Shown: in pieces, positions 1 through 64,000 of the stretch
How the letters are laid out: each line of letters opens with the position of its first letter
Numbering within the stretch: the first letter of the stretch is position 1
Assembly: GCA_034387635.1 (NCBI GenBank)
Contig: JAOANU010000003.1
Span: forward strand, 1,792,228 to 1,856,227
Source: Rhodosporidiobolus odoratus
Lineage: Eukaryota > Basidiomycota > Microbotryomycetes > Sporidiobolales > Sporidiobolaceae
Direction of reading: 5' to 3'
DNA: 64,000 nt
Notes under the pieces: generated by a model
Told to the model about the DNA's origin: nothing
Databases searched by the model: none
The model's input: the letters and a program-made list of their open reading frames with translations, nothing else
Program-made: the position numbers and the translations under genes

Positions 1-2094
1 CGACATAGCGGCTGGTCAGACTGACTCTAGCAAAGACTATTGGCGAAAGAAGCGACGTCGCCTCTTTCTTTCCTCTCTCATAGCTTCGAATCTCAGTCTT
101 GCGTCCAGGTCGACCATTAAGCGCGAGTTAGGCCTAGCTGCAATCGGCAGTGCCCTCTTCGTGCCTCGGCAGACGTTTCGCCTGGACACCGCTTCCGCTT
201 TTGCGTCATCAATGGGCATGGAGTAAGTCGTCTCCTGCTCTGCATCTCCTCTGAGCACGCTGATCTCGTCTCTTCTCAGCTCAGCACCGATTCCGACCGC
301 CGCTTTTTTCGGTACAGCCTGTTTCCGCTGTTTTACTCGACCTTCTTCCGTCGCTGGTAACAACCCGTTGAAGCGCTGCGGAGCGTGCCGTAGGGTTCGC
401 TACTGCTCGAACGAATGCGCCCAAGCAGACTGGCGAGACCACAAGCCGTTTTGCAAAGCCCTTTCCGCCATTCGAGCCACTTTACCGCCTTTTCCTCTTC
501 TCCCGTCGGACGCTTCCGCCCGCCAGCTACAAGCGCGGCGAGATCAGCATTACGCTCGATGGGCCAAGGAGGACGACCTGCTTTCTGCGGCGCTGAAGCG
601 GGATCCGACACCTACCGAAGGGCAGTTACTGTGGAAAGAGCCACGGTGCGGAATCTGTTGGAGACGAGAAAACGAGACTGGCGAGGCCGACGCATGGGTC
701 ATTTGTCGGGAGTGTGGGTGTGCTGGCTGGTGTGGGCGAGAGCATGAAGCGATGGGCAGGGAGAAGCATCTCACCAGTAAGGGTGACGTTGAAGGTATGA
801 GTGAAGTGCGGCGTTTCTTTCACTCTCTCCCATTCGCGTCCGCCGTTCCCGCTTGTATAAAGGCTGACCAATTGTATCGCAGTGCTCGGCGGTTCAGCTT
901 GCCAGTCAGATCGGCGCTGTCAGCCTACAGAAACACCTGTCTCGGTCTGCCAGCTCCACCCCCGACAAACCCTCTGCTCCTCCCCCACAGAGCGTCTTCA
1001 TCCCGCCGCGCATCCTGTCCTCGCCACAGCCACTTCCTCGTTCTTGGGAGGATTATTTAGCTTCTCTACCGTCACCAGCTTTCCCACCCTCCACTTCTCT
1101 CGCCGACGTCTCCGCAACCCATCTTCCGCCTCTCTCACCTACCCTGACTATCCTTTCCGCCCTACGTCGCCTATGGCCCGAGCAAGCCGACCGAGCGACA
1201 CGGCTCACGCTTCTCCTCCTCGACGAGACGCCCGAGACGAGCAAGCTGACGGTCGTCGCCATGGAGGAACTCTTCCACCAGATGCCAAGCCTGAGCAGCA
1301 TTCGCACGGCCACGGTCGCACCGCAGGATGCGCCGGTCAAGGTCGACGAACAGGGAAAAGCCAAAGAAGGGGAAAAGGTTGCCAAGCTTCCTCTATGCGT
1401 CGCTTGTCGCGATCGAGGACGGTCGCGGTCTATCGAGCATGTCACGACACTCTCCGACCTCGTACTACCATCTCTCGCCTCCGGCGCTCCCTCTCCTTCC
1501 GACATTGCTCTCACGCTCGCCATCTCCCTCAACTCGTCTCTCCCGCTCGTTTCGCCTCTCGACGATCTGCGCTCCGCGGAGGAAAAGTCCGCCATCCTCA
1601 CTTCCAACAGTACCACGCCTGAAGATAAATTCTGGTACGAGCAGGTCTTCGCGCCGTTAGCTCGAACGGTTTCTTCTTCCTCTTCCTCTTCACACGTCGG
1701 CCTTCTCATCACCGCGGAAACCTACGAGAACCTCTCCTCCAGTACCGCGGTAGCCTGGAGCCTCCTGCTCCTACCTCAGACTGGCGGCAACACGCAGCAA
1801 CCCGCCCGAGGAACGGAGGAATTGGCAGAGGGACCTGCGAAACGTACTGCCGTCGAGGTTACCGAAGCCTGGTCATGCGAGCGCAATGTCTGGAGAGACC
1901 CTCGACCGCGCGTCGAGGGCTGGTGGGACCATCGTGAGGGGGAGATCGGCCGTCCGAGGATGGAGGACCGCGGAGACGACCCTGTGGGAAGGAGAAGGGA
2001 GGAAGAGGCACGAGCAGCGGATAGTGACGGTGGGACTGGATGGGAGAGTGGGTGGTGGACTGGCTTCAGGGTAGGCTCGAACGGGGGAGTCTAG
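1..2094 (+). CDS. MYND zinc-finger protein with MSS51-like C-terminal domain (5' end may lie outside window)
   Basis: A MYND finger starts with a CFRC pair near 320-331 and continues with CGAC, YCSNEC and HKPFC (about 377-455). A second Cys-rich stretch (CGIC, CRECGCAGWC) follows at 647-735. From about 883 the frame reads into a region resembling the C-terminal domain of MSS51-like proteins (PRSWEDYLASLP, then RLTLLLLDETPE and EELFHQMP). Introns are seen at 223-279 and roughly 788/795-882; the second donor is not settled because the obvious GT gives the wrong phase. The frame is open leftwards to base 2, so the gene may begin outside the window; the ATG at 212 is the first candidate inside. 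Yeast Mss51 acts in mitochondrial COX1 expression, but many fungal MYND proteins share this layout, so a function is not assigned. The last 70 or so codons look frame-shifted and the true stop may differ. Confidence 0.75.
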
Positions 2095-2882
2095 CACGAG
2101 TGTCTTCTTGGGGGGAAAAGGGATCTGTGAAAGGTTTCGCACGTGCTTCTTACTTTGCACAAACCTTGCATTGTGCTAGGTGGCTGCCGATGGGACGGCA
2201 ATGCTAATTGGTGTATACAGTATACATAGGTGTCAAGCCGACATCGCATGCATAGGCGCTGTCGGTAGTAGCTCGTCGCTGTTCCTGCACAATGGAGTGT
2301 CCTCGGGCTGTCAGTTAGGCGGTGGTTGTTCATGTGGGCTAAAGGCGGCAGCCTTTGTACGCCCGGCTGCGGCTGGGGACCGCGGCCAGGGCGCGAAGCG
2401 GGGGAGGAACGATAGGGAGGCGGGCGGGAGAAAAGAGGGGGGTGGCGGGATTGGGGAGGCGGGCGGGAATGCTGAAAAGCACACTAGGGGGCTGTAGAGT
2501 AGCGAGGACACTAGGCTAGCCTATCTCTAGGCTGAATGAGTGGCTGTAGCGAGTGGGAGCAGTGCAAACAGGCTCGTGACAAGACACTGGACGAACGCGT
2601 AGGTAAAAGTGATCCTCTCGCTGGGTCAGGGGGACAGGGCCTAGTGCATAGCAGGTTTCTCTAGTGAGCGACTCGCGATGCTCGGCGCCCCCGTGGGCTG
2701 CTCGATTCCTCGACTGCCCTTGGCAGCATCGCCACTTTCATTTCCCGGCTTCCCCGGCTGTTTCCCGTTCTCCCGGCATCCCTCTGGATCGCCTCTGCAT
2801 GGGGCGCCGCGGACTTTGGTTGCTTTCCACGGCGCTGCCCCTTCTGCTGCACCTTCTTCCATTCCCAACTTCATACACATCA
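2095..2882. other. Intergenic, no gene seen
   Basis: Only short, overlapping open frames with no recognisable protein. The part around 2380-2470 is strongly purine-rich on the plus strand. It presumably holds the 3' flank of the MYND gene and the promoter of the next gene. Confidence 0.5.
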
Positions 2883-4213
2883 ATGGCGGGACCGCGCTGT
2901 TCCGACCGCAGTGACTACGACGATGTATCGGAACAGCCCCTCCCTTGGGATGCCCATGATTTCTTCAACCTGACGGAAACCGACCGTCTTTTCAAGCGCT
3001 CTGCAGACTTCGCCCACGCATCTCCTGAAGTCCGAACCTTATGGTATAAGGGAGCGAGTTACGAACAGAGGCTGTACGTGAAGCCGCTATTGCCCTAGAC
3101 TAATTGATGAGCATCTTCCCCGACACTTAATCCTCCTTCGCAGAAACGACCAGAAAGCAGCCATGCTCATCAATGGAAGAGGAGACGTACCGCGCGACAT
3201 GCGCACGCGTTACGGGGCGTCCTCCTTTGCCAAGCGCTACGGGATCCACTTGACCCGCGAGTTGTATGCCAAAATCGAGTGCGTCATGGTCCAGCCTGCA
3301 ACTCTGCTCACTCGTGGCTGATAGTCTCGGTTTTCAGTAATTTCGCCGTCGTTTTCCCCCTGTGGCCGGTCATCGAAAGCTACTCTCTTCTGTGGCTCTC
3401 AAGAGGATCCGAAGAAGGAGCAGACAATCTTCAGGTCGCCGCTCTCCGGAACGAAACCTGGGTCGCCCCTTTCCGGGAGGAAACCCGGGTCGCCGCTTTC
3501 CGGAACCTCCTACTCGACCTAGGTCTCGCATCTTCCGCAAAATCAACCAAGGACCTTCGCACTGCCATCGATGATTGGCTCATAAGCGACTTCGATGACG
3601 CCTTGCAGGAGTATGAACGCATATACAGGCAGCATTTCGAGTCTAAGCGCGGGGGCCTCAGGGAACTCATGGCAGCATTCAAGTCCGATCGTAAACCCAA
3701 GGCCAATAATAAACCCAAGGTCTATGAATGGACAGCATGTCACGAAGCCCTGAACAGCTTGGGCATGGGCTCGGCGCTGGCTGAGGCCGATACTCGTGAG
3801 TGTCGATCCCGGTTGACCCAGAACAAAACGTTTCGACCTATAACAACCCTACGAGACTTCCTTCTCGCGATCTATCCAATGGCGTACGTCCTGCTCTTCC
3901 ATGGCTCATCTTTAAGGTCGCACCTTACTCACACCTGTACTTGGCAGACTCTATGCGACACGGCCTCTACCCCCTTTGGCACGTCAGGACTCGCTTCGCC
4001 GTGCTGATTCCCGCCCTCACACTCCTGTGGCTCGTTCGTCAGGGTACGTCGCATGTTTCGGACTAAGCTGCTCTGCGCTGTCGATGCTGACCCTTCCGGA
4101 CAACAGGGAACCCCACCAGAGAAAACCATCGGTTCTCCGGGGTCTTCGAGAAAGGGCAAGCAGCACGCTTCGGCGTTGAAGAGGTGGCGCGGGACAGCTA
4201 CGGTACGGTGTAA
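2883..4213 (+). CDS. Hypothetical protein, orphan family with a DALxx(Y/W)xxIYxQ motif
   Basis: Multi-exon gene with likely introns near 3080-3144, 3278-3337, 3795-3820, 3883-3947 and 4043-4106. The start at 2883 follows a long open frame; an in-frame upstream ATG at 2799 would add a hydrophobic, signal-like stretch. The third exon contains a near repeat (ALRNETWVAPFREE then TRVAAFRN) and then a helix-rich block resembling a SAP motif (LLLDLGLASSAKSTKDLRTA), followed by DDWLISDFDDALQEYERIYR. The same WL-x5-DAL pattern occurs in the minus-strand gene at 24.6-25.6 kb, so the two are probably paralogs. I do not recognise the family. The last exon is read as ending at the TAA at 4211-4213; another frame stays open to 4310. 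Gene existence is likely, exon limits uncertain. Confidence 0.5.
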
Positions 4214-4579
4214 ACGTCAAACGGAGGCTTCTTGGCGTTCAGAACAGAGAAGAGACGAGGGAACTCGCGTCGTCTGGAGCGGTTTGCGGTCTGTCATAGT
4301 CAAAATGTAAGAACCTGGTTCAGCGCTGAATCTGCGTCGTCGGTACCAGTAAGTGAAGATCGAGGACGATACGAAGCTGTTCCGTCGCTGGATCAAGTTG
4401 GCTTCGGCTGCTTCCGTTTCGCTTGCCTGGGCCTGCCTTTACCCCTTCACCTGATCAATAAGCTACAACAGCTGGCCTGCGCCGTCCCTCTCTGCTTCTA
4501 TCTCGTAGTTGGACCCCCTTCACTCGCTCAACTCGATCAACGGTTCAAGCACAACAACAACTACCATCTCCGCCTGCTG

Positions 4580-7225
4580 ATGCCACCCCGACCCACTAAG
4601 CGACCGCCAGTAGGAGCAGCACCCGCCGAGATCGTAGCCCCCATCTCGCTTCGACGCGTCAAACCCGGTCAGCAACTACCTCACCCGCAGCCACAAGCGG
4701 CCCCTCCTCCGACCGCACCTCGAGCCGCCCAGATCTCGGTCAAGGGGAAGGGGAAGCTCAAGGACATCCCAACAGGACCTAGGAACGACCCTACTCAAAG
4801 CGGGACCGAAGCAGGACCTAGCAGACCTCGCTCGAGGGGGGAGGCGGCACCGGTCCAAGGTGGGAGGAAAGGAGCCCCCGTTCAGTTCCTACCTCGAGTT
4901 GCACCCGCAGAACCGCAAGCTGCGGCTGAGCCTCCGCCACCTCGAGTCCCGCCGGCGGTTGCGTCTCCGAAGGGCCCGCAGTTTGCTCAGCCTTCTCATC
5001 GAGGGAGGGGAAAAGGGCCTGTAAACGGTCGGGGCGACAGCGGCGGCGGCGGGAGAGGGGGACGGACGCGTCGGGGGAACGACGGCGAAGGAAGAGAAGC
5101 TAGGGACAGTGACGACGGATCAAAAGGAGGAGACAGGGGCGGCAGAGGTGCAGCGAGAGGAGGTGAAAGAGGAAATCGGGGCGGAGGACGGGGTGGAGGA
5201 CGAGGCGGAGGTCGGGGCGGAGGTCGGGGTGGATTTGGCGGCGTAGCAAGGAAGAGGGGACCACCTCGCACCATGTACGCTTCGTTCCCTTCTTTTCTTT
5301 CATAGTAAGGTCGCTTATAAGCTACTTTGTCCTGCTCAGTACCCTCGCCCAAATCACCTCGTGGGTTCTCGTTGACGGCAAGACAGTCCCGTTGTATGCA
5401 GTGAAGAGCAGTGGGCCAATGGGCTTGCACGCTTTTTCGTTGGTCTACAGAGTTTTCTAGCTGACGTTCTCTTCATCAGAACCTGCCTCGTTGAATCCGC
5501 TGTAGGACGCGAGTTTGCTGTCGGCGTGCGAGATGAGCGCCCGCTAGCGTCCTCTGCGACCAACACACCGGGCCCACCAGACCTGCTGTGTGAGCTCGTT
5601 GTTGATGGGGTTGTGTGCGAGTGAGCCTCACCCATCTTCCCCAGTCTCGCTCCTGCGAGCTGATCTTCCTTTCTTGTCATAGCAACAACTGCCAGATCAT
5701 TCGGGCGTGGAAAACGACAGACCAATGGAGCAATAGGGAGATGGCTACCAAGCGAGCGTTCACCTGGTGGGGTAGGAGCGAATCAAAAGTGCCTTAACAT
5801 TTCTACCCAGTCCTTTCGGTTCCTCATCTCATCCCATACCTCAAAAAATTGCAGAACTCCCTCCGTACCTTCCGCTTCTCCTCGCTCACCACTACAGCGG
5901 ACCCCGACGACGCGACGATCACGACCGAATCTGCCCTCAAATCTCTCGGTACGATCGAGCTTCGGGTCTTCCGGGGCAGGGTCGGAGATGCAAGCGAGTG
6001 GCAGGCGCGTAGTGAAGAAGGGAAACAGATTGGCTGCGCGAGTGTATGGGAGGAGAGCAAGAAGGTTCAGATGGGAGTAGCTCATCAAGCGGGGTGAGCC
6101 AGTCCCGCCTTTTTCTGGGCATCGTGGAGTTCTCGCTGAAAATTTTGCCTGAACGGTTACAGCCTCGGTCCCGCCCTTCCTCACGTCAACGACTCGCGGT
6201 CCAATTTCAACTGGGTCCCGGAAGAATGGGACGACGGTCCGCATCGACCCTGGATGACCTTTCTGTTCAAGTACCGAGACAAAAGTGAGCTAAGTTTCCC
6301 CGCTCTTGGCCTCTGACTTGAATAATGACCACCGTTCTTCGCGCTATAAAACAGCTACGCTCGAGATAGAAGGCCACATCGAGCGTACGCACCTGTTCCT
6401 TTCCTGCTTCGTCCCTCGTCTCCTACAATCTGCTTAACTCTCCTCTTGCGCCCCACGACTAACTGTAAATCCTCTCCACAAGCTGTCGAACAAGAGCTCC
6501 CTGCTCCATCGACGTCTTCCTCTCGCTCGCAGTCTCGCGATGCCGCCTCTGTAAAGCCCAAGCCAGCCGTAGCACGAAGCGAGTCCCCCGTTTTACTCCT
6601 CGCTCGCTCACCTGCCAGCAGCACCCCGATCGCTCCGCCTGATCTCAAGGGCAACGGCAAAGCCCGCGCCAATGATGGAGAAGGCAAATCGTCTCGTCGT
6701 TCCAGCGGCAAGCAGCCCAATGCCTTAGAAGCAATGATCCTCGACTCGACGCCCTCGCCTCCTCCGCCGACCCGTTTTGCGCAGGGTAAGGGAAAAACTG
6801 CTTTTACCAACAGCAGCAGCGGCCGCGGACCCGTCAAAGCGGAAGCCGTCGACGACGAGATTGCTCGACTCAAGGCGGAACTTGCAGAGTACAAGAGGAA
6901 GGAGCTACAGCAGTTGAGAGCTGAGCGAGATGCGGCAGCGGAACGAGCCAAGGCGTACTCGGACAGGGAATCCCCGGCTGTGCGAGGCGGGATCAAGCCT
7001 TCCGACGAGCCGAAAGATGAGTATGAGGTTGCTGAAGTGGCGGATCAGGTGTTGTCGAAGCCGCAGCAGCGTCCGCCGGGTCCGCAGAAGCGACCGTCGG
7101 AGTCGAAGGAGGATGGTAACGGGAGGAAGGCGAAGAAGAGGAAGGGGGAGGAAGATGCAGCGGAGGGAGAGGAGGAGAAGCGCGAGCCGGAAGTGCTGCT
7201 GCTGAGCGATAGCGACTCTGACTAA
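4580..7225 (+). CDS. DUF7918-type protein with N-terminal RGG repeats and a C-terminal SUMO-interaction-like motif
   Basis: Exon 1 (4580 to about 5274) encodes a Pro/Ala-rich region followed by a long Gly-Arg tract (repeats of GGGRGG, 5160-5240). Short exons then carry what I read as a DUF7918 domain: ITSWVLVDGKTVPL, CLVESAVGREFAVGVRDE, CQIIRAWKTTDQW, and SLGTIELRVFRGRVG around 5940-5985. The domain continues with FNWVPEEWDDGPHRPWMTF near 6210-6270. After about 6480 the protein becomes disordered, with a coiled-coil segment (DDEIARLKAELAEYKRKE, 6856-6910), a Lys/Arg NLS-like patch (GRKAKKRKGEE) and an acidic tail ending EVLLLSDSDSD, which fits a SUMO-interaction motif. Start chosen as the first ATG of the Pro-rich frame after a CT-rich leader. 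DUF7918 has no assigned biochemical role; RGG repeats usually bind RNA. A nuclear, nucleic-acid-associated role is inference. Confidence 0.75.
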
Positions 7226-8388
7226 GGTTCAAAATGGCGTAGAGGGGTGGCTCGTGAGCTTGTTGTTCTGCATAGCATCTTCCGGCGGATCATCCCTGTC
7301 TTGGTTTCTCCCGTTTCTGGACAGCGTATTCATTCCTTCGCGTCTTGCGCATCGCTCTCCGCTTCCGCCAGTGGTAAACCGCAGCAAGCTCGCCCTCTTC
7401 AGTTCGACCCTTTCCGGAAAACATCGCTTTCAACGTCCCATACTGCATTGCCCTTTCCCTCCTCTTGCCTCTTCATTTTGATAACGTGAACGAGGCAGTA
7501 GACAGTGCGTCTCCCTACGCTAGGTACTGTGTGAGAGGGACCTGCTTATTCCACCTTTCAGCATCGAGCTTTCTCCGTTTGGCATCACTTTTTTCCTGCC
7601 GGTAGCCTTGCTCCACCCTGGGTCAAGCGTCAGGTCCGTCCCCTTGGAGCAACCGCTCCATTGCAGGTCGCTCTATTGCAGGTCAGGCGGCTCGAAGGAG
7701 GGAACGGACCCACGTCGGGCATTTTTTCCTTCCGTGGATGCAAAATACAGTGCCTTCAAAGCCTCCTTCTCCCAACTTATCTCTGCCCGTTGTCCGACGT
7801 CGAGACGACCCTCCGAACATCCGCCACTTTAGAAGCGGCGCGGCAGCGCTTGCGCGTTTATTTGTAATTCTTCCCCAACTGGCGTTTTCATGCCTGCAAA
7901 TCATGCTCCGCGCTTTCCTGGACCGGTGACTACCGGCGACCTAGCGTGAACCTGTCTCGAAGGGTTTGTGCATGCGCGCGGTCTTTGTCGACCTGGGGAG
8001 GGAGGTTGAATTGTTGAGGGAAAACGCGAACATGTTGCTCAATGGATTCCTCAGAAGGGCGCGAAGCAATCGGACCGTTCAGACGGAGGGCGCAAGGGTA
8101 GTCGAGACTCACTCAGCGTGCTATATCTGGCAGCCTACGCCACCCCATTGGTACAGCATAGCACGGAGGTGAAGAGCGAATACTTTGGCCTTCTCAACTT
8201 GCTGGAGCTCGTCCAACGCACGACCTTGTGCGACTCAATTACGGCCCCCAAAGTGCCCTTGAGCACTCTGAGCACGCATCCAGTCCGAAGGAAGCGCCGC
8301 CAAAATCCTGGGAAAAAACACAAAGAAGATCCAACATTACACTACATATCCCAAGCGATTCCGCCCTCCTAAGCACTCAATCGTCGGA
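7226..8388. other. Convergent intergenic region, no gene seen
   Basis: Lies between the 3' ends of the DUF7918 gene and the minus-strand zinc-module gene. Several 60-80 codon frames exist on both strands but none has a conserved look or a splice pattern. A short direct repeat (CATTGCAGGTCGCTC / TATTGCAGGTCAGGC) sits at 7660-7690. Confidence 0.45.
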
Positions 8389-10119
8389 CTATTCAACCCT
8401 GCCCGCCACCTTCCTCACTCCCCTCAAAGCCTCAAACAACCTCCTCGCCTCCCCCTCTCCCATCTCCTTCCTCATCCCCAAAGTCTCAACCAGCACCTTG
8501 AGCCCCCTCTCCTCGAGCGAACAGAGGAGAAAGAGGTCCTCGAGGGTTTTTAGGCCGCAGAGGGGGAGGGAGGTTAGGAGGAGACTGTGGGAGGAGGAGG
8601 GGAGGGAGGGGGAAAGGGAAGTGAGGAAGGGGGGGGCAGAAGGCGAGAGCGGAGTGGTTGAAGGGATGGAGAGGATGAGGTCTCCTGATATTGGTGAGGA
8701 CGGTTTGGTAGTTGTTGATGGAGCTGCAGGCGGCTGGTCGGCTAGATGCGAAGTGGCGCTACGGGGCAAGGTTGAGGCCGGAGAGGGAAACGCAGCAGAC
8801 GGAACGAGAGCGGGAGGACGCAGGGGCGGCATCAGAGCAGGCGTAGTAGGCCTAGCTGCGGTGCTGTTTGTACGACAGGTAGACGCGACGACAGCGATGG
8901 AATCGAGGGACGGCGTGGTCGCACTCTTTGATGTGGATGGGAAATGATGGCCCGGCGTGCTAGGTGTAAAGAGGGGATTGTCGCGATTAGTGAGAGAAGC
9001 GTCGAGGGGAGTCTCCCGTTCCTTCCCTTTGCCCTTTATGTCGATCTTGGGCTGCACTTGTGGAGTAGGCGCTTTTGCCCTCCTTTCAACCTCTTCGACT
9101 TTGGTCCTGACCCTCACCTTTTTCACCGCAAACTTCCTGATGGATGACTCGCTCACTCCCCACTTGCCATCCTCTCCTTCTTTTCCCACAATCTCTATCA
9201 GAACCTTCCCCCCGAGTGAGCGCTCAGCGATACCAGCCAGAGAAAAGCGCTTTTGGTCTGGAGAATGAACGAGTTTCGAGAAGAGAAAGTCGGACTGAGA
9301 GGCGAAGGCGTAGAGGTGGAAGAGAAGTGCGGTCGAGGTGGCGAAGCGGAAGTAGTGATGCGGGATCGCAAGGTCGTCAGACTTTGGGCACAGCAAACCG
9401 AAGTCAGAGATGAGCGCGGAGGATTACACAAGACGGAACGACGTACCAGATCGAGTTTCGTCACATCTGTCGCCTCGGCGAATACGAACGACTCGCGCCC
9501 GGTAGTGGAGCCTTGATGTTCGTTGGCCCCTCCGCCCGTTGTACCCTGCACCCTCTTCCTCTTCCGTCGTCTCCCTCCCCTAGGATCACCTCCAACTGCC
9601 TTGAGGCTCATCTTCCTCTTACGCCCAATTGAGGTAGGCGTCGTCGTCGACGGCTCTGATTTGTTTGACGTAGCCGGTCTGCCCCCACTCCCGCCAACTG
9701 TAGGCATCAACTTTGCTAACCTCTTCTCGACGAACGTCTTTGCCGTCGGTTTCTTACTCAATCTGACTTGAGCGGCGCAAGTATGCTGATCGATGAGGGT
9801 ATCTACCACCAAGGCGGCGCCTGGTGCGGAATAGGGCGGGCGTTTGATCGAGGTGGTGAAGGTGCATTTTTCAGAGGTTGGAGGCACGTTTGGACAGCGG
9901 AGGTGACAGAAGACTTGTGGCATGGATTGGACGGTACCGAGTCGCATACCGTGACGTACTGTAATTTGCGAGAGAGGAAGGGTCAAACGCATGTTACGAG
10001 GGTACAGGAACGGGACAAAGAGAAAATGGCCAACGGCAAGCCTGGTAAACCGCGATTTTCCAGTCGTCGATGGTGGTGAAGCGGTCTCCCACCCGAGGGA
10101 AGCTAGCGGAGGTTGCCAT
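8389..10119 (-). CDS. Zinc-module family protein 1 (FAR1/WRKY-GCM1-like N-terminal module, helical C-terminal module)
   Basis: ATG at 10119-10117 opens MATSASFPRVGDRF; an upstream exon near 10258-10380 could extend the N-terminus. A first zinc module reads FTTIDDWKIAVYQAC, then after an intron (about 9950-10036) FCHLRCPNVPPTSEKCTF and IDQHTCAA. This gives a Cys-Cys-Cys-His-x-Cys pattern. A basic patch (GRKRKMS, RRRKRKRV) follows and could be an NLS. A second module (YFRFATSTALLFHLYAFASQ) has the same N-terminal pattern but lacks the Cys/His ligands, so it is probably degenerate. A Pro/Ser-rich linker leads to a C-terminal helical module (SLPLCGLKTLEDLFLLCSLE, then KEMGEGEARRLFEALRG) shared with the other members. 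Stop at 8389. DNA binding is inferred from the module, not shown. Confidence 0.7.
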
Positions 10120-11753
10120 GTCGATGGGAGGGAGGCTCGTGCCCGGTGTAGACGAAGACTGGTGCGGAAGAGGCTGAGAAGGGGACCCGAAGGCTGTGGG
10201 GAGATACCGTGAGCCAGTCAAAGGCGAGGCAAAAGGTGCCTGTGCTGGCTTACCCAGGAGTCTCGAACCAGTCCTTGTAGGGTTGTTTATTCTTGTCGTG
10301 AGCCAACACGAGGGTGAGAAGATACGAGCTGTGAAGGACGAGGTCCGAGTCGCGCAAGTGTGTGGGCTAGTCGGAACGACGAGCTGAGCGGGCTCACAGC
10401 AATGCCAAGAGGGATTCAGTACGTTTTAGCAGGCTATTCAGTGAGATCGAAGTCGATGAGACGAGCCAACGTTTCTTATTCTCCACCTCGTCCTCTCTTT
10501 GCATCAATCTCGCTCACTACAGCTCTTGAGCATGCTACCGTCACATGCACATCTCCAGCTACGCGCCCGCCTGTTGTCAATCCGCCTTCGCCCTCCACAT
10601 TACACTCATCGCCTCACTCCCATCCGATCCTCATCAGCACACTTGAAACCTCGGCCGCCTCGCCTGCTTCCGTCCAGACTGGTGCACTCGCTCGGATAAC
10701 CTTTGTGCCATACCTCGGCGCCCCACGAAACCTCGTAGCCAGAAGGTGACGGCTAGAAGCGGAGATTCGCTTGGAAAGAGTTGTGTGGACGAGCGTAGCC
10801 AGGCGCAGCCGACTCGGGCGGGATCACGAGAAGAACAGGCGGTCAAGATGTATGTTGGCGAGGCGCTGACCGTAAGCGAAAGCGCAACGTACGTCTGGGC
10901 GGCCTTTTCTTTCTCGTCACCTGCGGCGCTCCCCTTGCATGCTGACCCTTAGACTAGGCAAGCCGCTCGATGTTCAGTCACGCATCGCACCAGCCGACGC
11001 GCCGCGTCGAGTATACACGGCTAGGTACAGAGAAGAGGCGGACAAGCGGGCCTCTCTTTCCCTGCTGTCTCTTTGACTGACAGCCTGCTCTGCGGCTTCA
11101 CCACACACCTCGGCTTCAAGCGAAGCCCGCCATGCCGCTTAGCGTGTCAATATACAATCAGCGACTGCGCCTAGGCTGTCGCCGCCGCCCTGTCCAGCTC
11201 GCTTCGCTGCCGTAGCTTTTCCTCGCCATCTTGTCAAATGCAACTCAACGTTGTTCGGCTTGACGGATGAGGCCGTGGTGACAGTGTCGCGGCTTGCAAG
11301 GGAGGGACGAGCGAGAAAGAAATGGAGAGAAGTGAAAGGGGGAAAAGCGGCGAGAAAAGGCCTCGCCCTGCTCTGTCAGAAAAAAGATGGTCTCGACTTT
11401 GCGGTGGAGGGGGTGGGAGGTTGACCTTCTCAACGCCGCGTTGGTGTAGCTGTTGTCGTCGTCTGTACTGCGCGCACACCTGCTCGAGCGCACTCGGCTA
11501 TAGTCGACTCCACCGAGTTGGACCCCTTCGAGGTCCTCCGCCTTTCGTCACTTCTCCCATCCCTCGTCCCCCCACTCGCTCATACAACCGATTAACCGTA
11601 AACTCACACCAACACCTTCTACAAGTCAATCACCACCCACTCATACCACGCCCACGCTTCCCCGAGTCTCCATCGCGCTTCCTCTCCTCATCCCCCCCCT
11701 CCCTCCCCTCCCCTCCAATCTCACTCATCCCTTGATCACCGTCCGTGTGCATC
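10120..11753. other. Intergenic region upstream of SKN7
   Basis: No convincing gene. The minus-strand part at 10200-10380 may hold an extra 5' exon of the family gene at 8.4-10.1 kb (a donor at about 10257 and an acceptor at about 10196 give a matching phase). The last 250 bp before SKN7 are pyrimidine-rich, typical of a 5' leader. Confidence 0.4.
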
Positions 11754-14589
11754 ATGCAAGGTTACCCACCTCACCATGACATGTACTCGGGTCACTACCC
11801 TCTCCCTCACCCTACAGATCCTCATGCCTCGATAGCCCATCACCAGCAACAGCAACAACAACAACATCATCAACCACCACCGCAGCATCACCTCCCTCCT
11901 CCTCTCCCACAACTTGCTTCAGGCACAAAGAGGAAGGCCGCACAGGCTCAGCTGGGCGAAGACGACGATGATGAACGACAGGGGAGTGAGGCAGGCAGCG
12001 CCGGTCAGGAGGGTGGACCAGGAGCAAAGTCAAAAGGTAAAGGTGGGGCGAGCGAGTTTGTCAAGAAGCTTTACAGGTACGTCCCGCGACTCAGCGATCT
12101 GCACACGCGGTGCCGGTGTGCAGACAGGATACGGAGAAAGGCGGGACAAGGCGGGCGCAGAATGACCTGTTTTCTTTTCCTCGCCTGCAGAATGCTCGAC
12201 GACGACCAGCACCATGATATTGTGAGCTGGGGTCACGACGGAACGTCTTTTGTGGTCAAGGTGCGATGCTTCCCTCGCTCCTCCTACTCGGCGCTCTGCG
12301 CTGACAGTTATCTTCTTCCTCCGATAGGACATGAACCAATTTACCACCAATATCTTGCCCAACAACTTCAAGCATTCGAATTTCGCTTCCTTCGTTCGTC
12401 AACTCAACAAGTATGACTTTCACAAGGTCAAGAACAACGACGGTGAGGGATCAAGTCAATATGGGGAGAATGTACGTTATCCTTCCTTTCGCTTGGTGAA
12501 CAAGTCCATTGAGCCGCTCATTCTCGCAGACGTGGGAGTTCCGGCATCCGAACTTCCGCGCAGACATGAAGGACAGCCTCGAGAACATCAAGGTGCGTCT
12601 AACCCCCAATCCTTTCATACAGCTTACTTACCCCTTTCCGGCTGCAGCGTAAAGCACCTTCGTCGAAAAAGACGACGAACGCGACTACCAGCGCCAATCG
12701 CATGCGACCCACGGGTATGGACGCGAATGGCGCGGCGGTCGACCCTCTCGCCCCAGCCGCGGTCAACACGGGGGATTTCAACGCCCTGGCGGCTCAGCTC
12801 GACAATTTGGCTCGGACGCAGGCCGCCATGCAGCAGCACATGACAAACCTGAGCCAGGATTATCAGGCTGTTATCGGCGAGATGATGAACTTTCAGAGGA
12901 ACATGGTGGCACAGGATCAGTTGATGCAGAACTTGATCCAATACCTCGTCAACTTGGAAGCAGGTGCGCGTACCTTTCCGTGTTCTGCGTCGCTTTTTGG
13001 AAACTGACTCAATCGTCGAGAACAGACCAAAAAGGCCCTGCCCCTCAAGATCCCTCCGTACCCTTCGTCCCTTCTTCTCAAGCCCAAAAGCTCATCTCCT
13101 CCTACACTGAGGTCGCTCGCGCGTCATACGATCAGATGGCCGACCTCTCTCGCCGCGCCTCCCTCTCCGGCGGCAACTTTGGTAACCTCCCGCCGCTTCC
13201 TCCGCCACCACCCAATTTCGGCCAGTTCGAGTTTACACCCACGAGAGACGACGGGCAGCCACCCTCTGGAGGTTACGAGCCTCAACATCCTGGGCAAGGA
13301 CAGCCTCCTCCGACTCCCTCTCAGCATCACCAGCCGCAACCTCCTCCGCAATCACAGCAACAAGCTCAGCACTCCCCAGTCCAGCCGAATCAGCCGCACC
13401 ACCCTATTGGCGGTCAATTGCCTCCCGCCCCTCTTCCTCAATTCGTGCACCCGGCGTTTGCTTCCGCTCCTCCTCCCAATGCTGCGCCCGCGCCCGCGCC
13501 CGCCCCTTCCACCCCCGCCCCTACCGAACGCCCCTCAATGCCTCACCGACGACAATCCAACGTCCCCGGTTGGGCGGTTCCCCCGCGTGTTCTCCTTGTC
13601 GAGGACGATGCGGTCTGTCGCAAGTTGAGCTCCAAATTCTTGGAGGTGTTTGGGTGTCAGATTGATGTGGCGGTGGATGGGGTTAGTGCGGTGAATAAGA
13701 TGAATGTGCAGAAGTATGATCTGGTGTTGATGGTGAGTTTATCCTTCTTTTCTTTGCGATCTTTTACCTTCGAACATGGAAGAGCTGACAGAGGTTTCCA
13801 ACCCGCGCGCGTCTGTAGGACATCGTCATGCCGAACCTGGACGGTGCGCTTTCTCCTCCCCTACATTGCACTACCTTATTCTCGTGCTCATCCCGCTTTT
13901 GCCCTCACTTGTGCTCCTCACAGGCGTTTCGGCTACCTCACTCATTCGCCAGTTTGACCCTACGACGCCAATCATCTCGATGACGAGCAATAGCGGTCCG
14001 AACGATATCATGACTTATTTTTCGCACGGTGCGTCGAGCTCTAGGCTTCTTGCTTTACTCTTGTGGCGGCCATCATGCACGCGATACTGGGACTGATTAG
14101 GCACCACGACCCTGTCACAGGGATGAACGACATTCTCCCCAAACCGTTCACGAAGGAGAACTTGCTTGGAATGCTCGAGGTGCGTTTCCTTTCGCTTCTT
14201 CCCGCTTAGCGTTGGCTTACCGGAACACAACGTCGCAGAAACACCTCGACCACCTGAAGCTCTTGCAACAAATGGCGGAAATCCCCCGCGCTCTCGGTTT
14301 CACCGACAACCAGATCCAAGACGCCCTCGCCCATTCCGTCGTCGTCTCGACCGGCACAGGCGGGGAACAACAAGTCTTGAACCCGTTTTCGAGTATGGGG
14401 ATCAGCGATCAGGATTATGTAGAGATGTTGCAGGGGATTGCGATGGAGAAGGAGGGGAAGAGGGAGCTGGAGGTGGTTAATCCGGGGGATGGGAGGGCTA
14501 GGTTTCAGGAGGGTGAGTTTGAATGACCGGATTTAGTCTCGTGTTGGGGTTGGTACTGACTTGACGCTTCTCTTTGCGCAGTTCAATAA
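11754..14589 (+). CDS. SKN7: SKN7-type transcription factor: HSF DNA-binding domain plus response-regulator receiver
   Basis: A fungal two-component output regulator for oxidative and osmotic stress. The N-terminus is His/Gln/Pro-rich. The HSF-type domain is spread over exons about 12045-12600: FVKKLYR, MLDDDQHHDIVSWGHDGTSF, then NILPNNFKHSNFASFVRQLN and TWEFRHPNFRADM. A coiled coil follows (NTGDFNALAAQLDNLARTQA, about 12766-12960), then a long Pro/Gln linker. The receiver domain starts at about 13575 (PPRVLLVEDDAVCRKL), has the phospho-acceptor Asp in LVLMDIVMPNLDG split by an intron, and carries the switch Thr/Ser region (PIISMTSNS) and the conserved Lys (LPKPFTKENLL). About ten exons, roughly 690 residues. 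Start is the first ATG of the frame; the last intron joins to a short exon ending in TAA at 14587-14589. The family normally sits in the nucleus and receives phosphate from an Ypd1-type protein. Confidence 0.96.
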
Positions 14590-14982
14590 CCTCCGCGTCC
14601 CCTCATCTACGCGCGACTCTCTTACTTTTCCACAACTCGCGCCTACCTCGCCCCTTGACGTGTTCAGCCCTGGCTCTCGCCGACCATGACCTCGCTGTCA
14701 AGGCTTTGGGGTTTCTCTTATCATGTCTTCTACTTCGGTTGAAGTCCTAGTTTCCTATCCGTACACTTATCGCTTCCCTGTCTGTCTGACTGTCTCCTCG
14801 TAGTATGCCTGTCTGTATGTCAGCTTTGGTCCAACCGTTCGGGTGTTGGAATCGGTTTGGTGTAGAGAATTGTGAACCCACAATCGAGCGTGGCCAAAAT
14901 TTTCTCCAAGCTTCCTTCTCCGCTTCTCACCTGCTCGTTCTTGTGTCAAGCACGCTGCTCGTTCTGCTCTGCTACGTGCAAG
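14590..14982. other. Tandem intergenic region between SKN7 and SRP40
   Basis: Both flanking genes read rightwards. No gene seen; it must carry the SKN7 3' end and the SRP40 promoter. Confidence 0.5.
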
Positions 14983-17022
14983 ATGGCATCCCGGGAAGAA
15001 GCTGTTCGCCGTACGCTGCCCTACCTACCTTGTAGTCTACCTGCTCTAGCTAACCTTGTCCTCCTCGTCCCTCTACACAACTACAGAAACGCACCTCTCC
15101 ATCTTCTCCTTCCTCCTCTCCCACAACCTCGCCAAAACCGCCGCATCTCTCATCAAAGAGTTGGATAAACAACCTTGGACTGCACCGGGCACGCCGTTTA
15201 GGTTGAGTGGGCAGGAGGCTAAGAAAGAGATTCAAGAGGGAGGGAAGGGAATGGAGGAGGAGTTGGTTAGGTGGGTTCAGGCAGGAATGCACGGTGCCAA
15301 GTGAGTCGACGCTTCCCTTCAATTCCGAGTTTATGTTCATGAACGGCACGGTGGTTGCTTCTTCAACCCTGTCGGCGAATAGGCTCAGGCAGCTCTTCAC
15401 TAATGCCGTCGTTACTGACCTCCGCTTTTCGTGGGACTCGCAGGTCGACTACCTCCACCACCGTCGCTGCCGTCTCAGCCGACTCTTCTTCTTCCGACTC
15501 TTCTTCTTCTGACTCGTCCTCGTCCGATTCCGAGTCGGAAAAGGAAGTCGAAAAGGAGGTCTTGCCGAAGGAGACGCTCAAGGTTGTCGAGGCTGAGAGG
15601 AAGAAAGAGGAAGAAGCGAAACGGGCGAGGGAGGAAAGCAGCAGCGATGAGTCGTCGAGCGATGGCAGCAGCAGCGACAGTGAGGAGGAGAAGCATGAGG
15701 CCAAAGGTGCGCAGCTTTCCTCCACTGCGTTCTCCATGGTACCTCGTTCTGACGGCTTCCGGCCTGCAGCCCCTTCTACGCCCGCCGTTGCGCCGGCCTC
15801 GAAGAAGGCTGCTTCCGCCTCTTCCTCGTCTTCTGGGTCGAGCAGCAGCTCTTCTAGCGACTCAGCGGATTCGGATGAGGAGGTTGCGAAGAAGAAGGAT
15901 GCTGCGCCCGGTATGGACTGTGTCGTGGCCCTGCCCTGCCGTTCTTGCTGACTTTGCTCGTCCCCACAGTCGCGAAAAAGGCTGCATCTCCCTCCCCCTC
16001 CTCTTCTGGCTCGTCGTCCTCGGACGACAGCAGCAGCGATGACGAGTCCGACAAGGCTGTCAAGGCTCGCAACCCCGCTGTCGGTGCCATGGCCAAGTCT
16101 GCCCCTCCCCCCGTTCCCGTCACCCCTCTCCCCGCCGTCACCTCGAAGAAGCGAAAGGCCGCTTCGAGCTCCGGTAGCAGTTCTTCTTCCAGCTCGAGCG
16201 ACTCTTCCTCGGACGACAGCTCGTCTTCGTCCTCCTCCTCCTCTTCTTCTTCCGACTCCAACGCCTCCTCTTCCTCGAAGAAAAAAAAGTCCCAGAAACC
16301 CGCCGCCAAGAAGCAAAAGCTCTCCTCCCCGAAGCCCTCCGCCCCCGCAGCTCCCGCGCCAGTGGAGGAATGGCAACCCAAACCCATCTCGTCTTTCCTC
16401 CCCGCTGCTGGGGCGGACTCGCCTGCAGGATCGAGGTCGGGAACTCCGGGTGGAAAACCTCAGATGGAGAGGTTTAGGAGGGTCAAGGCTGAGGAGGTTT
16501 ATGTCGATCCGAGGTTGAAGGACAATTCGTTTGCGGCTAGGGTGCGTGTCTCTTTGCTTTCTTCCCTCCCTCTCTCCTTGTCATCTTTCTCCTTTTTCTG
16601 GCTTCCTTCGCTCTCTACTGCATCCACTCTCTTCTCGCTCGCGACATTCCCCGCCTTCCCGCCCGCGCTTTCAAGCCTCTTTTCTGTCCCGCCCCAGAGG
16701 TCGTACTGACTGCTTCCTCCTGTGTATGGTTGATGGGTTCAGCCCGCCGGAGAGAGCGATTACGGCGCGAGGGCTAGTGCGGATTTGATCGTCACGAGGG
16801 GGAAGGGGTTCACTAAAGAGAAGAATAAGAAGAAGCGGTGCGTCGTCTTCTTCCTTCCTTGTTGTGTCAAGCGTCGGGGGCTGATGCTGCTTGGTTCACT
16901 TAGTGGCTCGTACCGCGGTGGAGATATCACTATGGCGAGTTACAGTATCAGTGTGTCCTGTGATCCTCTCTCATGCCTCAGAACCGCACAACTGACTCTA
17001 GCCTTTCGTAGAGTTCGACTGA
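14983..17022 (+). CDS. SRP40: SRP40/Nopp140-type nucleolar phosphoprotein
   Basis: The first exon (MASREEAVR) joins via an intron to QTHLSIFSFLLSHNLAKTAA, a LisH-like motif as in Nopp140 proteins. The centre alternates poly-Ser/Asp/Glu blocks, rich in CK2-type sites, with Lys/Ala/Pro spacers between about 15475 and 16310. The C-terminal SRP40 domain is clear: RFRRVKAEEVYVDPRLKDNS, then ASADLIVTRGKGFTKEKNKK and GSYRGGDIT. A last intron (about 16955-17011) joins to AGTTCGACTGA, giving the ending SYSIKFD. This matches the family and fixes the stop at 17020-17022. The family acts as a chaperone of box C/D and H/ACA snoRNPs and links nucleolus to Cajal bodies. Some of the exon borders within the Ser-rich part are uncertain. 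Confidence 0.93.
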
Positions 17023-17239
17023 GTCTTGGTTCGGCGCGATGGGCTGGAATGGCCACACGGGATCTGGACGGGGGGACGGGTTGTGCACTTTTGGGATTGT
17101 CTTGCAGCGGGAAGCTTATTCTTTCGCGGTCTTGCGCTTGGAGACAGAAGAAAGGGCAGCAATACGGGAAGCAAACGACAACGTGCGAAAGATGAAGTGC
17201 GTATGGTACAACTCGTACACCCTCAGTCGAGACCAGCAC

Positions 17240-17715
17240 TTAGATACGCCGCTCATCGCCTTCGAGTGGCGGCGTTGTTGTTGCTCGTCGGGCCACCCTC
17301 TCCTCCCTTAACCGCGCGAGTTCGTTCTTGAGTTCCGACGTGTCTCGTGGTGGTTCAACCTGTCGAGTTTTGACGCAGAAGGAGCGTTGAGGAGAGTCAG
17401 GGGCAGGCCATCGAAAGGCACAAGAAAAGCGAAAGACGAACCTGTTTGATCTCGTCCTTCCTGTAAGCACTTCGATGCGGGCTGACCCATCGCTCGTACC
17501 AGTCTGGATCGCCATAGTGAAGCATGGCGGCGACGGGCATGAAGACGTCTGTTCTCGCAGGGCGCCCGTTCACGAGATTCGGGATGAGGGGGGAGAGGGA
17601 AAGGGAAAGGGAAAGGGAAAGGGAACGGCGAGATTAGCTTGAGAAAAAACGGGGAGAAGCAGAGGGGCGTACATAGACTGAATTTGAAGAGTTCTAGTTG
17701 AGCGACTCGGGCCAT
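17240..17715 (-). CDS. PET100: PET100-type cytochrome c oxidase assembly factor
   Basis: Three short exons give a protein of about 89 residues, the usual size for Pet100. Exon 1 starts at the ATG at 17715-17713 (MARVAQLELFKFSLY). After an intron holding a GGGAAA repeat, exon 2 reads VFMPVAAMLHYGDPDWYERW and continues to DEIKQ. After a second intron exon 3 reads VEPPRDTSELKNELARLREE and ends GDERRI. The LELFKFSLY start, the hydrophobic segment and the charged helical tail are the family pattern. Pet100 is a mitochondrial inner-membrane chaperone needed for assembly of complex IV subunits. The gene is convergent with SRP40 (217 bp between stops) and divergent from the next gene. Confidence 0.88.
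17591..17625. repeat. GGGAAA hexanucleotide microsatellite
   Basis: About five GGGAAA units lie inside the first intron of PET100. The motif does not match common fungal telomere repeats. Confidence 0.85.
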
Positions 17716-18090
17716 CGTCGGAATGCGAGAGGGAAACAAGGGAAAAAGAGATGAGACTGGTGTTGATCGGGGGTCTCTCCCTTCTTTCCTCTCTCTGCTG
17801 AAACTGCTTCTGCTAGAACATCGCAGCCAAGCTTACTGCTATCTACGCTGCCAGTCACTCGAGCCACTATGGGTCGACTCCTCTTCGTCGCACTCCGCCT
17901 TCTCCCTTCTCGCACCTGCTCTTCGCATCTCTCCTTACAGTCTAGACAGACCTAGCGTGCTGTTCAAGACTCGCAGCACACTCTCGGTCACTGTCCGCCG
18001 CCTCGCTCCCCGTAATTCGCTCCATCCAGCGATTTCCTGCCTTTCGACTCTCCGCGCTGAAGCCGCTTCAACTCTCTCAGGACGGCCGAG

Positions 18091-19929
18091 ATGGACGCGC
18101 AAGAAGTTCAGGCTCAGCCGGGAGCGTCTCAGGAAAAGCCTGGGTACGAGGGTCTTGCGGATACAGGACAACAAGTGTGGTGCACCGCTTCACCTTCTAT
18201 TGGCGAAAGCTCATCCGTTGCGTTGGCAGCAGGCTGTCGGCGTAGGTCACTTGGCGAGCAATTATCGCGAGCCTTGCATGGTACCGAGACGCGTCGGTTA
18301 TGGCCCTTTACCCGATGCGGAAAACCTGGAAGACAAGCAGCTGAGACTCTTGACCTTCACCCAAGACGAGCTCTTCCCTCAAGATCTTCCCATCTACCCC
18401 TCTGCCTCGGACCTCTTTGATCACCTCCACCCTATCGTCGTCCCTCTCTCCATCCTACGCGACCTTCCCTCTGAACTCCTCTTCCGATGCCCGTATCATG
18501 ACTGCCCCTTCATGGTCAGGGCTAAACCGGCTTATGGGGGGTGTTTGGTTGACTTGGAGGGGTGCTATTTAACCCATGAGCATGATGAAGGGGAGGAAGA
18601 GCCGCGAGGGTGTGAGAGGCCGGCGGGGTTTGCGATGGACGGGATAAATTGGGATGAGCTGGAAGGGGCGGTGGAAGAACCTGTGGATCCGGCACCGGAC
18701 AAGAAGGACAAGGGAAAGGGGAAAGAGAAGGAATGGTCACCGCCTGAAGAGGCTCCGCCACCCGACGGCCCGTCAGCGAAAAAACGCAAACATCTGGAGG
18801 CTCAGGCGGGATTGCCGAACGCTGAAGGCGGAATGGTCGAGGGAGAAGGCAACGTCGTTACGGTTCGGCGCAAACTGAAGCATACAGGGCGGGCTGTGGT
18901 CAAGACTGACGGTGAAGGCTCAATTCAGGGTAAGCTGTTCGGTCATCAGTCGTCCTATCGCCTTGGGAGCTGACGCGCCTTGTACGTCCAGCGGCGAATC
19001 CTGCGCCGCTACCTCCCCTTGCTTGCGTCAAGCAGGAAGAAGCAGAAGCAAGAGCGGAAGCCGAAGCCAAAGCAGCGGCACAAGAAGCAGAAGCTGCTCA
19101 GCGAGACCTTGTACGTCAATGTTTTCTCGCCTGTACTCGCCTCGGGTCGCTACTAAGTCGCGGATCTGCCTCAGTTGCCTCCATGGCCGTTCAAGCGAGA
19201 CCCTGGTGCAAAGAGCCCGTCTCCTACGCCTACTGCCGGCAAGAGACGGAAACTCGCCCATAGGTCGGAGCCTCCGCCTGAGCCCGAACAGGCCGTGGGC
19301 GCGCAGATGGAGGTGGCACAGGAAGATGTCGTGCGTGCCACTTAGCTTGATCCTGCTCTGGATACTGATCCTTCTCTACTCTGCAGAAGCCGATCATTGA
19401 GCCATTCGAAGCGGCAAAACAACCTTCTCCAGCTCCACCACAACTTCCTCCGGCGGCAGCGGACGAGCAGCCAGTACCAGCGGCTGGCCTAGCTATAGCG
19501 GCGGAGCAACCTAAGCCTGCAGCCGAGAAAGCCGCCAACCCTTTACAGCAACCTCTCACGCCGACCCCGAAGCACCCGTCCCCAGCAGCGTCACCCTCTG
19601 CCTCGCAATCTCGTCAACGTCTCTCTTCCTCACTCTCTCGCTCGTCTGTCCAACCCGCTGTTGCCCGTTCGGCCCCTTCGCCCGAGTTCACCACCTTCCT
19701 CGCTACCCTCGTCTCATCCTCTCAGATCAACCTCGCAGGCTATGCCGTACCGCTGTTCCGGGCAGGGATCAGCAGTGAAGCAGCGCTGTTTGAGTATGCG
19801 GCCCTACTGGGTAAGGAGGACTTCCTTTCGTTGTTGGCGGAGGCGGAAAAGGTCGAGGGGGAGTTCCCGCCGATGGTCAGGCGGTTGATTTGGCAGGTGG
19901 CGGAGAGGAAGATCAATGCGGGGGGATGA
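18091..19929 (+). CDS. Zinc-module family protein 2
   Basis: Start placed at ATG 18091 (MDAQEVQAQPGASQ); the N-terminal exon structure between 18091 and 18340 is unclear and an earlier start is possible. The zinc module lies at about 18390-18590: SASDLFDHLHPIVVPLSIL, then LFRCPYHDCPFMVRAKP and YLTHEHDEG, giving Cys-x4-Cys-Pro-Phe and His-x-His. An acidic/Lys-rich linker with a basic patch (AKKRKHLEAQ) follows, then introns near 18930-18991, 19108-19173 and 19330-19384. One exon is an Ala/Glu/Gln-rich helix. The C-terminal module reads PEFTTFLATLVSSSQINLAG, then SEAALFEYAALLGKEDFLSL and PPMVRRLIWQVAERKI. The gene is divergent from PET100 (375 bp between ATGs). Probable nuclear DNA-binding protein; function unknown. 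Confidence 0.65.
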
Positions 19930-20360
19930 GGCAGTACATAACCTTATCAGCGGTATCGAAAGAGTTCAGTTGAAAATGGGCATGTATGTATCAGCCGCCT
20001 TTTCAGCTTGATCGTGCCGCTTCCCGTTTTCACCGACACAGCGACAGCTCCAGTCTCCTTTGGTCGACTTGCGCCGCCTGGGCCTAAATTTCGTCCGCGG
20101 ATGGCTTGCGTATCCTGTTCTTTCCTACCTTTTCTCGATTACTTGCGCTTCTTCTCTTGCGTCTTCCCCCCATCTTTCCGTCCTTCCGCCCTCGTCCCCG
20201 AGCCTCAACATGCGCATCTCTCTTACCAAGGCTCCTCGCAAGCGCGTAGCGTCCATTACCTTGTTCCGTTCCCCGTCTCCCTCAGCTCGTAACTGACACT
20301 TTTTCTTGTCCGCAGAGTCTGCGGTGAGTGTCAGTGCGACGAGCGATACCTTCTCGCACG
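19930..20360 (+). other. Region between family genes, possible 5' exons
   Basis: Open frames read into MRISLTKAPRKR at 20209 and, after a CCGCAG acceptor near 20315, into a Ser/Asp/Glu-rich stretch. These could be 5' exons of the TEA-like gene, but no splice phase joins them cleanly. Confidence 0.35.
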
Positions 20361-21387
20361 ATGAGAGGGGCGACGAGGAGGAAGAGGCGGAAGATGTCGG
20401 AAACGGAAGCAGAGGAGCACGAAGAGCCCTGCTCGTCGCGGCTCGGGTCGACCAACGCGAGGAATGGAACATGGACAGAAGAGGAGAATGCTGCACTTGT
20501 GCGAGGTGTGCCGTCCTCTCTACTCTTTGCCTTCCCTATCAGAACTAAGGCTTGTTTTCGCTTTTCGCAGCGCTCGCCAAAGTCCCAATATAGGACATCG
20601 CACCTACCCTTGTGGCGGACAAATACCTGGACGAAGAGGCATGATCGCGGAGTGTGTCAGAAGAGAGACGGGATACTGCCGCTCGCCAGTTCAGATCGCC
20701 CCTAGACTGAAGGCGTTCAAGAGAAAAATCCAAGGCAATAAGCGCCGTGCGTGCCTCCTTATTCACCTTCTTGGTACATGACTGACGGGCCTTGGCAAGG
20801 AAGCAGTGCGAGCCCTCATCGTCGGCGCAATCGCCGAAACGGCGATACTTGCTGCCAGTCGAGCCTACGACTGGAACGGGGCTTTGTGTCTTGACCGCTT
20901 TCCGTGGACGAGCGGAGGCTTTGGCATCATAGCGGAAACGCCTCAGTCGCAACCGTCACCTATCCGTTACAAGAGTCGCCTCGTCCCCGAGCTTTCTCCC
21001 GAACTTACGCCTGAATGCGAGTCTTCCCTGTCCGAAGTCGACTCTTCTCCCCGGGCCCCGCCGCTAAAGCTGAAACGAGCCCAGTACCGTACTCCGGGGC
21101 CGACGCCGCGCACACCGCCAGCTGCACCTCGTCCATTTCTCCACCTGCCATCCGACTCTTCTGTCTCTCCTCTTCTCTTCGCGGACTCTGTTCCCCCCAA
21201 TCTGCCCTCAATTTTGACACCTCGTCGTTGCAGCTTCTCCCCTTTCGATATCGAAGCCCTCTTGGCGACTTTCTCTGCTGCACACGACTTCGCTCCTGCC
21301 GCCTACGCCCTCTTCGCAAGCGGAATCACGTCCCTCGACGCGCTCTTCGGCCTCTTCTCGCTCGCGCGAAGGGCTTGGGAAGGATGA
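20361..21387 (+). CDS. TEA/ATTS-like DNA-binding protein with the family C-terminal module
   Basis: From ATG 20361 the frame gives a basic NLS-like start (RRKRRKMSETEAEEHEE) and then NGTWTEEENAALVR, which resembles helix 1 of a TEA/ATTS domain. After an intron ending near 20569 the protein reads GQIPGRRGMIAECVRRETG and CRSPVQIAPRLKAFKRK, matching helices 2 and 3. After the next intron (about 20750-20808) comes LIVGAIAETAILAASRAYDW, also seen in the next gene. The C-terminal module reads FSPFDIEALLATFSAAHDF and SLDALFGLFSLARR. The frame stops at 21387, but conserved sequence continues in other frames (LGKDEVDLVVW, then VEARVRLVKKLRI, to about 21566). This suggests two one-base frameshifts. The intron between the two TEA parts needs a weak donor (GTCCTC) for phase. 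Existence likely, structure uncertain. Confidence 0.55.
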
Positions 21388-21593
21388 GGTGGATTTGGTG
21401 GTTTGGTGAGAAGATTGTGCAGACGGGGAGGGAGCAGTTTGGGCGGACCGTTGAGGCTAGGTCCTCTCCTTTTCCTCGTTTCTGACAATTGTAGAGATAT
21501 TACTGACATCCGTTCCGCAGAGTCCGACTCGTCAAAAAGCTCCGGATACAACAATACCTCTTCTGATGATGAAGATGGGAGGCTGGAGGCGGA

Positions 21594-22483
21594 ATGTGGA
21601 AAGACCACGTCTGCTATCAAGTATCGGGTGCCAGCTCCTGCGCGAGCATTACTGGCAGACTGACATTGTTGAAGAAGCGCAACCCCAAGTACAAGCAATG
21701 TAAGTCCTTCGTCTTTGCTACTGTTCTCTTCCGGGCTAACGCGCTCGCCATGGCTTTGTGTATGGCAGTTCAAGCTTTGCTTAAGGGCGCTCCTGCCGAT
21801 CCTGCTGTGCTCGCTGCCGGACTCAGCTATGACTGGAGCAGCACTTTGGGCCCCGACCTCTTCCCGCATACCAAATCTCCTGCAGGCGCATCCAAGTCAA
21901 AGGCTCGCCAACCACATCAACGTCGTCCTGTCAAACGTCCTTTTTCACCGACATCCTCCTCAGCGGATGACAGCTATAGGTGGCAGTCCGACAGCGATGG
22001 CGACGCCTCACCTTCTCTGCAGTCTACACCCCCGAAATTCAAGAAGAGAGCGCGTCGCAGCGGTCTTGGCATCCTTCAGCGCGTTCCTGACCTGCCCAGC
22101 TCTCCCAGCGGACCCTTTCCCGTTCATCAGCTCCTCTCGCCTCCTCTTCCTCCCCATCGGCTCATCTTGCTCTCACGCACGACGCTTCGCCTCTTTCACC
22201 CGTCTCGACCGCGAGGAACCTCAGCCTAACGCAGCTCGAGGCGTTATTTTCGTCTGTCCTCCCGCCAACCTCGCTCATCCTCAGCCACCTCGCGTCCGAT
22301 CTTTCCAGCAGCGGTATCGCATTCCTCGATGCACTCTGTTCTCTCTTGCATATGAATGGAGATCACCTCAACGGGTTCTTGGGATCAGTCGCCCAGCCAC
22401 AAAGGCTAAGTGCGTCAGAAGTGGCGGCGGTGAGGACGGCGGTGGCGACGTGCGAGTTGCAGCTCCGAGGAGACGAGGCTTGA
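21594..22483 (+). CDS. Tandem TEA-like paralog, N-terminal half of domain missing or unclear
   Basis: Downstream neighbour and apparent paralog of the gene at 20.4-21.4 kb. From ATG 21594 the frame reads MWKDHVCYQVSGASS and ITGRLTLLKKRNPKYKQ, aligning with helices 2 and 3 of the first gene's TEA-like domain. After an intron (about 21702-21770) it reads QALLKGAPADPAVLAAGLSY and DWSS, matching the same place in the neighbour. A Ser/Asp linker with KFKKRARRSG follows. The C-terminal module in a new frame, after a probable short intron near 22065-22110, reads LSLTQLEALFSSVLPPTSLI, SSGIAFLDALCSLLHMNGDH and SEVAAVRTAVATCELQL, stop 22481-22483. I see no first half of the TEA-like domain upstream: the equivalent exon has stop codons. 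It may be truncated, mis-spliced by me, or a pseudogene. Confidence 0.5.
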
Positions 22484-22828
22484 GTCTTGAAGACAGAGTA
22501 CGCTGGCTGTCACTGCGAGGGCACCGGAAATAGTAGCAAAGCTTGCCTTGTACACAATGTCGAGACTGGGGGAACCTTCTCAAGTCAATGGAAACGAGCC
22601 GACCACCAGCTGAACTCCGTACATAGACGCTTTGCCTTGCATCAGGCTCGCGCTTGAGGTAGATCTACAGCCCCAAGAAGCGAAAAGCAACATTGGTCTG
22701 GCGGGAAGTCCCGTGGGAAAGCCGGTGCTCCTCTTCGCTTGCTTCTTCTCGTTACTTACTTGCATTGCTCAGCTTACTTAGCTCGAGCCCGCTCCCAAAG
22801 CTTCACCGAGGTCATACAAGTATGCCCA
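22484..22828. other. Intergenic region, no gene seen
   Basis: Separates two family genes on the plus strand. It presumably holds the promoter of the gene starting at 22829. Confidence 0.5.
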
Positions 22829-24344
22829 GCAACTCGTCTGCCCGCCTTCCCAGCGTGGGTACCGTCTTCCCCACTCTTAACGCCTTCAAGCTTGCCGCCC
22901 ATCAAGCAGCTCGTGAGTCTCGTCCACAAGGTATACAGATACACCCGCTCGAGATCTCTGAACAGAGCTGCTCCCGTCGCAGACAATGGGGGCTACCAGT
23001 TACGAATCTTCGACTCCAATCGCGACCGACAAGCTCGATTGTCCTGCATCGGCCTCGGCACCAGGAAACAACTGCGCAGCAATGGCCGCCAGCGTTGTAC
23101 CTGCCAGGTATATGCAAAGAAGGATACTGCAGGAGGCTTCAGCGTACGCAGCGTCACCAACCAGCATACATGCGACCTCGCTTGTCGCACAACAAGCAAC
23201 TACGAAGCGCTGAGAACGACGGGAGTCGAGGTGAAAGACCTCGCGGGCGTACTGGTGCAAGAGCCGACAAGAAGAGGATGGAGGAGTAGATCATGCGACC
23301 ACTCAGGATTGGCGGACGTAAGCCAGGTCGAAGACGAAGACGACGATATTGACCGCGAAGGTAAAGCTTACTCGCGAAAAAGCGTAGCCGATCAGGAGTC
23401 ACGCATCTGAAGCTGACTACCTTGTCTTCCTAGACTCCGAGGCCAGCTACGGGGCGCACGAGACTTCGAGCGATGAGAACGAGTTCTTTGTCTCTGCGAA
23501 AAAGGGTAACCGCAGCAACTATACGAAGACAGAATTGAGAGCAAAATCTTGGGCTCTTGCCGAGGCGAGTCTTCTGCTTCGAGCTCACCCAGTGAAAAGT
23601 GGCTAATCTGCTCGGCTTATGCAGACTCGTCGACTTGGCCTTCCGGTCCTCGACCAAGCTTTTCCCAGCCTTCTTGCCGTCATGCTCCACGTCTACGCCT
23701 GGGCACTTCAGCAAGGACTCTTTCTCACGCACAATAGCTACATCGAGCGCATAGTATGGGTTTGTCGTCCAAACAGCGGAACTGGCCGCTGCACTTTCGA
23801 GATCACGGCAAGCGGATTGGCAGACGGTACCTGGAGCATCACTCACGTCCATCCCAATCACGACGAGCGCCCTCACCTCGATCGCGACAAGGTTGAGCCT
23901 GACGCTTCGATCCCGAAAAAAGCGAACCTTTCGCTTCTTCCTGTCCCCTCATCACCCTCTCACGGTTCGTCCAGCCCGGTTACACTTTCTCCTCCGTTGA
24001 CTGCGAGTTGCTCCCAGCCTCGCTCTGTCCTACCAACTCCGCACGCTGAAGGAAACGTTATGCCTTCCTCCCTTCAAGCTCCCCCCTCCTTGTCCCCGGA
24101 AGACCTCAGTTCTTTCTTCTTGGCCCTCTTCCCAACCGCGACAAACGCTTCGGTCGAATCCTTTTCTAGTATCCTCACTACCGGAGGTGTCTCTACCGTA
24201 CAAGACCTCGCCCATCTCGTTCAGCTTGAAGAAGACACTCTGCGCAACTTGGTAGAAGAGGTCGAGCAGAGCAAAGGGTTGAAGGAGCAAGACTCGAGGG
24301 AAGCCAAGAGGACGCTTGAAGCGATCAGGACTACATTCGGGTAG
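22829..24344 (+). CDS. Zinc-module family protein 3, two intact tandem modules
   Basis: The clearest member. ATG 22829 opens MPSNSSARLPSVGTVFPTLN. An intron (22910-22983) joins in phase to HNGGYQLRIFDSNRDRQARL. The first module has LSCIGL, RCTCQVYAKK and NQHTCDLAC. An acidic linker follows. The second module reads AFPSLLAVMLHVYAWALQQG, VCRPNSGTGRCTFEI and THVHPNHDERP (about 23660-23880). Both modules therefore show Cys ... Cys-Thr-[Cys/Phe] ... His-x-[Cys/His]-type ligands after a helical F-x-[TS] segment, as in FAR1-type domains. A Ser/Pro linker leads to the C-terminal helical module (SLSPEDLSSFFLALFPTAT, VSTVQDLAHLVQLEEDTL, EAKRTLEAIRTTFG), stop 24344. Probably a nuclear DNA-binding protein. 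No transposase catalytic domain is present, so it is not an active MULE element. Confidence 0.75.
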
Positions 24345-24644
24345 AAGCGTAGCAAGGGGACGAGTTGGGTCATCAAAAGCTTGAGATGGGATTTTCGAGT
24401 CAGCTTAAACTCGACCTGCACAGACGCTACATTTCGCTTGTCTGCTGCGAGGCGGGGCAGACCAGGAAATTCCCCAAAGCCATGCTGGTAGGCAAGAGGA
24501 AGCGCGGTGCGTCGCGGTACTCGGAAAAGTGGCACTGTCGACCTTCTCAGCTTGGCGTGGCTTCAGCCTCGTTGTCGAAGCGTAGATCCAGCACTGCGAA
24601 GGAAGCCCCGCACACTTTTACATGATTATTGCTGAGCCTGGGCG

Positions 24645-25613
24645 CTAGGTTTCTTGCGCAGAGGCCGACAACAGAAGAACGAAGTGGCGCATCTGCGAGT
24701 CCTGCGATGCAGAAAGAGGTTAGTATAGGTGGCAGGCTCTGCCAAATCCCGAGTGAATAAGCACCAAGATACTACGTACTTGGCTGTACGCCCCTGAGGT
24801 CGGCAGGTGAACCAGGGGGATGTCTTCGTCGCGTGTAGTCGTTGGCGAGAGGGAGGAAGAAGGCGGAGCTGCGGTGTGGTCGCAACGGGTGCGGGTGTGG
24901 ACGGAGGGAAGGAATCGACGGGAGGAGCTGGCAACGGTTGACGGGACGATCGATACATATGAGGAGCGGCGAAGACGGCTTCGGTGTTTAAGATGCGCGA
25001 GGAAACTGGGGCCAGGACAAGCAAGTCCTAGTAGGTAGACACTATGACTAGGGAACTGGGACGTACCTCTGCCGACGTACTGGAGCGTGCACGAGGTAAG
25101 CTGCGGTCGAGAAAACCGGCTCGATGGCGTTCTCGTTGAAGAACCGCCGCTCCACCACCGACTTCCGATTATGCGGTCCAGCCCGCACGCCCTCCACGCC
25201 GACATATACGAACCAGTCTTGCCGGCTTGTTGCCGTCGCATAGGGCGACAACTCTTGCCGTTGGCGGAGGTAAACCTGCTGATAGATCTCGCGCCAAAGC
25301 TCAAGGGCGTCGCGAGAGTATGACTTGAGCCACCGCCTAGCCTCCCTTACATTGTCAGCCTCCTCTGCACGAACTTGCGGGTACCAGTCTCCCTCGAGCA
25401 AGAGGGGGGCGAAAGCTGTGATGTGGTTAGATTTGGCCGGTTCGACAGCATAGAGGCGATCATAGTAGCGGAAGATAGTAGATGCGGGGAAAAGGAATGC
25501 CCAGTTACTGCAGTAGTCAGGTGAAGAAATTAGGGATGCGCCATGCTAGTAGGATTGGCGAGCCACGCCGAAGCAGCATCGCTCAGCTGGCGCTCATCCA
25601 CAATGCGTTCCAT
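24645..25613 (-). CDS. Hypothetical protein, paralog of the 2.9-4.2 kb gene
   Basis: Read on the minus strand from a tentative ATG at 25613-25611 (MERIVDERQLSDAASAW). Exons then read WAFLFPASTIFRYYDRLYAV, LEGDWYPQVRAEEADNVREA, RRWLKSYSRDALELWREIYQ and FVYVGVEGVRAGPHNRKSV. After an intron at the GTACGT near 25070 there is a Ser/Thr/Pro-rich exon, and a final exon DSQMRHFVLLSASAQET ends with TAG at 24647-24645. The WL-x-S-x3-DAL-x2-[WY]-x2-IY-x-Q motif recurs in the gene at 2883-4213 (WLISDFDDALQEYERIYRQ). I do not recognise a known domain. The exon 1 to exon 2 junction lacks an obvious GT donor, so the start is uncertain. Confidence 0.5.
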
Positions 25614-26048
25614 ACTATAGGTTTGGCAGTGATGGGAGAAAGGACAGGAAAAGACGAGGGGAAGGAGCGTTTAAGCATGGCGTAGAAGCCGCCGTCCCGA
25701 AAGCTACCCCACACCGGCGGTCACGAGAAGCGGCGGACGCCGCCCGCGTGCCACTGTCCAGCTTGGTAAGACACCTGCAGGAGAAGTGTCCGGCGTGAGA
25801 AAGGATCCGAAGCCGGACGGAAGGAAAGGCGATGTGCGGAAGAACGTGCAATGCTGAAGGCGTATTCAGCCAATGACGAGCGGATGGAATAGAAGCGAGC
25901 GACCGAACTCAAGGTATAGCAGCCTGAGCTAGTGTGCACGACCTTATTGAAGGAAATGGCGGCCATCCGAGTCTCCGCAGAGATACATACGTAGTTACAG
26001 CCGGCAGAAGGCGCGGTCCCTATCGCGACGCCTAAGATACAGGAATGC
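25614..26048. other. Intergenic region
   Basis: Lies between two minus-strand genes. A 115-codon frame on the minus strand at 25721-26065 has no ATG of its own at a sensible place and overlaps the mannosyltransferase stop, so it is not called. Confidence 0.45.
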
Positions 26049-28207
26049 TTAGCCACCCTCGACAAACGGGTTACCCCGGGTGAAGTGGGTCAACTCCTGC
26101 AAATTTGACGACGAAAAGTGCTGATCAGTTTCAGCGGGATTAGTCACACAAAAACATATTCAGCGTACCTTGAACTTCGGGGTACACGAATAGCCATGGA
26201 ACTCGAAGCTACAGGGGCGAGTCAGCTATAGGTCGAGCAAGAGGATGGGAAGAGGTTGGCGCACTTCTCTTCCTGTTTCGGGTTGCAGGTGCATCGACTA
26301 CCTCGTCCGGGTTGCGGGCAGTGTTGAAAGGGCTCGTGCCGGTAGCCGATGTCTTGGAACTGCGAAAGAAGATAAGGTCAGCGGGGCGTTGGGCTTGCAA
26401 TTCGGGTCGCAATGGATGTATACGGAAGCGGGACTTGCGAAGTGAAACTCTTCGGGCTTGAGGAAGAGGCCGGCAGCGATCGAGTGCACGGGCGCTGCAT
26501 GCGTAGGATAGTCAACTCGAGAAGCTACGCAAATGATCGCAATACTTAAGCCCACGGCTGTGACCGAGGCGAGAAAAAGAAACAGCGTACCATCTCCCCA
26601 GCGCTCGTAGAAGAACCCGCCAGCTTTGTCCAGGTAATCAAAGTATGCTCGGTATGCTTCCGACCTCCAGAGATCAAGCGAGGCAATTTCGAAATTGGAC
26701 CTGCCGGGCGACGCGGTCAATCTCACAAGAGGGGTGAGAAGTGCTTGCGCAGAGGTAGAGACGAACCAGAAGTGACAGAGGGTATAGCTTTTACCGCTGT
26801 CATTCGATAGCCAGTTCATCATGTTCGGCTTGGCGAGAAAGTGCGAGTTCTTGTCGATGAATTCTGCACAGAAACAGCTTCAGCAAAGCCAGCGTGACGG
26901 GAAAAGAAGTAACGCACCTCGAGTCGTATCCCACAGCGTTGTGATGGTATCCCTATACTCGTAGAGTGATACAGTGAAGCCTGTAGTGAAGACGCTAAGC
27001 CGAAAATTCTGCGCGTCGAAGCAGAGAGCGCGGGTAAGAACGATCGACGTACCATACTTTTTCTTCTGATCCTTCATCAGCTTGAAGACATCATAGTCGA
27101 CATCGCAGACTGAAGGAGCATCACCATTGGACGGAAGAGGAGATAACGAAAGGAGTGGCGCCAGAGCGAAAGATGTATGCGGAAGGCATATGTCAGTAAG
27201 TCAGCCTAGAGAACCAGTTTTCAGGCTGTTCATGAAGACGCACAGAACTTGACGCTAGGCTCGACACGCCAGTAGTACTCAAGGTCATCGAGCAGAGGAT
27301 GCCGCCAGAAGAAGCCGGATTCTGCAGAGTCAAGCGGGGTCAAGCTCGGAAACAGCAAAGGAAGTGCAGAACGAAACGAACGGTATCGGCACATCTTCCT
27401 GCGAGGCAAGAGCGAGAGGGCCAGATATTGTCAGAGGGAGAGATCTGGCGCATGCAACGACGACGCACCTGTATGGGACGCTTCCGCCATATGGAATGGG
27501 CTTTTGCCCCATCTCGTTAATCGCTTTGGTGGCCTTGTCCTTGTCGATCCAATCCGGCATCTCCTTGCCCCAGTGCTCTTGCGGGACTTGCCCATAGCTC
27601 GTTTCGCCCGAGGCTACTTGCGATGTCCGCTTCTTGAAGTCGTCTGCAGAAGGAACGCATCAGTGAGCAGGAGCGGGGAAAGCAGGGCAAGCGAGAAAGA
27701 CTGACCGGAGAAGGTGCCATCGTTCAGGAAGATGTAGGGGTAGTGATAGCGCTTGTTGAAGCGGTCTGCAGAGATGAACAGAATCATCAACCCGACAGGG
27801 TAAGTGCGCACTGCGTTCAGTGAGCGAGAAGGCGGAGAAAGAAAATAATAATAAGACAGACCTTCAACCTGCTGGATCGATGGCAAGATTTCGTACAGGT
27901 CGCTTTCGCGGACCAAGATGACGAAGGCGGCCTTGACTCGCTCGTCGGCCGTGCTGCTAGCGTTCCTGCCCGTCTCCTCTTCTGTCTGCTCCCATCGCAT
28001 TGTTGGCCTTGGTTCCCACGGCTGAACTCTTCTCCCGCCATACCACTGTTCGCTGTCCTTCTGCTTGAGTCCGAGGTGTACTTTGGCTTGGTCTATCGAG
28101 GTGTGGTGGGCATACGAGGGTGAGGTTGCTTGACCCAAGAAATGGAGGAGAATGAGGGTGATTGCAATTGCTCCGCCGTATCTCGCGTAGGGTGAAGATG
28201 TTAGCAT
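26049..28207 (-). CDS. KRE2/MNT1/KTR-type alpha-1,2-mannosyltransferase (GT15)
   Basis: ATG at 28207-28205 starts a short cytosolic tail and one membrane anchor ([16 protein letters not shown]), the type II topology of Golgi mannosyltransferases. The catalytic domain follows in about ten exons: [20 protein letters not shown], then [38 protein letters not shown], then [57 protein letters not shown] and [20 protein letters not shown]. The NFEIA glutamate matches the residue viewed as catalytic in Kre2. The last intron joins GYSCTPKFK to [15 protein letters not shown] and TAA at 26051-26049. These enzymes extend O-linked and N-linked mannans using GDP-mannose in the Golgi. Which KTR member this is cannot be told here. 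The gene is divergent from the GMC oxidoreductase, with 629 bp between ATGs. Confidence 0.93.
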
Positions 28208-28836
28208 CGTACCGTGTAACCACTCTGATAGCTGTCGACCCGTTCTTTGCTGAGCTTGAGGTGTTCGAGGATAGTTGAAGTGGATTGACGGCCACGATGA
28301 GGCGGAAGAAGGGCAAGGTCACAACGAGACCGGACGATTGCGGTGAGGTAGTCAAGGGTATCTGAGCCTATATGTGAGCAGACTGGTGGACTTGCAGCGT
28401 ATTCTACTGTGCTAAGTGTCGAGTGTGAAGGTGGGACCGCTTCCCCCACCGCCGGCGCTGATCAACTTGATTTCCTCTTCCCCCACTCGCTGTAGGAGGA
28501 CGCGGGCATGCTGTACGCCCCCGAGAGTACTACTGCAATACGCTGATGCCACCCCGCTGCTGCCCACGCTCTTGTCGCCGACTACCCGTCTCTTCACCTT
28601 GGTCAACCTCGACTTCGCTCAGCGCCGGTCCTCACAGCGCACTTCTGTCTCCTTTAGCTACTTCGAAAGCTACAGATGAGCGCTACAGTAGGCTAAAAGC
28701 AGGTGGAACCAAGCTGGCTCGTCAGCGCTCGTACGCCGGACGCTCCGCGGACCGCTCATCGCCTCCCCTCTCCTGTTCTCTCTGCTGCCGGACCTTCCTG
28801 TCCTCCTCCTCTCACCACACACTATAGCCAGCCACC
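28208..28836. promoter_or_regulatory. Divergent promoter region, mannosyltransferase / GMC oxidoreductase
   Basis: The two genes start on either side and point away from each other. The stretch near 28740-28830 is pyrimidine-rich, as in other leaders here. No specific sites are claimed. Confidence 0.5.
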
Positions 28837-31800
28837 ATGCCGACGCCGTCAACACCCTTCGGAGTCACCCTCCGCAACGACCTTGAGAAATTCCTTCCCG
28901 CCGGCGACCCTGCAGAAGAGGCCATCCTCCAGACCTTTGGCAACATCGCAGGCAACGAGAAGTCTCTAGGGTTCCCTGTACGTCTTCGCAAACTTCAAGC
29001 GATTCGGGAAAGCGCTTACGAACCTCTCTGAGCAGGTTCACTCGACAAAGTATGGCTCGGAAGAGGCTACTCAATCCCCACCTTCTCCCGCACCAACCGT
29101 CACGGTGCTGAGATCACAAACCCCTGCCCTCTCGGTCGCTCCGACTTCCACGAGCACGAGTCGCCCGCCGAGCAAGCCCAAACACGACGCCATTTGGGAA
29201 CGGGACCACGGCCCGCTACCCCTTTCCCGTCTGCGCTCCCTCAAACACCCTGGTGTGTGGGACTTGCGCGACCCCAATCAGATCCACGGGATCTGCGAGC
29301 AACTCGATCACCGCAAGTTCAGCTATGTTATCGTCGGCGGTGGGACAGCCGGTCTGGTCTTGGCGAGAAGGCTGTCGGAGGATCCGGAAAACATGGTGTG
29401 TGTGATCGAGGCGGGACCATTGATGGCGCATGATGAGGACATCGAGGTACCGAATAGGGAGTTCAAGCTGTGGGGATCGGACCTGGACTGGTACGCTTTC
29501 TTTCCCTGACCTTTTGCCCTGGCTGTACCCGTCTGCGCGTCGCCTTCGCGCTGTCGACCTGCGCTAGCAGTCGTTCCAGATTGCTGACGCGAATCCCCTT
29601 TGCAGGTGTTATCGCTCAACCCCTCAACACGACTGTGGAGAACGTGTTATTAGCTGGCCGCGAGGGCGAGTACGTTCCGATGCCTCCTCCACCATCCTTC
29701 CCACCCAACTGACGCGTCGACACTTGTAGCTCATGGGCGGCTGCTCCAACTTCAATATCTGCGTTTGGAACAGGGCGCCGGCTATGGACTACGACGCTTG
29801 GGAAAAACTCGGCAACAAGGGCTGGAATTGGGAGGAGTTGCTCGAGTACCACAAGAGGGTGAGTTCTCCAACCTCTCTCTACTTCGGATGCGTCTGCCGA
29901 GCGTCCCAGCCTTAGTATTCATGCCTGACAATACTCCCCTTTACCCAATCGGTGTCAGAGCGAATCCTTCTCGATCCCCACTCCAGCAAAGAACCTCGAC
30001 CCTCGCACAGCTCACGACCCGATTTGGGCACCTCACGCACATGGACATGACGGTCCTTTGAAGGCTAGCTATACGCCGTTTGTCGGTGAGCAGTTTGCAG
30101 GGCTGTATGATGCGTTGAGGGAGGATGGGCTGTGAGCTTTCTTTGCGCTCCTGACGTTGTTGCATTTCGGACCTCGACTGATCCGCTTTGTGCCCATGAT
30201 GCTGCAGCAAGGAGATGGACCCGAACGCGGGTAAACGGCACGGCGTTGGATATATCCCGGCGACCGTCTCGCCGGAATCGCAGACGCGATCATCTTCTGA
30301 GGCTGCCTACCGTGCGCATACTTTCCTTCCCTGAGTCTTCCGCGTTTAACCGCAGCTATCTATCTTCGAGTACCGTCAGAAGATTGGACAGTTAGCGCTG
30401 ACCTTCTCAACCGCGCTCGCCGTACTCGCCTCTGCGTTATCATACCTAACAGTCGCCCCTGTTGCCCACCGGCCGAACCTCATGATCATCACCAACGCCC
30501 AAGCAACTTCGCTCGTCTGGTCCTCCCGCCCTGTCGAGCATGAAACTGAGGGAGACCTCGTCAAGGCCAAGGAAGTTCAGTTCTGCGATGCGAAGAAGCC
30601 GGAGGAGAGTTACTATGCTGTGCGTCTTGCTCCCTCGCCTGCCCTTGCCGGGAGGAGACTGACCCGACCATGCTTGATGCAGCGCTTCACGGGCGAGGTT
30701 ATCCTCTGCGGTGGCAGTTTTAACACGCCGGCATTGCTCGAGATTAGCGGTGTCGGAGATGCGCATCATCTCGAGAAGCGTGAGTGCTTTCGCACTGAAG
30801 GTTTTGCACCGTCAAGCTGACTGATCCACCCTTGACAGTCGGCCTAAACTCTGTTGTCGATCTTCCCGGAGTAGGCGAGAACTTGCAGGTGAGCGCTAGG
30901 CTGCGCTCCACTCTCCGAGAAACATATCCTTACACTCGTTCTTGCCGCAGGATCACCCGGTCGTTGCAATGAGCTTCAAGCTCAAGCCGGAATTCAAGTC
31001 CCTTGATCTGATGGAAAGCGACGAGCTATTCGCAGACTCGGTGCGCACTTCCCGCCCAAATCCGACGGGCCGCTCTCTTCTCATACATTTCTCCTTGCAC
31101 TAGGTCTTGAAAGACTACTCGCACCTCAAAGGGCCTCTCACGCAAGGCTGCCCCCTCCTCGCCTACCTCTCCCCGAAGGACTTTCTCGACCCGCTTGAAA
31201 TCGCACACGCCCAATCTCTGCTTCAAGTCAAGAAGGATCGCTACGGCGAGAAGTTCGAGATTGCGGAGGACAAGGGACGGAAGAAGATGCTCAAGATTGA
31301 GCAGGACAACTATGAGAAGAGGGCGGCGATTGAAGTGATTGCTATGAACAAGTACCTGGGTGGACCGCCGCTCGAGAAGGGGGCGAGCTATATTGGTATG
31401 ATTGCCGGTGTGCAACATGCGCTGTCGAGGGGTCATGTTGTGCGTCCTTTTAACTTCTTAATCCTGCCACTCTCGCAGGCTGAGTCGTTCCGCTCCTCTT
31501 CAGCACATCACCTCGTCCGACCCTCTCAAAAAGCCCGAAGTCGACCCTCGCTACCTCTCCCACCCGTTCGACGCCTACCACCTCGGACTTGGCGCTCGCT
31601 ACCTCCACAAACTGTGCACCACTTCGCCCATCATGGCCGAATACCTCGACCTGGAACATGCCAAGGCGGGTACACTGCCTGCTTCGCTGATGCAGGGGGA
31701 TCCAAATAAGGGGGATGAGGAGGCTTGGGAGGAGTATGCGAGGATGCATTGCAGCACTGAGTAAGCCTTTTCCTTCTCCATGTTCCTCCCTCTCTGGCCA

Positions 31801-32139
31801 GGGTATTCACGATTACCCTCCCCGCTTATCGCAGACATCACCCTGCCGGTACCTGCTCCATGCTCCCACGAGAGGACCACGGCGTAGTGGACGAGAACCT
31901 AAAAGTCTACGGAACCTCCAACGTTCGCGTCGCCGACATGTCCATCATCCCCCTACACATTGCGACCCACACTCAGTCGACGGCTTGTACGTTCTTCCTT
32001 TCCGTCTCTTCCCCCTGCTGCTTCCTTTGCGAGCAGACGGAGGCTGACTCGTGCTCTGTTGGCTTTGACAGACATGATTGGCGAGAAAGCTTCGGATATC
32101 GTTATCGATGCTCAGATGCAGCGGAGACATGCGTACTGA
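28837..32139 (+). CDS. GMC-type (glucose-methanol-choline) FAD oxidoreductase
   Basis: ATG 28837 starts a roughly 100-residue leader ([19 protein letters not shown]). The FAD-binding site follows: [20 protein letters not shown] (29318-29370), then VIEAGPL. The second signature spans an intron and reads [17 protein letters not shown]. Later come [20 protein letters not shown] and [12 protein letters not shown], then [10 protein letters not shown]. The C-terminal block has [19 protein letters not shown] and [20 protein letters not shown], giving two catalytic-type His residues, and ends [13 protein letters not shown] at TGA 32137-32139. There are about 13 exons with short introns. Substrate cannot be told: aryl-alcohol, glucose, choline and methanol oxidases share this fold. 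The long N-terminal leader has no clear signal peptide. The gene is convergent with the next one (171 bp between stops). Confidence 0.92.
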
Positions 32140-32310
32140 GCAGGGTGTCAGGGCGTGGGAGACTAGCTGTTCATTGTTGTGCGAAATTTGTATTACTGCT
32201 CAGTTTCGTTTTCGGTACACATGGTCTGGTTGTAATCGCCGTTCGCGTTCTTCTCCTAGCTTGAGAGGCGTTTGGAGAATCTTTGCTAACATGCGACTCC
32301 CAGACGCTCT

Positions 32311-33702
32311 TTAGGTGACGATCCACCCCATTTGCCTCGCGTCCTTCAAAAGCTTCTTCAGCGACTCGACCTGAGGCTTCGACCCTGAACGTGACATGGC
32401 GCTCCGACATGCGGAAGAACTGACAAGCTCGTCGAGCAGCGCGTTGAGAATAGCGGGTTCGAGCGAAGCGAGCGTGATCATCGAAGAGGTCGAGTCGAGT
32501 CCGATTGAGGCGAAGTGCGGTGCGAGAGAAGCGAGTGAGGGATGAGAACCGACGAGGAAGGCGTGCAGGGCGGAATCTGCTGGAGCGGGAGCGGGGTTAG
32601 AGTTTGAGGCTGAGACGGAGGGAGCGGCGGCTAATGCTGGTATCGATGTCGGTGTAGGAGAAGAAAGAGAGGTGAACGGCGGGGTGAAGAAGGACGACGA
32701 GAGTGGGAGAGAAGCGGAGGGTGCAGCAGTCGAAACTCTGCGAGTAGGGGTCTGCGAGCGAAAGCTTCGTGAGCTCGTTCGGTCTCGTTCCGAAAATTGG
32801 CCGTGGAGAAACAGCGTGCCGCGACTTTACCTTCTTCGATTTGATGTAGGCAGCCTTGACTTCCGGATCAAAGATGTGCGGTCGCCAGCCAGGATCAAAC
32901 AGTTGTGGCGCCGGAGGATGGTTGTGCTCGCCCAGTGGACCACCCACAACCCAGGCTTCCTCCATTCCAACGACCTCGTGACGAGCCTGAAAGCGAAACG
33001 GGCACCGCTTGTCGGCGGACGGTTCAACGCGATAATGCGCGCGCGCACAGGCTAGGTCGCAGCACTTTTGGTTGATGGGCTGCAAGTTGTAGCCGTACGT
33101 ATCAAGGTGAGGGACAGCAACTGCAATCTGGAGTGCCTTGAAGGATGGAAAGCGAGTACCGGGAGCTGGGAAGTCGACGGGATGTTGCTGAGAGTGGCAA
33201 AGTAGGTGGGTCAGCTTGTGCTTTGGTAGGCTGAACAGATAGCGGGCAAGGAAGGCTTACCGGGGAGCTTTCTACCTTTTTCTTCTTTGCCGGCCTGCCC
33301 GATTCATCCGAAGCGGAGTGTTCCGAACGCCCAGCGGTGCGATTCGCTTCGTCCGCTCCATTACCATGAGAGTGCTTCCAACAGGTCCGGTCTTCGTCCA
33401 GAACCCAATGGTGTTCTAGATTCCTCACCTCGACCCGGAAGGGGCACCCCATGGCAGGAGCGTCGTGTTTGCGTCGCCCGCACCGCATACTGGCTGCGTA
33501 TAGATCGCTGCGATAGATCGCGGCGGGCCACGCATACTGGTCGCGCAAGGCGGCTCGACATGCAGAGAAAAAGTCGGACGATGAGGTGAAGGAGGTGCGA
33601 GAATGGAAGAGAATGGTCTGGCGGGATGAGGACTGTCAGAGCGAGGGGTAATCAGCAGTGTAGGGATAGATGGTAGCAGGGCGTGGCGTGACTTACGGCC
33701 AT
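32311..33702 (-). CDS. Zinc-module family protein 4, two intact modules
   Basis: ATG at 33702-33700; after MA an intron joins in phase to SSSRQTILFHSRTSFTSSSD. The first module reads FFSACRAALRDQYAWPAAIY, MRCGRRKHDAPAMGCPFRVE and CWKHSHGNGADE. A KKKKVE basic patch follows. After introns the second module reads GTRFPSFKALQIAVAVPHLD, CARAHYRVEPSADKRCPFRF and PLGEHNHPPAP. Both modules have Cys-x(n)-Cys-Pro-Phe-Arg and His-x-His ligands, the best fits to a FAR1 or WRKY-GCM1 zinc pattern in the window. A Ser/Pro/Ala linker leads to the C-terminal module (SALHAFLVGSHPSLASLAPH, MITLASLEPAILNALLDEL, then VESLKKLLKDARQMGWIVT), with TAA at 32313-32311. All splice phases read well. Probable nuclear DNA-binding protein of unknown target. 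Confidence 0.8.
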
Positions 33703-34579
33703 GCTGAAACTGAAAGAAGCGATCGGAAGGGAGAGAACGTCGGCAGCCCCGAAAAGGCCTTATGGCAGAGCAGACAGACCCTAGTGCGACTGGACTCTGT
33801 TCTGTGGCGCTAACCAGTTGTTGCTGACAATGATACAATCGGGGAGCGAGAAAGAGAGTTTAGAGAAACGGCGTCAACCTTTAAAGAACCGCCTTGCACA
33901 ACAGCCAACGCACACATGGAACGTTTAGCCGTGCACCAACCCCTCTCGCGGTACCGCCCACACTGATGTCGCTGTAACCGCCGCCAGCTCGTCACTCAAC
34001 TCTCTCTGGCACTTTCGACCATACTCGCCAACGACTTAGGACAGTGTGGGCGTGGCAAGGCCTACTCTCTGCCGTTCAGGACGGAGACCTGGGCGTCTGC
34101 AAGCTTGCCTCGCCGCTGACGATGGCAGGACTAGCGAGCGAAGAGGGCTAGGTAGGTTGCTGCGTTCGAGTCTCGCGCTCCGTAGGGAATCGACGTGGAT
34201 GGCGCTAGAGGCTGTAAACTCTGTGCGTATGGCGCCAATCTAAGGAGATTGTAATGTCGACCGCTTGTCCATCTCCTCCCTCCTTTTTCGCCGCTGTTCC
34301 CTCTTCGCCTGCACTCACTCCTACGTGACACCCAGTATGTTCAGCACTGAGCCAGTCCGGAACGTCACAACGTATGACATACGTCCATGATAGTGACAAG
34401 CCGCGAGACCGCAGCAACCACTTGGTCTGCTCCGCTCTCCGCCCATTTTGCCTCCCCTACTCCTGTTGTTTCCTGCCTTACAGTCTGACCACGCCTCTGG
34501 CTTGGAGCTTACCCATGATTCTCGATCTGACGTCCACGCTTTTGAGCGCCTCCCATCTCCCGTCCATCCGCTCGCCGAT
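33703..34579. other. Intergenic region, no gene seen
   Basis: Upstream flank of family protein 4. Small frames only. Pyrimidine-rich between 34420 and 34560. Confidence 0.45.
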
Positions 34580-34813
34580 ATGGAAGATGTCACATGGCCC
34601 TCAATTCCATCCACTAAGCAGAGGCGTGAGCTTCGTCTCCTGTCCTCTTCCGCTGACTTAGGAGGCCTCCTTGCTTCGGTCGATACTCGCGGGACAGGAG
34701 CGCGACGAAATATTCGGCCGCTTCAGCGGTCACGATCAAGAAGGCTGGACTTGGGTGCCGTCGTTCGAGTCCTTGTATCGGACGAACCGGCGCTGTTGGG
34801 CAGTTCCGCTTAG
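34580..34813 (+). CDS. Possible small spliced gene, unsupported by homology
   Basis: From ATG 34580 a frame reads MEDVTWPSIPSTKQRR up to a GTGAGC donor at about 34627, with an acceptor at about 34661. After it, one frame reads LLRSILAGQERDEIFGRFSG and GWTWVPSFESLYRTNRRCW, which looks protein-like. The splice phase instead favours the frame that stops at 34813. Further open sequence (LRKSSLPHSAAPLRRLDPEG) continues at 34880-34980 and could be another exon. No domain is recognised. This could be an artefact of GC-rich open frames. Confidence 0.22.
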   Translation: MEDVTWPSIPSTKQRRELRLLSSSADLGGLLASVDTRGTGARRNIRPLQRSRSRRLDLGAVVRVLVSDEPALLGSSA

Positions 34814-36013
34814 CCAGACATGTGTAACGGTAGCTCTCCTGCACTAACGTCCCCATATGATGCCAGTGAGCTAGCGACATGGCATTAAGGAAGTCCAGTC
34901 TGCCTCACTCAGCCGCGCCTCTCCGCCGACTCGACCCGGAAGGAGGCGAATCTTCTAAGATTCTGAATGGCACGTGGCTAGAGGTAGGTGCTCGAAGCTA
35001 GGAGCTGGAGAAGACGAGGTGCCAACTTTGGATTTCTCGTTGGTCGAGGCGCGCACTTTCAGGTTGAGAAGGCCGAAGTTCCGCTTTCTCGCTCGCCTGC
35101 GCTGCTTTGTAGGCAGCATCGCACTATGCAGAGCAGCCTACGCAGCGCAATCTGTACGCATACACAGCAAGACCCATGAAGCATGCATCTCCGGCCGAAG
35201 ATAGCGGAGAGGAGGCAACTTTTCTCCCCTTGCCTTCGCACGCTCGTCCGGCTTTGGCTCGTTGTTGAAAGGCTCGAATGTTCCCGGCTATTTAACGGCG
35301 TGTCTGACCCAGCCATATGAGACTTGAATCACTATCCGGCGAGCGTATCTGGCCGGTGGAGTGGCGAGCGAAAGAGGAGCGCAAGGAGAAAGCGGACGAG
35401 CGTGCGAAGGTGTTCTCTCGTTTGCTTTCAACTGGTTTATCCCGCTTGTGCTTCCTCGCCTCTCCCCTTCTGGCTTTACCTGTTACCTTCTGTGCAGCGG
35501 TGAGTGGCCGTCTCCATGGGGTTCGCCTATGAGACTCCTGTACTGACGGCAAGATTTGCTACTCCTCTTTTTCGCCTCTTTGACCCTCTGGTTCTGACCG
35601 CACCGACCGCCTGCAATCTTAACCATCTCCCTACTCTCGCCTAGCTCAAGCGCACCTCTGCTCTCACCACCTGCACCGACATACGACGGGAGCCTCTCAT
35701 TGCAGGAATCGACTGAACCGTTGGCAAGAACTCCTGTTCCTTGGATTTCTCCCTTTCTTTTCCCTCGCTAGCAGAACACTTTCAGGTGGGCAACCCTCTC
35801 CCCTCTCTCGCTCTCGTCGACCTATCCTCAGTAACTCGAACTCCCTAGCTTCTTTCCTCCCCGGCCCAATCCAACTCGGCGCACTCCACTCTCCTTCGCA
35901 ACTCCTCTCTCTCTCTCTCGCTCTCCGACTCTTCTCCCTCCGCCTTCTTGTCCGGTCGGTTCAGATCAAGCTCTACCACTATCATCAACCACCTCAGCAC
36001 ATACAGCAGCATC
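34814..36013. other. Long upstream region of the C2H2 gene
   Basis: Nothing convincing is encoded. From about 35550 to 36010 the sequence is pyrimidine-rich with CTCTCT runs (35900-35930), typical of long leaders of regulatory genes in these yeasts. A TATTTAA stretch at about 35290 could serve as a TATA-like element for something downstream. Confidence 0.4.
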
Positions 36014-38709
36014 ATGCCCCCCTCGACTCGCCTTTCCAACCGCGAACGCCGCTTCTCCAACCTTGACCTTCCATCCGACCTCTCTGACGTCGACTCAAAG
36101 GCCCCCATTCCCGATGCAGGGACCACCGAGAAACCGAAGCAGCGAGTTACCCGAGCCAAGCGCTCCAATTACGAAGACGACGAGGATGAGGGCATGCAGG
36201 ATGAGTACCGCGATGAAGCGGACATGAGCGACGAAGATGAGCTTGCGGATGACGACGACGAGTTTGACCCGCGAGCTCCCGAGGATGGGTCTGGAGCGAG
36301 TATCAAGGGTAGCATTAGGGTCAAGACGAACCATTCTACTCCTGGTCCGGCTTCTCAGTCGCAAGCCGACACGGCTCCCCCTCTCATTCGTCCTCAGTTC
36401 GCCCCTCCTGCAACTCTCGGCGCTGTAGGCCTTCCGTCATACTCGGTCACGCCCGGTCACGCCGCCTACCCGAACCTTCTGGGAGAAGACGACGACGACT
36501 CCTTCCTACCGCGGGGCGACCCAACCAAAGAAAAGCCGTTCGGGTGCGACTTCGCCGGATGCACCAAGGCTTTCGCAAGGCGGAGCGACCTTGTCAGGCA
36601 TGCCCGCATTCACACCAACGAACGGTGCGCTTTCGCATCCTTTCTTCCCCTCCCCAATTGAGCTGACTTTTCCGTTCTTCGCCCCGTTTAGCCCATTCGT
36701 CTGTGACTGGCAGGACTGCGATAAATCCTTCATCCAGAGGAGCGCTCTTACCGTACACATGCGGGTACAGTACGTCTATTATCTTCGCATTCTTTTCCAC
36801 ATCCTGCCCAGAGCACGCTCGCGTCTGCCTTGATACGCTGGCGGCCTTGCTCTTCTCTTTCGCGACTGCCTTGATAGTTCAGAGAGCACTGACCCATGCT
36901 TTCTTGTCGATAGCACCGGCGAGCGTCCGCATTGCTGCGACGTCTGTCAGCGCTCTTTTTCCGACTCGTCCTCGCTGGCTAGGCATCGTCGTGTTCAGTA
37001 AGCTCTCTCAGTCTCTCCTTCCTTGAGCTCTTCGACTGACGCGCTGCGTGTCATAGCACCGGCAAACGCCCGTACAAGTGCGATATCGCAGGCTGCGGCC
37101 GGACGTACGCTTTTTTCGCCTGCTCTTTCTTCACAAAATCAGCCTGACCGATCTTTTTTCGTACAGGTTCTGCCGCAAGACAACCCTCACAAAGCACACC
37201 GCTCGGCAGCACCCGAATGGCCAGCTCAGCCTCGCCGTCAATACGCCTCTCGCTAACGCCCGCGCAAAGAGGGCGACGTACCGAGCCTCAACCAGCATTA
37301 GCAACACTTCCGTCTTCCCTTCACCGGCCCAATCGCCGTACTCGGGCGGGAGTATTTCTCCCCACGACCTCTACGGTACCGGCCTCGTCGGTCGTTCTCC
37401 CAATGCAAGTCCGCCGACTCTCCCTGAGGACCAGCAGCATCTGGCGGCGCAGTATCCTTACCCTCCACCCGCGCGGACGAGCAGTGGAGCCAGTGTCGAG
37501 TGGGCTCCGCCTCGAGTAGGGTTCGCCGCACCCCGCCTCGCGGTGTACGTTGACAATCAGCAACCTCTTCCGCCCGCTTTCCACCGCTCGCACTCGATGT
37601 CTTCCGTCCCGATGGCTCGCTCGCAGCCGCAGCTTCACCAGCTCTCCCACCAGCACTCGCAGCCGATGTACGCTATGGACGAGTATGGGCAGACCTTCGA
37701 GATCGTCGAGGAGTACGCTGCGCCGAACGAGTCGAGTGATATGACCGGCTTCATTCCAGCTCCGGTCACGCCCTACCACTCTCAGCAGGTGGCTCACGAG
37801 CTGTACGCCGCGGTTCACCCAGGCACAATCGAGCGCATCGGCGCCAGCCGCTCCGACCCGGGAAGGTCGCCATCTCCAGCTGCTGGTCCCGCTTCTGCGC
37901 ATCCGGCTGCGCAGCCCCCTTTACCTCCCCTTCGCTCTCACTCGTACTCGGCGGACTCGTCGCCTGCGCATTACCAGCATGCAGAGGCTCACCCCGCTTT
38001 GCACCTCAATACCTCGCCCGCTCGCGGCGGATACGCCAGCGCTGGTAGATCGCCCTACGCGGGGCACGCTGAGGAACTCGAGGTCCCTGGCTCGGTGGTA
38101 GCCTACCACTCCCACGGTAGCGAAGCAGACCGCGCCTATCCTTCCCCCTCGTCTTTCGGTCCGCCGCAAGGTGCTTTCCCCTCGCAGTCGTCCTCGGCCT
38201 TCCGCCCAAGTCACTTGCAGCGCGAAGCTGCCTTCCACTCCTCATCGGCAGCTACCCCTTCGGCCAGCGCATCGTCCAGCGGAATGAACGCCACCCTCGC
38301 CCATGCTCATCCGCCCCACACCAGCCCTCTTCTTCACCACAACCCGATCGTTCACCATGACAGCGGCTCTATTCAGTCTTCGAGCAATATGTTCGCCTCA
38401 GCCGCTCGCTTCTCGCCACCGTCGGCTTACTACGCCTCCCCTCCCACCTCTCACCTCGCTCCGCCCACTTCCCTCGCTTCCATCTCTGGCGGCTTCTCGA
38501 GCCTCGCAGCGCCGGCGCTACCTTCTTCGAGTCGCTTCCGCATCGCTGTCGATCAGGACGACGATGTTCCGCTTGGGGGTGCGGAAGAGACGCCGAGATC
38601 GCTTGTTGGGTTAGGGATTGAAGGTGCTGGACCGCTCGAGGGGAGCCTGAGGGAGCATCACGGTAGCCGTGGAGTATGGGAACATGGAGAGGAGGGTGTC
38701 GAGGCGTGA
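36014..38709 (+). CDS. Four-finger C2H2 transcription factor
   Basis: ATG 36014 starts an acidic, disordered N-terminus (repeated DDEDE and [12 protein letters not shown]). Four C2H2 fingers span short exons between about 36530 and 37230: [20 protein letters not shown] with [25 protein letters not shown] with [24 protein letters not shown]; and [20 protein letters not shown] with HTARQH. The linkers TGERP and TGKRP are canonical. The remaining 480 or so residues (37230-38709) are one long exon, rich in Ser, Pro, His and Ala, with no domain. Such fingers are sequence-specific DNA binders. The arrangement recalls yeast Azf1-type regulators, but the tail is not conserved enough to name it. The gene has a long pyrimidine-rich leader. 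Confidence 0.9.
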
Positions 38710-39213
38710 ATAGCGGGGAGAACTGGGTGCGATGGGGTTGAACGGCGAGTTGAGAAGGCCGACCGGCGTGGAGAGCGACGTTGTGAATTGGTCTCTCGTT
38801 GGTTCGTTCTGGTGCATTATCGTTCTTCTCTCTCGCTTCATTATTCCCCTCAGACCGGCAGATGTATGGTCTTCATCTCATACCCGTCTCTTTCTGCTCT
38901 CTTCTCCGTGCCTTCCCTCTCCCTCCATTCTTCCCTCTCCCTCCATTCTTCCCTCTCCCTCTTCGCTTCGTTCTTCATCTGCCTCTGTTCGCTTGATTCC
39001 TCCCCGCAGTCGTCGTCTCTGTCCAAAGATCTGCATCCACCCTTTCTTCTTCGTCCCATTTCTCGCATCTATATCTGATTATTCTCCGTACATGGCAATC
39101 CTCACTGAAGTAGCCTGTGTTCCGGCATTTTTCCTCGTTTCACAAGCGGAGAGAAGTACGGACAAGCACGTAGGAGAAGCAAGCGATCGTCAGACTACTG
39201 TTCGAGTACGCCA
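38710..39213. other. Convergent intergenic region
   Basis: Between the 3' ends of the C2H2 gene and family protein 5. Contains the small tandem repeat at 38913-38960; otherwise nothing seen. Confidence 0.5.
38913..38960. repeat. 18-bp tandem repeat, about 2.7 copies
   Basis: The unit TTCCCTCTCCCTCCATTC occurs twice in full and once in part, in the 3' flank of the C2H2 gene. Confidence 0.85.
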
Positions 39214-41380
39214 TCACGGCTGCTTCACCATCTCGAGCAACAACTTCGTGCAATCCCTCACATCCTCCTGCTCGAGGTGACCTTCGTTCTTGAGCTTGTC
39301 GAGGAACTGGTAGAGGGTGTCCTTACCCAAGAGAGCCAGACCGGCGAGGTCCGGAAGAAACTTGACATCGGTCAGGGTTAGGAAGTGACAAAAGGTCAAG
39401 ATTTCGCGGGCTGGGGAGGAAGGGAAGAGCTCGAGGAGGCATTGGGTTACGGACGATGGAATGGGGGTTTGAGCATTTCGAGGAAGCTGCTGGTCGGCGA
39501 CTGGCGATGCGGGGCCTGTAGGCGGGCGGGCAGAGGAAGGCGTGGCAACGGCGACGGGAGAAGAGGGAGACGAACGAAGGCCCGGCCGCTGCACCTCGAC
39601 GCTTGTAGCGCCAGGCTCACCCTCGCGCTCGTCCTCCCTTGCTTGCGCCAATCTTGCGGGAGAGGCGACAAAATGGTCGTGCTGGCCCCTCATCTCCTAG
39701 ATTTCCCGTCCTCCCGGCGAGGACAGCTTCGCCCTGACTTCGTACTCGCAGCTGTGTCCAGCGGCGCTGTGACGGGCGCACCTGAGCTGCTTCAAAAGTG
39801 AGGAAGTGAGAAGCGAACGCGGAAGGTGAAGGAGGATTGGGTTGCGACCGCGTGGAGGAAGAGGAGAAGATGTCGGCGAGTGTCGAGAAAGTGACCAATC
39901 TGAGGCGGTGGAATGGCGCCGTTCTGTGAGGAGCATGTTCGCTGGTCCGAAACTATGAAAATATATGTTGAAGAGGGGAAATGCGCACTTTGATGAGCTC
40001 GCCAATCTCTTCCTCAGGTTCCTCCCTCGATGGCACATCAAGCTGATCCGTCCCCGGTATCCTCAGTCGTACCTGTGCCGCGGTATGGTACACAAACACA
40101 TCTTGTCATTATGCGAGTCCTTCCCGTGCGCCCTCCTCCATAGTCCATCATTTCCTCCGACAGCCTTGACGAACCAGCGGCAGCATTCATGGGCGCGATA
40201 GCGAGGATTGGCCCGGTGACATTCGAGGCGGAGAACATGGACACTAGACGCGGAGGAACGGCGGAAGATGGAGAACCCGCTTTGCGCCGCGAAGGCGTGG
40301 ATCTCGAGGTAGAAAGCGACATGTGAAGGGAAAGTGTCGGCAACTGTCGGGAGAGTTACGAGGCGCTTCTGTTCACGAAAGGGGTATAAGCAGCGGAAGG
40401 ACAAGATGAACAGGAAAAGAATGACTGCTTGCTGTACCTTCGCCTCAACCTCCTTGTGGGCCGGAAAGGCCAGCTATACCTTTTCCTTTGGTAAGGGAGG
40501 ACTGGCGCCCCAAGAGCGCTTCTGTTTCTTCGTAACCTGAGCTTCATATCGCTCCACAGGCTTCGCTTCGCGACCGGAAGAGCGAGAAGCCTTGCTGGTA
40601 CCGGGAGGCGAGAAAGGAGCCGTTCCGGACGCGTCGTCTTCCTCGCCACTGTCCGTCCCGTCCGAGCTGTCTTTGTCGGGATCGTTGCGCTTGGGCGCGT
40701 AAGATTTCCTGGGCGCGCGCACCACTCTCCTCTGCTCCGCAGGCTGTTCCAGCTCGGCCAAAGTTTCTGTCGCGTACTTGATAGCCGCTTCCTTCGCGTT
40801 CTGCCAAATCTGGGGCGAACACGAATGCGCGTCCGTCGAAAGTTGAAGCTCGAAGATTAAGGGCTGTGAGCCCGTGACGGCTCTGGGTCCGACCGCGTAA
40901 ATGCAAGGATTTGACGAGCGGATTCTGGTGCTGTTGTAGGACAACGGAGGGTGCAATCCCTGTTGAGAGCCGACTCGACAGTGCCGAGACTCGAGCCTTG
41001 AGCGGCTGCGAGGACGTGGGCATCGTCAGTACAAAATGTCAACAAAGAGGGAAGGTCGACGTACCGCAAGCCTCATTCACGCCTTGTTTGAACTGGCAGG
41101 TAGGCGTGTTGTATCTTTGGCGAAATACTCCTTTGACCCCCTTTGAGTGTGCGGGAAAAGCATACTGCTTGAGCCAATGGACGTCGAGCGGTAAGAAGCC
41201 GTGGCCTTGGCACTCGGTCCCAGACTCAAGTGCGGCAGGGACACTTTGCAGCGCTGCAAAGGCGTCGGCAGTAGCTTGGCAGCGGCGACATGACGCGAAA
41301 AAATTGGGAAGAATGAGGGAAAAGAAAACGAACGCTGGCGAGCAAGGCCGGCCGGCCGAGCACTTCGGCCCTACGCACAT
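39214..41380 (-). CDS. Zinc-module family protein 5
   Basis: Start tentatively at 41380 (MCVGPKCSAGRP); the first 340 bp may hold a diverged first module (CQGHGFLPLDVHWLKQYAF, YNTPTCQFKQGVNEAC). An exon at 40474-40956 has a basic/acidic linker (RRVVRAPRKSYAPKR, then DGTDSGEEDD). A later exon holds a clear module: VADTFPSHVAFYLEIHAFAA, QSGFSIFRRSSA, LECHRANPRYRAHECCRWFV and GKDSHNDK. A further module-like segment follows: LLLFLHAVATQSSFTFRVRF and CARHSAAGHSCEYEVRAK. The C-terminal helical module is clear: VTQCLLELFPSSPAREILTF, LPDLAGLALLGKDTLYQFLD and EDVRDCTKLLLEMVKQP, stop 39214. This gene may carry three modules; splice phases in 39.7-40.0 kb are unsettled. Confidence 0.62.
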
Positions 41381-41846
41381 GCACCAGTAGCTGAGCCGGC
41401 AGCGCGCTGTGAGCGAGCACGCTGGTCAGGTCGGAAGAGATTCAAAGACAAGGAGAATGCGAATTTTTTCTCTCTTCAGCAAAATCTGGCGGAGCGAGAC
41501 AGACGAACCCCTCCCTTAGCGATTCTCCTTCACTTGAGCCCTCAATCCGTCAAAGTACGACTGCCAAATCATCTCAATACCCACTCTCACCGGCAGACCA
41601 ACCCCTGCGCGGCTTCGGTGCCGTGTACGCACACGTTGGATCCGACGGGAGGGTTGAGCGGGATGAGCCTGCGAGTTCAGCACAACGGAGGAGCGTGCAA
41701 TGCGGGGGAACACCTACAGCAGCGCTCTGCAGCTCTGTCTAGCTGTCGCCTCGCTTGCGGAGTGTGTAGCGACGCCTGGACACCCACTCTCGTCTTCGAC
41801 AACGGACACTGAACTCGCTTGTTTGCACGCTTCCTCCCACGGACAG
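41381..41846. promoter_or_regulatory. Divergent upstream region, family protein 5 / YNK1
   Basis: No separate gene. Leader of YNK1 lies at its right end. Confidence 0.4.
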
Positions 41847-42801
41847 ATGGCCACCGAACAGACCTACATCATGATCAAGTAAGCACGCGCTGTTCTGGTA
41901 CACATGTCAAAAGTGAAGCGCTGACCTCTTCCCCTTCTCGCAGGCCGGACGGTGTCCAGCGCGGTTTGTCTCTTCCCATTCCTTGCGTGCCCTGCTCGTT
42001 CCGCTTGCTGACTCTGCCGCTGCAGGTCTCGTCGGTGAGATCATCGGTCGCTTCGAGAAGCGCGGCTACAAGCTCGTCGCCCTCAAGCTCACCACCCCGT
42101 CGGTCGAGCACCTCGAGAAGCACTACGAGGACCTTTCCTCCAAGGGCTTCTTCCGCGGCCTCATCAACTACATGGCGTCCGGTGCGTTTCTGATTCTAGC
42201 GTTGCATTACTCGCGACTCGCCTGCTCCGGCATTCAAGACTGACGCCGTTATTTTCTCCTTCTTTTAGGCCCCGTTGTCGCCATGGTTTGGCAGGGCAAG
42301 GACGCCGTCAAGACCGGCCGCACCATCCTCGGCGCCACCAACCCCCTCGCCTCCGCCCCCGGTACCAGTACGTTCGGAATGCCTTTTTCGTGCCGCAATC
42401 GACCCTGACTTTTCCCTGCCCTGTACTTTTCTTCCGTGTCTTCCACTCTGCAGTCCGTGGTGACTTCGCCATCGATGTCGGCCGCAACGTCTGCCACGGC
42501 AGTGACGCCGTCGAGTCGTGCGTCTCTATCCCTCCTCATGGTACGGCGTTCCCGTGACTGACCCTTTCTGCTTCATGACCTGCAGTGCCCAGAAGGAGAT
42601 CGCTCTTTGGTTCCCGGAGGGTGTTCAGCAGGTGCGCTCAAATTGATCATCACTTCTGTCCCGATCCGTACTGATGTATCTTTCATCGTGTAGCACACCC
42701 TCGCTTCCGAGAAGTAAGCCGCTTCCCCCGCCTTTCCTCGTCTAAATTCGCTGACCGCTTGCTCGTGTTCGCCCCCGTCTCGCAGGTGGATCTACGAGTA
42801 A
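41847..42801 (+). CDS. YNK1: Nucleoside diphosphate kinase
   Basis: ATG 41847 begins [18 protein letters not shown]. Short exons follow: [99 protein letters not shown], and a terminal WIYE with TAA at 42799-42801. The active-site His lies in NVCHGSDA. The total of about 150 residues is the normal size for the enzyme. It moves the gamma phosphate from ATP to other nucleoside diphosphates through a phospho-His intermediate and works as a hexamer in the cytosol. The small gene is cut by about seven introns, two of them flanking exons under 40 bp. Confidence 0.97.
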
Positions 42802-43043
42802 ACGTATCGTATCAATTAGTGCAACGCCGTGCCGTGATTTACTCTATTACCTCTGAAAGCGGGGTGGGCGGTTCGCGGGCAACTGGAAGTGCGCCGTCGG
42901 CTGCTTGCCGATTGCTTATAAGACTCCCTGCTACGCGTAGTACTGCCTTTGCGCTTCACACTGCCTCTCCCTTGTTTCCTATCAGGTTGTGCCTGTCGAC
43001 CTTCTTTCTTCGTTCCTTACTTCCTCTCCTGATTTTTATTCGC

Positions 43044-45336
43044 ATGTCCCCCAAAAAAGTTATCATGTCTACGTCGCTGTCGCCGTTACATAGCGACGCA
43101 GGCAGCCACGCGCAGCTGATGAGCGGCCTCGGCGGATCAGACGGCAGACTCGAGACGCAGACTCATCAATCGGACGAGGACGAAACGGTCGAGAAGACGG
43201 ATAGAGGTGAGTTTTTCCGTCCAGCTGCCACGATTGCCCGTCGACGTGGCTCAGGCGCTTCGACCTCGGATCCTCGCCAGCCAGCAAAGCCTCAAGCCTC
43301 GCCTGCGCCTTCGACGGCGGAGGTCTAGTCGCAGTCGCAGTCGCAGTGGCACGCCGGGAGCCAAGCAACGAACCAGAACAAGCACAAATGGAAGGGCAGC
43401 ACCAAGATTTCGCCTCTTCCCCTCGACTCGAAATCGCCCTCCACCCTTTCCCTTCGTCCGGGAACTCGCTTTCCTTCGGGACGCGTAGCACACAACGCCT
43501 TCGACAAGGCTTGTCATGACCATGGCTTTGCCTTCTTGTCCTCGGCCAACAAACACTCATTCTCAAGCGCGGCCTCTCCGAAGATCCTCAGTTCAAGGCC
43601 CGCCTGACTCTCGTCTACTCCAGCGGCAAAGACCCGCCTAAGGGCCTGGCGAAATGCCCCTTTCGCGTCGTCATCATAGTCAAGGTCAAGGAGGGCGTGC
43701 AGGACCTGTGGGAAGTCGCAGAAGTGTATGGCGGCCCTCACTCGCACGCTCGCATCAAGCACCTCGGTCCATGGCACGAGCCGGACATCATGCAACCGGT
43801 GCCGCGACTCGCGAGGTCTCGCAGGCGTAAGAAGAATGGGTACAAGCGCGAGCTTCTCAAGCCGGGCGAGTCGGATTGGTCGGCGGAATATTGCAGCTCG
43901 TCGGAGGACGGAGACCAGCTGGAGGAGCAGAGTGGTGAGCGAGTACGCTCCGTCATGCCTGCTCCCGTCGAGTTACTCACCTACCGTCCCGTGCCTTCGT
44001 TCAGCCTCGCTGCTCTGACAGCCCGAGGAAGCCCACTGCATCTCCTTCGCTTTCTCGCTCAGCCTCGCCGGTCCCGTCCCAAAAATTAACTCATCACCTA
44101 CCCCTTCCCACGACGCTTCGCACCTTCTCCTGTTTTGAGAAGTTTTTGCGGCTAAGGTTCGGGTCGCTAGCGATGGCGTTTTCCCTCTGTCCTCCAATGG
44201 ATTCCCCAAATCCTCGCTTTAGAGCTGCGGTGCGGAGAACGGAAGAGGCGTGAAGAGACGCGGCGGGGCGTGCCCTTGGACTGTTGAGGTCATCAAGTGC
44301 GTTGACGGACTTTGGCGCATCGACGAAGACCAGCGCTGCTGGAATCACCAGGGTCATGGTCTACCGGTTGTCGCCGCGAATCAGTTGAGCGGTGGTACGC
44401 AGGAGCAGGAGCAACGCCTAGTGACGGTACGCCTGGCTCTCCCTTGGCTGCCACGAACATACTGAGCTTCGCTTCATACTGCAACGCAGGCCAAGAAGGT
44501 CAAGAAGAAAGCGCGCTTCGCCGACCCGCCAGAAGGTCAGGCTAGAGTCACTGCCTCGCCCTCGATGCCATCTGCCGCTCGTGTCAGCCCCGCCCCATCT
44601 GCAGCCTCTCCCGCGCCGAACGATTAGGCGAGAAAGGGGATACCGTTCGAGAAGCAGGCAAGTCTAGCCTCGATTGACGAGCTGCATGTTGCTCTTACTC
44701 ATTTCCTTACACGGCAGACACCTCCTGCGCCCGCTTGCGATCTCGACCTGACGCTGGTTGACAGTGACAACGATGTCAGGTGAGCTTCTCAGTAACCCGT
44801 GCATCGCTTGCCCTCCTCCATCATTGTCTACAAACGCATACTGATGGGAGCTTGCTTACTAGCCGAGTACGAGCACCCACTGCGGGGATCTTGCACTCAA
44901 GGCCGAGCAAGGCAGTCCGCTTGACGCCAAACCTTCTTCCCTCGCCTTCGAAACCTACCTGGGCACTCTCGAACCGCTCCGCGAAGGCGATCCCGCTCGT
45001 ACCCTCAGTCGCTTCGCACCCGACTTATGCTCTCTGGGCTTCGACCTCGACGACATCAAGGTGCTGCGTCCGCAGGACGTCGACAAGCTTGTTGACCTTC
45101 TCATCGAGGGCTTGCAGAAGCGTCCGGCCGGTCTATCTGTCAAGAATCGCCTCGAGGTGGACGTGTTACGCTCGAGACTGAAAGTCAGGTTGCAGAGGTG
45201 GGACCAGTGCGATAGGTCGGAGGAGGGTGGACGGAATGGCCGGAACTGGAGGAGATGTTGGAAGTGGAGAAAAGCGCTTGATGATGAAGTACGGTCGACG
45301 ATTCAACTCTGTAGACTGTCACCTCTTCCCTGCTGA
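43044..45336 (+). CDS. Zinc-module family protein 6, two modules (first one diverged)
   Basis: ATG 43044 opens MSPKKVIMSTSLSPLHSDAG with an acidic start. The first module reads RPGTRFPSGRVAHNAFDKAC and HDHGFAFLSS. It then continues in another frame with ARLTLVYSSGKDPPKGLAKC, PFRVVIIVK and YGGPHSHARIKHL. The first Cys is missing and the frame changes near 43540, so there is either an indel or an odd intron. A basic patch RSRRRKKNGYKRE follows. The second module lies at 44220-44360: SCGAENGRGVKRRGGACPWT, VEVIKCVDGLWRIDEDQRC and WNHQGHG. The C-terminal module at 44930-45200 reads AFETYLGTLEPLREGDPART, LGFDLDDIKVLRPQDVDKLV and DVLRSRLKVRLQRW. The stop is taken at 45336; the last 40 codons are doubtful. 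Several introns lie at 44430-44490 and 44640-44870. Confidence 0.62.
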
Positions 45337-45566
45337 TCAGCGCTCCCTTTGTTGTGTTCTTTCTTTAAGACGAGAAGGGACCTTCTCGAGTTCGGGAACA
45401 GCGAAGGACCGCTGAACCGAAGAAAGCTCGAGATTTGTCTGTAAGAGGAACGCGGCGAAGTAAACTGCTGCATGTGGGTACGGAATATCTACAAAGCTAT
45501 GTGCGTGAATGTCCTGATAGAGATCGGAGGGGAAACAAGGAAGAGGGCAAGATCGCGAAGGTGTTT

Positions 45567-47268
45567 TTACTTGTCCTCGACCTTCTTTACCTGCTGGCTA
45601 ATATCAGTCTGCTTCTTCTCCTTTTTTTCTCCTGCCTTTCTCTCCTGCTCTTCCTCCTTGCGCTTCTGTGAGCAGTAGGAACGAGAACCCTGGGTCAGTA
45701 GTCGAACAAAGGAGAGAAAACGGCAAAAGACGAGGCATACCTGCTCTTCCTCCTCCTTCTGCTTGCGCTCCTCTTCTTCCTTCTTCTCCTTTTCCTTCTG
45801 CACGTTGGTGAACTTGACATAGGCGTCACCCGCCTCGCCACCCTTCTCGGCCTTCATCTCGCCGAGCTTAACGGAGTTGCTGCGCGGCGGAAGGAACGGG
45901 ACGTATCAGTATTACCGCGGAGCATGAGCAGAGCCGGCGAGCGAAAGCAGACGCACCCCGTGGGCATGGTAGTGGGCGGCTTGCCCTCCTTCAACTGCTT
46001 GAGCTGAGACTCAGTCTTGGCAATGTTGGAGTCGACCGAGTAGTAGCCTTGCGCCGCGAGTGAGACGAGGAGCGAGCCACCAACGATGGAGGTGAGCCAG
46101 AAGCGGTACTATGGGAATGTCAAGCGTGAGTAGCTGGGCCAGAGAACCAAGCACGGGAAGGGGAACGCACGGTTGAGTACCACCTCGGAGTCCAGCCGTT
46201 GGTAGTGGCCTTCTGGTCTACCCACCACATACCGAAGAACGCGGCCCACTGACTGACCAGCGCGAGTTGACCGGGAATTAGAAGGGTCGACCATCCTGCG
46301 AGGACGGGGGCGACGCCGAGCACGTAGCGGGAGTTGCCTTGAACGCCGCCAAATTTGGCCCACTGCACATGGAGACTGTGTTAGTCGCCGAGTCCATGTG
46401 ATAGGGTGAGGTAAGGCAGTTGAATCACCTCGAAGCCCCAGTGAACAGCCCCCAGAAACGAGAGGATGATAGCGCCGTACTGGACCTGCAGTAGCTGAAC
46501 GTGCTCGAGCAGCGCCATTGCGGTCTGTGGGTCGAGTCCTTCCTCTGCAGCGCGGTGCGGTTCGTCAGCACTTGCGGCTCGACCACGGTGCCGGAGAAAA
46601 CGATGGCGAGCAAGAAGAGGGAAGAAGACGCCCAACTCACTGCCGACCTCCTGAGCCAGGTACGCCTGACGAGCGAAATGGATCGAAGCGAGGGAGGTGC
46701 CGGCGTAGGGAAGAAGTCCAGCTGCACCCCAGGTGACAGCTTCGCGGGGAACTTGTTGTCCGAGAGCAGTCATGGCTTGCTGCGAAAGTCGAGGTCATCT
46801 CGTCATTGTTGTTGTCTAAAAAGCTACGTGCGCAGCCGCTCGAGGCATGCGGACGAGCCGAGTTGTCCGTTCAGGCAGTGCGAAAGCGCGATAGGGAATG
46901 TCGGAACTTACGATATCGGCACCCACATCACCAGCTCCATAGTTTTCCCTACCTGCGCGTTGCCCGACGGTATCGTTCGCACCGGCTACAGCGTCTGCGA
47001 CAGTCCTGACTACGCCCTTTGCTTCTTCGGCAGCGTTCTTTCCCATGTCCTTGACATCCTTTGATGCCGGTTTCTGCGCGACTGAACTGGTTTCAAGGCG
47101 GGGCGAAGAAGGGCGAAAGGTTGAAAGTGCAGCTGTAGAAGATCGGAATGGTGCGAGTGCTTTTGGAGAAGGACGCAAGTAAGAATGGGTTGAGAGTTGA
47201 CGGAGCGAACTTGTCAATGACGACGACAAAGATTGACGAGTAGAACGTGAGAGTAGAGACGACAACAT
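45567..47268 (-). CDS. Mitochondrial DUF3429 (TMEM69-like) membrane protein
   Basis: ATG at 47268-47266 gives a Ser/Arg-rich presequence (MLSSLLSRSTRQSLSSSLTS) fit for mitochondrial import. An intron joins VGADI to QAMTALGQQVPREAVTWGA. The DUF3429 part follows: AGLLPYAGTSLASIHFARQA, QLLQVQYGAIILSFLGAVHW, KFGGVQGNSRYVLGVAPVLA and SQWAAFFGMWWVDQKATTNG. These form several membrane segments. The tail is a Lys/Glu-rich coiled coil (KEKEKKEEEERKQKEEEE) that ends SQQVKKVEDK at 45567. The family is common in fungi and related to animal TMEM69; its biochemical role is not established. The charged tail may lie in the matrix. The gene is convergent with family protein 6. Confidence 0.87.
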
Positions 47269-47549
47269 GGCCGCAGGGAGCAGTTCAAGAGTAGCAAGTA
47301 GTGCAGGTAGCAAGCAAGAGGGAAGATGCGAGTCTCTCTTCCTCAACGTTTGTCTTGACATCATTCCGAAGAAACTCCTCGGCCAAACTTCAGCACAACA
47401 GCGGCAGCAGTGCAGAAGTAGGGACCACTGACAGCGTTGCTCTTCGCTATTTCGTGTCTTCCGGTCACTCGCTGAGCCAAAACTACAACCACTTTTCATC
47501 CCATCCTCGTCCGCTCTCCCCCATTCTTCCCATTCCCAACCTTGATCCC
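47269..47549. other. Short intergenic region
   Basis: Between the DUF3429 start and the QCR7 remnant's 3' end. No gene seen. Confidence 0.5.
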
Positions 47550-48683
47550 TTATGCGCGATCAGCCGTGTCGTAGTCCATACGCCTGTCTACTTCACCTTG
47601 CAGTCGAGGACGTAAGGCTGAATGTTTCGCTTGCCACACAGTGGAAAAAGGGCAGGGGAAAAGGAACGGCGAGAAATCGTATGAGGGAACGAGAGTACCA
47701 GCGTGGGTAGGCGTAGAGGCGAGCTTTACAGGTTGACCAGAGAGTGGGACGTAGATAAACTGTCAAGAGGCGTAGAGAAAGGCGGAACGGCGATAGATGT
47801 CGCGAGGAAGAAGGGAGATGCGAGGAGAAACGGAACGTAATAAGTCCCGTTCATCCAGCCCTGTGCCTCGGTCAGGCAATGTGCTCAAGCTCTAAGCAGA
47901 GGACCGGAAAGCGTGAAAGAAGATGCTCAAAGGACAGAATGCACGCACCTCTTCCCGCTTGTCATGTTCCGCCTCGGGGAACCCCTCGTGCGCAATCGAC
48001 GCCATGCAGTCGGCACGAGGATGACAGCGTGATCGTATGGCTCTCGCTTCGAGATGCGGCCCAGAGCCTGTCGGCGTGCAGCAGAGAAGTCGGCAAAAGC
48101 TTCCAGCGAGAAGATGGGGCGCTCGGGGTCGAGTCGATTACTGAAGGTGGCATGGCGAGTCGCCGAGTTGTCCCGGTAAGATCAACGCGTAGCCACCGCT
48201 CACTTCTCGCACTGCCGTGGCCGCGGACATCATCTTTTCCTTTTTTCCGCCGCCCCCAACATCTCCTCAAGGTGCCCGCACTCCTCCTGCCGTCTCCGCC
48301 TTCGCGCCACGCATACCATTGGGCGAGGGCAGCGAGAAGCGTCGCTGTGGCTAGGCGGGTCGCAGGGTGCTAGGCGGGTCGCAGGGTGAAAGGCGGCAGA
48401 AGGTGAAAAAGAAGATTGTTCTGGAGTCGGCGCGCGCCGCATTTCGTGTCGACCCAGTACTTCGCCGGGAACTATACAGTCTGATGGTGCCGCTGGACGT
48501 GAAGGAAGCGATTCTGACCTTCTGGACGACGGCAGACTCCTCTAGAAGGATGTCATCATAAAGTAGCCCGCACGCCCGGTAACCAGCAAGGTTTGCGTAG
48601 CGATCTGCGAGTGGTTTGAGCATCTTGTACAGCCCACGCGACTGCTTGACCTGCTGGGCGAAAGAAGGACCGAGAACCGACAT
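47550..48683 (-). pseudogene. Decayed second copy of QCR7
   Basis: Exon 1 starts at ATG 48683-48681 and matches the live copy at 50182 except one residue (GYRACG here, GYRAHG there). Exon 2 remnants at about 47965-48075 begin ALGRISKREPYDH but then lose frame: one base is missing before the ATGGCGTC segment compared with the live copy. Exon 3 remnants at about 47550-47640 still read KRNIQPYVLD but hit an in-frame TAG and keep only DYDTADRA at the end. The gene therefore cannot make full-length Qcr7, though a short exon 1 product could be made. The promoter, exon 1 and most of intron 1 are nearly identical to the live copy while exons 2-3 are strongly diverged. Confidence 0.85.
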
Positions 48684-48837
48684 GCTGAGGAGGACGAGAA
48701 ATGGGATCAGTATGGGAACGACAGTCAGGGCTCTGGAGGCCGCCGGTCGTCGTTGGGCGCGCGCGAGTGCTCGTTGTGTGCCCAATGCCGCAGAATGCAG
48801 ACCTACCTGGAAGTGTGTGTGAAGGGCGAGAGGCGGA
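48187..48837 (-). repeat. Direct repeat, copy A (QCR7 promoter, exon 1, intron 1)
   Basis: About 645 bp almost identical to 49702-50336. Differences include a small indel near 48255-48270, two adjacent changes in exon 1, and a 19-bp unit (CTAGGCGGGTCGCAGGGTG) present twice at 48351-48388 but once in the other copy. Confidence 0.93.
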
Positions 48838-49073
48838 GGCGGAGGTTTAGAAGGAAAGGCAACCTTGATTTCGAGTTTACCTCCCAACTTTTCGTGGCGG
48901 AGGGACACACCCGTAGACCAGTACCAGGAGATTCACAGGCGAGGGTCGCATCCATCGCAGTGAAAACGGCCAACCCACCCGCTCTCGCTCAGCCAGAGTT
49001 GCCGAAGGAAACCACCTTTTCACCCTGGACTCGTACTCTACTCCCCCTGTCCATTTTCCCATACACCGTTCCT

Positions 49074-50182
49074 TTATGCGCGAACGGCCGTGTCGTACCT
49101 CACGCGCTCAGCATTCTCTGCCTCGACCTCGAGGACGTGAGGCTTGATGTAGCGCTTGTCCTGCAGTCGATAAAGGGCGAGAAAAAAGGGGGGGGGGGGT
49201 TGAGAAAAGCATGAGGACAGGAAGGAGCGCCGAAGAAAGGCGCAAAACCGAGTGTTGAGGACGGTTGAGGGGATGCGGGAAAGGTCGAAGAACAATGAGG
49301 CGTCGAGGACGGCGGGATAAGCGCAGGGGTTGCGGGCGATGAGCGATGCAGAGAAATGAGCGCGTCAGTGACACTTGAGCGGCTTACGAGCCGGTCAAGC
49401 AGAGGGCTTGCGATCCAAGCGGGAGGAGCGTAGAGAGAGAGAAAGGACGAGAATCTAACGGACCTCTTCCGGCTTGACCCACTCGGCCTTGGGCAGCTCC
49501 TCGTGCGCAATTGACGCCATCGACGCAGTACGGAGACGGAATGCGCGGTCGTAAGCCTCGCGTTCAGAGATGCGGCCAAGAGCCTGTGGACGTGCAGCGT
49601 AAACAGTCAGCAAACTGCTTCGACGAGAAAAAAAGGTAGCTTGTAGCCCGGTCATTCCGCCAGGGGGCAAAGCGATCCGTGTCCAGTCGGTTGGTAAGAC
49701 CGCGTAGCCACCGCTCACTTCTCGCACTGCCGTGGCCGCGGACATCATCTTTTCCTTTTTTCCGCCGCCGCATCCTCCATCTCCTCAAGGTGCCCACACT
49801 CCTCCTGCCGTCTCCGCCTTCGCGCCACGCATACCATTGGGCGAGGGCAGCGAGAAGCGTCGCTGTGGCTAGGCGGGTCGCAGGGTGAAAGGCGGCAGAA
49901 GGTGAAAAAGAAGATTGTTCTGGAGTCGGCGCGCGCCGCATTTCGTGTCGACCCAGTACTTCGCCGGGAACTATACAGTCTGATGGTGCCGCTGGACGTG
50001 AAGGAAGCGATTCTGACCTTCTGGACGACGGCAGACTCCTCTAGAAGGATGTCATCATAAAGTAGCCCGTGCGCCCGGTAACCAGCAAGGTTTGCGTAGC
50101 GATCTGCGAGTGGTTTGAGCATCTTGTACAGCCCACGCGACTGCTTGACCTGCTGGGCGAAAGAAGGACCGAGAACCGACAT
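49074..50182 (-). CDS. QCR7: Cytochrome bc1 complex subunit 7
   Basis: Three exons give about 125 residues, matching the usual 125-130 of Qcr7. Exon 1 (ATG 50182-50180) reads MSVLGPSFAQQVKQSRGLYK, LADRYANLAGYRAHGLLYDD and EESAVVQK. Exon 2 (about 49460-49583) reads ALGRISEREAYDRAFRLRTA and ELPKAEWVKPEEVR. Exon 3 reads DKRYIKPHVLEVEAENAERV and ends YDTAVRA at 49074. This is the matrix-side 14-kDa subunit of respiratory complex III, needed for cytochrome b assembly. Intron 2 contains a run of about 12 G (49188-49200). The promoter, exon 1 and most of intron 1 are duplicated 1.5 kb away in the pseudogene copy. Confidence 0.93.
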
Positions 50183-50336
50183 GCTGAGGAGGACGAGAAA
50201 TGGGATCAGTATGGGAACGACAGTCAGGGCTCTGGAGGCCGCCGGTCGTCGTTGGGCGCGCGCGAGTGCTCGTTGTGTGCCCAATGCCGCAGAATGCAGA
50301 CCTACCTGGAAGTGTGTGTGAAGGGCGAGCGGCGGA
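49702..50336 (-). repeat. Direct repeat, copy B (live QCR7 5' half)
   Basis: Partner of 48187-48837. Outside these limits the two loci diverge sharply. Confidence 0.93.
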
Positions 50337-50665
50337 AGATGAGGAGGAGTTGATTGGACGTCCTCGACTTCCGATTCCTCTCTTCTCGCTTTGTAATAGA
50401 GGGAGACCATCATGGGCTAGTACACAGCAACTCGCAGGCTCTGAACACATCCGCCGATGTCGAACCCGACGACTCGCTTACGATCTATTTCCTCCCTTTC
50501 TCGTTCTCGCCGGAAGCGCACGCAGACGGATAACCTCGATACTTGAGTCCGCCAAGTATCACATACAAGCTACGCTGGCTTACAGAGTCCTTCTTGGCGA
50601 CCGAAACGAGTTTTCTCGTCGCAGCAGAAAAGCCCCCTGACTCCAGCCGCTCCCAGCTAGTCTGC
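50337..50665. other. Intergenic region upstream of QCR7
   Basis: Unique sequence beyond the repeat, ending at the stop of family protein 7. No gene seen. Confidence 0.5.
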
Positions 50666-52642
50666 TCAAGCCCCGTTCGTCGGCGGATTTGGCTCACTAG
50701 TCGGAGGGTCTCCCGCATCCTTCGCCGCACCGGGAGGGGGCGGAGGGTTGGCGATTGTCGAAGCCACCGTGGTCGAAAGCTGAGAAGGACGATATTGAGG
50801 AGTCGGAGAAGGGTCGACGTCCATCGTGATAGCCTGCGGCATGCGGGTGGACAGGGTGGAAGAGGAGGCCGAAGGAGAGCGGGAGTGCGCATTGGGTCGC
50901 GCGGTGCCGTTAGACAGCAGAGGGCGGCTCGGAGGGATCTCCTTTGGCAATTCCGACCTCTTGACCCCGCTAACATACGTCCCGGTATCGCCATTTTTTC
51001 GCTTCGTCTCGAGGGCTTCACTCCATGCTTGCTTTCCTCGCTCCTTCATGAGCCGCCCGAACTTGAGCTTCGGAAAGAGCCCGATCGACTGGTCGGGAAG
51101 AGCGCTGAGGAATTCTTGCTGCAGCTTTTCGTCTTCGGCGAAGTACTGCGTAGGTGTGCAGGAGACGGCAGGCGATGCGAGAAAGGTGGCGAGTGGGAGG
51201 AGTAAGGGATCGCCGAGAGCGTGCAAGAGGGCGAGCCATTCGGGCAGGGCGACGGGGTCGGCAAGCGCGACGACGGGGGCTAACACGGTGGAAGGGTTGG
51301 CCGAAGGAGAGGGCTGTCGACTGCGAGGTTGCGACTGCGAGCGTGCCGACTGGGTAGGCGTTAGTCGTACCGAAGTGGGGTAGGCGGAAGGAGCGGTGTA
51401 TGGTGAGAGCAGGGAGAGAGGTTGCGAGGCACGCTGACGGGCGGGGGATTGCGGTTTCGACTGATAGGGTGAAGCTGTAGTAGGGCGGAAGTAGGTGGGA
51501 GGGTGGACAGGCGGAAGAACTGTTTGAGAAGGCTTCGTCGGGAGCCCTAAAGCCGGCACGATTTGCGATTGAAGCTCGATCCCGCGTTGAATGAACGGCG
51601 GTGCGAGAGCGCGTTCACTCTCTGCCACAGGTAAAAGGGCCAGCTTGCTCGGCATGGGGTTGACGCGAGGCGCTTTACCAGCGAGCGACTCGACCTGCAC
51701 GAGTGCTTCCGGTGCTTGAGCAACGCTGTCGCCACTTGCCGAACGAGCGCGCGGTTGTGCAGGGCGCGGACGAGTGCTCGATTCCGGATAGGGCCCTGAC
51801 GTCGTCTTGCCGAGCCAAACGGGGAGGACGGATCCATGGGTAATATCCGGCTGCGCGTCGAGGGGATGCCGGCAACGGTAGTAACAGCCCTCGCGGGAGT
51901 CTGCTGTTTATATAAACACAGATTAGCCACATAAGAGCTGCAGGCTGTCGAAGAACAGACTCGCCCTGCCCGCCTCTCGCAGACTTTAGTTCCCAGCCTC
52001 CCTCCTTGCACTTCTTCAGCTTGAGAATAAAGGGACACCCAGCCTTGCGGTAGGAGCAGGTGACGTGCATATACGCCGACGAGACCTTGTGGGTGCGATC
52101 TTCGGACACCACAAGTTCTACGTTGCGCGCTCTGCAGCATGAAAAGGTGCAGAGGTAAGCTGATTTTCCAAAGCAATGTGAAAGGCGACGCACTCGGCGA
52201 TCTGACCCGCGAGAGTCACGAAGCTCCGAGGTTTCGAGAATACGATGCCTTCAAGCTCATCGAAGCTGCGCTTCGACCCCGTGTTAAATCGCGCCGGTGC
52301 TTGCTGAGCCGGATCTTGGGCTTCATGAGGAGGCATAGGCGACGGGTCGATGGCAGCCGAAGGTGACGCCGACATGAAGGGTGGATCGCCATCGGACACG
52401 ACCTCGTCCTCTTCTGAGTCGGAGGAAGCAGCCATGAAGGAAAAGTCCTGCCGGCCGCGGCGATCTTGCGAAGGCAATCGACGGAAAAAAGAAGGGAAAA
52501 AAACCCATGTCAGCTTGCAGCAGTTTTCTCTTTCTGGCCGCCAACAGGCTGGCCTATCTGTTGCCACCTCGACCTGCGCGGAGCTGTGTAACTCACCTCG
52601 TAGAGCCATGGCGGCAGGCGCAGAGTCAGTCGCAGCGCTCAT
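50666..52642 (-). CDS. Zinc-module family protein 7
   Basis: ATG at 52642-52640 gives MSAATDSAPAAMALR, then an intron; the following exon is acidic (SSDSEEDEVVSDGD). The module reads FVTLAGQIAECVAFHIALEN, then after an intron RNVELVVSEDRTHKVSSAY, MHVTCSYRKAGCPFILKLKK and GGWELKSA. After another intron it reads CYYRCRHPLDAQPDITHG, where the His ligands could lie. A long Pro/Ser/Gln linker follows. The C-terminal module reads PEWLALLHALGDPLLLPLAT, AEDEKLQQEFLSALPDQSIG and a further basic helix (KFGRLMKERGKQAWSEALET). Unlike other members it carries about 100 more residues after this, Pro/Ser-rich, to the stop at 50666. Divergent from BOL1. Confidence 0.66.
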
Positions 52643-53002
52643 GTCAGGGTGCGAATGAAGATGTCGTGGAAGGTGGCGTGAGCAGGTGGCGTCGATCCTT
52701 GACGGCTAGCGTATTCTGCATGGATTCAAGGGTAAGCTGAGGAACGTGACAGAGGAAAGTTGCGAGGAGAATATGGGTCGAGCAGTACAAGGTGTTCGGC
52801 GGCGTCGGGGAGAGCAAGAGTAGGGCGGCCAGAAGTTTAGCGAGGTTCTGCGTACCTTCACGGTGTTTTCTCGCCCTCTGAGCGTTGAGAACCGAGAGCG
52901 AAGAAGGAAGCGAATTGGCGACGGTTGAACCGCTTTCTTCCACGGCTCACAAAGTCGCTTTGCCTGGTTTAGCTAGAGCTACTGCAGTTCTCCCTTCGAC
53001 GT
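52643..53002. promoter_or_regulatory. Divergent promoter region, family protein 7 / BOL1
   Basis: 360 bp between the two start codons, which point away from each other. No specific sites claimed. Confidence 0.5.
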
Positions 53003-53731
53003 ATGCTCGTCCGCTCAGCATCCCGCCTCGTTCTTCGACCCAACTTCATCACCGCCGCCTCTTCTTCGCCCCAATTGTTTGCACCAATGTCAACGGCACA
53101 GTCAGGGCCAGTAGAATCAGCTATTCGGATCAACGTGAGTGGTACCCTCTATCTGCCTGTGGTCACACGATGTACCGTGTGGCGCAGGAGATGACGGAAT
53201 TTCGCACAAGGCGGAGTAGGGAACAGCGAGGTAAGGCCGTGGAGGTTCTTCCGACTCTGCAACGCGTCAGGACGTATCTGAAGGTTGCATCAGCAGACAC
53301 CTCTGGCGCTGAATGACAAGCTGACTCCCCTGGTCCGGTCTCCTCAGCTTACCTCTTCCCTTTCACCCGCTTTCCTCTCCATCACCAACGACTCTCACCT
53401 GCACCGTCACCACGCACCTATGCGAGCATCCGGTGGGGGGAACGGCGAAACGCACTTCTCGGTTCAGGTGGTCAGCGAAAAGTTCGAGGGTTTGGTCGGT
53501 CTATTTTCTCTGACCTATTTTCCCCTGCTTCCTGACGCCATGCTTTGGTCGGCCGCCGGTATACCCGATTTTGCACTTGCTGATATCCCGTCGTCTGCTG
53601 AACAGCGCATGATCCAACGGCATCGCCTCGTCAACGACTCGCTGAAGGAGCAATTCGATCAGGGTTTGCATGCTCTTTCCATCAAAGCGAAGAGCCCGAA
53701 GGAGTACGAGGCTGCTGGCGAGCAGCTGTAG
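53003..53731 (+). CDS. BOL1: Mitochondrial BolA-like protein
   Basis: ATG 53003 gives an Arg/Ser-rich presequence (MLVRSASRLVLRPNFITAAS) and then SGPVESAIRIN. An intron (about 53135-53311) joins to KLTPLVRSPQLTSSLSPAF. The signature LSITNDSHLHRHHAPMRASG and GGNGETHFSVQVVSEKFEGL is the BolA fold, with the conserved His of HRHHA and the THFSV strand. A second intron leads to QRHRLVNDSLKEQFDQGLHA and LSIKAKSPKEYEAA, stop 53731. BolA proteins of this class work with monothiol glutaredoxins (Grx5) in [4Fe-4S] cluster delivery in mitochondria. The presequence favours Bol1 over cytosolic Bol2. I see no internal reason to doubt function. Confidence 0.92.
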
Positions 53732-55394
53732 TATGATGCGCGTATCCTGCAAAGGACGGAGGGTGCTTCGCCGCCTGTTGTAACCATAACTTGTTTTTCT
53801 TCCCTCGTACGCGCAAAGATTCTAGGAGGGTTGCTGTTCTGGGGCTAGAGGGTGCGGTGAAGCCCTCCGGGTCCGTAACAAACAAGAACGGGGACCATGT
53901 TCGCTCGCATAGCCTCGCGCAAAATCGTTGGCCATCACCAATAATTGGCGAAGGAAGTTCGCAGAACCGGGTCGTAACTCGATCCAAGGTCACAGGAAAA
54001 CAATGAAAACTTGGGTTTGGTGACAGCCAAAGAGTTGGTTACAAGAAGCGGTACACGACGGAACCATACCTTGTAGCCGCTAAGCTGGTTACTCCGGATG
54101 CAGAAGGCTACAGCTTGAGTTGCAGCGGGTGACCATGAGAGAAATCGCAAGGCTCTGTGCTGCCGTTATAGCTGAGCCTACTCGGCCCTGTGCACTGGAG
54201 GAGAGTGTAGAGCATACCGAGTGAGATAGAATGTGTCGCAGAGGACAGCGTCGGGGAGAGAGTCTGCACTTTCGGGCCCAACCAGCGCCTTGCGTACCAC
54301 CTGCTACTCGGTCCACTTTCAGAAAAGGCCACTTGGCTCAGATAGACGTCCAAATAAGGGAAACGAGGCCATCGTCTCCTGCTGGGGGTTGGATGCAGGT
54401 CTGTTTCTTCTGCTTACTTCTTTTTGTTCCCCGGTTTTCGCGTCCTTTGTCATCGTTTCACTGCCTGGGGCCGGCAGTCTTCTCTTCTCGCTAATACACT
54501 GTCGAAAGCTACTCGTAGAAGGCATCGGAACATTTGAAGTCCGCGATGCGCTGTTGCAAAAAGAAAAAAAAAATTAGGAAGGTTCGGCGGGCGAACCCAC
54601 CCTATAAAGAAGCATGCTGACTAGACAGCCGGGAAACTCTGGCCAGCATAGTATGTGGGATTACCACTCGATGGTCGCCAAGGCGACACCGACACGAGAA
54701 CATGATGCCAACCCACATTCCCCGCTCCGGCGAGGTGGCATGCACGGAAAAGTGGTCTAATTGTTCAGCTAGCAGGTGGGAATTGCTCTGCGTGGGTAGT
54801 GTACGCAAGCAGCGACGCATGTCGCAGTGCTTGCTGGACAGCAGTTTGCTACCGTGCACGTCTTTTTCTTGACCTTCCCAGCTCGCTTTTTCCCTCTTGC
54901 TTGTCGTTTCGGGCGCTTGTTGAAGGCGTACTGTCTCTCGGCTTCACTCTCGAGTCTGGTCGGGTATGTCGATAGCCCCAGGTGGGGTTCTCGAGAGTGG
55001 TGGATGCGGTTGTCTACCCGCGCAGTGCGAGATCTCCGCTCTTCCTCTCGGCCCCTCACGGCATGCTAAGCAAAGCTGCGAGGATAGATAGCGGCGAGCG
55101 CGTCACGGATCCAACATTGTCGCCACCAGGTGACAGCGAACCACAGCTGGCGTCTCTGCTCTGCTGAGAACCTACGGGCTTTCCTCATCTTCTCAATCAG
55201 CATCAGCAGACACGTACGCCATACTTTGGTGAGCCTCAGCCGCACGGGGGCTTTTTTTGGTATTGCGTAGGGGGAACAAGTACAGAGTACACAATCGACA
55301 GAGGGAAGGGATGTCCCGCGGGAGAAACGACAAGAGACGATAACAACGGAAGATGCAGAGGCGGTGGCGACGGGCGGCAAAGGTAGATATTCGA
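53732..55394. other. Long gene-poor stretch between BOL1 and ILV2
   Basis: 1.66 kb between the convergent 3' ends of BOL1 and ILV2. Frames of 60-95 codons exist on both strands but show no motif, splice logic or consistent codon use. A hairpin beside an A/T run lies at 54559-54598. It could hide a non-coding RNA, but I cannot identify one. Confidence 0.5.
54559..54598 (-). other. Perfect hairpin followed by T-run on the minus strand
   Basis: GGTTCG (54582-54587) pairs with CGAACC (54593-54598) around the loop GCGGG. On the minus strand it is followed by TTCCTAA and about ten T. T-runs end RNA polymerase III transcripts, but no A/B box or tRNA fold is seen upstream. Confidence 0.4.
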
Positions 55395-58381
55395 CTACTG
55401 CGCAAAGTTGGCGTCGAGAGGTTTCTGCATGCAAGGTTGGTATGTCAGGTGGAGCCCAGAGGGGAAAGAGCGCTAATCGAGACAAAGCAGACTCACAAGA
55501 CTCGGGTGTAGCACAGGCTCGTGGAGTGCTTTGCCGCTGTGGATGCGGGAAAGGATGAAGAGGAAAGGAAGAGACAGCGAAGGGCGACGGAACAATGTGA
55601 GGGAAAAAGGCGAAAACGCATCAGAGGAGAGGACGCAAATATTCGGTCAGTCTTCGCAAAGAACGGGATGACAGTGAACCTGACGTACGCGGCGATCATC
55701 GGGTACACATGCTCCGACTGATGGGACAACCAGTGCGTTCAGGCGAGGTCGACAGGGGTGGCGGTAGTGATGGGCGCGGGGGAAATGAAGAATACAGAGT
55801 CGAGGTGGATTTTTTTGGCACGAAACCAGCAGAACGTGACGAGAAGAGCAGCGATGCAGGCGTTGAATGTGTCGTAAGATGACGCAGGGAGGTAGAAGCA
55901 AGCGAGTGGAAGAAAGAGTTTGCAAATAGGGGAGATTCGAACAAACTCGTCAATATCTGGCATCACGAGGAAGCGGAGAGCGACGCACCTTGACTACACG
56001 TGCCTCGAAGAGCACCGGCTTGTTGTTATCGTACTCCATGAACTCCTTCATCTTTGCGGGAAGATCCGCCAACGAGTCGCATCGGACAGCGTGAACGCCC
56101 ATTGACTTAGCCAACGCGACAAAGTCGGGGTTGGTCATCTCGGTGTGAGAGTAGCGCTTCTCGTAGAAGAGATCTGCACGATGGCAAAGGGTCAGTAAAG
56201 TAGAACGTTGAAGGGATTGGCGAAGAGGAAGAAAGGAAGCCCTGGACGAACCTTGCCATTGAAGCACCATTCCCTGGAACTCGTTGTTCAGCACAAGTAC
56301 CTTGACACCGATACCGTACTGTGACGCGGTTGCCAACTCCATCGCCGTCATCGAGAAGGAAGCGTCTCCGTCAATGTCAACGACAACCTTCTCCGGCGTT
56401 GCGACCTTCGCACCGATGCAAGACGGAAGACCGTAGCCCATAGTACCGAGACCACCCGACGAAACCCAGGTCCGGGGGTGGCGCCAGCGGTAGTGCTGGC
56501 AAGCCCACATCTGGTGTTGCCCAACACCCGTCGACACCACGACGTTCTCCTTGCCGTAGTCTTCGCACCAATCGTTGAGCGCCTCAATGACCTCCTGCGG
56601 CTTCATCAGCTCGCCCTTGGACGGGTCGGAGGGGACGTAAGTGAAGGGGTAGTCGGCCTTCCACTGCTTGATCTTGGCGAACCATTCCTCGCGAGGCTGG
56701 GCGGTCTCGGGAAGGAGAGGCAAAAGACCCTTTAGGGACTCGAGTACGTCACCGGTGATGGCGACGTTGGCGTTGACCACCTTGTTGACGTTCTTGGGCT
56801 GAATTTCGAAGTGGATGATACCACCGCGGCCTTGAGCGGCAGCAGCGCGGGCAGCAGGCGCGAAGGCTGTCTCAAATGACGAATGGTCAGCGCAGAGAAC
56901 ACGGGAGAGGCGATGGTGTTGCGACGCACCATCGAGACGGCCCGTAACACGGTCGTCGAAGCGAGCTCCAAGCGCGATGATCACGTCGGCACTCTGCATG
57001 GCGAGGTTGGCATACGCCGAGCCGTGCATTCCGAGCATGTGCAGGGAGTGCGACTCGTCAAGCTCGTCGTAAGCGCCGAGACCCATCAGAGTAGTGGTGA
57101 CGGGGATGTTGCCTTCCTTCGCAAGACGCTTGAGCAGTTCCGGCCCTTCCGGCGTGGCGAGCATACCTTGCCCAGCGTAGATGACGGGACGCTTGGCGTT
57201 GGCGATGAGGGTGGCAGCCTTCTGGAGGAGAGCTTCGGAGAGGGGGGAAGCCTCGTTGCCGACCTGGGAAGTCGCGGTGTGGATGCGTTGGCGGGAGGGG
57301 ATGTTGGTCTCGACGAGCTCGGGGTGAGTGTAGCGGTGCGGGATGGCCTGGCGGAGAATACTGGCGGTGACGTCCTTTGGCAGGTCGACGAGGACCGGTC
57401 CGGGACGACCCGAGGTCGCAATCTTGAACGCCTCGTTGATGCGACGAGGAAGCTCAGCGACGTCCTTGACCATCACATTCCACTTGGTACAAGAGCGAGA
57501 GATTCCGATAACGTCGGCCTCCTGGAACGCGTCCGAGCCGATGGCGGAAGTGGCGACCTGCCCGCAGAAAACGACGAGGGGAGTACCGTCCGACAGGGCG
57601 TCCTGGAGAGGGGTGATGACGTTGGTGGCGCCAGGTCCCGAGGTGACGAGGACGACACCGGGCTTGCCAGAGACGCGGGCATACCCTTCAGCCATGTGGC
57701 CGGCGCCCTGCTCGTGGCGAGGGAGAACAAAGTCGAAGTGGGGCGAGTTGTAGATGGCGTCGAAGACGGGAAGAATGGCGCCTCCCGGGTAACCGAAGAC
57801 CTTCTCAACCTTGTGACGGAGCATCATCTCGTGAAAGATCTGGCCACCGGAGAGTCCAATGAAGGACGAGTCGAGGGCGTCGGCATTCTTGGGTTTCGGG
57901 GTCAGGGCGGAGGGAGAACCGGCAGAGTGCTGAGGGGGCGGCTTCTGGAAGTTGGGTGCCGGCTTTGCTCGACTGCATGGGAGGCGGCGTCAGTACTGTT
58001 TGTCTATTGTGGTGCAAATGCTCGAACCGAAGACATCCACCTCGTCTTCCCGAACCTTGGTAGAATATTGCCGCCGTCCTGCACCTGTCGGCATGGGCTC
58101 ACCCCGCTCATCACAAGCCCTGCTGCCCCCTTTTCCGTCTGTCCACGCTGGCAGGAAGTCTCGGGAGTCCCATTCCGAATTGACTGTGGCTGATTCGGAA
58201 GAGGCGAATTGACCTACGTCTGAACCTGGGCTTGAGCAGACTCGGTCGCAGTAGCGAGGCTTCTCCTCTGTCCGGCGTAGAACTGTGCCGGAATGTGTTT
58301 GAGGGCGGGAGAAGAGTTGGCGAGAGAAGTGGAGGAATGAAATTGGAGTGAACGCGAATGGAGAGCGAACGAGCGACGCAT
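55395..58381 (-). CDS. ILV2: Acetolactate synthase, catalytic subunit
   Basis: ATG at 58381-58379 starts a mitochondrial presequence (MRRSFALHSRSLQFHSSTSL). After an intron (about 57975-58214) the mature enzyme runs through a 1-kb exon: DSSFIGLSGGQIFHEMMLRH, KVFGYPGGAILPVFDAIYNS, the catalytic Glu in RHEQGAGHMAEGYARVSGKP, then GQVATSAIGSDAFQEAD. The C-terminal part has the ThDP motif (VVDIDGDASFSMTAMELATA, VLNNEFQGMVLQWQ). Small 3' exons give EHVYPMIAA, GKALHEPVLHPSL and KPLDANFAQ, ending TAG at 55397-55395. The enzyme joins two pyruvates, or pyruvate and 2-oxobutyrate, in the first shared step of Val/Ile/Leu synthesis in mitochondria, with ThDP, Mg and FAD. Ala replaces the usual Pro in GQVPT, a residue contacted by sulfonylureas. 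About 680 residues. Confidence 0.96.
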
Positions 58382-58581
58382 GGCTGTAGATAGACTGTCA
58401 AGTGTGCCGGTCAACAACGACTGTTATATGAACAAGCAGCGGCGAGAGGAGAGGGGCGGGAAGACTCTCGAGCGGTCTCGCCTTGTCCGTTTGACTACAA
58501 GAAAATTTTGCCTTTTCTTCTTCTCCACTTTTAATCCCGATACTCTGTTTGGACTGCTCTGTGCATCGTCAGAACTACGCC

Positions 58582-59921
58582 CTATTCGTCGTCACTCATC
58601 TCGCCGAACCGTAAACGCCCAACTCCTGACTCCACCTCGTCCTCCTCTTCCCGGTTCCCCTCTTCTCGCTCGTACTGCGAGATGTCGATCGCCTCGTCGC
58701 CCTCTTCCACCAGCCCAGAGTCGGATGCGAACAGCTTGGCATCTTGCTCGAACTGTTGTCGTCCTGGGGGATTGGCGATTCGGTCAGCAATCGAGGCAAA
58801 AGGGAAGGAAGGGTGGGGTGGGAAGACGACGCACCCGACAGTTTGTTGTACCATCGCTTTGCCTCCTCCCTCTCCTTCGGCGGTAGCGCCTTGATCCGGT
58901 CTTCTTCTTCCCGCTGCTTCTGCGATGCCAGTTCCGCTTCAAACTTTTTCGACCACACCGCAAAGGATTCCTTCGTGACGGGTGTGCCACGCTTCTTGGC
59001 GGCGACGGCCTGCGGAAGCTTAGATCAGTGGGTTGTTCGCCGATCGGAATAGCGAGGAGGAGGCGGCAGTGACGTGGGGACGATGGAAGCCGAGAGACGG
59101 GAGCGACAGCAAGGCCCCGAAAGGATGGAAGACAACGCGCACCTCTTCCTCTCGCCGGAATCGTTCTTCATCCTCCTTTGCTATCCGCTCTCTCCTCTTG
59201 ACCAACATTTCAGCGAGCAGTTCTTTGAGTTGCGAAGCGAGGGTGAACACCATGGCCTGAGGCAAGGCAACCGATCAGTACCGCAGTGAGGTGCTTGACG
59301 GCGGCACGGATTCAGGCCAGAGACGGTCAGGGCGAGGACTCACCATTCCGAGACTCTCCTCTGCACACGCTGCGAGTCCGTCTAGCAAGAACCGCTTCTC
59401 ATCGTCGTTGACCTCTCCTTCCTCGACCTCGACGTCCATCTCTGGTGGTTCGTCCGGGTAGGTAGGGGTGTAGGTGATGACGAGCTTGAGGATATCTGCC
59501 AGGCCAGAGTGCCAGGTAAGTGCGGGTCGGCGAGATTGGCTTGGTACAGAAGTATGAGGAAGAAAGGAAAAGGAAAAGTGGGCGGGTGGAAAAAAAAAAG
59601 GAAGAGACGCCATCTAGCGAACAGGCGAGATTTACATGGTTCGTGACTGCTCTGCTGTTCGGGTTCTACGCGGATAGAAAGCTGATCTTCGGAGAGGACT
59701 GCCGAGGAAAAGAGATCAAGATAAAGGCTGAAGAAGGGAGTAGCCGGGAGAGATCCAGCAGGAAGGGGAACTCGTACTAGCTAGCTCATCCGGGAAGATT
59801 GACTCGAGTACCTCCAATTCAGATCTCTGTTCTTCAGCGTAGTCTGCGAGGCGAGAAAGAGGTGAACTATTGAGCGGAGGAGGGGAAGAGGGGAGCGGCA
59901 CAGCGGAAGCGCACCGGTCAT
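58582..59921 (-). CDS. GIR2: RWD-domain protein GIR2/RWDD1-like
   Basis: ATG at 59921-59919 (MT) splices in phase to DYAEEQRSELEVLESIFPDE, the canonical RWD start. Exons then give VLSEDQLSIRVEPEQQ, LTWHSGLADILKLVITYTPT, YPDEPPEMDVEVEEGEVNDD, and LDGLAACAEESLGM, completing the RWD fold with its YPxxxP motif. The rest is charged coiled coil (FTLASQLKELLAEMLVKRRE, AKEDEERFRREEE) and the DFRP-like end: GTPVTKESFAVWSKKFEAEL, REEAKRWYNKLSGRQQFEQD, with an acidic tail (EMSDDE, stop 58582). Yeast Gir2 binds Gcn1 through its RWD domain and pairs with the GTPase Rbg2, damping Gcn2 signalling. The next gene starts only 157 bp away on the other strand. Confidence 0.9.
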
Positions 59922-60078
59922 GGCAGGAGTGGTCGGGTAGTATCGAGCAGTACCGAGCTCTGGTGTGCAACACTAGCTTGCTCAGAGACGGTCGAGAGTC
60001 GGTCGCGACTTTGATTTGTTTCTTGATTGCGGTGTTTCGCTGTTCTCCACCAAATGGCAGCAGCTACGAGACTGCACA
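59922..60078. promoter_or_regulatory. Compact bidirectional promoter, GIR2 / ECL1-like
   Basis: 157 bp separate the two ATGs, so both promoters and leaders must overlap here unless one transcript starts inside the other gene. Confidence 0.6.
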
Positions 60079-62816
60079 ATGGATTACAACCACGACCTTG
60101 AATCCTGGTGTACAGTCTGCGACAAACTCATCACTTCTCCCCTCGATCTCAACCTCGACCCCACTCCAGCACCACCTCCTCCTCAACCCGCTCTTCCACT
60201 TTCTTCTCCCGGTCTATCCAATCCCCCTTCCGCTTCAACTTCAACCTCGTCAAAAGCATCTTCTCGACCTGCAACCCACTCAGACTCGGCAGCACCTCGC
60301 ATCAAGCGGTCGTCTAGCACCACCGGCTCATCCGGTGGGGGGAACCATCAAGCCAAATCCGCTGGGCTGAAGCGCAACAAGAGCGGCGCAAGGCTACACC
60401 ACACCACCCACGGCGGCGCAAAGCGCAATCACTCGCACAGCGCATTGCACGCCCTCGCTCCGTTGGCACCGGCGGAAGGAAAAGCGAAGAAGGCCAACGG
60501 GTCGTCGAGCGGAAAAGGCAAGGCCAAGGAAGAGGTCATCGAGGTCATCGAGACGGACGACCTCTCGCTTGCGGATGGTGCTTATGGTGGACCGTTGGGC
60601 ATGTATTGCTCCGAGGAATGCCGCCTCATCGACCAGGCTCGCAATCAGCTGCAACTTGCGCACTTGAGCGGGCAGCCCTTCACCCTATCCTCGCCCATCC
60701 TCTCCCGACCTGCGTCGCTACCTCAGAACGAGCTCTCTTCGGACCCCCACCCTGCCGAGCCGTTCGGTTCCCTCATCCGCCGCCGCTCTTCCGGCCTTTC
60801 CACTTCTTCCCATTCTTCCTCCGCCGCCTCTGGCTCGTTCCGGCCTTCCTCAGGTCTCTCCGTGCTCTCTCCCATCCCTTCTGCTCCCCCGACCGCGAGC
60901 GATAGCAAGGCCTCTACCTCGCACGCCTCGTACCCGTTCCCTTCCCTGCCACTGCCGCCTGCCCGGACCGCTTCCGCTGCAGCTTCTCTTCCGACCGATT
61001 CTTATCCACACCGTGGTCCGTCCCCAACCTCGACCGTCACCTCCCTCCCGGCACAGCATGCCCACGCCCCGCCGCCTCCAGTGCTCAACTTTGCGGCTCG
61101 CCGTACTTCTCGTGGCAGAGGCAGTCTCGGCTCGTACCCATACCGACCGAGTCTCGTCGAGCGTGGCCTGAGTAGCGACGCAGTACCGACAGTCAGGGAG
61201 GTTACCGAGGAACCGACGAGTCTGGCAAAGGAGGGCAGAAGTTCAAGTTTGAATAGCTTGAGTGGCAAGAGGTCCGGCAGCGTGGATCAGCTAGTCAACT
61301 TTGCACGGGTGAGCCATGCTCACGAGAGTCGGGCTACTGCGGGTGAGGCTACTCCTGTCCATTGCTGGCCACGCGTCGGGCCTTTGCGGTGCTGCAGGGC
61401 GCCTTTCCGACCCCTCGTTGACGCATGTCCTTGCGCAGCTCGACCACCTTCCGCCCTATCCGGCTTTCGGTCTATGACCCCCATCTCGTACACCTTGGCG
61501 TCGACCGCTCCGAATCCCTCGACCTCGCCCGTACGCTCTCGCTCGAGCCTGTCGAGAACCTTTTCACAGTCGTCGCATGCGTCGGCGCGATCGAGCTCGG
61601 GTGGCAGGAGTCACAGTCGGGACAGTCTCGACGACTCGCAGCCGCGGCGGAGGTTCTTTGTGGGGAGTGCGCCGGTAGCTTCGGGCGCAGTTCCGAGACG
61701 CAGAGGGCCATCCTTTGAACAGGTGCGTTCCCTTTTCTCCCCTTTTCCTTCCTCGCTGACGATTGCACTTCAACCCCCCCTTCTCCATTGTTATCCGCCT
61801 CGGTTTCCATTTACGCCTTACCTTCTCGCCCGCTACCTTGGGTACCATCTCATCTCTCCGCTCCGCCACTCCAGCCCACTCTCGCTGATGCTACGGCTCT
61901 TCCGGAGCATTCGATCTCGCCCACCTCGCGCCCAATTTCCCTGCAGCGCTCCTCGCGCTCTGCCTCTTCCGCCTCACTCGCGTTGATGGGAAGCTCGCTA
62001 GGCCGGTCCTACGACTCGAGCGCCGCACCCCGGCCGTGGGCGCCACGACGTAGCGAGAGCATTGCGAGTTTGAGCGGTTTCCTCGCAGCGGGCGAGATGG
62101 CTTCTCCTTCTTCCTCCGCGACTCCGATGCCAACTGCATCAGCCTCTTCCACCTCGACCATTATGGCACCTTCTCCTTCGCACCGCAGAGCACCTCCCAT
62201 CACTCGCTCTCATTCCGCCTATTCCCCTGGCTCCGCATCCTCCTACAGCGCTCGATCGCACCGGTCAACAACAACTCGCAGCGGCGGCTCTTCGACCGAC
62301 CTCACCTCTGGCTCGCACCCCTACAATCCCATCCTGTCGACATCCGCCACTCCATCCCTCGCCGGCGTGCGGCGGTCCAACTCGCGCGGGGCGCATAAGG
62401 GACTTGTCATGACGCCTTCCGGTTCCCATTTGCCTTCCCTCGTACCTTCCGAAGGCGGTGCTGAGGGTCGATCCAGCTTCCTGCCCCCTTCTGCCTCGTC
62501 CGATCTCGCTCCGGCCAACGCTGCTTCGACCAACCCCGCCTTGTCGTACCTCAAGAACGAAGACTTGTCCTCGGGTCCTCCTTTACCTCCGCCGCCACTC
62601 TCGGCCTTGTCTTCTCGCACCCTCAGCTACGATCAGCTTCTCCCGCTCGCGCCTGTTCAGCCGCCGACTTACACGATCCGCGACATTGCGCAGCCGAATT
62701 TGGCGACGCGGGAGGGCGGTACAGGAGATGGGGCTATGCTGCCACCGCCGGTGCCGAGCTGGACGAAAAGGGAGCGAAAAAAGTTGTTTTACTTTTCGGA
62801 TGCTTCTGCGGGTTGA
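60079..62816 (+). CDS. ECL1-like zinc-binding, lifespan-type regulator
   Basis: ATG 60079 opens MDYNHDLESWCTVCDKLITS. The CTVC pair, with the later GMYCSEECRLIDQARN (about 60600-60648), forms the split Cys motif of the ECL1/2/3 family. The two halves are separated by about 140 Ser/Pro/Lys-rich residues with a basic NLS-like region. An intron at about 61309-61437 and another at 61721-61876 interrupt a long disordered Ser/Pro-rich body. The C-terminus reads SYDQLLPLAPVQPPTYTIRD and TKRERKKLFYFSDASAG, stop 62816. In fission yeast Ecl proteins extend chronological lifespan and respond to nutrient and metal limits; they are small (about 80 residues). This protein is around 800 residues, so a direct equivalent role is inference. 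Related long forms are usual in basidiomycetes. Confidence 0.75.
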
Positions 62817-63526
62817 GGTGGATGTGGGTCAGAGCGGGTGTGGTAGACCTTGAGGGGTCCAGGGCCCCGGGTGGAATTTGCCTCGGAGGTAAGCTCCCTG
62901 TTTCACTCTACCCTGCTGTCTCACCTGACCATCAAGCGGGAGCACCAACTATACTACCTGACCGTACTCCTGACCTCGTTTGGACCTGCAAACTCCCCTC
63001 GCGTAGGTTTCCATCTCTTCCTGTGCCCTCGCTCCCTTGATCCGTCAGATCTCCAGCACCCCATCGACCCACCTGTAGCCCCGCTCGCGTATAGCTGTGG
63101 AATGGGCACGCATGTCTGCAGCTCCGTTCCTTCAACACTGGCTGGCTAGGTTTCTCTCCTTCCACAGCTCACGACTTGATGACAAGAGCAAATGACACTT
63201 TAAGCACGTAGAAATGCCGGGAAAGTTGAAACCCGAGCGCTTCGACGTTTTCTCGAGCGTGAGCGGCCTTGTCCCGACCGTTTCGCCTTCCAGTCGTGAA
63301 CGCGCCGTAGAACTGGGTTGACTGTAGAGTTAGGCTGACTTTGCAAAGCATGATTGACAGAGACAATAGAAGGAACCGGAAGACGAGGCAACAACAGTTG
63401 AATGGGAAGAGGCGCGGAAAACAAAAAAGGGGGAAGGCTAGACAGAGTGGGACAAAGGAGAACGAAGGGATAGGCCACCGACACGAGGTATTACACACCA
63501 GAGCAGCAACTGCATTGCCCTTGCCG
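62817..63526. other. Convergent intergenic region, no gene seen
   Basis: 3' flank of the ECL1-like gene and of the partial gene at the right edge. AT content rises near 63340-63440. Confidence 0.5.
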
Positions 63527-64000
63527 CTAGTCTCGATCTTCTCCAGCTAAAATCCCGTGAATCCCGCTTTCCCTCGCCATCCACCCACTGACCTTCTCTG
63601 CTGCTGTCGGAGTGGACCCCCGAAGCGATCTCGCTAGACCCTCCGGAGTTTGAGGGCTGTCTTCGCTGGCTGCCAAAGACAGCGAGTCGTCGCTGTCAAA
63701 ATCGTCGCCCAAGATGTCGGCGATGAGGAGTGGGGCGGACGGCGACAAGACACTGCCCATACTGTTCACGGCGTTGGGGGCGGGCGTCGGCTGCGAGACC
63801 GAGTCGAAACCGAAGGCGCCACTTTGTTTGGCCTGCACGATATGCTGGTGGCAGGTCGGGTCCTGTCGCTCCAGGAAATCCTCGGTGTCGTCCCGGACCT
63901 TCTTTGCCGCGTCTTCGTCTCCGTCGTCGAGGTTCCAGAAATCGAGGAGGAGCTGCACAGCGGCGAGGAGGATCTGAGAACAATAAAACCGTGAGCTGGA
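63527..64000 (-). CDS. Partial hypothetical protein, C-terminal exon
   Basis: An intron acceptor (TTCTCAG) near 63974 precedes ILLAAVQLLLDFWNLDDGDE, DAAKKVRDDTEDFLERQD and PTCHQHIVQAKQSG, a helical stretch. An acidic disordered tail follows (DILGDDFDSDDSLSLAASED), ending GIHGILAGEDRD at 63527. The 5' part lies beyond the window. No family is recognised; helices followed by an acidic tail are too generic to call. Confidence 0.6.
   Translation of the reverse strand, partial: SSSRFYCSQILLAAVQLLLDFWNLDDGDEDAAKKVRDDTEDFLERQDPTCHQHIVQAKQSGAFGFDSVSQPTPAPNAVNSMGSVLSPSAPLLIADILGDDFDSDDSLSLAASEDSPQTPEGLARSLRGSTPTAAEKVSGWMARESGIHGILAGEDRD

Follow-up and report, generated by a model that had tools for sequence, protein, structure and literature searches.

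The signature of the WRKY family is WRKYGQK. Among solved structures, the closest relative that we found for the zinc modules described here is AFT2 (PDB 4lmg), which, with AFT1, belongs to the iron-responsive transcription factors of ascomycete yeasts; a further zinc domain, FAR1, occurs in plant FAR1/FHY3 and in MULE proteins. The plant transcription factor LEAFY (PDB 4ude) has a SAM oligomerisation domain, which is reported to help the DNA-binding protein get to weak sites or closed chromatin (PMC4844672). A table in another study (PMC4469406) gives FAR1 counts of zero for three Microbotryomycetes, one of whose genomes is said to miss many conserved genes, and the terms 'zinc finger', 'transcription factor' and 'FAR1' are absent from passages of a study of 35 Sporidiobolales strains (PMC12093110). 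The literature that we searched, to which the main review of WRKY-GCM1 fingers (possibly covering basidiomycete expansions) did not belong, gave no description that we recognised as the family reported below.

Here, we analysed a 64,000-nucleotide stretch ("the window"; positions below refer to it unless a contig is named) that forms the right end of contig C3 (1,856,227 bases) in a 24.8-Mb genome of 45 contigs, from a Rhodosporidiobolus-like red yeast of the Microbotryomycetes. It carries genes of a locally concentrated family in which WRKY-GCM1-like modules precede a common C-terminal tail.

Results

Genes and setting

A first-pass annotation had described seven genes sharing a layout of zinc modules, disordered linker and short helical end. 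We read all seven (g1-g7) in three frames and cut the modules and C-terminal ends by hand:

g1, 8392..10119, minus strand: one module at about 9750-10119 (intron-split), tail 8392-8664
g1, 9134-9381, minus strand: second module-like piece, Cys-less
g2, 18359..19926, plus strand: one module 18359-18610, tail 19660-19926
g3, 22822..24344, plus strand: modules 22822-23200 (with intron) and 23625-23894, tail 24078-24341
g4, 32311..33702, minus strand: modules 33333-33629 and 32885-33190, D-P-x-W-R-P motif, tail 32314-32595
g5, 39214..41027, minus strand: modules 40911-41027 (partial), 40078-40368 and 39700-39905 (split frame), tail 39217-39480
g6, 43447..45210, plus strand: modules 43447-43774 (split frame) and 44253-44351; claimed tail 44920-45210, without independent support
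g7, 50666..52642, minus strand: module at about 51975-52145; claimed tail 50990-51274, without independent support

As annotated, the family genes lie on both strands and are interspersed with ordinary genes:

13136-13957: response-regulator gene that looks SKN7-like, among family members
27614-28207: KRE2/KTR-type mannosyltransferase, among family members
36014-36661: C2H2 zinc finger, among family members
49745-50413: 14-kDa ubiquinol-cytochrome c reductase subunit, among family members
55950-57827: acetolactate synthase (ILV2)

At 55.95-57.83 kb, the acetolactate synthase shares 92% identity with its Rhodosporidiobolus odoratus counterpart and 84-87% with those of four further Rhodosporidiobolus species, which is the basis for calling the source Rhodosporidiobolus-like. 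STE3-type pheromone receptor pieces and the one homeobox match that exceeds its cut-off map to other contigs (C17:385349-386339 and C20:92014-92136), so that, judged by these markers, the window does not represent the mating-type region. No telomere-like repeat was found in the last 300 bases of contig C3 (63701-64000), where an open frame is cut off by the contig end. Because C3 stops at the window's end, the cluster may continue further.

The family exceeds chance and extends upstream

The module motif, F-x-[ST] ... C-x(4-18)-C-x-[FWC] ... H-x-[HCN], was searched in six frames over 216 kb. Its binned count was 20, whereas 100 shuffles averaged 0.8 and never exceeded 4, so that the motif is beyond chance. 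The 20 matches fall at 15 separate places, of which the window has 4, the adjoining 102 kb upstream 10 and the 50 kb after that 1. Two motif matches that the profiles did not list, C3:1745947-1746153 and C3:1697003-1697122, are possible extra members. Held-out sequence was then scanned with profiles built from window genes alone: the module and tail profiles found 15 and 8 places, respectively, above the best reversed decoy in the upstream part of C3 (1.690-1.792 Mb), and neither had a match in the next 50 kb (1.640-1.690 Mb).

Profiles were also trained outside the window, on 13 modules (12 from C3, one from C15) and 9 tails (8 from C3, one from C15). Above the best reversed decoy, the tail profile recovered five of the seven genes (g1-g5), as did the module profile (g3, g4 twice, g5, g6 and g7). 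Leaving out one gene at a time, a harsher test, the modules of g3, g4, g5 and g6 passed, that of g7 tied with the decoy and those of g1 and g2 failed; among the tails, those of g1, g3, g4 and g5 passed and those of g2, g6 and g7 failed.

The outside-trained scores were 45.8 bits for the g1 tail, E 0.0011 for the g2 tail, 23.4 bits for the second g3 module and 59.6 bits for its tail, 45.3 and 32.9 bits for the g4 modules and 47.2 bits for their tail, and 31.2 bits for the g5 tail, whose modules reached 26.1 and 18.0 bits in the leave-one-out test. The second module of g6 scored 21.0 bits (E 3.3e-5) with outside training and 18.5 bits when left out, and the g7 module was marginal (12.7 bits, E 0.012, versus 10.4 bits and 0.068 for the best outside-trained decoy). 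Thus, each of the seven genes has at least one independent profile match. The annotated layout holds in most members, but not evenly: neither test recovered the g6 and g7 tails, and the g1 and g2 modules, which carry the motif, scored under the best decoy in both. These four assignments rest on sight or motif, the g1 module being matched in addition by profiles that contain g1 itself and the g2 module by the motif.

In g5, an in-frame TAG (39697-39699) stands ahead of the last exon unless an intron removes it. Two modules, one in this gene (around 39.8 kb) and one in g6 (around 43.56 kb), each run across two frames, and we found no intron that would join the halves. The split frames and the TAG may reflect unseen introns, assembly errors or decay.

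Size, placement and divergence

The family is real and bigger than the seven genes first reported. On C3, we count 17 tail places between 1.692 and 1.844 Mb, a span of about 152 kb, with nine in the window and eight upstream, and profiles that had not seen them support 15 of the 17. One, at C3:1748640-1748858, has no zinc module that we could find in the preceding 2 kb. Off C3, the confirmed members are at C15:113.6-115 kb and C1:1663-1666 kb; whole-genome protein searches, one of them from the C15 member, gave no further place outside C3 at E <= 0.01. Because these were single-sequence queries that mostly started within the cluster, with few candidates scored, our count sets a minimum for the family, and the clustering may look tighter than it is.

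Median identity is about 20% among modules and 22% among tails. Five genes (g4, three upstream neighbours and the C1 member) have a D-P-x-W-R-P motif following their second module. In a module tree, the first modules of g4, the C1 member and the genes labelled 1783 and 1789 cluster (0.87), as do the presumed second modules of g3, g5, the C15 member and 1738 (0.73). This grouping would fit a history in which modules doubled first and genes afterwards, with several weak nodes in the tree.

A TEA-like neighbour carries the family tail

The count of seven copies in the window proved too low, since two further tail-bearing genes (20.4-21.4 and about 21.5-22.5 kb) lie between g2 and g3:

gene A, 20361..21387, plus strand: TEA-like domain at about 20569-20724, tail piece 21232-21363
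gene B, 21526..22483 (start approximate), plus strand: tail 22211-22453

The outside-trained profile scored these tails at 18.3 bits (gene A) and 40.4 bits (gene B). The module profiles found no zinc module in gene A, which matched the TEA model PF01285 at E 8e-4 and 20.1 bits, under the cut-off of 25.1, and was the weakest of four places in a TEA search of its own genome (the strongest being C3:1327359). At C26:190300-193100, a protein that ends in a long stretch of low complexity has a TEA domain scoring above the PF01285 cut-off. In hand-cut pieces, gene A aligns with this protein past the TEA domain, including a D-W-x3-L-x2-D-x-F-P motif that recurs in gene B. The upstream part of gene B is similar to both by hand alignment, and no Pfam family was found in the piece of gene B scanned. 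The family tail profile had no match in the 2.8 kb at the C26 TEA gene or at the TEA place C1:2401500. That the zinc-module proteins and a TEA-like neighbour have this tail in common suggests a constant tail combined with DNA-binding parts that vary.

What the module and tail resemble

By sequence comparison, the modules are WRKY-GCM1-like. The only PDB matches of the module profile are AFT2 (E 0.0035) and WRKY18, and AFT2 also tops the structural list. In an alignment of 16 modules, picked in part by profile, the putative Cys-Cys-His-His/Cys ligands follow the typical WRKY-GCM1 order (C 16/16, C 16/16, H 15/16 and second H 13/16), and WRKYGQK was not seen. The AFT family, for which Pfam has a model, is absent from the Pfam listing of these 16 modules at E <= 10, which is still compatible with distant kinship. 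The first-pass proposal of a FAR1 / WRKY-GCM1 fold thus survives in its WRKY-GCM1 half, through AFT2 and WRKY18, but not in its FAR1 label: the best match to PF03101, by the first module of g3, lies in the profile's zinc half and scores 14.1 bits (E 0.08), well under the cut-off of 28.1. The suggested comparison with PF03101 placed no module over the Pfam cut-off, and FAR1 had no row for nine other proteins scanned or for the 16 aligned modules. PF03101 run over the genome found nothing, and its controls also gave no match. In the Pfam tables with cut-offs, no module or tail passed any. For the tail, a domain of five helices is predicted, which we compare tentatively with the SAM fold.

The stated absence of a transposase domain stood in the gene pieces scanned with Pfam. 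Elsewhere in the genome, PF10551 matches a MULE-like transposase piece at C5:501894-502022 with 21.7 bits, under its cut-off of 27.6. Open frames flank this piece; by eye, an upstream one has zinc-module-like Cys and H-x-H residues.

Relatives in other genomes

A protein database search with g4 scored 7606 candidates and gave none at E <= 10, and a five-protein alignment found no relative among the 7995 candidates sharing most words. These results agree with the annotated view of a lineage-restricted set, with the qualification that the searches need exact shared words, so that low-complexity linkers may crowd out true relatives and fast-evolving orthologues could escape. As a control, the acetolactate synthases of five Rhodosporidiobolus species were present in the database, which does not imply that their proteomes are complete. 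A scan of viral contigs gave two pattern matches and no relative.

Discussion

We think it reasonably probable that these genes form a locally expanded, fast-diverging family of nuclear, DNA-binding, oligomerising and sequence-specific regulators. The N-terminal WRKY-GCM1-type modules would bind zinc and hold DNA, the disordered linker would connect them to the five-helix tail, and the tail would bring copies together as dimers or oligomers. By analogy with the SAM domain of LEAFY, joining copies in this way would raise affinity, allowing weak modules to bind together, and the proteins would so serve as sequence-specific regulators.

Part of the set could be looser than this: a real core, with g6 and g7 unrelated and alike only at the C-terminal end, and with some members being pseudogenes. 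The escape of the g6 and g7 tails from profiles that leave them out fits such a composition, as do the split frames, whereas the outside-trained profile does find the g6 module and, marginally, that of g7; we regard it as unlikely. The split frames of g5 and g6 and the in-frame stop of g5 would also fit remnants of MULE-type transposons, that is, DNA-binding modules of transposase genes that have lost the catalytic core and are in some cases decaying. WRKY-GCM1 modules are known in MULE transposases (PMC4350883), and the same genome has the MULE-like piece on C5. However, the module profile fails to match the C5 element, no MULE or other transposase row appeared in the window pieces scanned (from incomplete gene models), and descent from a transposase does not account for the tail on the TEA-like gene. 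We consider this origin improbable, and a transposon origin of the family is unproven.

The proteins might instead act in an arms race or as a selfish-gene cluster, silencing mobile DNA or causing drive, rather than as ordinary transcription factors. The local concentration, the low median identities and the empty protein searches would fit such a conflict, but word-based searches can miss the orthologues by which selection would be gauged; we hold this to be rather unlikely. With members packed so closely, the idea that the family is driven by conflict with mobile or selfish DNA can be put to the test.

The family of regulators that we favour has no Pfam name and would add WRKY-GCM1-like regulators to red yeasts. 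Two points go beyond the first-pass annotation: the tail also occurs on a TEA-like protein, and the family is concentrated in about 152 kb. One tail on two kinds of DNA-binding protein in adjacent genes is a concrete case of part-swapping among regulators.

Compared with known systems, the modules are closest to AFT2, to which their similarity is weak; unlike AFT2, the family has one to three modules per protein, a helical tail and no link to iron. The modules are distinguished from the WRKY domains of AtWRKY18 and AtWRKY1 by lacking WRKYGQK. Likeness to the FAR1 domain is confined to the zinc half, in one g3 module, and the family differs from FAR1 and MULE proteins in its sub-cut-off score and in having no transposase domain in the pieces scanned. 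Gene A resembles TEA/ATTS factors (PF01285) in its domain and in its alignment to the C26 TEA protein beyond that domain, and differs from them in its sub-cut-off score and in ending with the tail of the zinc family. A bolder reading, which we offer tentatively and think unlikely as a whole, is that a single chromosome stretch acts as a factory of new DNA-binding proteins, combining a constant helical oligomerisation tail with variable DNA-binding parts, whether WRKY-GCM1-like modules that differ in number or a TEA-like domain, and diverging so fast that relatives in the same genus are hard to find. Such a factory would be comparable to the KRAB zinc-finger clusters of animals or to a selfish-gene arms race.
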